A stretch of DNA of 64,000 nucleotides from contig CP136064.1 of NCBI GenBank assembly GCA_032622095.1, positions 4,336,280 through 4,400,279 on the forward strand, written 5' to 3'. The stretch comes from Siphonodentalium dalli (taxonomy: Eukaryota; Mollusca; Scaphopoda; Gadilida; Siphonodentaliidae). The notes beneath the pieces are model-generated. The model was not told where the DNA came from. It saw only the letters and a list, made by a program, of their open reading frames with translations, and did no database searches. A program made the position numbers and the translations under genes. Shown here piece by piece: positions 1 through 64,000 of this stretch (position 1 is its first letter; each line of letters starts with the position of its first letter).

Positions 1-261
1 TCAACCGATCGTCACGTGTTTGGTGTCATTCGATGGGGAATTTCTAGTACTTCAAAACGATTACCTACTTGCGGTATTATGACGATGGAGGCCAGAGATA
101 TTCGAAAAGTATGTACTGAACAACATACATATTGGCCTACATAGTAGAATATCGCCACAATACCTTACCAGAACTCTGCTAAATATTAAAGGGGCATCAA
201 ATACGAACACAATGACGCACAAATTAGCTCGATATCACGAAAATTGGCCGAGATATGGCGA

Positions 262-310
262 ATTTTCTACCCGCGTCACCAAATTTCGAGGCATGGGTGG
301 GGGTCACACC
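262..310 (+). repeat. Degenerate third module core (module C)
   Basis: The order TTCTACCCGCGTCACCAAATTT followed by a G-rich GGGTGGGGGTCAC block resembles the TTCACCAAGGTCC ... GGGGAGGGG core of module A and TTGACAAAGGTCC ... GGGGAGGGG of module B. Spacing to A and B is about 470-480 bp on either side, not 304 bp. This suggests three related modules with unequal spacers rather than a simple trimer. Similarity is short and judged by eye, so an alignment could overturn this call. Confidence 0.45.
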
Positions 311-388
311 AGAACGTTCAAACTGAATACAGAAATGTCAATAAACTATACTATAGACATTCCAATCAATTCCGCGCGATTCCCTTAT

Positions 389-418
389 TATACTTCCATA
401 TTTTAATATGGATGTATA
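389..418. repeat. AT-rich palindrome in each type I unit
   Basis: The left arm ATACTTCCATATT (390-402), a TT loop and the right arm AATATGGATGTAT (405-417) form a 13-bp inverted repeat with one mismatch. An outer T/A pair extends it to 389-418. It recurs at the same phase in all type I units. Type II has a different single mismatch in the same stem (left ATACTTTCATATT, right AATATGGAAGTAT). The palindrome sits at the type I/type II switch near 24229 and close to the phase at which array 2 starts. Confidence 0.8.
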
Positions 419-535
419 TTGTTATTCAATTTTTTATTTTTATTTTTCATTATTTATGCTACTTCTTCTTCTTAATATATTTTGTAACCCTTATATCTCA
501 GAAAGTTAAAAAGATAAATCATTGAAATTTGGTAG

Positions 536-602
536 GTATATGCACCTTGCCAAGTTACAACTGAATGAAACATTTAGGTTTATGTCCTAACTTTCTTTCC
601 AG
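536..602 (+). other. Cryptic intron-like signal pair in each unit
   Basis: A donor-like AG|GTATAT (GT at 536-537) is followed 67 bases later by a branch-like CTAAC, a pyrimidine stretch TTTCTTTCC and AG (601-602). In type II the donor becomes AG|GTATGT, closer to the animal consensus, while the acceptor tract reads TTGCTTACCAG. No exon or transcript is known, and such signals occur by chance, so this is only a possible cryptic splice pair. Confidence 0.2.
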
Positions 603-633
603 AGTTATGGCCCTTAATCAAAATTTTTGGAAA

Positions 634-937
634 AAGTTTGTGCCCAGATCTTCTCCTATAAGAAGCCAAGCAGCTGAATTCGGGTTACGTGACCGTGTTA
701 ACTAACGAAAGGGTACGAATCGAGAAAAATTTCACCAAGGTCCGAATACAATTTGTCGACCTGGGGAGGGGTGCAAAATTTGTCAAATTTTTTGTTGTCA
801 CCGATTTCAACCATTTTTACTTTCGTGTATCTATACGACGTACTGATGCTAATCGTGAAAGAATTTTGTAAATCGGTTGAGAAATGGCCAAGTTATAACA
901 CATCGAAAAATGTACTAATAAAGTCCATGTGTAGAAA
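634..937 (+). repeat. Internal module A of the repeat unit
   Basis: It shares ordered motifs with module B 304 bp downstream. TGCCCAGATCTTCTCCTA occurs at 641 and again at 945. AAGGTCC then follows near 737 and 1040, GGGGAGGGG near 764 and 1068, GTCACCGATT or GTCGCCGATT, then TATCTATA, TGTACTGA or CGTACTGA, ATTTTGTAAATCGGTTGA or its variant, and an AAAATGYACTA motif. The order is collinear, so A and B are an old tandem duplication inside the unit. Every copy in both arrays carries the module, including type II in diverged form. Confidence 0.85.
917..922 (+). promoter_or_regulatory. Possible cryptic polyadenylation signal
   Basis: AATAAA is followed by a GT-rich stretch (GTGTAGAAAGTGCTTGTG at about 929-946), the usual arrangement of a poly(A) signal and downstream element. 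It is present in every type I and type II unit, so a transcript crossing the array would meet one per unit. Chance occurrence is quite possible in AT-rich DNA. Confidence 0.25.
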
Positions 938-1241
938 GTGCTTGTGCCCAGATCTTCTCCTAGTCGAAGCGCAACAGCTGGATTTGGTCTATGTGAGCGT
1001 CTTAAACATAGACAGAAGACCAAACCAGAAAATTTTGACAAAGGTCCGCTCAAATTTTTCCGGGCTAGGGGAGGGGCAAAATTTGTCCTTTTTTTTTTGT
1101 CGCCGATTTGAACCAAAATGGTTGTGAAGTATCTATATGATGTACTGAGTATCATTGTGAGTAAATTTTATGAATCGGTTGACAAATGTAGAAATTGTGG
1201 CCCCTTCCTTTTGTTCAAGTTTACAGAAAATGCACTATGAA
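938..1241 (+). repeat. Internal module B of the repeat unit
   Basis: It is the collinear partner of module A at a 304-bp offset, and more diverged than any two whole units are from each other. The A/B duplication therefore predates array amplification. It contains the T10 run (1089-1098) that varies from 9 to 11 bases between units. Both arrays also end inside this module, at about phase 1040, where they meet the spacer. Confidence 0.85.
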
Positions 1242-4200
1242 TTTAAATTCCTTCAACCGATCGTCACGTGTTTGGTGTCATTCGATGGGGAATTTCTAGT
1301 ACTTCAAAACGATTACCTACTTGCGGTATTATGACGATGGAGGCCAGAGATATTCGAAAAGTATGTACTGAACAACATACATATTGGCCTACATAGTAGA
1401 ATATCGCCACAATACCTTACCAGAACTCTGCTAAATATTAAAGGGGCATCAAATACGAACACAATGACGCACAAATTAGCTCGATATCACGAAAATTGGC
1501 CGAGATATGGCGAATTTTCTACCCGCGTCACCAAATTTCGAGGCATGGGTGGGGGTCACACCAGAACGTTCAAACTGAATACAGAAATGTCAATAAACTA
1601 TACTATAGACATTCCAATCAATTCCGCGCGATTCCCTTATTATACTTCCATATTTTAATATGGATGTATATTGTTATTCAATTTTTTATTTTTATTTTTC
1701 ATTATTTATGCTACTTCTTCTTCTTAATATATTTTGTAACCCTTATATCTCAGAAAGTTAAAAAGATAAATCATTGAAATTTGGTAGGTATATGCACCTT
1801 GCCAAGTTACAACTGAATGAAACATTTAGGTTTATGTCCTAACTTTCTTTCCAGAGTTATGGCCCTTAATCAAAATTTTTGGAAAAAGTTTGTGCCCAGA
1901 TCTTCTCCTATAAGAAGCCAAGCAGCTGAATTCGGGTTACGTGACCGTGTTAACTAACGAAAGGGTACGAATCGAGAAAAATTTCACCAAGGTCCGAATA
2001 CAATTTGTCGACCTGGGGAGGGGTGCAAAATTTGTCAAATTTTTTGTTGTCACCGATTCCAACCATTTTTACTGTCGTGTATCTATACGACGTACTGATG
2101 CTATTCGTGAAAGAATTTTGTAAATCGGTTGAGAAATGGCCAAGTTATAACACATCGAAAAATGTACTAATAAAGTCCATGTGTAGAAAGTGCTTGTGCC
2201 CAGATCTTCTCCTAGTCGAAGCGCAACAGCTGGATTTGGTCTATGTGAGCGTCTTAAACATAGACAGAAGACCAAACCAGAAAATTTTGACAAAGGTCCG
2301 CTCAAATTTTTCCGGGCTAGGGGAGGGGCAAAATTTGTCCTTTTTTTTTTGTCGCCGATTTGAACCAAAATGGTTGTGAAGTATCTATATGATGTACTGA
2401 GTATCATTGTGAGTAAATTTTATGAATCGGTTGACAAATGTAGAAATTGTGGCCCCTTCCTTTTGTTCAAGTTTACAGAAAATGCACTATGAATTTAAAT
2501 TCCTTCAACCGATCGTCACGTGTTTGGTGTCATTCGATGGGGAATTTCTAGTACTTCAAAACGATTACCTACTTGCGGTATTATGACGATGGAGGCCAGA
2601 GATATTCGAAAAGTATGTACTGAACAACATACATATTGGCCTACATAGTAGAATATCGCCACAATACCTTACCAGAACTCTGCTAAATATTAAAGGGGCA
2701 TCAAATACGAACACAATGACGCACAAATTAGCTCGATATCACGAAAATTGGCCGAGATATGGCGAATTTTCTACCCGCGTCACCAAATTTCGAGGCATGG
2801 GTGGGGGTCACACCAGAACGTTCAAACTGAATACAGAAATGTCAATAAACTATACTATAGACATTCCAATCAATTCCGCGCGATTCCCTTATTATACTTC
2901 CATATTTTAATATGGATGTATATTGTTATTCAATTTTTTATTTTTATTTTTCATTATTTATGCTACTTCTTCTTCTTAATATATTTTGTAACCCTTATAT
3001 CTCAGAAAGTTAAAAAGATAAATCATTGAAATTTGGTAGGTATATGCACCTTGCCAAGTTACAACTGAATGAAACATTTAGGTTTATGTCCTAACTTTCT
3101 TTCCAGAGTTATGGCCCTTAATCAAAATTTTTGGAAAAAGTTTGTGCCCAGATCTTCTCCTATAAGAAGCCAAGCAGCTGAATTCGGGTTACGTGACCGT
3201 GTTAACTAACGAAAGGGCACGAATCGAGAAAAATTTCACCAAGGTCCGAATACAATTTGTCGACCTGGGGAGGGGTGCAAAATTTGTCAAATTTTTTGTT
3301 GTCACCGATTCCAACCATTTTTACTGTCGTGTATCTATACGACGTACTGATGCTATTCGTGAAAGAATTTTGTAAATCGGTTGAGAAATGGCCAAGTTAT
3401 AACACATCGAAAAATGTACTAATAAAGTCCATGTGTAGAAAGTGCTTGTGCCCAGATCTTCTCCTAGTCGAAGCGCAACAGCTGGATTTGGTCTATGTGA
3501 GCGTCTTAAACATAGACAGAAGACCAAACCAGAAAATTTTGACAAAGGTCCGCTCAAATTTTTCCGGGCTAGGGGAGGGGCAAAATTTGTCCTTTTTTTT
3601 TTGTCGCCGATTTGAACCAAAATGGTTGTGAAGTATCTATATGATGTACTGAGTATCATTGTGAGTAAATTTTATGAATCGGTTGACAAATGTAGAAATT
3701 GTGGCCACTTCCTTTTGTTCAAGTTTACAGAAAATGCACTATGAATTTAAATTCCTTCAACCGATCGTCACGTGTTTGGTGTCATTCGATGGGGAATTTC
3801 TAGTACTTCAAAACGATTACCTACTTGCGGTATTATGACGATGGAGGCCAGAGATATTCGAAAAGTATGTACTGAACAACATACATATTGGCCTGCATAG
3901 TAGAATATCGCAACAATACCTTACCAGAACTCTGCTAAATATTTAAGGGGCATCAAATACGAACACAATGACGCACAAATTAGCTCGATATCACGAAAAT
4001 TGGCCGAGATATGGCGAATTTTCTACCCGCGTCACCAAATTTCGAGGCATGGGTGGGGGTCACACCAGAACGTTCAAACTGAATACAGAAATGTGAATAA
4101 ACTATACTATAGACATTCCAATCAATTCCGCGCGATTCCCTTATTATACTTCCATATTTTAATATGGATGTATATTGTTATTCAATTTTTTATTTTTATT

Positions 4201-6261
4201 TTTCATTATTTATGCTACTTCTTCTTCTTAATATATTTTGTAACCCTTATATCTCAGAAAGTTAAAAAGATAAATCATTGAAATTTGGTAGGTATATGCA
4301 CCTTGCCAAGTTACAACTGAATGAAACATTTAGGTTTATGTCCTAACTTTCTTTCCAGAGTTATGGCCCTTAATCAAAATTTTTGGAAAAAGTTTGTGCC
4401 CAGATCTTCTCCTATAAGAAGCCAAGCAGCTGAATTCGGGTTACGTGACCGTGTTAACTAACGAAAGGGCACGAATCGAGAAAAATTTCACCAAGGTCCG
4501 AATACAATTTGTCGACCTGGGGAGGGGTGCAAAATTTGTCAAATTTTTTGTTGTCACCGATTCCAACCATTTTTACTGTCGTGTATCTATACGACGTACT
4601 GATGCTACTCGTGAAAGAATTTTGTAAATCGGTTGAGAAATGGCCAAGTTATAACACATCGAAAAATGTACTAATAAAGTCCATGTGTAGAAAGTGCTTG
4701 TGCCCAGATCTTCTCCTAGTCGAAGCGCAACAGCTGGATTTGGTCTATGTGAGCGTCTTAAACATAGACAGAAGACCAAACCAGAAAATTTTGACAAAGG
4801 TCCGCTCAAATTTTTCCGGGCTAGGGGAGGGGCAAAATTTGTCCTTTTTTTTTTTGTCGCCGATTTGAACCAAAATGGTTGTGAAGTATCTATATGATGT
4901 ACTGAGTATCATTGTGAGTAAATTTTATGAATCGGTTGACAAATGTAGAAATTGTGGCCCCTTCCTTTTGTTCAAGTTTACAGAAAATGCACTATGAATT
5001 TAAATTCCTTCAACCGATCGTCACGTGTTTGGTGTCATTCGATGGGGAATTTCTAGTACTTCAAAACGATTACCTACTTGCGGTATTATGACGATGGAGG
5101 CCAGAGATATTCGAAAAGTATGTACTGAACAACATACATATTGGCCTACATAGTAGAATATCGCCACAATACCTTACCAGAACTCTGCTAAATATTAAAG
5201 GGGCATCAAATACGAACACAATGACGCACAAATTAGCTCGATATCACGAAAATTGGCCGAGATATGGCGAATTTTCTATCCGCGTCACCAAATTTCGAGG
5301 CATGGGTGGGGGTCACACCAGAACGTTCAAACTGAATACAGAAATGTGAATAAACTATACTATAGACATTCCAATCAATTCCGCGCGATTCCCTTATTAT
5401 ACTTCCATATTTTAATATGGATGTATATTGTTATTCAATTTTTTATTTTTATTTTTCATTATTTATGCTACTTCTTCTTCTTAATATATTTTGTAACCCT
5501 TATATCTCAGAAAGTTAAAAAGATAAATCATTGAAATTTGGTAGGTATATGCACCTTGCCAAGTTACAACTGAATGAAACATTTAGGTTTATGTCCTAAC
5601 TTTCTTTCCAGAGTTATGGCCCTTAATCAAATTTTTTGGAAAAAGTTTGTGCCCAGATCTTCTCCTATAAGAAGCCAAGCAGCTGAATTCGGGTTACGTG
5701 ACCGTGTTAACTAACGAAAGGGCACGAATCGAGAAAAATTTCACCAAGGTCCGAATACAATTTGTCGACCTGGGGACGGGTGCAAAATTTGTCAAATTTT
5801 TTGTTGTCACCGATTCCAACCATTTTTACTTTCGTGTATCTATACGACGTACTGATGCTACTCGTGAAAGAATTTTGTAAATCGGTTGAGAAATGGCCAA
5901 GTTATAACACATCGAAAAATGTACTAATAAAGTCCATGTGTAGAAAGTGCTTGTGCCCAGATCTTCTCCTAGTCGAAGCGCAACAGCTGGATTTGGTCTA
6001 TGTGAGCGTCTTAAACATAGACAGAAGACCAAACCAGAAAATTTTGACAAAGGTCCGCTCAAATTTTTCCGGGCTAGGGGAGGGGCAAAATTTGTCCTTT
6101 TTTTTTTGTCGCCGATTTGAACCAAAATGGTTGTGAAGTATCTATATGATGTACTGAGTATCATTGTGAGTAAATTTTATGAATCGGTTGACAAATGTAG
6201 AAATTGTGGCCCCTTCCTTTTGTTCAAGTTTACAGAAAATGCACTATGAATTTAAATTCCT

Positions 6262-9200
6262 TCAACCGATCGTCACGTGTTTGGTGTCATTCGATGGGGA
6301 ATTTCTAGTACTTCAAAACGATTACCTACTTGCGGTATTATGACGATGGAGGCCAGAGATATTCGAAAAGTATGTACTGAACAACATACATATTGGCCTA
6401 CATAGTAGAATATCGCCACAATACCTTACCAGAACTCTGCTAAATATTAAAGGGGCATCAAATACGAACACAATGACGCACAAATTAGCTCGATATCACG
6501 AAAATTGGCCGAGATATGGCGAATTTTCTACCCGCGTCACCAAATTTCGAGGCATGGGTGGGGGTCACACCAGAACGTTCAAACTGAATACAGAAATGTC
6601 AATAAACTATACTATAGACATTCCAATCAATTCCGCGCGATTCCCTTATTATACTTCCATATTTTAATATGGATGTATATTGTTATTCAATTTTTTATTT
6701 TTATTTTTCATTATTTATGCTACTTCTTCTTCTTAATATATTTTGTAACCCTTATATCTCAGAAAGTTAAAAAGATAAATCATTGAAATTTGGTAGGTAT
6801 ATGCACCTTGCCAAGTTACAACTGAATGAAACATTTAGGTTTATGTCCTAACTTTCTTTCCAGAGTTATGGCCCTTAATCAAAATTTTTGGAAAAAGTTT
6901 GTGCCCAGATCTTCTCCTATAAGAAGCCAAGCAGCTGAATTCGGGTTACGTGACCGTGTTAACTAACGAAAGGGTACGAATCGAGAAAAATTTCACCAAG
7001 GTCCGAATACAATTTGTCGACCTGGGGAGGGGTGCAAAATTTGTCAAATTTTTTGTTGTCACCGATTCCAACCATTTTTACTTTCGTGTATCTATACGAC
7101 GTACTGATGCTACTCGTGAAAGAATTTTGTAAATCGGTTGAGAAATGGCCAAGTTATAACACATCGAAAAATGTACTAATAAAGTCCATGTGTAGAAAGT
7201 GCTTGTGCCCAGATCTTCTCCTAGTCGAAGCGCAACAGCTGGATTTGGTCTATGTGAGCGTCTTAAACATAGACAGAAGACCAAACCAGAAAATTTTGAC
7301 AAAGGTCCGCTCAAATTTTTCCGGGCTAGGGGAGGGGCAAAATTTGTCCTTTTTTTTTTTGTCGCCGATTTGAACCAAAATGGTTGTGAAGTATCTATAT
7401 GATGTACTGAGTATCATTGTGAGTAAATTTTATGAATCGGTTGACAAATGTAGAAATTGTGGCCCCTTCCTTTTGTTCAAGTTTACAGAAAATGCACTAT
7501 GAATTTAAATTCCTTCAACCGATCGTCACGTGTTTGGTGTCATTCGATGGGGAATTTCTAGTACTTCAAAACGATTACCTACTTGCGGTATTATGACGAT
7601 GGAGGCCAGAGATATTCGAAAAGTATGTACTGAACAACATACATATTGGCCTACATAGTAGAATATCGCCACAATACCTTACCAGAACTCTGCTAAATAT
7701 TAAAGGGGCATCAAATACGAACACAATGACGCACAAATTAGCTCGATATCACGAAAATTGGCCGAGATATGGCGAATTTTCTATCCGCGTCACCAAATTT
7801 CGAGGCATGGGTGGGGGTCACACCAGAACGTTCAAACTGAATACAGAAATGTGAATAAACTATACTATAGACATTCCAATCAATTCCGCGCGATTCCCTT
7901 ATTATACTTCCATATTTTAATATGGATGTATATTGTTATTCAATTTTTTATTTTTATTTTTCATTATTTATGCTACTTCTTCTTCTTAATATATTTTGTA
8001 ACCCTTATATCTCAGAAAGTTAAAAAGATAAATCATTGAAATTTGGTAGGTATATGCACCTTGCCAAGATACAACTGAATGAAACATTTAGGTTTATGTC
8101 CTAACTTTCTTTCCAGAGTTATGGCCCTTAATCAAAATTTTTGGAAAAAGTTTGTGCCCAGATCTTCTCCTATAAGAAGCCAAGCAGCTGAATTCGGGTT
8201 ACGTGACCGTGTTAACTAACGAAAGGGCACGAATCGAGAAAAATTTCACCAAGGTCCGAATACAATTTGTCGACCTGGGGAGGGGTGCAAAATTTGTCAA
8301 ATTTTTTGTTGTCACCGATTCCAACCATTTTTACTTTCGTGTATCTATACGACGTACTGATGCTACTCGTGAAAGAATTTTGTAAATCGGTTGAGAAATG
8401 GCCAAGTTATAACACATCGAAAAATGTACTAATAAAGTCCATGTGTAGAAAGTGCTTGTGCCCAGATCTTCTCCTAGTCGAAGCGCAACAGCTGGATTTG
8501 GTCTATGTGAGCGTCTTAAACATAGACAGAAGACCAAACCAGAAAATTTTGACAAAGGTCCGCTCAAATTTTTCCGGGCTAGGGGAGGGGCAAAATTTGT
8601 CCTTTTTTTTTTGTCGCCGATTTGAACCAAAATGGTTGTGAAGTATCTATATGATGTACTGAGTATCATTGTGAGTAAATTTTATGAATCGGTTGACAAA
8701 TGTAGAAATTGTGGCCCCTTCCTTTTGTTCAAGTTTACAGAAAATGCACTATGAATTTAAATTCCTTCAACCGATCGTCACGTGTTTGGTGTCATTCGAT
8801 GGGGAATTTCTAGTACTTCAAAACGATTACCTACTTGCGGTATTATGACGATGGAGGCCAGAGATATTCGAAAAGTATGTACTGAACAACATACATATTG
8901 GCCTACATAGTAGAATATCGCCACAATACCTTACCAGAACTCTGCTAAATATTAAAGGGGCATCAAATACGAACACAATGACGCACAAATTAGCTCGATA
9001 TCACGAAAATTGGCCGAGATATGGCGAATTTTCTATCCGCGTCACCAAATTTCGAGGCATGGGTGGGGGTCACACCAGAACGTTCAAACTGAATACAGAA
9101 ATGTGAATAAACTATACTATAGACATTCCAATCAATTCCGCGCGATTCCCTTATTATACTTCCATATTTTAATATGGATGTATATTGTTATTCAATTTTT

Positions 9201-12200
9201 TATTTTTATTTTTCATTATTTATGCTACTTCTTCTTCTTAATATATTTTGTAACCCTTATATCTCAGAAAGTTAAAAAGATAAATCATTGAAATTTGGTA
9301 GGTATATGCACCTTGCCAAGATACAACTGAATGAAACATTTAGGTTTATGTCCTAACTTTCTTTCCAGAGTTATGGCCCTTAATCAAAATTTTTGGAAAA
9401 AGTTTGTGCCCAGATCTTCTCCTATAAGAAGCCAAGCAGCTGAATTCGGGTTACGTGACCGTGTTAACTAACGAAAGGGCACGAATCGAGAAAAATTTCA
9501 CCAAGGTCCGAATACAATTTGTCGACCTGGGGAGGGGTGCAAAATTTGTCAAATTTTTTGTTGTCACCGATTCCAACCATTTTTACTTTCGTGTATCTAT
9601 ACGACGTACTGATGCTACTCGTGAAAGAATTTTGTAAATCGGTTGAGAAATGGCCAAGTTATAACACATCGAAAAATGTACTAATAAAGTCCATGTGTAG
9701 AAAGTGCTTGTGCCCAGATCTTCTCCTAGTCGAAGCGCAACAGCTGGATTTGGTCTATGTGAGCGTCTTAAACATAGACAGAAGACCAAACCAGAAAATT
9801 TTGACAAAGGTCCGCTCAAATTTTTCCGGGCTAGGGGAGGGGCAAAATTTGTCCTTTTTTTTTTGTCGCCGATTTGAACCAAAATGGTTGTGAAGTATCT
9901 ATATGATGTACTGAGTATCATTGTGAGTAAATTTTATGAATCGGTTGACAAATGTAGAAATTGTGGCCCCTTCCTTTTGTTCAAGTTTACAGAAAATGCA
10001 CTATGAATTTAAATTCCTTCAACCGATCGTCACGTGTTTGGTGTCATTCGATGGGGAATTTCTAGTACTTCAAAACGATTACCTACTTGCGGTATTATGA
10101 CGATGGAGGCCAGAGATATTCGAAAAGTATGTACTGAACAACATACATATTGGCCTACATAGTAGAATATCGCCACAATACCTTACCAGAACTCTGCTAA
10201 ATATTAAAGGGGCATCAAATACGAACACAATGACGCACAAATTAGCTCGATATCACGAAAATTGGCCGAGATATGGCGAATTTTCTACCCGCGTCACCAA
10301 ATTTCGAGGCATGGGTGGGGGTCACACCAGAACGTTCAAACTGAATACAGAAATGTCAATAAACTATACTATAGACATTCCAATCAATTCCGCGCGATTC
10401 CCTTATTATACTTCCATATTTTAATATGGATGTATATTGTTATTCAATTTTTTATTTTTATTTTTCATTATTTATGCTACTTCTTCTTCTTAATATATTT
10501 TGTAACCCTTATATCTCAGAAAGTTAAAAAGATAAATCATTGAAATTTGGTAGGTATATGCACCTTGCCAAGTTACAACTGAATGAAACATTTAGGTTTA
10601 TGTCCTAACTTTCTTTCCAGAGTTATGGCCCTTAATCAAAATTTTTGGAAAAAGTTTGTGCCCAGATCTTCTCCTATAAGAAGCCAAGCAGCTGAATTCG
10701 GGTTACGTGACCGTGTTAACTAACGAAAGGGTACGAATCGAGAAAAATTTCACCAAGGTCCGAATACAATTTGTCGACCTGGGGAGGGGTGCAAAATTTG
10801 TCAAATTTTTTGTTGTCACCGATTCCAACCATTTTTACTTTCGTGTATCTATACGACGTACTGATGCTACTCGTGAAAGAATTTTGTAAATCGGTTGAGA
10901 AATGGCCAAGTTATAACACATCGAAAAATGTACTAATAAAGTCCATGTGTAGAAAGTGCTTGTGCCCAGATCTTCTCCTAGTCGAAGCGCAACAGCTGGA
11001 TTTGGTCTATGTGAGCGTCTTAAACATAGACAGAAGACCAAACCAGAAAATTTTGACAAAGGTCCGCTCAAATTTTTCCGGGCTAGGGGAGGGGCAAAAT
11101 TTGTCCTTTTTTTTTTTGTCGCCGATTTGAACCAAAATGGTTGTGAAGTATCTATATGATGTACTGAGTATCATTGTGAGTAAATTTTATGAATCGGTTG
11201 ACAAATGTAGAAATTGTGGCCCCTTCCTTTTGTTCAAGTTTACAGAAAATGCACTATGAATTTAAATTCCTTCAACCGATCGTCACGTGTTTGGTGTCAT
11301 TCGATGGGGAATTTCTAGTACTTCAAAACGATTACCTACTTGCGGTATTATGACGATGGAGGCCAGAGATATTCGAAAAGTATGTACTGAACAACATACA
11401 TATTGGCCTACATAGTAGAATATCGCCACAATACCTTACCAGAACTCTGCTAAATATTAAAGGGGCATCAAATACGAACACAATGACGCACAAATTAGCT
11501 CGATATCACGAAAATTGGCCGAGATATGGCGAATTTTCTATCCGCGTCACCAAATTTCGAGGCATGGGTGGGGGTCACACCAGAACGTTCAAACTGAATA
11601 CAGAAATGTGAATAAACTATACTATAGACATTCCAATCAATTCCGCGCGATTCCCTTATTATACTTCCATATTTTAATATGGATGTATATTGTTATTCAA
11701 TTTTTTATTTTTATTTTTCATTATTTATGCTACTTCTTCTTCTTAATATATTTTGTAACCCTTATATCTCAGAAAGTTAAAAAGATAAATCATTGAAATT
11801 TGGTAGGTATATGCACCTTGCCAAGTTACAACTGAATGAAACATTTAGGTTTATGTCCTAACTTTCTTTCCAGAGTTATGGCCCTTAATCAAAATTTTTG
11901 GAAAAAGGTTGTGCCCAGATCTTCTCCTATAAGAAGCCAAGCAGCTGAATTCGGGTTACGTGACCGTGTTAACTAACGAAAGGGTACGAATCGAGAAAAA
12001 TTTCACCAAGGTCCGAATACAATTTGTCGACCTGGGGAGGGGTGCAAAATTTGTCAAATTTTTTGTTGTCACCGATTCCAACCATTTTTACTTTCGTGTA
12101 TCTATACGACGTACTGATGCTACTCGTGAAAGAATTTTGTAAATCGGTTGAGAAATGGCCAAGTTATAACACATCGAAAAATGTACTAATAAAGTCCATG

Positions 12201-15028
12201 TGTAGAAAGTGCTTGTGCCCAGATCTTCTCCTAGTCGAAGCGCAACAGCTGGATTTGGTCTATGTGAGCGTCTTAAACATAGACAGAAGACCAAACCAGA
12301 AAATTTTGACAAAGGTCCGCTCAAATTTTTCCGGGCTAGGGGAGGGGCAAAATTTGTCCTTTTTTTTTTGTCGCCGATTTGAACCAAAATGGTTGGGAAG
12401 TATCTATATGATGTACTGAGTATCATTGTGAGTAAATTTTATGAATCGGTTGACAAATGTAGAAATTGTGGCCCCTTCCTTTTGTTCAAGTTTACAGAAA
12501 ATGCACTATGAATTTAAATTCCTTCAACCGATCGTCACGTGTTTGGTGTCATTCGATGGGGAATTTCTAGTACTTCAAAACGATTACCTACTTGCGGTAT
12601 TATGACGATGGAGGCCAGAGATATTCGAAAAGTATGTACTGAACAACATACATATTGGCCTACATAGTAGAATATCGCCACAATACCTTACCAGAACTCT
12701 GCTAAATATTAAAGGGGCATCAAATACGAACACAATGACGCACAAATTAGCTCGATATCACGAAAATTGGCCGAGATATGGCGAATTTTCTACCCGCGTC
12801 ACCAAATTTCGAGGCATGGGTGGGGGTCACACCAGAACGTTCAAACTGAATACAGAAATGTCAATAAACTATACTATAGACATTCCAATCAATTCCGCGC
12901 GATTCCCTTATTATACTTCCATATTTTAATATGGATGTATATTGTTATTCAATTTTTTATTTTTATTTTTCATTATTTATGCTACTTCTTCTTCTTAATA
13001 TATTTTGTAACCCTTATATCTCAGAAAGTTAAAAAGATAAATCATTGAAATTTGGTAGGTATATGCACCTTGCCAAGTTACAACTGAATGAAACATTTAG
13101 GTTTATGTCCTAACTTTCTTTCCAGAGTTATGGCCCTTAATCAAAATTTTTGGAAAAAGTTTGTGCCCAGATCTTCTCCTATAAGAAGCCAAGCAGCTGA
13201 ATTCGGGTTACGTGACCGTGTTAACTAACGAAAGGGTACGAATCGAGAAAAATTTCACCAAGGTCCGAATACAATTTGTCGACCTGGGGAGGGGTGCAAA
13301 ATTTGTCAAATTTTTTGTTGTCACCGATTCCAACCATTTTTACTTTCGTGTATCTATACGACGTACTGATGCTACTCGTGAAAGAATTTTGTAAATCGGT
13401 TGAGAAATGGCCAAGTTATAACACATCGAAAAATGTACTAATAAAGTCCATGTGTAGAAAGTGCTTGTGCCCAGATCTTCTCCTAGTCGAAGCGCAACAG
13501 CTGGATTTGGTCTATGTGAGCGTCTTAAACATAGACAGAAGACCAAACCAGAAAATTTTGACAAAGGTCCGCTCAAATTTTTCCGGGCTAGGGGAGGGGC
13601 AAAATTTGTCCTTTTTTTTTTTGTCGCCGATTTGAACCAAAATGGTTGTGAAGTATCTATATGATGTACTGAGTATCATTGTGAGTAAATTTTATGAATC
13701 GGTTGACAAATGTAGAAATTGTGGCCCCTTCCTTTTGTTCAAGTTTACAGAAAATGCACTATGAATTTAAATTCCTTCAACCGATCGTCACGTGTTTGGT
13801 GTCATTCGATGGGGAATTTCTAGTACTTCAAAACGATTACCTACTTGCGGTATTATGACGATGGAGGCCAGAGATATTCGAAAAGTATGTACTGAACAAC
13901 ATACATATTGGCCTACATAGTAGAATATCGCCACAATACCTTACCAGAACTCTGCTAAATATTAAAGGGGCATCAAATACGAACACAATGACGCACAAAT
14001 TAGCTCGATATCACGAAAATTGGCCGAGATATGGCGAATTTTCTATCCGCGTCACCAAATTTCGAGGCATGGGTGGGGGTCACACCAGAACGTTCAAACT
14101 GAATACAGAAATGTGAATAAACTATACTATAGACATTCCAATCAATTCCGCGCGATTCCCTTATTATACTTCCATATTTTAATATGGATGTATATTGTTA
14201 TTCAATTTTTTATTTTTATTTTTCATTATTTATGCTACTTCTTCTTCTTAATATATTTTGTAACCCTTATATCTCAGAAAGTTAAAAAGATAAATCATTG
14301 AAATTTGGTAGGTATATGCACCTTGCCAAGTTACAACTGAATGAAACATTTAGGTTTATGTCCTAACTTTCTTTCCAGAGTTATGGCCCTTAATCAAAAT
14401 TTTTGGAAAAAGTTTGTGCCCAGATCTTCTCCTATAAGAAGCCAAGCAGCTGAATTCGGGTTACGTGACCGTGTTAACTAACGAAAGGGTACGAATCGAG
14501 AAAAATTTCACCAAGGTCCGAATACAATTTGTCGACCTGGGGAGGGGTGCAAAATTTGTCAAATTTTTTGTTGTCACCGATTCCAACCATTTTTACTTTC
14601 GTGTATCTATACGACGTACTGATGCTACTCGTGAAAGAATTTTGTAAATCGGTTGAGAAATGGCCAAGTTATAACACATCGAAAAATGTACTAATAAAGT
14701 CCATGTGTAGAAAGTGCTTGTGCCCAGATCTTCTCCTAGTCGAAGCGCAACAGCTGGATTTGGTCTATGTGAGCGTCTTAAACATAGACAGAAGACCAAA
14801 CCAGAAAATTTTGACAAAGGTCCGCTCAAATTTTTCCGGGCTAGGGGAGGGGCAAAATTTGTCCTTTTTTTTTTGTCGCCGATTTGAACCAAAATGGTTG
14901 TGAAGTATCTATATGATGTACTGAGTATCATTGTGAGTAAATTTTATGAATCGGTTGACAAATGTAGAAATTGTGGCCCCTTCCGTTTGTTCAAGTTTAC
15001 AGAAAATGCACTATGAATTTAAATTCCT
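6262..15028. repeat. Dimer-like higher-order region in array 1
   Basis: Two unit variants alternate. Variant X (starts 6262, 10019, 12524) has an 11-base T run, CTACCCGCGTC and AAATGTCAATAA. Variant Y (starts 7515, 8767, 11272, 13777) has a 10-base T run, CTATCCGCGTC and AAATGTGAATAA. The order is X Y Y X Y X Y, so a dimer of about 2505 bp has been duplicated. The adjacent Y units at 7515 and 8767 also share a private change, CCAAGATACAAC. Unit 5010 is Y-like as well. These shared variants mark recent local unequal exchange. Confidence 0.75.
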
Positions 15029-18000
15029 TCAACCGATCGTCACGTGTTTGGTGTCATTCGATGGGGAATTTCTAGTACTTCAAAACGATTACCTACTTGC
15101 GGTATTATGACGATGGAGGCCAGAGATATTCGAAAAGTATGTACTGAACAACATACATATTGGCCTACATAGTAGAATATCGCCACAATACCTTACCAGA
15201 ACTCTGCTAAATATTAAAGGGGCATCAAATACGAACACAATGACGCACAAATTAGCTCGATATCACGAAAATTGGCCGAGATATGGCGAATTTTCTACCC
15301 GCGTCACCAAATTTCGAGGCATGGGTGGGGGTCACACCAGAACGTTCAAACTGAATACAGAAATGTCAATAAACTATACTATAGACATTCCAATCAATTC
15401 CGCGCGATTCCCTTATTATACTTCCATATTTTAATATGGATGTATATTGTTATTCAATTTTTTATTTTTATTTTTCATTATTTATGCTACTTCTTCTTCT
15501 TAATATATTTTGTAACCCTTATATCTCAGAAAGTTAAAAAGATAAATCATTGAAATTTGGTAGGTATATGCACCTTGCCAAGTTACAACTGAATGAAACA
15601 TTTAGGTTTATGTCCTAACTTTCTTTCCAGAGTTATGGCCCTTAATCAAAATTTTTGGAAAAAGTTTGTGCCCAGATCTTCTCCTATAAGAAGCCAAGCA
15701 GCTGAATTCGGGTTACGTGACCGTGTTAACTAACGAAAGGGTACGAATCGAGAAAAATTTCACCAAGGTCCGAATACAATTTGTCGACCTGGGGAGGGGT
15801 GCAAAATTTGTCAAATTTTTTGTTGTCACCGATTCCAACCATTTTTACTTTCGTGTATCTATACGACGTACTGATGCTACTCGTGAAAGAATTTTGTAAA
15901 TCGGTTGAGAAATGGCCAAGTTATAACACATCGAAAAATGTACTAATAAAGTCCATGTGTAGAAAGTGCTTGTGCCCAGATCTTCTCCTAGTCGAAGCGC
16001 AACAGCTGGATTTGGTCTATGTGAGCGTCTTAAACATAGACAGAAGACCAAACCAGAAAATTTTGACAAAGGTCCGCTCAAATTTTTCCGGGCTAGGGGA
16101 GGGGCAAAATTTGTCCTTTTTTTTTTGTCGCCGATTTGAACCAAAATGGTTGTGAAGTATCTATATGATGTACTGAGTATCATTGTGAGTAAATTTTATG
16201 AATCGGTTGACAAATGTAGAAATTGTGGCCCCTTCCGTTTGTTCAAGTTTACAGAAAATGCACTATGAATTTAAATTCCTTCAACCGATCGTCACGTGTT
16301 TGGTGTCATTCGATGGGGAATTTCTAGTACTTCAAAACGATTACCTACTTGCGGTATTATGACGATGGAGGCCAGAGATATTCGAAAAGTATGTACTGAA
16401 CAACATACATATTGGCCTACATAGTAGAATATCGCCACAATACCTTACCAGAACTCTGCTAAATATTAAAGGGGCATCAAATACGAACACAATGACGCAC
16501 AAATTAGCTCGATATCACGAAAATTGGCCGAGATATGGCGAATTTTCTACCCGCGTCACCAAATTTCGAGGCATGGGTGGGGGTCACACCAGAACGTTCA
16601 AACTGAATACAGAAATGTCAATAAACTATACTATAGACATTCCAATCAATTCCGCGCGATTCCCTTATTATACTTCCATATTTTAATATGGATGTATATT
16701 GTTATTCAATTTTTTATTTTTATTTTTCATTATTTATGCTACTTCTTCTTCTTAATATATTTTGTAACCCTTATATCTCAGAAAGTTAAAAAGATAAATC
16801 ATTGAAATTTGGTAGGTATATGCACCTTGCCAAGTTACAACTGAATGAAACATTTAGGTTTATGTCCTAACTTTCTTTCCAGAGTTATGGCCCTTAATCA
16901 AAATTTTTGGAAAAAGTTTGTGCCCAGATCTTCTCCTATAAGAAGCCAAGCAGCTGAATTCGGGTTACGTGACCGTGTTAACTAACGAAAGGGTACGAAT
17001 CGAGAAAAATTTCACCAAGGTCCGAATACAATTTGTCGACCTGGGGAGGGGTGCAAAATTTGTCAAATTTTTTGTTGTCACCGATTCCAACCATTTTTAC
17101 TTTCGTGTATCTATACGACGTACTGATGCTACTCGTGAAAGAATTTTGTAAATCGGTTGAGAAATGGCCAAGTTATAACACATCGAAAAATGTACTAATA
17201 AAGTCCATGTGTAGAAAGTGCTTGTGCCCAGATCTTCTCCTAGTCGAAGCGCAACAGCTGGATTTGGTCTATGTGAGCGTCTTAAACATAGACAGAAGAC
17301 CAAACCAGAAAATTTTGACAAAGGTCCGCTCAAATTTTTCCGGGCTAGGGGAGGGGCAAAATTTGTCCTTTTTTTTTTGTCGCCGATTTGAACCAAAATG
17401 GTTGTGAAGTATCTATATGATGTACTGAGTATCATTGTGAGTAAATTTTATGAATCGGTTGACAAATGTAGAAATTGTGGCCCCTTCCTTTTGTTCAAGT
17501 TTACAGAAAATGCACTATGAATTTAAATTCCTTCAACCGATCGTCACGTGTTTGGTGTCATTCGATGGGGAATTTCTAGTACTTCAAAACGATTACCTAC
17601 TTGCGGTATTATGACGATGGAGGCCAGAGATATTCGAAAAGTATGTACTGAACAACATACATATTGGCCTACATAGTAGAATATCGCCACAATACCTTAC
17701 CAGAACTCTGCTAAATATTAAAGGGGCATCAAATACGAACACAATGACGCACAAATTAGCTCGATATCACGAAAATTGGCCGAGATATGGCGAATTTTCT
17801 ACCCGCGTCACCAAATTTCGAGGCATGGGTGGGGGTCACACCAGAACGTTCAAACTGAATACAGAAATGTCAATAAACTATACTATAGACATTCCAATCA
17901 ATTCCGCGCGATTCCCTTATTATACTTCCATATTTTAATATGGATGTATATTGTTATTCAATTTTTTATTTTTATTTTTCATTATTTATGCTACTTCTTC

Positions 18001-21000
18001 TTCTTAATATATTTTGTAACCCTTATATCTCAGAAAGTTAAAAAGATAAATCATTGAAATTTGGTAGGTATATGCACCTTGCCAAGTTACAACTGAATGA
18101 AACATTTAGGTTTATGTCCTAACTTTCTTTCCAGAGTTATGGCCCTTAATCAAAATTTTTGGAAAAAGTTTGTGCCCAGATCTTCTCCTATAAGAAGCCA
18201 AGCAGCTGAATTCGGGTTACGTGACCGTGTTAACTAACGAAAGGGTACGAATCGAGAAAAATTTCACCAAGGTCCGAATACAATTTGTCGACCTGGGGAG
18301 GGGTGCAAAATTTGTCAAATTTTTTGTTGTCACCGATTCCAACCATTTTTACTTTCGTGTATCTATACAACGTACTGATGCTACTCGTGAAAGAATTTTG
18401 TAAATCGGTTGAGAAATGGCCAAGTTATAACACATCGAAAAATGTACTAATAAAGTCCATGTGTAGAAAGTGCTTGTGCCCAGATCTTCTCCTAGTCGAA
18501 GCGCAACAGCTGGATTTGGTCTATGTGAGCGTCTTAAACATAGACAGAAGACCAAACCAGAAAATTTTGACAAAGGTCCGCTCAAATTTTTCCGGGCTAG
18601 GGGAGGGGCAAAATTTGTCCTTTTTTTTTTGTCGCCGATTTGAACCAAAATGGTTGTGAAGTATCTATATGATGTACTGAGTATCATTGTGAGTAAATTT
18701 TATGAATCGGTTGACAAATGTAGAAATTGTGGCCCCTTCCTTTTGTTCAAGTTTACAGAAAATGCACTATGAATTTAAATTCCTTCAACCGATCGTCACG
18801 TGTTTGGTGTCATTCGATGGGGAATTTCTAGTACTTCAAAACGATTACCTACTTGCGGTATTATGACGATGGAGGCCAGAGATATTCGAAAAGTATGTAC
18901 TGAACAACATACATATTGGCCTACATAGTAGAATATCGCCACAATACCTTACCAGAACTCTGCTAAATATTAAAGGGGCATCAAATACGAACACAATGAC
19001 GCACAAATTAGCTCGATATCACGAAAATTGGCCGAGATATGGCGAATTTTCTACCCGCGTCACCAAATTTCGAGGCATGGGTGGGGGTCACACCAGAACG
19101 TTCAAACTGAATACAGAAATGTCAATAAACTATACTATAGACATTCCAATCAATTCCGCGCGATTCCCTTATTATACTTCCATATTTTAATATGGATGTA
19201 TATTGTTATTCAATTTTTTATTTTTATTTTTCATTATTTATGCTACTTCTTCTTCTTAATATATTTTGTAACCCTTATATCTCAGAAAGTTAAAAAGATA
19301 AATCATTGAAATTTGGTAGGTATATGCACCTTGCCAAGTTACAACTGAATGAAACATTTAGGTTTATGTCCTAACTTTCTTTCCAGAGTTATGGCCCTTA
19401 ATCAAAATTTTTGGAAAAAGTTTGTGCCCAGATCTTCTCCTATAAGAAGCCAAGCAGCTGAATTCGGGTTACGTGACCGTGTTAACTAACGAAAGGGTAC
19501 GAATCGAGAAAAATTTCACCAAGGTCCGAATACAATTTGTCGACCTGGGGAGGGGTGCAAAATTTGTCAAATTTTTTGTTGTCACCGATTCCAACCATTT
19601 TTACTTTCGTGTATCTATACGACGTACTGATGCTACTCGTGAAAGAATTTTGTAAATCGGTTGAGAAATGGCCAAGTTATAACACATCGAAAAATGTACT
19701 AATAAAGTCCATGTGTAGAAAGTGCTTGTGCCCAGATCTTCTCCTAGTCGAAGCGCAACAGCTGGATTTGGTCTATGTGAGCGTCTTAAACATAGACAGA
19801 AGACCAAACCAGAAAATTTTGACAAAGGTCCGCTCAAATTTTTCCGGGCTAGGGGAGGGGCAAAATTTGTCCTTTTTTTTTTGTCGCTGATTTGAACCAA
19901 AATGGTTGTGAAGTATCTATATGATGTACTGAGTATCATTGTGAGTAAATTTTATGAATCGGTTGACAAATGTAGAAATTGTGGCCCCTTCCTTTTGTTC
20001 AAGTTTACAGAAAATGCACTATGAATTTAAATTCCTTCAACCGATCGTCACGTGTTTGGTGTCATTCGATGGGGAATTTCTAGTACTTCAAAACGATTAC
20101 CTACTTGCGGTATTATGACGATGGAGGCCAGAGATATTCGAAAAGTATGTACTGAACAACATACATATTGGCCTACATAGTAGAATATCGCAACAATACC
20201 TTACCAGAACTCTGCTAAATATTTAAGGGGCATCAAATACGAACACAATGACGCACAAATTAGCTCGATATCACGAAAATTGGCCGAGATATGGCGAATT
20301 TTCTACCCGCGTCACCAAATTTCGAGGCATGGGTGGGGGTCACACCAGAACGTTCAAACTGAATACAGAAATGTCAATAAACTATACTATAGACATTCCA
20401 ATCAATTCCGCGCGATTCCCTTATTATACTTCCATATTTTAATATGGATGTATATTGTTATTCAATTTTTTATTTTTATTTTTCATTATTTATGCTACTT
20501 CTTCTTCTTAATATATTTTGTAACCCTTATATCTCAGAAAGTTAAAAAGATAAATCATTGAAATTTGGTAGGTATATGCACCTTGCCAAGTTACAACTGA
20601 ATGAAACATTTAGGTTTATGTCCTAACTTTCTTTCCAGAGTTATGGCCCTTAATCAAAATTTTTGGAAAAAGTTTGTGCCCAGATCTTCTCCTATAAGAA
20701 GCCAAGCAGCTGAATTCGGGTTACGTGACCGTGTTAACTAACGAAAGGGCACGAATCGAGAAAAATTTCACCAAGGTCCGAATACAATTTGTCGACCTGG
20801 GGAGGGGTGCAAAATTTGTCAAATTTTTTGTTGTCACCGATTCCAACCATTTTTACTTTCGTGTATCTATACGACGTACTGATGCTACTCGTGAAAGAAT
20901 TTTGTAAATCGGTTGAGAAATGGCCAAGTTATAACACATCGAAAAATGTACTAATAAAGTCCATGTGTAGAAAGTGCTTGTGCCCAGATCTTCTCCTAGT

Positions 21001-23791
21001 CGAAGCGCAACAGCTGGATTTGGTCTATGTGAGCGTCTTAAACATAGACAGAAGACCAAACCAGAAAATTTTGACAAAGGTCCGCTCAAATTTTTCCGGG
21101 CTAGGGGAGGGGCAAAATTTGTCCTTTTTTTTTTGTCGCCGATTTGAACCAAAATGGTTGTGAAGTATCTATATGATGTACTGAGTATCATTGTGAGTAA
21201 ATTTTATGAATCGGTTGACAAATGTAGAAATTGTGGCCCCTTCCTTTTGTTCAAGTTTACAGAAAATGCACTATGAATTTAAATTCCTTCAACCGATCGT
21301 CACGTGTTTGGTGTCATTCGATGGGGAATTTCTAGTACTTCAAAACGATTACCTACTTGCGGTATTATGACGATGGAGGCCAGAGATATTCGAAAAGTAT
21401 GTACTGAACAACATACATATTGGCCTACATAGTAGAATATCGCAACAATACCTTACCAGAACTCTGCTAAATATTTAAGGGGCATCAAATACGAACACAA
21501 TGACGCACAAATTAGCTCGATATCACGAAAATTGGCCGAGATATGGCGAATTTTCTACCCGCGTCACCAAATTTCGAGGCATGGGTGGGGGTCACACCAG
21601 AACGTTCAAACTGAATACAGAAATGTCAATAAACTATACTATAGACATTCCAATCAATTCCGCGCGATTCCCTTATTATACTTCCATATTTTAATATGGA
21701 TGTATATTGTTATTCAATTTTTTATTTTTATTTTTCATTATTTATGCTACTTCTTCTTCTTAATATATTTTGTAACCCTTATATCTCAGAAAGTTAAAAA
21801 GATAAATCATTGAAATTTGGTAGGTATATGCACCTTGCCAAGTTACAACTGAATGAAACATTTAGGTTTATGTCCTAACTTTCTTTCCAGAGTTATGGCC
21901 CTTAATCAAAATTTTTGGAAAAAGTTTGTGCCCAGATCTTCTCCTATAAGAAGCCAAGCAGCTGAATTCGGGTTACGTGACCGTGTTAACTAACGAAAGG
22001 GCACGAATCGAGAAAAATTTCACCAAGGTCCGAATACAATTTGTCGACCTGGGGAGGGGTGCAAAATTTGTCAAATTTTTTGTTGTCACCGATTCCAACC
22101 ATTTTTACTTTCGTGTATCTATACGACGTACTGATGCTACTCGTGAAAGAATTTTGTAAATCGGTTGAGAAATGGCCAAGTTATAACACATCGAAAAATG
22201 TACTAATAAAGTCCATGTGTAGAAAGTGCTTGTGCCCAGATCTTCTCCTAGTCGAAGCGCAACAGCTGGATTTGGTCTATGTGAGCGTCTTAAACATAGA
22301 CAGAAGACCAAACCAGAAAATTTTGACAAAGGTCCGCTCAAATTTTTCCGGGCTAGGGGAGGGGCAAAATTTGTCCTTTTTTTTTTGTCGCCGATTTGAA
22401 CCAAAATGGTTGTGAAGTATCTATATGATGTACTGAGTATCATTGTGAGTAAATTTTATGAATCGGTTGACAAATGTAGAAATTGTGGCCCCTTCCTTTT
22501 GTTCAAGTTTACAGAAAATGCACTATGAATTTAAATTCCTTCAACCGATCGTCACGTGTTTGGTGTCATTCGATGGGGAATTTCTAGTACTTCAAAACGA
22601 TTACCTACTTGCGGTATTATGACGATGGAGGCCAGAGATATTCGAAAAGTATGTACTGAACAACATACATATTGGCCTACATAGTAGAATATCGCCACAA
22701 TACCTTACCAGAACTCTGCTAAATATTTAAGGGGCATCAAATACGAACACAATGACGCACAAATTAGCTCGATATCACGAAAATTGGCCGAGATATGGCG
22801 AATTTTCTACCCGCGTCACCAAATTTCGAGGCATGGGTGGGGGTCACACCAGAACGTTCAAACTGAATACAGAAATGTCAATAAACTATACTATAGACAT
22901 TCCAATCAATTCCGCGCGATTCCCTTATTATACTTCCATATTTTAATATGGATGTATATTGTTATTCAATTTTTTATTTTTATTTTTCATTATTTATGCT
23001 ACTTCTTCTTCTTAATATATTTTGTAACCCTTATATCTCAGAAAGTTAAAAAGATAAATCATTGAAATTTGGTAGGTATATGCACCTTGCCAAGTTACAA
23101 CTGAATGAAACATTTAGGTTTATGTCCTAACTTTCTTTCCAGAGTTATGGCCCTTAATCAAAATTTTTGGAAAAAGTTTGTGCCCAGATCTTCTCCTATA
23201 AGAAGCCAAGCAGCTGAATTCGGGTTACGTGACCGTGTTAACTAACGAAAGGGCACGAATCGAGAAAAATTTCACCAAGGTCCGAATACAATTTGTCGAC
23301 CTGGGGAGGGGTGCAAAATTTGTCAAATTTTTTGTTGTCACCGATTCCAACCATTTTTACTTTCGTGTATCTATACGACGTACTGATGCTACTCGTGAAA
23401 GAATTTTGTAAATCGGTTGAGAAATGGCCAAGTTATAACACATCGAAAAATGTACTAATAAAGTCCATGTGTAGAAAGTGCTTGTGCCCAGATCTTCTCC
23501 TAGTCGAAGCGCAACAGCTGGATTTGGTCTATGTGAGCGTCTTAAACATAGACAGAAGACCAAACCAGAAAATTTTGACAAAGGTCCGCTCAAATTTTTC
23601 CGGGCTAGGGGAGGGGCAAAATTTGTCCTTTTTTTTTGTCGCCGATTTGAACCAAAATGGTTGTGAAGTATCTATATGATGTACTGAGTATCATTGTGAG
23701 TAAATTTTATGAATCGGTTGACAAATGTAGAAATTGTGGCCCCTTCCTTTTGTTCAAGTTTACAGAAAATGCACTATGAATTTAAATTCCT

Positions 23792-25083
23792 TCAACCGAT
23801 CGTCACGTGTTTGGCGTCATTCGATGGGGAATTTCTAGTACTTCAAAACGATTACCTACTTGCGGTATTATGACGATGGAGGCCAGAGATATTCGAAAAG
23901 TATGTACTGAACAACATACATATTGGCCTACATAGTAGAATATCGCCACAATACCTTACCAGAACTCTGCTAAATATTTAAGGGGCATCAAATACGAACA
24001 CAATGACGCACAAATTAGCTCGATATCACGAAAATTGGCCGAGATATGGCGAATTTTCTACCCGCGTCACCAAATTTCGAGGCATGGGTGGGGGTCACAC
24101 CAGAACGTTCAAACTGAATACAGAAATGTCAATAAACTATACTATAGACATTCCAATCAATTCCGCGCGATTCCCTTATTATACTTCCATATTTTAATAT
24201 GGATGTATATTGTTATTCAATTTTTATACTTTCATATTTTAATATGGAAGTATATTGTTATTCAATTTTTTATTTTTCACTATTATTATTATTATTTATT
24301 CTTAATATATTTTGTAACCCTTATATCTCAGAAAGTTTAAAAGATAAAACATTGAAATTTGGTAGGTATGTGTACCTTGCCGACCTACAGCGACTCGGGA
24401 TATTTAGGTTGGTGTCCTAACTTGCTTACCAGAGTTATGGCCCTTAAACAAAAAATTTGGAAAAAGTTTGTGCGGAGATTTTCTCCTGTAAGAAGTCAAG
24501 CAGCTGAATTCGGTTCTCGTAATCGTGTTAACTAACGAAAGGCCACGAATCGGGGAAATTTTCACCAAGGTCCGAAAACAATTTGTTGACCCGGGGAGGG
24601 GTGCAAACTTTGTCAATATTTTTCTTGTCACCGATTCCAACCATTTTTACTGTCGGGTATCTATACGATGTACTGATGCTACTCGTGAAAGAATTTTGTA
24701 AATCGGGTGAGAAATGACCAAGTTATAACACATCGAAAAATGTACTAATAAAGTCCATGTGTAGAAAGTGCTTGTGTCCCGATCTTCTCCTAGACGAAGC
24801 GCAACAGCTGGATTTGCTCTATGTGAGCGTCTTAAACATAGACAGAAGACCAAACCAGGACATTTTGACAAAGGTCGGCTCAATTTTTTCCGGGCTAGGG
24901 GAGGGGAAAAAGTTGTAAAAAAAATTCTTCTCGCTGATTTGAACTAAACTTGTTGTGAAGTATCTATAAGATGTACTGAGTGTCATTATGAGTGAATTTT
25001 ATGAATCGGTTGAGAAATGTAGAAATTGTGGCCCCTTCCTTTTTTTCAAGTTTACATAAAATGCACTATGAATTTAAATTCCT
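23792..25083. repeat. Hybrid type I/type II unit (1292 bp)
   Basis: The unit begins as type I. After TATATTGTTATTCAATTTTT (ending about 24229) it re-enters the palindrome in type II form (ATACTTTCATATTTTAAT ... GGAAGTAT) and remains type II to its end. The segment around the palindrome is therefore present twice, adding about 42 bp. This is the signature of a slightly out-of-register exchange between a type I and a type II unit. Confidence 0.9.
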
Positions 25084-28000
25084 TCAACCAATCGTCACGT
25101 GTTTGGTGTCATTCGATGGGGAATTTCTAGTACTTCTAAACGATTACCCACTTGCCGCAGTATGTCGATAGAGGCGAGAGATATTCGAAAAGTATAAACT
25201 GAACAACATACATATTGGCCTACATAGTAAAATATCGGCGCAATACCTCACCAAAACCCTGGTAAATATTATAGGGGCATAAAATACGGACACAATGGCG
25301 CAAATATTAGCTCGATATCTCGAAAATTGGCCGATATATGGCGACTTTTCTACCCGCGTCATCAAATTTCGAGGCATGGGTGGGGGTCACACCAGAACGT
25401 TCCAACTGAACACAGAAATGTCAATAAACCATACTATCGACATTCCAATCAATTCCGAACGATTCCCTTATTATACTTTCATATTTTAATATGGAAGTAT
25501 ATTGTTATTCAATTTTTTATTTTTCACTATTATTATTATTATTTATTCTTAATATTTTTGTAACCCTTATATCTCAGAAAGTTTAAAAGATAAAACATTG
25601 AAATTTGGTAGGTATGTGTACCTTGCCGACCTACAGCGATTCGGGACATTTAGGTTGGTGTCCTAACTTGCTTACCAGAGTTATGGCCCTTAAACAAAAA
25701 ATTTGGAAAAAGTTTGTGCGGAGATTTTCTCCTGTAAGAAGTCAAGCAGCTGAATTCGGTTCTCGTAATCGTGTTAACTAACGAAAGGCCACGAATCGGG
25801 GAAATTTTCACCAAGGTCCGAAAACAATTTGTTGACCCGGGGAGGGGTGCAAACTTTGTCAATTTTTTTCTTGTCACCGATTCCAACCATTTTTACTGTC
25901 GGGTATCTATACGATGTACTGATGCTACTCGTGAAAGAATTTTGTAAATCGGGTGAGAAATGACCAAGTTATAACACATCGAAAAATGTACTAATAAAGT
26001 CCATGTGTAGAAAGTGCTTGTGTCCCGATCTTCTCCTAGACGAAGCGCAACAGCTGGATTTGCTCTATGTGAGCGTCTTAAACATAGACAGAAGACCAAA
26101 CCAGGACATTTTGACAAAGGTCGGCTCAATTTTTTCCGGGCTAGGGGAGGGGAAAAAGTTGTAAAAAAAATTCTTCTCGCTGATTTGAACTAAACTTGTT
26201 GTGAAGTATCTATAAGATGTACTGAGTGTCATTATGAGTGAATTTTATGAATCGGTTGAGAAATGTAGAAATTGTGGCCCCTTCCTTTTTTTCAAGTTTA
26301 CATAAAATGCACTATGAATTTAAATTCCTTCAACCAATCGTCACGTGTTTGGTGTCATTCGATGGGGAATTTCTAGTACTTCTAAACGATTACCCACTTG
26401 CCGCAGTATGTCGATAGAGGCGAGAGATATTCGAAAAGTATAAACTGAACAACATACATATTGGCCTACATAGTAAAATATCGGCGCAATACCTCACCAA
26501 AACCCTGGTAAATATTATAGGGGCATAAAATACGGACACAATGGCGCAAATATTAGCTCGATATCTCGAAAATTGGCCGATATATGGCGACTTTTCTACC
26601 CGCGTCATCAAATTTCGAGGCATGGGTGGGGGTCACACCAGAACGTTCCAACTGAACACAGAAATGTCAATAAACCATACTATCGACATTCCAATCAATT
26701 CCGAACGATTCCCTTATTATACTTTCATATTTTAATATGGAAGTATATTGTTATTCAATTTTTTATTTTTCACTATTATTATTATTATTTATTCTTAATA
26801 TATTTTGTAACCCTTATATCTCAGAAAGTTTAAAAGATAAAACATTGAAATTTGGTAGGTATGTGTACCTTGCCGACCTACAGCGACTCGGGACATTTAG
26901 GTTGGTGTCCTAACTTGCTTACCAGAGTTATGGCCCTTAAACAAAAAATTTGGAAAAAGTTTGTGCGGAGATTTTCTCCTGTAAGAAGTCAAGCAGCTGA
27001 ATTCGGTTCTCGTAATCGTGTTAACTAACGAAAGGCCACGAATCGGGGAAATTTTCACCAAGGTCCGAAAACAATTTGTTGACCCGGGGAGGGGTGCAAA
27101 CTTTGTCAATTTTTTTCTTGTCACCGATTCCAACCATTTTTACTGTCGGGTATCTATACGATGTACTGATGCTACTCGTGAAAGAATTTTGTAAATCGGG
27201 TGAGAAATGACCAAGTTATAACACATCGAAAAATGTACTAATAAAGTCCATGTGTAGAAAGTGCTTGTGTCCCGATCTTCTCCTAGACGAAGCGCAACAG
27301 CTGGATTTGCTCTATGTGAGCGTCTTAAACATAGACAGAAGACCAAACCAGGACATTTTGACAAAGGTCGGCTCAATTTTTTCCGGGCTAGGGGAGGGGA
27401 AAAAGTTGTAAAAAAAATTCTTCTCGCTGATTTGAACTAAACTTGTTGTGAAGTATCTATAAGATGTACTGAGTGTCATTATGAGTGAATTTTATGAATC
27501 GGTTGAGAAATGTAGAAATTGTGGCCCCTTCCTTTTTTTCAAGTTTACATAAAATGCACTATGAATTTAAATTCCTTCAACCAATCGTCACGTGTTTGGT
27601 GTCATTCGATGGGGAATTTCTAGTACTTCTAAACGATTACCCACTTGCCGCAGTATGTCGATAGAGGCGAGAGATATTCGAAAAGTATAAACTGAACAAC
27701 ATACATATTGGCCTACATAGTAAAATATCGGCGCAATACCTCACCAAAACCCTGGTAAATATTATAGGGGCATAAAATACGGACACAATGGCGCAAATAT
27801 TAGCTCGATATCTCGAAAATTGGCCGATATATGGCGACTTTTCTACCCGCGTCATCAAATTTCGAGGCATGGGTGGGGGTCACACCAGAACGTTCCAACT
27901 GAACACAGAAATGTCAATAAACCATACTATCGACATTCCAATCAATTCCGAACGATTCCCTTATTATACTTTCATATTTTAATATGGAAGTATATTGTTA

Positions 28001-31000
28001 TTCAATTTTTTATTTTTCACTATTATTATTATTATTTATTCTTAATATATTTTGTAACCCTTATATCTCAGAAAGTTTAAAAGATAAAACATTGAAATTT
28101 GGTAGGTATGTGTACCTTGCCGACCTACAGCGACTCGGGACATTTAGGTTGGTGTCCTAACTTGCTTACCAGAGTTATGGCCCTTAAACAAAAAATTTGG
28201 AAAAAGTTTGTGCGGAGATTTTCTCCTGTAAGAAGTCAAGCAGCTGAATTCGGTTCTCGTAATCGTGTTAACTAACGAAAGGCCACGAATCGGGGAAATT
28301 TTCACCAAGGTCCGAAAACAATTTGTTGACCCGGGGAGGGGTGCAAACTTTGTCAATTTTTTTCTTGTCACCGATTCCAACCATTTTTACTGTCGGGTAT
28401 CTATACGATGTACTGATGCTACTCGTGAAAGAATTTTGTAAATCGGGTGAGAAATGACCAAGTTATAACACATCGAAAAATGTACTAATAAAGTCCATGT
28501 GTAGAAAGTGCTTGTGTCCCGATCTTCTCCTAGACGAAGCGCAACAGCTGGATTTGCTCTATGTGAGCGTCTTAAACATAGACAGAAGACCAAACCAGGA
28601 CATTTTGACAAAGGTCGGCTCAATTTTTTCCGGGCTAGGGGAGGGGAAAAAGTTGTAAAAAAAATTCTTCTCGCTGATTTGAACTAAACTTGTTGTGAAG
28701 TATCTATAAGATGTACTGAGTGTCATTATGAGTGAATTTTATGAATCGGTTGAGAAATGTAGAAATTGTGGCCCCTTCCTTTTTTTCAAGTTTACATAAA
28801 ATGCACTATGAATTTAAATTCCTTCAACCAATCGTCACGTGTTTGGTGTCATTCGATGGGGAATTTCTAGTACTTCTAAACGATTACCCACTTGCCGCAG
28901 TATGTCGATAGAGGCGAGAGATATTCGAAAAGTATAAACTGAACAACATACATATTGGCCTACATAGTAAAATATCGGCGCAATACCTCACAAAAACCCT
29001 GGTAAATATTATAGGGGCATAAAATACGGACACAATGGCGCAAATATTAGCTCGATATCTCGAAAATTGGCCGATATATGGCGACTTTTCTACCCGCGTC
29101 ATCAAATTTCGAGGCATGGGTGGGGGTCACACCAGAACGTTCCAACTGAACACAGAAATGTCAATAAACCATACTATCGACATTCCAATCAATTCCGAAC
29201 GATTCCCTTATTATACTTTCATATTTTAATATGGAAGTATATTGTTATTCAATTTTTTATTTTTCACTATTATTATTATTATTTATTCTTAATATATTTT
29301 GTAACCCTTATATCTCAGAAAGTTTAAAAGATAAAACATTGAAATTTGGTAGGTATGTGTACCTTGCCGACCTACAGCGACTCGGGACATTTAGGTTGGT
29401 GTCCTAACTTGCTTACCAGAGTTATGGCCCTTAAACAAAAAATTTGGAAAAAGTTTGTGCGGAGATTTTCTCCTGTAAGAAGTCAAGCAGCTGAATTCGG
29501 TTCTCGTAATCGTGTTAACTAACGAAAGGCCACGAATCGGGGAAATTTTCACCAAGGTCCGAAAACAATTTGTTGACCCGGGGAGGGGTGCAAACTTTGT
29601 CAATTTTTTTCTTGTCACCGATTCCAACCATTTTTACTGTCGGGTATCTATACGATGTACTGATGCTACTCGTGAAAGAATTTTGTAAATCGGGTGAGAA
29701 ATGACCAAGTTATAACACATCGAAAAATGTACTAATAAAGTCCATGTGTAGAAAGTGCTTGTGTCCCGATCTTCTCCTAGACGAAGCGCAACAGCTGGAT
29801 TTGCTCTATGTGAGCGTCTTAAACATAGACAGAAGACCAAACCAGGACATTTTGACAAAGGTCGGCTCAATTTTTTCCGGGCTAGGGGAGGGGAAAAAGT
29901 TGTAAAAAAAATTCTTCTCGCTGATTTGAACTAAACTTGTTGTGAAGTATCTATAAGATGTACTGAGTGTCATTATGAGTGAATTTTATGAATCGGTTGA
30001 GAAATGTAGAAATTGTGGCCCCTTCCTTTTTTTCAAGTTTACATAAAATGCACTATGAATTTAAATTCCTTCAACCAATCGTCACGTGTTTGGTGTCATT
30101 CGATGGGGAATTTCTAGTACTTCTAAACGATTACCCACTTGCCGCAGTATGTCGATAGAGGCGAGAGATATTCGAAAAGTATAAACTGAACAACATACAT
30201 ATTGGCCTACATAGTAAAATATCGGCGCAATACCTCACCAAAACCCTGGTAAATATTATAGGGGCATAAAATACGGACACAATGGCGCAAATATTAGCTC
30301 GATATCTCGAAAATTGGCCGATATATGGCGACTTTTCTACCCGCGTCATCAAATTTCGAGGCATGGGTGGGGGTCACACCAGAACGTTCCAACTGAACAC
30401 AGAAATGTCAATAAACCATACTATCGACATTCCAATCAATTCCGAACGATTCCCTTATTATACTTTCATATTTTAATATGGAAGTATATTGTTATTCAAT
30501 TTTTTATTTTTCACTATTATTATTATTATTTATTCTTAATATATTTTGTAACCCTTATATCTCAGAAAGTTTAAAAGATAAAACATTGAAATTTGGTAGG
30601 TATGTGTACCTTGCCGACCTACAGCGACTCGGGACATTTAGGTTGGTGTCCTAACTTGCTTACCAGAGTTATGGCCCTTAAACAAAAAATTTGGAAAAAG
30701 ATTGTGCGGAGATTTTCTCCTGTAAGAAGTCAAGCAGCTGAATTCGGTTCTCGTAATCGTGTTAACTAACGAAAGGCCACGAATCGGGGAAATTTTCACC
30801 AAGGTCCGAAAACAATTTGTTGACCCGGGGAGGGGTGCAAACTTTGTCAATTTTTTTCTTGTCACCGATTCCAACCATTTTTACTGTCGGGTATCTATAC
30901 GATGTACTGATGCTACTCGTGAAAGAATTTTGTAAATCGGGTGAGAAATGACCAAGTTATAACACATCGAAACATGTACTAATAAAGTCCATGTGTAGAA

Positions 31001-31105
31001 AGTGCTTGTGTCCCGATCTTCTCCTAGACGAAGCGCAACAGCTGGATTTGCTCTATGTGAGCGTCTTAAACATAGACAGAAGACCAAACCAGGACATTTT
31101 GACAA
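24230..31105. repeat. Tandem array 1, type II units (1246-1247 bp)
   Basis: Type II units start at 25084, 26330, 27577, 28824 and 30071, following the hybrid. They are nearly identical to each other but differ from type I by roughly 10% by eye, including GCGGAGATTTTCTCCTG for the module A start and loss of the T run, which is replaced by GTTGTAAAAAAAATTC. The TTCACTATTATTATTATTAT tract replaces the type I T-rich tract. The last unit is truncated at about phase 1040, where spacer sequence begins. Frames seen in type I are shortened or absent here, supporting a non-coding repeat. Confidence 0.95.
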
Positions 31106-31112
31106 TGTCAAA
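31101..31112. other. Array 1 to spacer junction
   Basis: Unit similarity ends after TTTTGACAA (31105). A few junction bases (TGTCA) follow, and then AAAATTACACCAATGACC begins the spacer. The equivalent junction at about 61979-61982 reads TTTTGACAAAATTACACC without the extra bases. Both arrays break at the same phase, so the boundary existed before the array-plus-spacer block was duplicated. Confidence 0.85.
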
Positions 31113-31589
31113 AATTACACCAATGACCACTGGCGATATATTTCAACATCCATTCATGTTCGGCGCACTGTATTAAGTGTTGTATTGGCTAATGGGTAAT
31201 CACTCAAAACAAAGTCGGCTGTCTGTCTTGCCGACCGGCCGTGATTATGCGGTTTTATCACGATGCGGCTTAAAAATGACATATTTTGAGTCCAAAAACG
31301 GTCGAAATTCATTAGTTTTAGAATAGTAGTTCGTTTTGTTTTCACTTTTTTTAAAACCCCCATTTTTTACAAAAATAATTCTCGACTTTGACATTTGAGA
31401 ATTAACAGAACTGTGGTGTCCGTCGTATATTGTTATAACACTTCTCAGCATGGACCACGTTTTCATAAAGCACAATCCGTCTTATGCGCGGACTTTCGCT
31501 TGCAGTTCTCAATTCAATTGAAACTATTTTCTATCCGTTCACGCGCCCGTAAACCATTTTAATATATGATACATTCAAATTGAATGAAT
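31113..31589. other. Unannotated spacer stretch, faster diverging
   Basis: No gene, element or RNA is recognised. Alignment with 61983-62454 shows many substitutions and several small indels, for example around 31370-31430 against 62240-62290. It is the least conserved part of the spacer and lies directly beside the array. Confidence 0.6.
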
Positions 31590-31816
31590 GGGAGTCAGCG
31601 TATCCCGTCCGACGCCCCAACCTTGCCACCCCTTAGTCGCTAATTTTGGTATCATAATTTCGGAACGTGACACTTTGCGGTTTGGTATTGGTTTACCATC
31701 TGACATAGTGCATAATTTTGTTGAATTCAGATCTGACCATTTAAAAATTGTCTCTTTATCATCTGTATGTGTCACGAGTGAAAATATATGACTTTATTGT
31801 CCGACTGTTAAGACCG
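31590..31816. other. Unusually conserved spacer block with overlapping antisense open frames
   Basis: This 227-bp block matches 62455-62681 without indels and with only about three substitutions, while the adjoining 350 bp differ by about 9%. It contains a 66-codon minus-strand frame (31575-31775), also open in the other copy, and an overlapping plus-strand frame (31588-31791). Within the block the minus frame has three conservative replacements (Ile/Val, Leu/Met, Leu/Val) and no silent change, so it gives no sign of protein-level selection. It could be a regulatory element, an exon fragment, or a patch of gene conversion. I recognise no product. Confidence 0.5.
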
Positions 31817-32181
31817 CCGATTGCATATTTCGCATTAATTGGACGAGACGTAATGTAAAGTCTTATAACTTACGAATAGGCGACAACGTCGACGTCGTAC
31901 ATTCGTTCGCTACTCGGAAAATATACAATAAATGCCTTAAAGCGCCGACTAATTCACCACCTGCGGGTATACAAGAATATGAATCACACCAAAATTAAGC
32001 GAATTGCATATGGAATGTGTAGGTATAAGCTGCCATGTATATATCATTTCCAGAATGCTACCATTTCATGACAATCTATTTGTTAAAATACGGCACCTTA
32101 AACTGTTGGGAACATCGCGATATAGGCAAGCGAGCAAAGAGAGTTTAATGTCATCATACCATACGCTATTTCGCTGTTGCG
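31817..32181. other. Unannotated spacer stretch
   Basis: It aligns with 62682-63046 at a few percent divergence. A short plus-strand frame beginning at 32004 (62868 in the other copy) is open in both copies for about 60 codons, but copy 1 then runs into the inserted SINE. Nothing identifies a gene. Confidence 0.5.
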
Positions 32182-32198
32182 AAATGGGTGATCATTCG
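32182..32198. repeat. Left target-site duplication of the SINE
   Basis: AAATGGGTGATCATTCG precedes the insertion, and AAATGGGTGGTCGATCA follows it (32467-32483, overlapping the poly(A) end). The empty site in the other spacer reads AAATGGGTGGTCGTTCA near 63048. The few mismatches indicate an insertion old enough to have accumulated changes. Confidence 0.8.
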
Positions 32199-32469
32199 AT
32201 CGCTTCTCGGCCTTTGGCTCGAGCCCGTGCTGTGAGATACGTCCCCGACGATGGCTGGCCATCGGACGGGACTTCCACGGTGTGGGTTCGCAGCCTGAGG
32301 AGGACAAGTGGCCGTGACTGACTGACGGACTTCCGCTTTAGCGGGGACTGACCCCGACAGGCAATTTGACCATCTCGTAAGGGTGTGTCACCTCTTTCGG
32401 GGTGCTCCAGCCGATATGAGTGGTCCGCAATAGCCCCGGGTTCTAAAAAAAAAAAAAAAAAAAAAAAAA
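32199..32469 (+). mobile_element. SINE with U2 snRNA-like 5' end and poly(A) tail
   Basis: This 271-bp insertion is absent from the second spacer copy. It starts exactly with ATCGCTTCTCGGCCTTT, the conserved 5' end of U2 snRNA, with one T fewer in the CCTTTTGGCT loop. A second U2-like word, GATACGTCC, occurs near 32237. Farther in, TGGCTGGCCATCGG (32252-32265) and GGTTCGCAGCC (32285-32295) resemble Pol III A and B boxes, suggesting a tRNA-like segment. A body of about 150 bp and a 25-base A tract (32445-32469) follow, and a target duplication flanks the whole. It carries no reverse transcriptase and would have been mobilised by a LINE in trans. A one-off chimeric retrocopy made by template switching is the alternative. 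Confidence 0.8.
32252..32295 (+). promoter_or_regulatory. Candidate Pol III A and B boxes inside the SINE
   Basis: TGGCTGGCCATCGG is a partial match to the A-box consensus and GGTTCGCAGCC a good match to the B-box GGTTCGANNCC pattern. They start 33 bp apart, a plausible tRNA-type distance. The A box overlaps a strong hairpin (CGATGGC TG GCCATCG), which could equally be a structural element rather than a promoter. Confidence 0.4.
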
Positions 32470-32473
32470 TGGG

Positions 32474-32506
32474 TGGTCGATCAATGTAGCATAATTACAT
32501 TGAACG
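32474..32506. repeat. Hairpin in spacer 1, interrupted upstream by the SINE
   Basis: The 3' target-duplication copy retains the left arm in the form GTCGATCAATGTA, followed by GCATAAT and TACATTGAACGAC. One mismatch breaks the stem that is perfect at 63056-63088. A TATA-like ATATATAAG lies just downstream in both copies. Its function is unknown. Confidence 0.7.
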
Positions 32507-32675
32507 ACATATATAAGTATGTTTTTGTGTGAATAACGATTGTTAACTTGGTATTATGCATGACTGTGAAGACTTGCAATAACATATTAAATGGTAAAAT
32601 ACGCGCATTCATATCCGTATATTCTCAAAAATATCCGTCTATTTTACAAGCTCGACATGCTATATTTGTTTATGG
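32507..32675. other. Unannotated spacer stretch between SINE and MITE
   Basis: It aligns with 63089-63265. The other copy has about 8 extra bases in the ATTATG...CATGACTG region. No gene, RNA or element is recognised. Confidence 0.5.
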
Positions 32676-33183
32676 TATACCAGGGGGGGTGAAAACAAAA
32701 ATTCCGGCACGTATGCCGGGGTGGGTGGGTGATCAAATCCACCAACAAGCAATTTTTTCCGCAACTAAAAAAAATAATTTCCTGCTTGTTTTTTAGTGTT
32801 TTGGCAACTGTAAACTGACTGCAGGCAGTTATCGTGTTGTATTTTGTTGCAAATTTTTAAATCCAAGATGGCCGCTGGCAGCCATGTTTTTTTGGCCGAA
32901 TGACCTCAAAAGGACTCATTCCTATTTACATGTCCATGTCAACATCCATGATAAATAGTATGCACAGAAATTCATATACAGCTGTTTACAGTGAATTCCC
33001 CCCCGCAAATCTCTGTTTTAGTGTTAAAAGGGGGGGGGTGGGTGTCAAAAAATGGTCGGAAAAAACTGCCGAAAACGGAAAAACATTTGGCGAAGGGGGT
33101 GGGTGGGTACAAAAAATGATCGAAAGGGAAAAAATGCCATACGTGCCTGAAATTTTTGTCCGACCCCCCCCCCCCCTGGGTAT
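32676..33183. mobile_element. 502-bp non-autonomous DNA transposon (MITE) with G-rich terminal inverted repeats
   Basis: The element occupies 32679-33180, between TAT at 32676-32678 and TAT at 33181-33183. The second spacer has a single intact site (GGTATTCTACCG near 63262). The left end ACCAGGGGGGGTGAAAAC and the right end, reverse-complemented (CCCAGGGGGGGGGGGGG), match, and the match continues through ACAAAAATT and GGCACGTATG, giving inverted repeats of roughly 45 bp. Inside are repeated GGGTGGGTG/AAAAAATGRTCG blocks and an AAGATGGCCGC motif. No transposase frame is present. TAT or TA duplication cannot be distinguished, so the superfamily is unresolved. Confidence 0.82.
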
Positions 33184-34376
33184 ACTACCGTTTCAACACA
33201 TCGGCTATTTATCATTTTGCTGGTGAGAAGGCGTATGTTCAGTTTGGTGCTATTTATGTACACAGAAAAGGCACCATTACTCGGGAAAGCAACATACCGA
33301 AATGCATATAGATGTACGCGAATCATGTTACGTTCTCACACAATGCAGCTTTCCCAAATCCGCGCTCTTTAAAATAGAATTGGCTGCATGACTGGCCTAC
33401 TTCTGATGGCACAGTGTGTTGCGCACCTGTCCGATTAAGTCGCTTTGAACCAAAAATGTATACAAAATTCGCACAAGCTGTGGAAAAGTTCGCGATCTTG
33501 GACAGTCAGTACAATCGGTTGGACAGTCAGTACAATCGGTATAAACGTTTGTAATGACATAACGTGTCTTGACAGCATTACCTGTTATGCTATTTTGATA
33601 TGTTTCTAAATTATATTTAATGCTTGATTCCTGATACACATATATAGTGACATTTCAGTGATCTTTCTAGAGCGTTCCCGAGCATGATAGAACTTCAAAT
33701 AAAACATATTCGCCTTTGTCCCATTCTGGTGATTTGGGCTCGTTTTTAGCATGTTACTAATTTTATAATAAGGCGTAATCAAGACATGTGTTATCAGTTG
33801 TGTGAGTGATTGCCATTCGCGCATAATTATTTCATAAATAAATATATCCGCTGCACGTAGATATAACCGTCACTTATAGTACTGGCCGTTGAAATCACTG
33901 ACCCGACAAACTGATAAACCAAGACTTAACACTTGGCAAATTACAGATCGGCATTGATTTAAAACTTCGCACTTCATTGTGGACAGACTATAACTATCCG
34001 TATATTTCACGAGAATATACCATCCCATAGCAGTTATAATTTTTAACATCTCAAGTCTTTAATTTGGAATATATGCACAAGAGATAGACACATGTGTGCA
34101 TGTGGAACCCGTGCATGTTCTTTATTCCCGTTGCCAATTAAATATATATATTGTACACATGTGGGTATGTATACTAATAAAACCGAACTGTGTCTGTGTT
34201 CATTTGTTTGTCGGTCTGACCTGCTATTGGTGCCCAACCGGTTGGATCATGACAAACTAAAATTGGAACACACGGTGAATTGTCACGTGGAGTGTCATGG
34301 GATAGGTGCATCTGACGTCGTGTGATTTAATTTGGAATTCATGAATAATTTAATAACATGCTTACATATATATCTA
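33184..34376. other. Unannotated spacer stretch with a 22-bp local duplication
   Basis: 33184 to about 33940 aligns with 63266-64000, and the rest has no partner in the window. TTGGACAGTCAGTACAATCG occurs twice in tandem at about 33498-33540 and once in the other copy (near 63580-63600), so one copy was gained here. No gene, tRNA or rRNA is recognised in the remaining sequence. Confidence 0.6.
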
Positions 34377-34548
34377 CAGTATGCCCTAAGTAATCGACTC
34401 CTTAAACATAGCAGAATTATGGGTAATATTTCAGGATTTAGCGGGAAATATAGCCTGCTGACATTCATCCGAAAGCTCTCCTGAATCCCGAAAAGTTACC
34501 CATAATTCTGCTGTGTTTAAGGGGTCGATTACATAGGGCATTACTGTA
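34375..34548. mobile_element. 170-bp palindromic MITE of mariner type
   Basis: The element 34377-34546 begins CAGTATGCCCTA and ends TAGGGCATTACTG, flanked by TA on both sides (34375-34376 and 34547-34548). The inverted repeats extend about 60 bp, through AATCGAC, CCTTAAACA and GCAGAATTATGGGTAA, leaving a short centre. A TA duplication with CAGTAATGCCC-like ends fits Tc1/mariner-derived MITEs. It has no coding capacity. The matching position in the second spacer lies beyond the window, so presence or absence there is unknown. Confidence 0.85.
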
Positions 34549-34560
34549 TATCTGCGAATT

Positions 34561-34586
34561 TCTGTCTGTCTGCCTGTGTCTGTCTT
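34561..34586. repeat. Short imperfect TCTG microsatellite
   Basis: TCTGTCTGTCTGCCTGTGTC, continuing TGTCTT, is an imperfect tetranucleotide run directly after the MITE. Confidence 0.6.
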
Positions 34587-35040
34587 CTACAGAAATTACA
34601 GGAGACCATCTAGATGATACCAAAGGGTCTACTAGGGGTCACTTTTTACGAGAAATATAATTTCAAAAGTAGCCTCATTCTTAATCTTTTATTTTTGCGA
34701 ACTGATGTGTTTATGATAAACATGTATCATAATATAAGGTCTGAAGTATGCATGGGTGTAACTAAATAAATACTTCAATAGTTGTGGAACGGATTAATCG
34801 AGATAAACAAAATTACGATCGAAAAGGTGAGCCACTACTTATATTCCATGACTTTTTAAAGTTATAGATATAGTTAGAATTATTGTGGTTATGGTTACGG
34901 CTAGAGCATGGTTATGCTTATAGAAACATTTAGTATTGGGACATGGTACGGGTTGCCGATAGGTATGGTTATGTTAAGATTTGGGTTATGGGAAAGGTAA
35001 TGATTGAGCGGGGATTTGGATTGGAATATATATGATAATT
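34587..35040. other. Unannotated stretch with scattered GGTTATGG words
   Basis: No gene is recognised. Between about 34887 and 34992 words such as GTGGTTATGGTTACGG, CATGGTTATGC, TATGGTTATG and GGGTTATGGG recur at irregular spacing, possibly an eroded minisatellite. It leads into the left end of array 2. Confidence 0.4.
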
Positions 35041-35042
35041 AT

Positions 35043-35073
35043 ATGGAAGTATCAAACTTCCAATAGGAAGTTT
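35043..35073. repeat. Overlapping short palindromes at the left edge of array 2
   Basis: GGAAGT (35045-35050) pairs with ACTTCC (35056-35061). AAACTTCC (35054-35061) also pairs with GGAAGTTT (35066-35073), so the central arm can pair either way. ATATGGAAGTAT at 35041-35052 resembles the right arm of the type II unit palindrome. Recognisable array sequence starts 12 bp downstream, at 35085. Confidence 0.65.
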
Positions 35074-38000
35074 AAAAATTCTAGTTTATTTTTATTTTTC
35101 ATTATTTATGCTACTTCTTCTTCTTAATATATTTTGTAACCCTTATATCTCAGAAAGTTAAAAAGATAAATCATTGAAATTTGGTAGGTATATGCACCTT
35201 GCCAAGTTACAACTGAATGAAACATTTAGGTTTATGTCCTAACTTTCTTTCCAGAGTTATGGCCCTTAATCAAAAATTTTGGAAAAATTTGTGCCCAGAT
35301 CTTCTCCTATAAGAAGCCAAGCAGCTGAATTCGGGTTACGTGACCGTGTTAACTAACGAAAGGGCACGAATCGAGAAAAATTTCACCAAGGTCCGAATAC
35401 AATTTGTCGACCTGGGGAGGGGTGCAAAATTTGTCAAATTTTTTGTTGTCACCGATTCCAACCATTTTTACTTTCGTGTATCTATACGACGTACTGATGC
35501 TACTCGTGAAAGAATTTTGTAAATCGGTTGAGAAATGGCCAAGTTATAACACATCGAAAAATGTACTAATAAAGTCCATGTGTAGAAAGTGCTTGTGCCC
35601 AGATCTTCTCCTAGTCGAAGCGCAACAGCTGGATTTGGTCTATGTGAGCGTCTTAAACATAGACAGAAGACCAAACCAGAAAATTTTGACAAAGGTCCGC
35701 TCAAATTTTTCCGGGCTAGGGGAGGGGCAAAATTTGTCCTTTTTTTTTTGTCGCCGATTTGAACCAAAATGGTTGTGAAGTATCTATATGATGTACTGAG
35801 TATCATTGTGAGTAAATTTTATGAATCGGTTGACAAATGTAGAAATTGTGGCCCCTTCCTTTTGTTCAAGTTTACAGAAAATGCACTATGAATTTAAATT
35901 CCTTCAACCGATCGTCACGTGTTTGGTGTCATTCGATGGGGAATTTCTAGTACTTCAAAACGATTACCTACTTGCGGTATTATGACGATGGAGGCCAGAG
36001 ATATTCGAAAAGTATGTACTGAACAACATTCATATTGGCCTACATAGTAGAATATCGCCACAATACCTTATTAGAACTCTGCTAAATAATTAAGGGGCAT
36101 CAAATACGAACACAATGACGCACAAATTAGCTCGATATCACGAAAATTGGCCGAGATATGGCGAATTTTCTACCCGCGTCACCAAATTTCGAGGCATGGG
36201 TGGGGGTCACACCAGAACGTTCAAACTGAATACAGAAATGTCAATAAACTATACTATAGACATTCCAATCAATTCCGCGCGATTCCCTTATTATACTTCC
36301 ATATTTTAATATGGATGTATATTGTTATTCAATTTTTTATTTTTATTTTTCATTATTTATGCTACTTCTTCTTCTTAATATATTTTGTAACCCTTATATC
36401 TCAGAAAGTTAAAAAAATAAATCATTGAAATTTGGTAGGTATATGCACCTTGCCAAGTTACAACTGAATGAAACATTTAGGTTTATGTCCTAACTTTCTT
36501 TCCAGAGTTATGGCCCTTAATCAAAATTTTTGGAAAAAGTTTGTGCCCAGATCTTCTCCTATAAGAAGCCAAGCAGCTGAATTCGGGTTACGTGACCGTG
36601 TTAACTAACGAAAGGGCACGAATCGAGAAAAATTTCACCAAGGTCCGAATACAATTTGTCGACCTGGGGAGGGGTGCAAAATTTGTCAAATTTTTTGTTG
36701 TCACCGATTCCAACAATTTTTACTTTCGTGTATCTATACGACGTACTGATGCTACTCGTGAAAGAATTTTGTAAATCGGTTGAGAAATGGCCAAGTTATA
36801 ACACATCGAAAAATGTACTAATAAAGTCCATGTGTAGAAAGTGCTTGTGCCCAGATCTTCTCCTAGTCGAAGCGCAACAGCTGGATTTGGTCTATGTGAG
36901 CGTCTTAAACATAGACAGAAGACCAAACCAGAAAATTTTGACAAAGGTCCGCTCAAATTTTTCCGGGCTAGGGGAGGGGCAAAATTTGTCCTTTTTTTTT
37001 TGTCGCCGATTTGAACCAAAATGGTTGTGAAGTATCTATATGATGTACTGAGTATCATTGTGAGTAAATTTTATGAATCGGTTGACAAATGTAGAAATTG
37101 TGGCCCCTTCCTTTTGTTCAAGTTTACAGAAAATGCACTATGAATTTAAATTCCTTCAACCGATCGTCACGTGTTTGGTGTCATTCGATGGGGAATTTCT
37201 AGTACTTCAAAACGATTACCTACTTGCGGTATTATGACGATGGAGGCCAGAGATATTCGAAAAGTATGTACTGAACAACATTCATATTGGCCTACATAGT
37301 AGAATATCGCCACAATACCTTATTAGAACTCTGCTAAATATTTAAGGGGCATCAAATACGAACACAATGACGCACAAATTAGCTCGATATCACGAAAATT
37401 GGCCGAGATATGGCGAATTTTCTACCCGCGTCACCAAATTTCGAGGCATGGGTGGGGGTCACACCAGAACGTTCAAACTGAATACAGAAATGTCAATAAA
37501 CTATACTATAGACATTCCAATCAATTCCGCGCGATTCCCTTATTATACTTCCATATTTTAATATGGATGTATATTGTTATTCAATTTTTTATTTTTATTT
37601 TTCATTATTTATGCTACTTCTTCTTCTTAATATATTTTGTAACCCTTATATCTCAGAAAGTTAAAAAAATAAATCATTGAAATTTGGTAGGTATATGCAC
37701 CTTGCCAAGTTACAACTGAATGAAACATTTAGGTTTATGTCCTAACTTTCTTTCCAGAGTTATGGCCCTTAATCAAAATTTTTGGAAAAAGTTTGTGCCC
37801 AGATCTTCTCCTATAAGAAGCCAAGCAGCTGAATTCGGGTTACGTGACCGTGTTAACTAACGAAAGGGCACGAATCGAGAAAAATTTCACCAAGGTCCGA
37901 ATACAATTTGTCGACCTGGGGAGGGGTGCAAAATTTGTCAAATTTTTTGTTGTCACCGATTCCAACAATTTTTACTTTCGTGTATCTATACGACGTACTG

Positions 38001-41000
38001 ATGCTACTCGTGAAAGAATTTTGTAAATCGGTTGAGAAATGGCCAAGTTATAACACATCGAAAAATGTACTAATAAAGTCCATGTGTAGAAAGTGCTTGT
38101 GCCCAGATCTTCTCCTAGTCGAAGCGCAACAGCTGGATTTGGTCTATGTGAGCGTCTTAAACATAGACAGAAGACCAAACCAGAAAATTTTGACAAAGGT
38201 CCGCTCAAATTTTTCCGGGCTAGGGGAGGGGCAAAATTTGTCCTTTTTTTTTTTGTCGCCGATTTGAACCAAAATGGTTGTGAAGTATCTATATGATGTA
38301 CTGAGTATCATTGTGAGTAAATTTTATGAATCGGTTGACAAATGTAGAAATTGTGGCCCCTTCCTTTTGTTCAAGTTTACAGAAAATGCACTATGAATTT
38401 AAATTCCTTCAACCGATCGTCACGTGTTTGGTGTCATTCGATGGGGAATTTCTAGTACTTCAAAACGATTACCTACTTGCGGTATTATGACGATGGAGGC
38501 CAGAGATATTCGAAAAGTATGTACTGAACAACATACATATTGGCCTACATAGTAGAATATCGCCACAATACCTTACCAGAACACTGCTAAATATTTAAGG
38601 GGCATCAAATACGAACACAATGACGCACAAATTAGCTCGATATCACGAAAATTGGCCGAGATATGGCGAATTTTCTACCCGTGTCACCAAATTTCGAGGC
38701 ATGGGTGGGGGTCACACCAGAACGTTCAAACTGAATACAGAAATGTCAATAAACTATACTATAGACATTCCAATCAATTCCGCGCGATTCCCTTATTATA
38801 CTTCCATATTTTAATATGGATGTATATTGTTATTCAATTTTTTATTTTTATTTTTCATTATTTATGCTACTTCTTCTTCTTAATATATTTTGTAACCCTT
38901 ATATCTCAGAAAGTTAAAAAGATAAATCATTGAAATTTGGTAGGTATATGCACCTTGCCAAGTTACAACTGAATGAAACATTTAGGTTTATGTCCTAACT
39001 TTCTTTCCAGAGTTATGGCCCTTAATCAAAATTTTTGGAAAAAGTTTGTGCCCAGATCTTCTCCTATAAGAAGCCAAGCAGCTGAATTCGGGTTACGTGA
39101 CCGTGTTAACTAACGAAAGGGCACGAATCGAGAAAAATTTCACCAAGGTCCGAATACAATTTGTCGACCTGGGGAGGGGTGCAAAATTTGTCAAATTTTT
39201 TGTTGTCACCGATTCCAACAATTTTTACTTTCGTGTATCTATACGACGTACTGATGCTACTCGTGAAAGAATTTTGTAAATCGGTTGAGAAATGGCCAAG
39301 TTATAACACATCGAAAAATGTACTAATAAAGTCCATGTGTAGAAAGTGCTTGTGCCCAGATCTTCTCCTAGTCGAAGCGCAACAGCTGGATTTGGTCTAT
39401 GTGAGCGTCTTAAACATAGACAGAAGACCAAACCAGAAAATTTTGACAAAGGTCCGCTCAAATTTTTCCGGGCTAGGGGAGGGGCAAAATTTGTCCTTTT
39501 TTTTTTTCGCCGATTTGAACCAAAATGGTTGTGAAGTATCTATATGATGTACTGAGTATCATTGTGAGTAAATTTTATGAATCGGTTGACAAATGTAGAA
39601 ATTGTGGCCCCTTCCTTTTGTTCAAGTTTACAGAAAATGCACTATGAATTTAAATTCCTTCAACCGATCGTCACGTGTTTGGTGTCATTCGATGGGGAAT
39701 TTCTAGTACTTCAAAACGATTACCTACTTGCGGTATTATGACGATGGAGGCCAGAGATATTCGAAAAGTATGTACTGAACAACATACATATTGGCCTACA
39801 TAGTAGAATATCGCCACAATACCTTACCAGAACTCTGCTAAATATTTAAGGGGCATCAAATACGAACACAATGACGCACAAATTAGCTCGATATCACGAA
39901 AATTGGCCGAGATATGGCGAATTTTCTACCCGTGTCACCAAATTTCGAGGCATGGGTGGGGGTCACACCAGAACGTTCAAACTGAATACAGAAATGTCAA
40001 TAAACTATACTATAGACATTCCAATCAATTCCGCGCGATTCCCTTATTATACTTCCATATTTTAATATGGATGTATATTGTTATTCAATTTTTTATTTTT
40101 ATTTTTCATTATTTATGCTACTTCTTCTTCTTAATATATTTTGTAACCCTTATATCTCAGAAAGTTAAAAAGATAAATCATTGAAATTTGGTAGGTATAT
40201 GCACCTTGCCAAGTTACAACTGAATGAAACATTTAGGTTTATGTCCTAACTTTCTTTCCAGAGTTATGGCCCTTAATCAAAATTTTTGGAAAAAGTTTGT
40301 GCCCAGATCTTCTCCTATAAGAAGCCAAGCAGCTGAATTCGGGTTACGTGACCGTGTTAACTAACGAAAGGGCACGAATCGAGAAAAATTTCACCAAGGT
40401 CCGAATACAATTTGTCGACCTGGGGAGGGGTGCAAAATTTGTCAAATTTTTTGTTGTCACCGATTCCAACAATTTTTACTTTCGTGTATCTATACGACGT
40501 ACTGATGCTACTCGTGAAAGAATTTTGTAAATCGGTTGAGAAATGGCCAAGTTATAACACATCGAAAAATGTACTAATAAAGTCCATGTGTAGAAAGTGC
40601 TTGTGCCCAGATCTTCTCCTAGTCGAAGCGCAACAGCTGGATTTGGTCTATGTGAGCGTCTTAAACATAGACAGAAGACCAAACCAGAAAATTTTGACAA
40701 AGGTCCGCTCAAATTTTTCCGGGCTAGGGGAGGGGCAAAATTTGTCCTTTTTTTTTTTCGCCGATTTGAACCAAAATGGTTGTGAAGTATCTATATGATG
40801 TACTGAGTATCATTGTGAGTAAATTTTATGAATCGGTTGACAAATGTAGAAATTGTGGCCCCTTCCTTTTGTTCAAGTTTACAGAAAATGCACTATGAAT
40901 TTAAATTCCTTCAACCGATCGTCACGTGTTTGGTGTCATTCGATGGGGAATTTCTAGTACTTCAAAACGATTACCTACTTGCGGTATTATGACGATGGAG

Positions 41001-43413
41001 GCCAGAGATATTCGAAAAGTATGTACTGAACAACATACATATTGGCCTACATAGTAGAATATCGCCACAATACCTTACCAGAACTCTGCTAAATATTTAA
41101 GGGGCATCAAATACGAACACAATGACGCACAAATTAGCTCGATATCACGAAAATTGGCCGAGATATGGCGAATTTTCTACCCGCGTCACCAAATTTCGAG
41201 GCATGGGTGGGGGTCACACCAGAACGTTCAAACTGAATACAGAAATGTCAATAAACTATACTATAGACATTCCAATCAATTCCGCGCGATTCCCTTATTA
41301 TACTTCCATATTTTAATATGGATGTATATTGTTATTCAATTTTTTATTTTTATTTTTCATTATTTATGCTACTTCTTCTTCTTAATATATTTTGTAACCC
41401 TTATATCTCAGAAAGTTAAAAAGATAAATCATTGAAATTTGGTAGGTATATGCACCTTGCCAAGTTACAACTGAATGAAACATTTAGGTTTATGTCCTAA
41501 CTTTCTTTCCAGAGTTATGGCCCTTAATCAAAAATTTTGGAAAAATTTGTGCCCAGATCTTCTCCTATAAGAAGCCAAGCAGCTGAATTCGGGTTACGTG
41601 ACCGTGTTAACTAACGAAAGGGCACGAATCGAGAAAAATTTCACCAAGGTCCGAATACAATTTGTCGACCTGGGGAGGGGTGCAAAATTTGTCAAATTTT
41701 TTGTTGTCACCGATTCCAACCATTTTTACTTTCGTGTATCTATACGACGTACTGATGCTACTCGTGAAAGAATTTTGTAAATCGGTTGAGAAATGGCCAA
41801 GTTATAACACATCGAAAAATGTACTAATAAAGTCCATGTGTAGAAAGTGCTTGTGCCCAGATCTTCTCCTAGTCGAAGCGCAACAGCTGGATTTGGTCTA
41901 TGTGAGCGTCTTAAACATAGACAGAAGACCAAACCAGAAAATTTTGACAAAGGTCCGCTCAAATTTTTCCGGGCTAGGGGAGGGGCAAAATTTGTCCTTT
42001 TTTTTTTGTCGCCGATTTGAACCAAAATGGTTGTGAAGTATCTATATGATGTACTGAGTATCATTGTGAGTAAATTTTATGAATCGGTTGACAAATGTAG
42101 AAATTGTGGCCCCTTCCTTTTGTTCAAGTTTACAGAAAATGCACTATGAATTTAAATTCCTTCAACCGATCGTCACGTGTTTGGTGTCATTCGATGGGGA
42201 ATTTCTAGTACTTCAAAACGATTACCTACTTGCGGTATTATGACGATGGAGGCCAGAGATATTCGAAAAGTATGTACTGAACAACATACATATTGGCCTA
42301 CATAGTAGAATATCGCCACAATACCTTACCAGAACTCTGCTAAATATTTAAGGGGCATCAAATACGAACACAATGACGCACAAATTAGCTCGATATCACG
42401 AAAATTGGCCGAGATATGGCGAATTTTCTACCCGTGTCACCAAATTTCGAGGCATGGGTGGGGGTCACACCAGAACGTTCAAACTGAATACAGAAATGTC
42501 AATAAACTATACTATAGACATTCCAATCAATTCCGCGCGATTCCCTTATTATACTTCCATATTTTAATATGGATGTATATTGTTATTCAATTTTTTATTT
42601 TTATTTTTCATTATTTATGCTACTTCTTCTTCTTAATATATTTTGTAACCCTTATATCTCAGAAAGTTAAAAAGATAAATCATTGAAATTTGGTAGGTAT
42701 ATGCACCTTGCCAAGTTACAACTGAATGAAACATTTAGGTTTATGTCCTAACTTTCTTTCCAGAGTTATGGCCCTTAATCAAAATTTTTGGAAAAAGTTT
42801 GTGCCCAGATCTTCTCCTATAAGAAGCCAAGCAGCTGAATTCGGGTTACGTGACCGTGTTAACTAACGAAAGGGCACGAATCGAGAAAAATTTCACCAAG
42901 GTCCGAATACAATTTGTCGACCTGGGGAGGGGTGCAAAATTTGTCAAATTTTTTGTTGTCACCGATTCCAACAATTTTTACTTTCGTGTATCTATACGAC
43001 GTACTGATGCTACTCGTGAAAGAATTTTGTAAATCGGTTGAGAAATGGCCAAGTTATAACACATCGAAAAATGTACTAATAAAGTCCATGTGTAGAAAGT
43101 GCTTGTGCCCAGATCTTCTCCTAGTCGAAGCGCAACAGCTGGATTTGGTCTATGTGAGCGTCTTAAACATAGACAGAAGACCAAACCAGAAAATTTTGAC
43201 AAAGGTCCGCTCAAATTTTTCCGGGCTAGGGGAGGGGCAAAATTTGTCCTTTTTTTTTTGTCGCCGATTTGAACCAAAATGGTTGTGAAGTATCTATATG
43301 ATGTACTGAGTATCATTGTGAGTAAATTTTATGAATCGGTTGACAAATGTAGAAATTGTGGCCCCTTCCTTTTGTTCAAGTTTACAGAAAATGCACTATG
43401 AATTTAAATTCCT

Positions 43414-46400
43414 TCAACCGATCGTCACGTGTTTGGTGTCATTCGATGGGGAATTTCTAGTACTTCAAAACGATTACCTACTTGCGGTATTATGACGATG
43501 GAGGCCAGAGATATTCGAAAAGTATGTACTGAACAACATACATATTGGCCTACATAGTAGAATATCGTCACAATACCTTACCAGAACTCTGCTAAATATT
43601 TAAGGGGCATCAAATACGAACACAATGACGCACATATTAGCTCGATATCACGAAAATTGGCCGAGATATGGCGAATTTTCTACCCGTGTCACCAAATTTC
43701 GAGGCATGGGTGGGGGTCACACCAGAACGTTCAAACTGAATACAGAAATGTCAATAAACTATACTATAGACATTCCAATCAATTCCGCGCGATTCCCTTA
43801 TTATACTTCCATATTTTAATATGGATGTATATTGTTATTCAATTTTTTATTTTTATTTTTCATTATTTATGCTACTTCTTCTTCTTAATATATTTTGTAA
43901 CCCTTATATCTCAGAAAGTTAAAAAGATAAATCATTGAAATTTGGTAGGTATATGCACCTTGCCAAGTTACAACTGAATGAAACATTTAGGTTTATGTCC
44001 TAACTTTCTTTCCAGAGTTATGGCCCTTAATCAAAATTTTTGGAAAAAGTTTGTGCCCAGATCTTCTCCTATAAGAAGCCAAGCAGCTGAATTCGGGTTA
44101 CGTGACCGTGTTAACTAACGAAAGGGCACGAATCGAGAAAAATTTCACCAAGGTCCGAATACAATTTGTCGACCTGGGGAGGGGTGCAAAATTTGTCAAA
44201 TTTTTTGTTGTCACCGATTCCAACCATTTTTACTTTCGTGTATCTATACGACGTACTGATGCTACTCGTGAAAGAATTTTGTAAATCGGTTGAGAAATGG
44301 CCAAGTTATAACACATCGAAAAATGTACTAATAAAGTCCATGTGTAGAAAGTGCTTGTGCCCAGATCTTCTCCTAGTCGAAGCGCAACAGCTGGATTTGG
44401 TCTATGTGAGCGTCTTAAACATAGACAGAAGACCAAACCAGAAAATTTTGACAAAGGTCCGCTCAAATTTTTCCGGGCTAGGGGAGGGGCAAAATTTGTC
44501 CTTTTTTTTTTGTCGCCGATTTGAACCAAAATGGTTGTGAAGTATCTATATGATGTACTGAGTATCATTGTGAGTAAATTTTATGAATCGGTTGACAAAT
44601 GTAGAAATTGTGGCCCCTTCCTTTTGTTCAAGTTTACAGAAAATGCACTATGAATTTAAATTCCTTCAACCGATCGTCACGTGTTTGGTGTCATTCGATG
44701 GGGAATTTCTAGTACTTCAAAACGATTACCTACTTGCGGTATTATGACAATGGAGGCCAGAGATATTCGAAAAGTATGTACTGAACAACATACATATTGG
44801 CCTACATAGTAGAATATCGCCACAATACCTTACCAGAACTCTGCTAAATATTTAAGGGGCATCAAATACGAACACAATGACGCTCAAATTAGCTCGATAT
44901 CACGAAAATTGGCCGAGATATGGCGAATTTTCTACCCGTGTCACCAAATTTCGAGGCATGGGTGGGGGTCACACCAGAACGTTCAAACTGAATACAGAAA
45001 TGTCAATAAACTATACTATAGACATTCCAATCAATTCCGCGCGATTCCCTTATTATACTTCCATATTTTAATATGGATGTATATTGTTATTCAATTTTTT
45101 ATTTTTATTTTTCATTATTTATGCTACTTCTTCTTCTTAATATATTTTGTAACCCTTATATCTCAGAAAGTTAAAAAGATAAATCATTGAAATTTGGTAG
45201 GTATATGCACCTTGCCAAGTTACAACTGAATGAAACATTTAGGTTTATGTCCTAACTTTCTTTCCAGAGTTATGGCCCTTAATCAAAATTTTTGGAAAAA
45301 GTTTGTGCCCAGATCTTCTCCTATAAGAAGCCAAGCAGCTGAATTCGGGTTACGTAACCGTGTTAACTAACGAAAGGGCACGAATCGAGAAAAATTTCAC
45401 CAAGGTCCGAATACAATTTGTCGACCTGGGGAGGGGTGCAAAATTTGTCAAATTTTTTGTTGTCACCGATTCCAACCATTTTTACTTTCGTGTATCTATA
45501 CGACGTACTGATGCTACTTGTGAAAGAATTTTGTAAATCGGTTGAGAAATGGCCAAGTTATAACACATCGAAAAATGTACTAATAAAGTCCATGTGTAGA
45601 AAGTGCTTGTGCCCAAATCTTCTCCTAGTCGAAGCGCAACAGCTGGATTTGGTCTATGTGAGCGTCTTAAACATAGACAGAAGACCAAACCAGAAAATTT
45701 TGACAAAGGTCCGCTCAAATTTTTCCGGGCTAGGGGAGGGGCAAAATTTGTCCTTTTTTTTTTGTCGCCGATTTGAACCAAAATGGTTGTGAAGTATCTA
45801 TATGATGTACTGAGTATCATTGTGAGTAAATTTTATGAATCGGTTGACAAATGTAGAAATTGTGGCCCCTTCCTTTTGTTCAAGTTTACAGAAAATGCAC
45901 TATGAATTTAAATTCCTTCAACCGATCGTCACGTGTTTGGTGTCATTCGATGGGGAATTTCTAGTACTTCAAAACGATTACCTACTTGCGGTATTATGAC
46001 GATGGAGGCCAGAGATATTCGAAAAGTATGTACTGAACAACATACATATTGGCCTACATAGTAGAATATCGCCACAATACCTTACCAGAACTCTGCTAAA
46101 TATTTAAGGGGCATCAAATACGAACACAATGACGCACAAATTAGCTCGATATCACGAAAATTGGCCGAGATATGGCGAATTTTCTACCCGTGTCACCAAA
46201 TTTCGAGGCATGGGTGGGGGTCACACCAGAACGTTCAAACTGAATACAGAAATGTCAATAAACTATACTATAGACATTCCAATCAATTCCGCGCGATTCC
46301 CTTATTATACTTCCATATTTTAATATGGATGTATATTGTTATTCAATTTTTTATTTTTATTTTTCATTATTTATGCTACTTCTTCTTCTTAATATATTTT

Positions 46401-49400
46401 GTAACCCTTATATCTCAGAAAGTTAAAAAGATAAATCATTGAAATTTGGTAGGTATATGCACCTTGCCAAGTTACAACTGAATGAAACATTTAGGTTTAT
46501 GTCCTAACTTTCTTTCCAGAGTTATGGCCCTTAATCAAAATTTTTGGAAAAAGTTTGTGCCCAGATCTTCTCCTATAAGAAGCCAAGCAGCTGAATTCGG
46601 GTTACGTGACCGTGTTAACTAACGAAAGGGCACGAATCGAGAAAAATTTCACCAAGGTCCGAATACAATTTGTCGACCTGGGGAGGGGTGCAAAATTTGT
46701 CAAATTTTTTGTTGTCACCGATTCCAACAATTTTTACTTTCTTGTATCTATACGACGTACTGATGCTACTCGTGAAAGAATTTTGTAAATCGGTTGAGAA
46801 ATGGCCAAGTTATAACACATCGAAAAATGTACTAATAAAGTCCATGTGTAGAAAGTGCTTGTGCCCAGATCTTCTCCTAGTCGAAGCGCAACAGCTGGAT
46901 TTGGTCTATGTGAGCGTCTTAAACATAGACAGAAGACCAAACCAGAAAATTTTGACAAAGGTCCGCTCAAATTTTTCCGGGCTAGGGGAGGGGCAAAATT
47001 TGTCCTTTTTTTTTTGTCGCCGATTTGAACCAAAATGGTTGTGAAGTATCTATATGATGTACTGAGTATCATTGTGAGTAAATTTTATGAATCGGTTGAC
47101 AAATGTAGAAATTGTGGCCCCTTCCTTTTGTTCAAGTTTACAGAAAATGCACTATGAATTTAAATTCCTTCAACCGATCGTCACGTGTTTGGTGTCATTC
47201 GATGGGGAATTTCTAGTACTTCAAAACGATTACCTACTTGCGGTATTATGACGATGGAGGCCAGAGATATTCGAAAAGTATGTACTGAACAACATACATA
47301 TTGGCCTACATAGTAGAATATCGTCACAATACCTTACCAGAACTCTGCTAAATATTTAAGGGGCATCAAATACGAACACAATGACGCACATATTAGCTCG
47401 ATATCACGAAAATTGGCCGAGATATGGCGAATTTTCTACCCGTGTCACCAAATTTCGAGGCATGGGTGGGGGTCACACCAGAACGTTCAAACTGAATACA
47501 GAAATGTCAATAAACTATACTATAGACATTCCAATCAATTCCGCGCGATTCCCTTATTATACTTCCATATTTTAATATGGATGTATATTGTTATTCAATT
47601 TTTTATTTTTATTTTTCATTATTTATGCTACTTCTTCTTCTTAATATATTTTGTAACCCTTATATCTCAGAAAGTTAAAAAGATAAATCATTGAAATTTG
47701 GTAGGTATATGCACCTTGCCAAGTTACAACTGAATGAAACATTTAGGTTTATGTCCTAACTTTCTTTCCAGAGTTATGGCCCTTAATCAAAATTTTTGGA
47801 AAAAGTTTGTGCCCAGATCTTCTCCTATAAGAAGCCAAGCAGCTGAATTCGGGTTACGTGACCGTGTTAACTAACGAAAGGGCACGAATCGAGAAAAATT
47901 TCACCAAGGTCCGAATACAATTTGTCGACCTGGGGAGGGGTGCAAAATTTGTCAAATTTTTTGTTGTCACCGATTCCAACCATTTTTACTTTCGTGTATC
48001 TATACGACGTACTGATGCTACTCGTGAAAGAATTTTGTAAATCGGTTGAGAAATGGCCAAGTTATAACACATCGAAAAATGTACTAATAAAGTCCATGTG
48101 TAGAAAGTGCTTGTGCCCAGATCTTCTCCTAGTCGAAGCGCAACAGCTGGATTTGGTCTATGTGAGCGTCTTAAACATAGACAGAAGACCAAACCAGAAA
48201 ATTTTGACAAAGGTCCGCTCAAATTTTTCCGGGCTAGGGGAGGGGCAAAATTTGTCCTTTTTTTTTTGTCGCCGATTTGAACCAAAATGGTTGTGAAGTA
48301 TCTATATGATGTACTGAGTATCATTGTGAGTAAATTTTATGAATCGGTTGACAAATGTAGAAATTGTGGCCCCTTCCTTTTGTTCAAGTTTACAGAAAAT
48401 GCACTATGAATTTAAATTCCTTCAACCGATCGTCACGTGTTTGGTGTCATTCGATGGGGAATTTCTAGTACTTCAAAACGATTACCTACTTGCGGTATTA
48501 TGACAATGGAGGCCAGAGATATTCGAAAAGTATGTACTGAACAACATACATATTGGCCTACATAGTAGAATATCGCCACAATACCTTACCAGAACTCTGC
48601 TAAATATTTAAGGGGCATCAAATACGAACACAATGACGCTCAAATTAGCTCGATATCACGAAAATTGGCCGAGATATGGCGAATTTTCTACCCGTGTCAC
48701 CAAATTTCGAGGCATGGGTGGGGGTCACACCAGAACGTTCAAACTGAATACAGAAATGTCAATAAACTATACTATAGACATTCCAATCAATTCCGCGCGA
48801 TTCCCTTATTATACTTCCATATTTTAATATGGATGTATATTGTTATTCAATTTTTTATTTTTATTTTTCATTATTTATGCTACTTCTTCTTCTTAATATA
48901 TTTTGTAACCCTTATATCTCAGAAAGTTAAAAAGATAAATCATTGAAATTTGGTAGGTATATGCACCTTGCCAAGTTACAACTGAATGAAACATTTAGGT
49001 TTATGTCCTAACTTTCTTTCCAGAGTTATGGCCCTTAATCAAAATTTTTGGAAAAAGTTTGTGCCCAGATCTTCTCCTATAAGAAGCCAAGCAGCTGAAT
49101 TCGGGTTACGTGACCGTGTTAACTAACGAAAGGGCACGAATCGAGAAAAATTTCACCAAGGTCCGAATACAATTTGTCGACCTGGGGAGGGGTGCAAAAT
49201 TTGTCAAATTTTTTGTTGTCACCGATTCCAACCATTTTTACTTTCTTGTATCTATACGACGTACTGATGCTACTTGTGAAAGAATTTTGTAAATCGGTTG
49301 AGAAATGGCCAAGTTATAACACATCGAAAAATGTACTAATAAAGTCCATGTGTAGAAAGTGCTTGTGCCCAAATCTTCTCCTAGTCGAAGCGCAACAGCT

Positions 49401-50925
49401 GGATTTGGTCTATGTGAGCGTCTTAAACATAGACAGAAGACCAAACCAGAAAATTTTGACAAAGGTCCGCTCAAATTTTTCCGGGCTAGGGGAGGGGCAA
49501 AATTTGTCCTTTTTTTTTTGTCGCCGATTTGAACCAAAATGGTTGTGAAGTATCTATATGATGTACTGAGTATCATTGTGAGTAAATTTTATGAATCGGT
49601 TGACAAATGTAGAAATTGTGGCCCCTTCCTTTTGTTCAAGTTTACAGAAAATGCACTATGAATTTAAATTCCTTCAACCGATCGTCACGTGTTTGGTGTC
49701 ATTCGATGGGGAATTTCTAGTACTTCAAAACGATTACCTACTTGCGGTATTATGACGATGGAGGCCAGAGATATTCGAAAAGTATGTACTGAACAACATA
49801 CATATTGGCCTACATAGTAGAATATCGTCACAATACCTTACCAGAACTCTGCTAAATATTTAAGGGGCATCAAATACGAACACAATGACGCACAAATTAG
49901 CTCGATATCACGAAAATTGGCCGAGATATGGCGAATTTTCTACCCGTGTCACCAAATTTCGAGGCATGGGTGGGGGTCACACCAGAACGTTCAAACTGAA
50001 TACAGAAATGTCAATAAACTATACTATAGACATTCCAATCAATTCCGCGCGATTCCCTTATTATACTTCCATATTTTAATATGGATGTATATTGTTATTC
50101 AATTTTTTATTTTTATTTTTCATTATTTATGCTACTTCTTCTTCTTAATATATTTTGTAACCCTTATATCTCAGAAAGTTAAAAAGATAAATCATTGAAA
50201 TTTGGTAGGTATATGCACCTTGCCAAGTTACAACTGAATGAAACATTTAGGTTTATGTCCTAACTTTCTTTCCAGAGTTATGGCCCTTAATCAAAATTTT
50301 TGGAAAAAGTTTGTGCCCAGATCTTCTCCTATAAGAAGCCAAGCAGCTGAATTCGGGTTACGTGACCGTGTTAACTAACGAAAGGGCACGAATCGAGAAA
50401 AATTTCACCAAGGTCCGAATACAATTTGTCGACCTGGGGAGGGGTGCAAAATTTGTCAAATTTTTTGTTGTCACCGATTCCAACCATTTTTACTTTCGTG
50501 TATCTATACGACGTACTGATGCTACTCGTGAAAGAATTTTGTAAATCGGTTGAGAAATGGCCAAGTTATAACACATCGAAAAATGTACTAATAAAGTCCA
50601 TGTGTAGAAAGTGCTTGTGCCCAGATCTTCTCCTAGTCGAAGCGCAACAGCTGGATTTGGTCTATGTGAGCGTCTTAAACATAGACAGAAGACCAAACCA
50701 GAAAATTTTGACAAAGGTCCGCTCAAATTTTTCCGGGCTAGGGGAGGGGCAAAATTTGTCCTTTTTTTTTTGTCGCCGATTTGAACCAAAATGGTTGTGA
50801 AGTATCTATATGATGTACTGAGTATCATTGTGAGTAAATTTTATGAATCGGTTGACAAATGTAGAAATTGTGGCCCCTTCCTTTTGTTCAAGTTTACAGA
50901 AAATGCACTATGAATTTAAATTCCT
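43414..50925. repeat. Trimer-spaced higher-order duplication in array 2
   Basis: Units 43414 and 47170 share ATATCGTCAC and GACGCACATATT. Units 44666 and 48422 share TATGACAATGG, GACGCTCAAATT, CTACTTGTGAAAG and GCCCAAATCT. The pairs are 3756 bp apart, exactly three units, so a block of at least two units was copied at trimer spacing. Unit 44666 has a private ACGTAACC, and unit 48422 carries the TTTCTTGTATC seen in 45918, implying later changes or conversion. Confidence 0.85.
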
Positions 50926-52177
50926 TCAACCGATCGTCACGTGTTTGGTGTCATTCGATGGGGAATTTCTAGTACTTCAAAACGATTACCTACTTGCGGT
51001 ATTATGACGATGGAGGCCAGAGATATTCGAAAAGTATGTACTGAACAACATACATATTGGCCTACATAGTAGAATATCGTCACAATACCTTACCAGAACT
51101 CTGCTAAATATTTAAGGGGCATCAAATACGAACACAATGACTCACAAATTAGCTCGATATCACGAAAATTGGCCGAGATATGGCGAATTTTCTACCCGCG
51201 TCACCAAATTTCGAGGCATGGGTGGGGGTCACACCAGAACGTTCAAACTGAATACAGAAATGTCAATAAACTATACTATAGACATTCCAATCAATTCCGC
51301 GCGATTCCCTTATTATACTTCCATATTTTAATATGGATGTATATTGTTATTCAATTTTTTATTTTTATTTTTCATTATTTATGCTACTTCTTCTTCTTAA
51401 TATATTTTGTAACCCTTATATCTCAGAAAGTTAAAAAGATAAATCATTGAAATTTGGTAGGTATATGCACCTTGCCAAGTTACAACTGAATGAAACATTT
51501 AGGTTTATGTCCTAACTTTCTTTCCAGAGTTATGGCCCTTAATCAAAATTTTTGGAAAAAGTTTGTGCCCAGATCTTCTCCTATAAGAAGCCAAGCAGCT
51601 GAATTCGGGTTACGTGACCGTGTTAACTAACGAAAGGGCACGAATCGAGAAAAATTTCACCAAGGTCCGAATACAATTTGTCGACCTGGGGAGGGGTGCA
51701 AAATTTGTCAAATTTTTTGTTGTCACCGATTCCAACCATTTTTACTTTCGTGTATCTATACGACGTACTGATGCTACTCGTGAAAGAATTTTGTAAATCG
51801 GTTGAGAAATGGCCAAGTTATAACACATCGAAAAATGTACTAATAAAGTCCATGTGTAGAAAGTGCTTGTGCCCAGATCTTCTCCTAGTCGAAGCGCAAC
51901 AGCTGGATTTGGTCTATGTGAGCGTCTTAAACATAGACAGAAGACCAAACCAGAAAATTTTGACAAAGGTCCGCTCAAATTTTTCCGGGCTAGGGGAGGG
52001 GCAAAATTTGTCCTTTTTTTTTTGTCGCCGATTTGAACCAAAATGGTTGTGAAGTATCTATATGATGTACTGAGTATCATTGTGAGTAAATTTTATGAAT
52101 CGGTTGACAAATGTAGAAATTGTGGCCCCTTCCTTTTGTTCAAGTTTACAGAAAATGCACTATGAATTTAAATTCCT

Positions 52178-55100
52178 TCAACCGATCGTCACGTGTTTGG
52201 TGTCATTCGATGGGGAATTTCTAGTACTTCAAAACGATTACCTACTTGCGGTATTATGACGATGGAGGCCAGAGATATTCGAAAAGTATGTACTGAACAA
52301 CATACATATTGGCCTACATAGTAGAATATCGTCACAATACCTTACCAGAACTCTGCTAAATATTTAAGGGGCATCAAATACGAACACAATGACTCACAAA
52401 TTAGCTCGATATCACGAAAATTGGCCGAGATATGGCGAATTTTCTACCCGCGTCACCAAATTTCGAGGCATGGGTGGGGGTCACACCAGAACGTTCAAAC
52501 TGAATACAGAAATGTCAATAAACTATACTATAGACATTCCAATCAATTCCGCGCGATTCCCTTATTATACTTCCATATTTTAATATGGATGTATATTGTT
52601 ATTCAATTTTTTATTTTTATTTTTCATTATTTATGCTACTTCTTCTTCTTAATATATTTTGTAACCCTTATATCTCAGAAAGTTAAAAAGATAAATCATT
52701 GAAATTTGGTAGGTATATGCACCTTGCCAAGTTACAACTGAATGAAACATTTAGGTTTATGTCCTAACTTTCTTTCCAGAGTTATGGCCCTTAATCAAAA
52801 TTTTTGGAAAAAGTTTGTGCCCAGATCTTCTCCTATAAGAAGCCAAGCAGCTGAATTCGGGTTACGTGACCGTGTTAACTAACGAAAGGGCACGAATCGA
52901 GAAAAATTTCACCAAGGTCCGAATACAATTTGTCGACATGGGGAGGGGTGCAAAATTTGTCAAATTTTTTGTTGTCACCGATTCCAACCATTTTTACTTT
53001 CGTGTATCTATACGACGTACTGATGCTACTCGTGAAAGAATTTTGTAAATCGGTTGAGAAATGGCCAAGTTATAACACATCGAAAAATGTACTAATAAAG
53101 TCCATGTGTAGAAAGTGCTTGTGCCCAAATCTTCTCCTAGTCGAAGCGCAACAGCTGGATTTGGTCTATGTGAGCGTCTTAAACATAGACAGAAGACCAA
53201 ACCAGAAAATTTTGACAAAGGTCCGCTCAAATTTTTCCGGGCTAGGGGAGGGGCAAAATTTGTCCTTTTTTTTTTGTCGCCGATTTGAACCAAAATGGTT
53301 GTGAAGTATCTATATGATGTACTGAGTATCATTGTGAGTAAATTTTATGAATCGGTTGACAAATGTAGAAATTGTGGCCCCTTCCTTTTGTTCAAGTTTA
53401 CAGAAAATGCACTATGAATTTAAATTCCTTCAACCGATCGTCACGTGTTTGGTGTCATTCGATGGGGAATTTCTAGTACTTCAAAACGATTACCTACTTG
53501 CGGTATTATGACGATGGAGGCCAGAGATATTCGAAAAGTATGTACTGAACAACATTCATATTGGCCTACATAGTAGAATATCGCCACAATACCTTACCAG
53601 AACTCTGCTAAATATTTAAGGGGCATCAAATACGAACACAATGACGCACAAATTAGCTCGATATCACGAAAATTGGCCGAGATATGGCGAATTTTCTACC
53701 CGCGTCACCAAATTTCGAGGCATGGGTGGGGGTCACACCAGAACGTTCAAACTGAATACAGAAATGTCAATAAACTATACTATAGACATTCCAATCAATT
53801 CCGCGCGATTCCCTTATTATACTTCCATATTTTAATATGGATGTATATTGTTATTCAATTTTTTATTTTTATTTTTCATTATTTATGCTACTTCTTCTTC
53901 TTAATATATTTTGTAACCCTTATATCTCAGAAAGTTAAAAAGATAAATCATTGAAATTTGGTAGGTATATGCACCTTGCCAAGTTACAACTGAATGAAAC
54001 ATTTAGGTTTATGTCCTAACTTTCTTTCCAGAGTTATGGCCCTTAATCAAAATTTTTGGAAAAAGTTTGTGCCCAGATCTTCTCCTATAAGAAGCCAAGC
54101 AGCTGAATTCGGGTTACGTGACCGTGTTAACTAACGAAAGGGCACGAATCGAGAAAAATTTCACCAAGGTCCGAATACAATTTGTCGACCTGGGGAGGGG
54201 TGCAAAATTTGTCAAATTTTTTGTTGTCACCGATTCCAACCATTTTTACTTTCGTGTATCTATACGACGTACTGATGCTACTCGTGAAAGAATTTTGTAA
54301 ATCGGTTGAGAAATGGCCAAGTTATAACACATCGAAAAATGTACTAATAAAGTCCATGTGTAGAAAGTGCTTGTGCCCAGATCTTCTCCTAGTCGAAGCG
54401 CAACAGCTGGATTTGGTCTATGTGAGCGTCTTAAACATAGACAGAAGACCAAACCAGAAAATTTTGACAAAGGTCCGCTCAAATTTTTCCGGGCTAGGGG
54501 AGGGGCAAAATTTGTCCTTTTTTTTTTGTCGCCGATTTGAACCAAAATGGTTGTGAAGTATCTATATGATGTACTGAGTATCATTGTGAGTAAATTTTAT
54601 GAATCGGTTGACAAATGTAGAAATTGTGGCCCCTTCCTTTTGTTCAAGTTTACAGAAAATGCACTATGAATTTAAATTCCTTCAACCGATCGTCACGTGT
54701 TTGGTGTCATTCGATGGGGAATTTCTAGTATTTCAAAACGATTACCTACTTGCGGTATTATGACGATGGAGGCCAGAGATATTCGAAAAGTATGTACTGA
54801 ACAACATACATATTGGCCTACATAGTAGAATATCGCCACAATACCTTACCAGAACTCTACTAAATATTTAAGGGGCATCAAATACGAACACAATGACGCA
54901 CAAATTAGCTCGATATCACGAAAATTGGCCGAGATATGGCGAATTTTCTACCCGCGTCACCAAATTTCGAGGCATGGGTGGGGGTCACACCAGAACGTTC
55001 AAACTGAATACAGAAATGTCAATAAACTATACTATAGACATTCCAATCAATTCCGCGCGATTCCCTTATTATACTTCCATATTTTAATATGGATGTATAT

Positions 55101-58100
55101 TGTTATTCAATTTTTTATTTTTATTTTTCATTATTTATGCTACTTCTTCTTCTTAATATATTTTGTAACCCTTATATCTCAGAAAGTTAAAAAGATAAAT
55201 CATTGAAATTTGGTAGGTATATGCACCTTGCCAAGTTACAACTGAATGAAACATTTAGGTTTATGTCCTAACTTTCTTTCCAGAGTTATGGCCCTTAATC
55301 AAAAATTTTGGAAAAATTTGTGCCCAGATCTTCTCCTATAAGAAGCCAAGCAGCTGAATTCGGGTTACGTGACCGTGTTAACTAACGAAAGGGCACGAAT
55401 CGAGAAAAATTTCACCAAGGTCCGAATACAATTTGTCGACCTGGGGAGGGGTGCAAAATTTGTCAAATTTTTTGTTGTCACCGATTCCAACCATTTTTAC
55501 TTTCGTGTATCTATACGACGTACTGATGCTACTCGTGAAAGAATTTTGTAAATCGGTTGAGAAATGGCCAAGTTATAACACATCGAAAAATGTACTAATA
55601 AAGTCCATGTGTAGAAAGTGCTTGTGCCCAGATCTTCTCCTAGTCGAAGCGCAACAGCTGGATTTGGTCTATGTGAGCGTCTTAAACATAGACAGAAGAC
55701 CAAACCAGAAAATTTTGACAAAGGTCCGCTCAAATTTTTCCGGGCTAGGGGAGGGGCAAAATTTGTCCTTTTTTTTTTGTCGCCGATTTGAACCAAAATG
55801 GTTGTGAAGTATCTATATGATGTACTGAGTATCATTGTGAGTAAATTTTATGAATCGGTTGACAAATGTAGAAATTGTGGCCCCTTCCTTTTGTTCAAGT
55901 TTACAGAAAATGCACTATGAATTTAAATTCCTTCAACCGATCGTCACGTGTTTGGTGTCATTCGATGGGGAATTTCTAGTACTTCAAAACGATTACCTAC
56001 TTGCGGTATTATGACGATGGAGGCCAGAGATATTCGAAAAGTATGTACTGAACAACATACATATTGGCCTACATAGTAGAATATCGTCACAATACCTTAC
56101 CAGAACTCTGCTAAATATTTAAGGGGCATCAAATACGAACACAATGACTCACAAATTAGCTCGATATCACGAAAATTGGCCGAGATATGGCGAATTTTCT
56201 ACCCGCGTCACCAAATTTCGAGGCATGGGTGGGGGTCACACCAGAACGTTCAAACTGAATACAGAAATGTCAATAAACTATACTATAGACATTCCAATCA
56301 ATTCCGCGCGATTCCCTTATTATACTTCCATATTTTAATATGGATGTATATTGTTATTCAATTTTTTATTTTTATTTTTCATTATTTATGCTACTTCTTC
56401 TTCTTAATATATTTTGTAACCCTTATATCTCAGAAAGTTAAAAAGATAAATCATTGAAATTTGGTAGGTATATGCACCTTGCCAAGTTACAACTGAATGA
56501 AACATTTAGGTTTATGTCCTAACTTTCTTTCCAGAGTTATGGCCCTTAATCAAAATTTTTGGAAAAAGTTTGTGCCCAGATCTTCTCCTATAAGAAGCCA
56601 AGCAGCTGAATTCGGGTTACGTGACCGTGTTAACTAACGAAAGCGCACGAATCGAGAAAAATTTCACCAAGGTCCGAATACAATTTGTCGACATGGGAAG
56701 GGGTGCAAAATTTGTCAAATTTTTTGTTGTCACCGATTCCAACCATTTTTACTTTCGTGTATCTATACGACGTACTGATGCTACTCGTGAAAGAATTTTG
56801 TAAATCGGTTGAGAAATGGCCAAGTTATAACACATCGAAAAATGTACTAATAAAGTCCATGTGTAGAAAGTGCTTGTGCCCAGATCTTCTCCTAGTCGAA
56901 GCGCAACAGCTGGATTTGGTCTATGTGAGCGTCTTAAACATAGACAGAAGACCAAACCAGAAAATTTTGACAAAGGTCCGCTCAAATTTTTCCGGGCTAG
57001 GGGAGGAGCAAAATTTGTCCTTTTTTTTTTGTCGCCGATTTGAACCAAAATGGTTGTGAAGTATCTATTTGATGTACTGAGTATCATTGTGAGTAAATTT
57101 TATGAATCGGTTGACAAATGTAGAAATTGTGGCCCCTTCCTTTTGTTCAAGTTTACAGAAAATGCACTATGAATTTAAATTCCTTCAACCGATCGTCACG
57201 TGTTTGGTGTCATTCGATGGGGAATTTCTAGTACTTCAAAACGATTACCTACTTGCGGTATTATGACGATGGAGGCCAGAGATATTCGAAAAGTATGTAC
57301 TGAACAACATTCATATTGGCCTACATAGTAGAATATCGCCACAATACCTTACCAGAACTCTGCTAAATATTTAAGGGGCATCAAATACGAACACAATGAC
57401 GCACAAATTAGCTCGATATCACGAAAATTGGCCGAGATATGGCGAATTTTCTACCCGCGTCACCAAATTTCGAGGCATGGGTGGGGGTCACACCAGAACG
57501 TTCAAACTGAATACAGAAATGTCAATAAACTATACTATAGACATTCCAATCAATTCCGCGCGATTCCCTTATTATACTTCCATATTTTAATATGGATGTA
57601 TATTGTTATTCAATTTTTTATTTTTATTTTTCATTATTTATGCTACTTCTTCTTCTTAATATATTTTGTAACCCTTATATCTCAGAAAGTTAAAAAGATA
57701 AATCATTGAAATTTGGTAGGTATATGCACCTTGCCAAGTTACAACTGAATGAAACATTTAGGTTTATGTCCTAACTTTCTTTCCAGAGTTATGGCCCTTA
57801 ATCAAAATTTTTGGAAAAAGTTTGTGCCCAGATCTTCTCCTATAAGAAGCCAAGCAGCTGAATTCGGGTTACGTGACCGTGTTAACTAACGAAAGGGCAC
57901 GAATCGAGAAAAATTTCACCAAGGTCCGAATACAATTTGTCGACATGGGGAGGGGTGCAAAATTTGTCAAATTTTTTGTTGTCACCGATTCCAACCATTT
58001 TTACTTTCGTGTATCTATACGACGTACTGATGCTACTCGTGAAAGAATTTTGTAAATCGGTTGAGAAATGGCCAAGTTATAACACATCGAAAAATGTACT

Positions 58101-59687
58101 AATAAAGTCCATGTGTAGAAAGTGCTTGTGCCCAGATCTTCTCCTAGTCGAAGCGCAACAGCTGGATTTGGTCTATGTGAGCGTCTTAAACATAGACAGA
58201 AGACCAAACCAGAAAATTTTGACAAAGGTCCGCTCAAATTTTTCCGGGCTAGGGGAGGGGCAAAATTTGTCCTTTTTTTTTTGTCGCCGATTTGAACCAA
58301 AATGGTTGTGAAGTATCTATATGATGTACTGAGTATCATTGTGAGTAAATTTTATGAATCGGTTGACAAATGTAGAAATTGTGGCCCCTTCCTTTTGTTC
58401 AAGTTTACAGAAAATGCACTATGAATTTAAATTCCTTCAACCGATCGTCACGTGTTTGGTGTCATTCGATGGGGAATTTCTAGTACTTCAAAACGATTAC
58501 CTACTTGCGGTATTATGACGATGGAGGCCAGAGATATTCGAAAAGTATGTACTGAACAACATTCATATTGGCCTACATAGTAGAATATCGCCACAATACC
58601 TTACCAGAACTCTGCTAAATATTTAAGGGGCATCAAATACGAACACAATGACGCACAAATTAGCTCGATATCACGAAAATTGGCCGAGATATGGCGAATT
58701 TTCTACCCGCGTCACCAAATTTCGAGGCATGGGTGGGGGTCACACCAGAACGTTCAAACTGAATACAGAAATGTCAATAAACTATACTATAGACATTCCA
58801 ATCAATTCCGCGCGATTCCCTTATTATACTTCCATATTTTAATATGGATGTATATTGTTATTCAATTTTTTATTTTTATTTTTCATTATTTATGCTACTT
58901 CTTCTTCTTAATATATTTTGTAACCCTTATATCTCAGAAAGTTAAAAAGATAAATCATTGAAATTTGGTAGGTATATGCACCTTGCCAAGTTACAACTGA
59001 ATGAAACATTTAGGTTTATGTCCTAACTTTCTTTCCAGAGTTATGGCCCTTAATCAAAATTTTTGGAAAAAGTTTGTGCCCAGATCTTCTCCTATAAGAA
59101 GCCAAGCAGCTGAATTCGGGTTACGTGACCGTGTTAACTAACGAAAGGGCACGAATCGAGAAAAATTTCACCAAGGTCCGAATACAATTTGTCGACCTGG
59201 GGAGGGGTGCAAAATTTGTCAAATTTTTTGTTGTCACCGATTCCAACCATTTTTACTTTCGTGTATCTATACGACGTACTGATGCTACTCGTGAAAGAAT
59301 TTTGTAAATCGGTTGAGAAATGGCCAAGTTATAACACATCGAAAAATGTACTAATAAAGTCCATGTGTAGAAAGTGCTTGTGCCCAGATCTTCTCCTAGT
59401 CGAAGCGCAACAGCTGGATTTGGTCTATGTGAGCGTCTTAAACATAGACAGAAGACCAAACCAGAAAATTTTGACAAAGGTCCGCTCAAATTTTTCCGGG
59501 CTAGGGGAGGGGCAAATTTGTCCTTTTTTTTTTGTCGCCGATTTGAACCAAAATGGTTGTGAAGTATCTATATGATGTACTGAGTATCATTGTGAGTAAA
59601 TTTTATGAATCGGTTGACAAATGTAGAAATTGTGGCCCCTTCCTTTTGTTCAAGTTTACAGAAAATGCACTATGAATTTAAATTCCT
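52178..59687. repeat. Second trimer-spaced variant pattern in array 2
   Basis: Unit 52178 and unit 55933 both carry ATATCGTCAC, AATGACTCAC and TCGACATGGG. The following units, 53430 and 57185, both carry AACAACATTCATATT. The repeat distance is again three units. Partial redistribution (58437 also has the TTCATATT form, 57185 the ACATGGG form) suggests conversion on top of a trimer duplication. Confidence 0.6.
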
Positions 59688-62454
59688 TCAACCGATCGTC
59701 ACGTGTTTGGTGTCATTCGATGGGGAATTTCTAGTACTTCAAAACGATTACCTACTTGCGGTATTATGACGATGGAGGCCAGAGATATTCGAAAAGTATG
59801 TACTGAACAACATACATATTGGCCTACATAGTAGAATATCGCCACAATACCTTACCAGAACTCTGCTAAATATTTAAGGGGCATCAAATACGAACACAAT
59901 GACGCACAAATTAGCTCGATATCACGAAAATTGGCCGAGATATGGCGAATTTTCTACCCGCGTCACCAAATTTCGAGGCATGGGTGGGGGTCACACCAGA
60001 ACGTTCAAACTGAATACAGAAATGTCAATAAACTATACTATAGACATTCCAATCAATTCCGCGCGATTCCCTTATTATACTTCCATATTTTAATATGGAT
60101 GTATATTGTTATTCAATTTTTTATTTTTATTTTTCATTATTTATGCTACTTCTTCTTCTTAATATATTTTGTAACCCTTATATCTCAGAAAGTTAAAAAG
60201 ATAAATCATTGAAATTTGGTAGGTATATGCACCTTGCCAAGTTACAACTGAATGAAACATTTAGGTTTATGTCCTAACTTTCTTTCCAGAGTTATGGCCC
60301 TTAATCAAAATTTTTGGAAAAAGTTTGTGCCCAGATCTTCTCCTATAAGAAGCCAAGCAGCTGAATTCGGGTTACGTGACCGTGTTAACTAACGAAAGGG
60401 CACGAATCGAGAAAAATTTCACCAAGGTCCGAATACAATTTGTCGACCTGGGGAGGGGTGCAAAATTTGTCAAATTTTTTGTTGTCACCGATTCCAACCA
60501 TTTTTACTTTCTTGTATCTATACGACGTACTGATGCTACTAGTGAAAGAATTTTGTAAATCGGTTGAGAAATGGCCAAGTTATAACACATCGAAAAATGT
60601 ACTAATAAAGTCTATGTGTAGAAAGTGCTTGTGCCCAGATCTTCTCCTAGTCGAAGCGCAACAGCTGGATTTGGTCTATGTGAGCGTCTTAAACATAGAC
60701 AGAAGACCAAACCAGAAAATTTTGACAAAGGTCCGCTCAAATTTTTCCGGGCTAGGGGAGGGGCAAAATTTGTCCCTTTTTTTTTGTCGCCGATTTGAAC
60801 CAAAATGGTTGTGAAGTATCTATATGATGTACTGAGTATCATTGTGAGTAAATTTTATGAATCGGTTGACAAATGTAGAAATTGTGGCCCCTTCCTTTTG
60901 TTCAAGTTTACAGAAAATGCACTATGAATTTAAATTCCTTCAACCGATCGTCACGTGTTTGGTGTCATTCGATGGGGAATTTCTAGTACTTCAAAACGAT
61001 TACCTACTTGCGGTATTATGACGATGGAGGCCAGAGATATTCGAAAAGTATGTACTGAACAACATACATATTGGCCTACATAGTAGAATATCGCCACAAT
61101 ACCTTACCAGAACTCTGCTAAATATTTAAGGGGCATCAAATACGAACACAATGACGCACAAATTAGCTCGATATCACGAAAATTGGCCGAGATATGGCGA
61201 ATTTTCTACCCGCGTCACCAAATTTCGAGGCATGGGTGGGGGTCACACCAGAACGTTCAAACTGAATACAGAAATGTCAATAAACTATACTATAGACATT
61301 CCAATCAATTCCGCGCGATTCCCTTATTATACTTCCATATTTTAATATGGATGTATATTGTTATTCAATTTTTTATTTTTATTTTTCATTATTTATGCTA
61401 CTTCTTCTTCTTAATATATTTTGTAACCCTTATATCTCAGAAAGTTAAAAAGATAAATCATTGAAATTTGGTAGGTATATGCACCTTGCCAAGTTACAAC
61501 TGAATGAAACATTTAGGTTTATGTCCTAACTTTCTTTCCAGAGTTATGGCCCTTAATCAAAATTTTTGGAAAAAGTTTGTGCCCAGATCTTCTCCTATAA
61601 GAAGCCAAGCAGCTGAATTCGGGTTACGTGACCGTGTTAACTAACGAAAGGGCACGAATCGAGAAAAATTTCACCAAGGTCCGAATACAATTTGTCGACC
61701 TGGGGAGGGGTGCAAAATTTGTCAAATTTTTTGTTGTCACCGATTCCAACCATTTTTACTTTCGTGTATCTATACGACGTACTGATGCTACTCGTGAAAG
61801 AATTTTGTAAATCGGTAGAGAAATGGCCAAGTTATAACACATCGAAAAATGTACTAATAAAGTCCATGTGTAGAAAGTGCTTGTGCCCAGATCTTCTCCT
61901 AGTCGAAGCGCAACAGCTGGATTTGGTCTATGTGAGCGTCTTAAACATAGACAGAAGACCAAACCAGAAAATTTTGACAAAATTACACCAATGACCACTG
62001 ATGATATATTTCAACATCCATTCCTGTTCGGCGCACTGCGTTACTTGTTATATTGGCTAATGGGTAATCACTCAAAACAATGTCGGCTGTCTGTCTTGTC
62101 AATCGGCCGTAATTCTGCAGTTTTATCAAGATGCGGCTTAAAATTGACATATTTTGAGTCCAAAAACGCTCAAAATTCATTAGTTTTAGAATAGTAGTTC
62201 GTTTTGTTTTCACTTTTTTTAAAACGCGCATTTTTTACAAAAAAAATGCTCGACTTTGATATTTGAAAAACGAAACTGTGGTGTCATCCGGATAATGTTA
62301 TAACACTTCTCCGCATGGACCACGTTTTCCTAAAGCACAATCCGTCTATGCGCGGACGTTCGCTTGCAGTTCTCAATTCAATTGAAACTATTTGATATAC
62401 GTTCGCGTACCCGTAAACCATTTTTTTTATATTATATTTTTTAATTGAATGAAC

Positions 62455-62681
62455 GGGAGTCAGCGTATCCCGTCCGACGCCCCAACCTTGCCACCCCTTA
62501 GTCGCTAATTTTGGTATCATAATTTCGGAACGTGACACTTTGCGGTTTGGTATTGGTTTACCATCTGACATAGTGCATACTTTTGTTGAATTCATATCTG
62601 ACCATTTAAAAACTGTCTCTTTATCATCTGTATGTGTCACGAGTGAAAATATATGACTTTATTGTCCGACTGTTAAGACCG
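62455..62681. other. Conserved spacer block, second copy
   Basis: The partner of 31590-31816: same length and about three substitutions. The sharp contrast with the more diverged 61983-62454 segment makes it the most conserved non-array part of the window. Confidence 0.5.
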
Positions 62682-63055
62682 CGATTGCATATTTCGCATT
62701 AATTGGACGAGACGTAATGTAAAGTCTTATAACTTACGAATAGGCGACAACGTCGACGTCGTACATTCGTCCGCTAATCGGAAAATATACCAAAAATGCC
62801 TTAAAGCGCCGTCTAATTCACCACCTGCGTGTATTCAAGAATATGAATCACACCAAAATTAAGCGAATTGCATATGGAATGTGTAGATATAAGCTGCCAT
62901 GTATATATCATTTCCAGAATGCTACCATTTCATGACAATCTATTTGTTAAAATAAAACACCTTAAACTGTTGGGAACATCGCGATATAGGCAAGCGAGCA
63001 AAGAGAGTTTAATGTCGTCGTACCATACGCTATTTCGCTGTTGCGAAATGGGTGG

Positions 63056-63088
63056 TCGTTCAATGTAGCATAATTACATTGAACGACA
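63056..63088. repeat. Perfect 13-bp hairpin, SINE target site in its intact form
   Basis: GTCGTTCAATGTA (63056-63068), loop GCATAAT and TACATTGAACGAC (63076-63088) form a perfect stem. A TATA-like ATATATAAG follows. In the other spacer the SINE lies at the left arm of this hairpin and the target duplication overlaps the arm. A role as a transcription signal or structured RNA is possible but not shown. Confidence 0.8.
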
Positions 63089-64000
63089 TATATAAGTATG
63101 TTTTTATGTGAATAATGATTGTTAACTTGGTATTATGAACTTATGCATGACTGTGAAGACTTGCAATAACGTATTAAATGGTAAAATACGCGCATTCATA
63201 TCCGTATATTCCCAAGAATATCCGTCTATTTTACAAGCTCGACATGCTATATTTGTTTATGGTATTCTACCGTTTCAACACATCGGCTATTTATCATTTT
63301 GCTGGTGAGAAGGCGTATGTTCAGTTTGGTGCTATTTATGTGCACAGAAAAGGCACCATTACTCGGGAAAGCAACATACCGAAATGCATATAGATGTACG
63401 CGAATCATGTTACGTTCTCACACAATGCAGCTTTCCCAAATCCGCGCTCTTTAAAATAGAATTGGCTGCATGACTGGCCTACTTCTGATGGCACAGTGTG
63501 TTACGCACCTGTCCGATTAAGTCGCTTTGAACCCAAAATGTATACAAAATTCGCACAAGCTGTGGAAAAGTTTGCGATCTTGGACAGTCAGTACAATCGG
63601 TATAAACGTTTGTAACGACATAACGTGTCTTGACAGCATTACCTGTTATGCTATATTGATGTTTCTAAATTATATTTAATGCTTGATTCCTGATACACAT
63701 ACATAGTGACATTTCAGTGATCTGTCTAGAACGTTCCCGAGCATGATAGAACTTCAAATAAAACATATTCGCCTTTGTCCCATTCTGGTGATTTGGGCTC
63801 TTTCTTAGCATGTTACTAATTTTATAATAAGACGTAATCAAGACATGTGTTATCAGTTGTGTGAGTGATTGCCATTCGCGCATAATTATTTCATAAATAA
63901 ATATATCCGCTGCACGTAGATATAACCGTCACTTATATTACTGGCCGTTGAGATCACTGACCCGACAAAATGATAAACCAAGACTTAACAGTCTTGGCAA

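Follow-up and report, generated by a model that had tools for sequence, protein, structure and literature searches.

The 64,000-nucleotide stretch analysed here (the window) is very probably one long array of a 1252-bp satellite, element Y, split by an inserted Helitron2/Helentron-type element of a sister subtype, element X. The insert has defined boundaries with terminal structures at both, its joined flanks restore the empty site, and each satellite unit carries one 5' transposon terminus.

Satellite units, subtypes and arrays

Unit anchors occur 47 times on the + strand of the window and 0 times on the - strand. Their spacing is 1251-1253 bp in both main arrays and 1246-1247 bp between 24,310 and 30,544, with a single exceptional unit of 1290 bp. 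The first-pass annotation had described a 1.25-kb satellite in two arrays that stop at a common phase and pass into homologous spacers, as well as modules inside the unit, and all of these are real. Unit positions 144-407 resemble 448-709 at 71%; both arrays end 560 bp past the anchor, at 31,104 and 61,979 (30,875 bp apart); and the sequences that follow are homologous, with 1973 of 2064 columns identical in an alignment counted from 31,051, which hence takes in the last array bases. The same annotation missed the 1247-bp subtype, the common T6 run in which the array breaks and resumes, and the hairpin-CTAG end of spacer 1. The window is made up as follows.

1-24,223, + strand: left part of the 1252-bp array of host element Y; runs off the left window edge; anchors at 1252-1253-bp spacing; 20 copies of the 5' terminus
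24,224-35,084, + strand: element X, a 10,861-bp non-autonomous Helitron2/Helentron-like insert, recognised by its restored empty site and its termini
24,224-31,108, + strand: 1247-bp subtype array within X, about 5.5 units; right edge at 31,104-31,108, the end base being uncertain by a few bases
31,109-35,084, + strand: spacer 1, the 3' body of X; homologous to spacer 2
35,085-61,979, + strand: continuation of element Y's 1252-bp array to the right of X, 21 full units
61,980-64,000, + strand: spacer 2, the probable 3' body of host element Y; homologous to 31,109-33,939; runs off the window

Array 1 switches subtype at 24,223, from 1252-bp to 1247-bp units that are about 10% different, and its last 6.9 kb are accordingly about 10% diverged from the rest. 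Array 2, downstream of the 1247-type block, is of the 1252 type again and differs from the rest of array 1 by 0.55%. Mean divergence is 0.42% among the 19 full 1252-type units left of the insert (hybrid unit A18, described below, included), 0.43% among the 21 full array-2 units and 0.13% among the five full 1247-type units, which lie about 10% from the 1252 type. These values cover 45 full units and exclude three partial ones (at the left edge, before J1 and before J2). Host element Y thus comprises at least about 40.8 units.

Element X and its empty site

24,221-24,223, + strand: left half of the T6 target run that X interrupts, with five T at 24,221-24,225 and three T at 35,085-35,087

The 1252-bp array halts within a T6 run at 24,223 and picks up in the same run at 35,085, where an exact match to the 1252 consensus begins, in agreement with the previously proposed resumption phase of about 433 (numbering of the first-pass annotation). 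Between these points lie the 1247-type array and spacer 1, which together make up X. At the other 1252-type sites the T6 run is unbroken (40 of 40), and X adds about two extra T at the target. X therefore lies in a T run without target-site duplication, as is expected of HINE members. Joining the flanks, with gaps allowed in the alignment, gives a 1251-bp unit (A18) that matches its neighbour A17 with 1250 identities, one mismatch and one gap (1 bp, at phase 618). The flanks restore one unit, and therefore 24,224-35,084 is one insert. Carrying the array alignment leftwards from 35,085 across the hairpin gained almost nothing in score, and we do not claim such an extension.

Unit position 961, one of 28 shared variable columns picked without the hybrid unit A18, provides a marker. 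Its base is T in units A15-A18 (4/4, just left of the insert) and in all 21 full array-2 units to the right, so that T runs on across the insert; it is A in 14 of the 15 units A00-A14 and in all five 1247-type units. Two points count against the insertion reading here: the marker is one column among those 28, and units B00 and B01 have common variants that are not in A15-A18.

It might be argued that two haplotypes or loci were joined by the assembler through near-identical units, spacers 1 and 2 being alleles or unlinked copies. Units that differ by only about 0.5% do invite misjoins, and the 2.5% divergence over most of the spacer, together with insertions found in one copy, might suit alleles of a very variable species. 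However, if homologous units had been wrongly joined, the join should keep the register and should not leave matched transposon-like termini in one T run. A misjoin could still lie elsewhere within array 2, but it would not touch the insertion of X. We consider an assembly artefact improbable.

Terminal structures of element X

24,226-24,253, + strand: 5' terminus of X (12-bp ATIR at 24,226-24,237, pairing arm at 24,242-24,253)
35,041-35,052, + strand: 3' ATIR, matching the inverse-complemented 5' ATIR at 11 of 12 bases in its 1247 form and at all 12 in its 1252 form
35,054-35,073, + strand: 3' hairpin of X, 8 pairs; stops 11 nt short of the terminus
35,081-35,084, + strand: CTAG, the final bases of X; the next base is the T of the target

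Element X starts with TTATAC in a T|T site, and any further copies with its 3' end would be expected to start at ATACTTYCATAT. Copies of the 5' terminus number 47, one per unit, and there is one copy of the 3' terminus in the window. The 5' hairpin has 13 pairs within 24,224-24,254 and was equalled in stability by none of 200 shuffles; for the 3' hairpin, 2 of 200 folded at least as well. The ATIR combined with either the 5' or the 3' hairpin arose in 0 of 5000 shuffles of the ends, a result to be read with the caution that the terminal signature was noticed only once the boundary had been found and that the combined tests had their thresholds chosen after the fact. The ATIR-plus-3'-hairpin test, run on every 3' end in the window, passes only at 20 adjacent positions (35,073-35,092), and a perfect hairpin with 8-bp arms followed by CTRRT is found only once in the window, at the end of spacer 1. 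Two single features count against the assignment: the ATIR by itself arises in 25 of 5000 shuffles, and the inverted similarity between the ends by itself was equalled in 13 of 200.

ATIRs of the Helitron2 type are expected to measure 8-15 bp, with the 5' copy 0-4 bp from the end and the 3' copy subterminal, upstream of the hairpin. In X they are placed in this way, the 5' ATIR lying 0-2 bp from the end and the 3' ATIR ending 32 bp from the terminus; the accessible portions of the respective papers give the latter distance as about 20-30 bp (PMC3627910) and, for Fusarium Helitron2, as 20-40 bp (PMC5148889). The 5' hairpin with the ATIR and the 3' terminal hairpin that characterise HINE are both present. 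A canonical Helitron (Helitron1) would start with 5'-TC and insert at A|T; X does neither, and only its 3' hairpin and CTRR end are Helitron1 features. The termini of X are mixed in that CTAG is a Helitron1-type end, which counts against the assignment. The accessible part of PMC4067079 does mention a proto-Helentron that combines 5'TT with 3'CTAG, but it inserts between A and T.

Instead of a transposon, break repair that switched templates at AT-rich palindromes could have placed a copy of the block in the array. Both joins do lie in AT-rich sequence beside hairpins, and satellite junctions at palindromes are described for one mollusc satellite and the wasp PSR chromosome (PMC5139131, in the part available). 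Yet break repair does not predict that the two ends should together show the ATIR, the two hairpins and CTAG, and we hold it to be about as unlikely as a misassembly.

The two spacers and the recurrence of array plus spacer

31,577-31,628, no strand: divergence step between the spacers (10.3% before, 2.5% after)

Spacer 1 terminates in the hairpin and CTAG precisely at the array boundary. It shows no similarity to the unit beyond one chance-level match, and has two insertions absent from spacer 2. Divergence is 9.9% next to the junction and, within the spacer, 10.3% followed by 2.5%, with a change point at 31,590 (likelihood ratio 43.9, versus a maximum of 15.2 in 300 permutations). The low divergence past 31,590 might reflect a spacer conserved for some function, but the sharp step is a better fit to recombination between element lineages, though this is not proved.

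The first-pass annotation had proposed three nested levels with a constant period. Modules, units, arrays and a recurring homologous spacer all stand; the array-plus-spacer super-unit is the poorer reading, in view of the empty site, the marker and the termini. Nor is the period constant, and because the arrays are unequal (array 1 at least 31.1 kb, array 2 26.9 kb), the spacer recurs only once in view. A tandem super-repeat should display two or more periods of similar size, with even divergence throughout the repeat; the window displays one recurrence and uneven divergence at the junction and along the spacer, against 0.55% between 1252-type units. A true super-repeat, in which array and spacer were tandemly duplicated by unequal crossing-over of misaligned arrays and homogenised later, is the least likely explanation: homologous spacers after arrays at equal phase agree with it, as unequal exchange predicts recurring junctions, but the middle array should then end like the first (the final units are of the 1247 type in array 1 and of the 1252 type in array 2), it would be by chance that the array breaks and resumes in one T6 run, and neither the unequal lengths nor the non-uniform divergence fits. 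Tandem duplication was dropped on account of the coinciding break phases. Under the insertion model, phase 433 is simply the insertion site, and the forecast of re-entry there belongs to the super-repeat model.

Coding potential and relatives

Counting against the proposed assignment, no Rep/Helicase or transposase was found: none of 14 reading-frame segments from the unit and the spacer produced a credible Pfam match (two matches far below the cut-off, nothing else). Rfam gave no match at gathering score (one sub-threshold match in the spacer, E 0.2), and the window contains no detected tRNA. The longest unit frame, 141 aa, exceeds those of 50/50 shuffles (maximum 139) and 200/200 shuffles (maximum 140). 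It is absent from the longest frames of the 1247 unit, the longest of which (118 aa) is a different frame, open in both subtypes. In the spacer, the longest frame reaches 121 aa, a length inside the range of the shuffles. Because of these frame, Pfam, Rfam and tRNA results, we treat the unit as non-coding, as a working assumption and not a proven property; it could still hold a coding relic.

Searches for relatives gave 0 matches in phages, viral contigs (two exact patterns) and genome contigs (one exact pattern), eukaryotic genomes being outside their scope. Literature searches found nothing on the unit sequences and, on the unit period, nothing but an unrelated plant paper; a search for satellite monomers with a Helitron 5' end returned none, which proves no absence.

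Proposed mechanism and its significance

Our reading builds on one complete element, the 3' end and 5' start of Y lying beyond the window. Each unit carries the 5' terminus (ATIR and hairpin) of what would be a non-autonomous Helitron2/Helentron-type element, without its 3' terminus. The last unit of an array always gives way at the same phase to a long 3' body (the spacer); that of X is closed by the 3' ATIR, a hairpin and CTAG. With 5.5 units of the 1247-bp sister subtype and its 3' body, element X probably entered a T run of element Y, splitting its array into arrays 1 and 2; spacer 2 would be Y's own 3' body. We infer that X moved by rolling-circle replication with the Rep/Helicase of a helper, starting at one of several 5' ends and stopping at the single 3' end. 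Arrays may have grown by rolling-circle replication past a missing terminator, together with unequal exchange. Spacer 2 is predicted to close with an ATIR, hairpin and CTAG some 1.0-1.15 kb beyond the window, and the model does not require it to re-enter an array at phase 433.

More tentatively, though this is less likely than not, every satellite unit might be a working transposition start. If so, each jump could carry a different number of units, since an array would have many possible 5' ends but only one 3' stop, and an array could give rise to new arrays of any length, even within other arrays. The entry route would be the T6 site that each unit has just downstream of its 5' terminus, and X, which has 5.5 units and begins exactly at a unit 5' terminus, would be such a product.

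The window links rolling-circle-type transposons directly with a long, homogenised satellite of classical appearance: all 47 units in view retain the 5' transposon end, and the empty site of a nested copy can still be read. It would thus represent a concrete case of Helitron-type elements able to start, spread and interrupt satellite arrays. It also cautions that a recurring array-plus-spacer pattern can stem from nested insertion and not from a higher-order tandem repeat.

Comparison with known systems

According to the accessible parts of PMC3627910 and PMC4067079, Helentrons of the Helitron2 group and the non-autonomous HINE (DINE-1-like) share with X a T-run target without target-site duplication, a 12-bp ATIR (subTIR) near the 5' end that forms a hairpin, and a 3' ATIR upstream of the 3' hairpin; some copies also contain tandem repeats, as here. 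Unlike them, X has a CTAG end, no coding part seen and a 3' body of about 4 kb, and the repeat unit contains the 5' terminus itself.

The Pacific oyster Cg_HINE, as far as the available text of PMC7492417 describes it, likewise has a satellite-like array inside a HINE, subTIRs of 11-12 bp with a pairing arm, a 3' palindrome, and a TT target without target-site duplication. However, its monomers measure about 140-180 bp, whereas the units here measure 1.25 kb; its arrays mostly have five monomers or fewer (maximum 29.3), compared with at least about 40.8 units in Y; and its array lies between left and right flanks, whereas here the 5' end is in each unit.

Multiple 5' ends with a single 3' end are reported for plant tandem Helitron arrays (Xiong et al. 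2016, via PMC12628747), and multiple 5' termini and self-insertion for Fusarium Helitron2 (PMC5148889). Many 5' ends and one 3' end are thus common to those systems and to the window; in the accessible parts of both sources this layout is ascribed to rolling-circle replication losing the terminator, and self-insertion is discussed. What sets the present case apart from them, on the same portions of those sources, is the Helitron2-type termini, a nested sister element of another subtype, and units homogenised to about 0.4-0.5%, like a classical satellite.

Satellite units, arrays and spacers

A 1.25-kb satellite is present in the window (64,000 bases, 0 N), where its anchor motif has 47 copies on the + strand and 0 on the − strand. 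The anchors are spaced by 1251–1253 bp in the main arrays and by 1246–1247 bp between 24,310 and 30,544, with two exceptions: a single unit measures 1290 bp, and a gap of 4,588 bp spans the spacer. Array 1 lies to the left of the first of two spacers and array 2 between them.

about 31,109–35,084: spacer 1, 3.98 kb
start near 61,980: spacer 2, homologous to spacer 1

Both arrays end 560 bp past an anchor, and the aligned part of the spacers is identical in 1973 of 2064 columns. Together with the anchors, these values confirm the satellite, arrays and homologous spacers of the first-pass annotation; its resumption phase of about 433 (in its own numbering) also proved correct. Its proposed super-repeat of about 31 kb, array plus spacer, is not supported. 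The two array ends are 30,875 bp apart, but the array lengths are unequal (at least 31.1 kb versus 26.9 kb), and therefore the period is seen once only.

Divergence was calculated as the pairwise mean for 45 full units: 19 of the 1252 type from array 1 (including A18, the hybrid unit interrupted by the insert described below), 21 from array 2 and five of the 1247 type from the right end of array 1. It is 0.42% within the first set, 0.43% within the second and 0.55% between them; most variants shared among 1252-type units are confined to one array. The five 1247-type units are 0.13% apart from one another and differ by about 10% from all other full units. The 1252-type units of both arrays belong to a single stock, to which the intervening 1247 block is foreign.

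Within array 2, an incipient three-unit higher-order repeat occupies 42,641–50,152 (divergence of 0.1% for B06/B09, 0.0% for B07/B10 and 0.2% for B08/B11), and units A05, A08 and A10 of array 1 are identical. The unit at 21,768–23,019 contains two modules (unit positions 144–407 and 448–709) that are 71% alike. Since the junction between array and 3' body, at phase about 560, cuts the second module, the unit rather than the spacer seems to have kept the older continuous sequence. The 1252 unit also has a 141-aa open frame (21,990–22,412), a length that none of 200 shuffles reached; it has no Pfam match, and the 1247 unit does not have it among its longest frames.

The spacers and junctions differ in several small features. 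Spacer 1 carries a SINE-like insertion (about 32,195–32,474) with a poly-A tail and a duplicated flank close to AAATGGGTGRTC, for which spacer 2 has the empty site. Its head presumably resembles the 5' end of U2 snRNA; Rfam gave no U2 match. An insertion of ~0.5 kb (about 32,680–33,178), absent from spacer 2, is flanked by TATA-like repeats and has inverted ends with a G run and a C run, CCAGGGGG...CCCCCTGG. Past the reach of spacer 2, at about 34,379–34,544, lies a hairpin MITE-like element, which we take to be hAT-like, with 61-nt arms (89% complementary), ends CAGTA.TGCCC and an 8-bp flanking repeat (7/8 match). A 21-bp tandem duplication at about 33,498–33,541 is single-copy in spacer 2. 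Junction 1 (31,095–31,115) contains a short palindrome, TTTTGACA-A-TGTCAAAA, at the site of which junction 2 (61,970–61,990) lacks 7 bp. The SINE-like and MITE-like insertions, like the satellite itself, point to a eukaryotic host, which by resemblance may be an animal and perhaps a mollusc.

A probable insertion of an arrayed element into an array

The 1252-type sequence halts at 24,223, where the 1247 type starts, and is back at 35,085, which delimits the insert X.

24,224–35,084: insert X, 1247-type array plus spacer 1, 10,861 bp

Both breaks lie within one T run, and the other 1252-type sites, 40 of 40, have six T there (T6); a 45-bp duplication, also found by Tandem Repeats Finder, is left at the 24,223 changeover. 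When 23,020–24,223 is joined to 35,085–35,131, the resulting 1251 bp align to the neighbouring unit A17 with 1250 identical positions, a single mismatch and a single gap. The window has 40 copies of the 25-base sequence around the restored site. Unit position 961 is T in A15–A18 (4/4) and in 21/21 full array-2 units; it is A in 14/15 of A00–A14 and in 5/5 1247 units. With T on both sides of X, the T-bearing run of units therefore carries on across the insert. We treat this marker as supporting evidence only, because it was chosen out of 28 shared variable columns and because units B00 and B01 of array 2 carry variants in common that A15–A18 lack. There is a small chance of an assembly error inside array 2.

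Termini of the insert

X starts with TT ATACTTTCATAT TTTA ATATGGAAGTAT, folding as a 13-pair hairpin (0/200 shuffles equally stable). Its end consists, in order, of ATATGGAAGTAT (35,041–35,052), C, the hairpin AAACTTCC-AATA-GGAAGTTT (35,054–35,073; 2/200 shuffles equally stable), AAAAATT and CTAG (35,081–35,084). An asymmetric terminal inverted repeat (ATIR) alone is not convincing, because 25 of 5000 shuffles have one and a simpler inverted-similarity scan of the ends is equalled by 13 of 200. Of 5000 mononucleotide shuffles of X's ends, none combined a correctly placed ATIR of at least 11/12 with either a 5' or a 3' hairpin, at thresholds fixed once the structure was known. When all 3' ends in the window were scanned for ATIR plus 3' hairpin, only 35,073–35,092 succeeded. 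Perfect hairpins with 8-bp arms are scarce: 6 are counted on the + strand and 7 on the − strand, most of them found in both counts. A list of 7 includes one near the window end, and CTRRT follows only the 3' hairpin of X. From these termini we infer that X probably moved by rolling-circle transposition.

Many 5' ends and one 3' end

The 5' terminal hairpin has 47 copies in the window, 20 left of X, 6 inside it and 21 to its right; it is invariant in each of the two subtypes (41 and 6 copies). There is one 3' end. According to the available text of PMC12628747 (after Xiong et al. 2016), plant Helitron arrays combine several 5' ends with just one 3' end, which is explained there by rolling-circle replication once the 3' terminator is lost; that of PMC5148889 reports multiple 5' termini for Fusarium Helitron2 and discusses self-insertion. 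The arrays of the window resemble both in their multiple 5' ends. Because of the 47 5' ends versus one 3' end, and of these parallels, each satellite unit may be read as a truncated element. The full-length form would start at 30,460 and comprise the final, incomplete unit and spacer 1 (4,625 bp including later insertions). X and the host element Y, with its 1252-type array and spacer 2, would be two arrayed elements of this kind, X being nested in Y.

Divergence and the 3' body of the host element

X and Y differ in 128 of 1294 columns beside the junction (9.9%). The spacers differ in 49 of their first 475 aligned columns (10.3%) and in 39 of the other 1536 (2.5%), with a sharp change point at 31,590 (support 31,577–31,628; likelihood ratio 43.9 versus at most 15.2 in 300 permutations). 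A single tandem duplication, for which one age is expected, is at odds with these three values along X and Y. Instead, the step probably reflects recombination of the 3' bodies between element lineages whose 5' parts had already diverged.

Spacer 2 is read as the putative own 3' body of Y. By comparison with spacer 1, it has 1,145 bp left to its 3' terminus, or nearer 1.0 kb if the MITE-like hairpin element is absent, and an ATIR-hairpin-CTAG end is predicted at that distance. No array at phase 433 should follow, because that phase is simply the T6 site of X's insertion. No relatives were found in the phage, viral-contig and genome-contig collections searched.

Comparison with Helitron2 and HINE elements

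X fits the descriptions of Helitron2 and of non-autonomous Helentron-related elements (HINEs) in the available portions of the published texts. Helitron2 ATIRs are 8–15 bp long; the 5' copy lies 0–2 bp inside the 5' end and belongs to the 5' hairpin, the 3' copy lies about 20–30 bp inside the 3' end and precedes a hairpin, and one family inserts after TTTT with no target-site duplication (PMC3627910). HINEs insert into T-rich targets and vary in how many terminal T they carry; some copies contain tandem repeats. Their palindromic subTIRs measure 12–15 bp and lie 2–4 nt from the 5' and 38–60 bp from the 3' terminus, and a palindrome is found 8–35 bp before the 3' end (PMC4067079). Oyster HINEs combine satellite-like arrays with such termini (PMC7492417), and many oyster satellites are linked to Helitrons (PMC8268682). 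A proto-Helentron has 5'TT and 3'CTAG and inserts between A and T (PMC4067079); the CTAG end of X is its Helitron1-like part.
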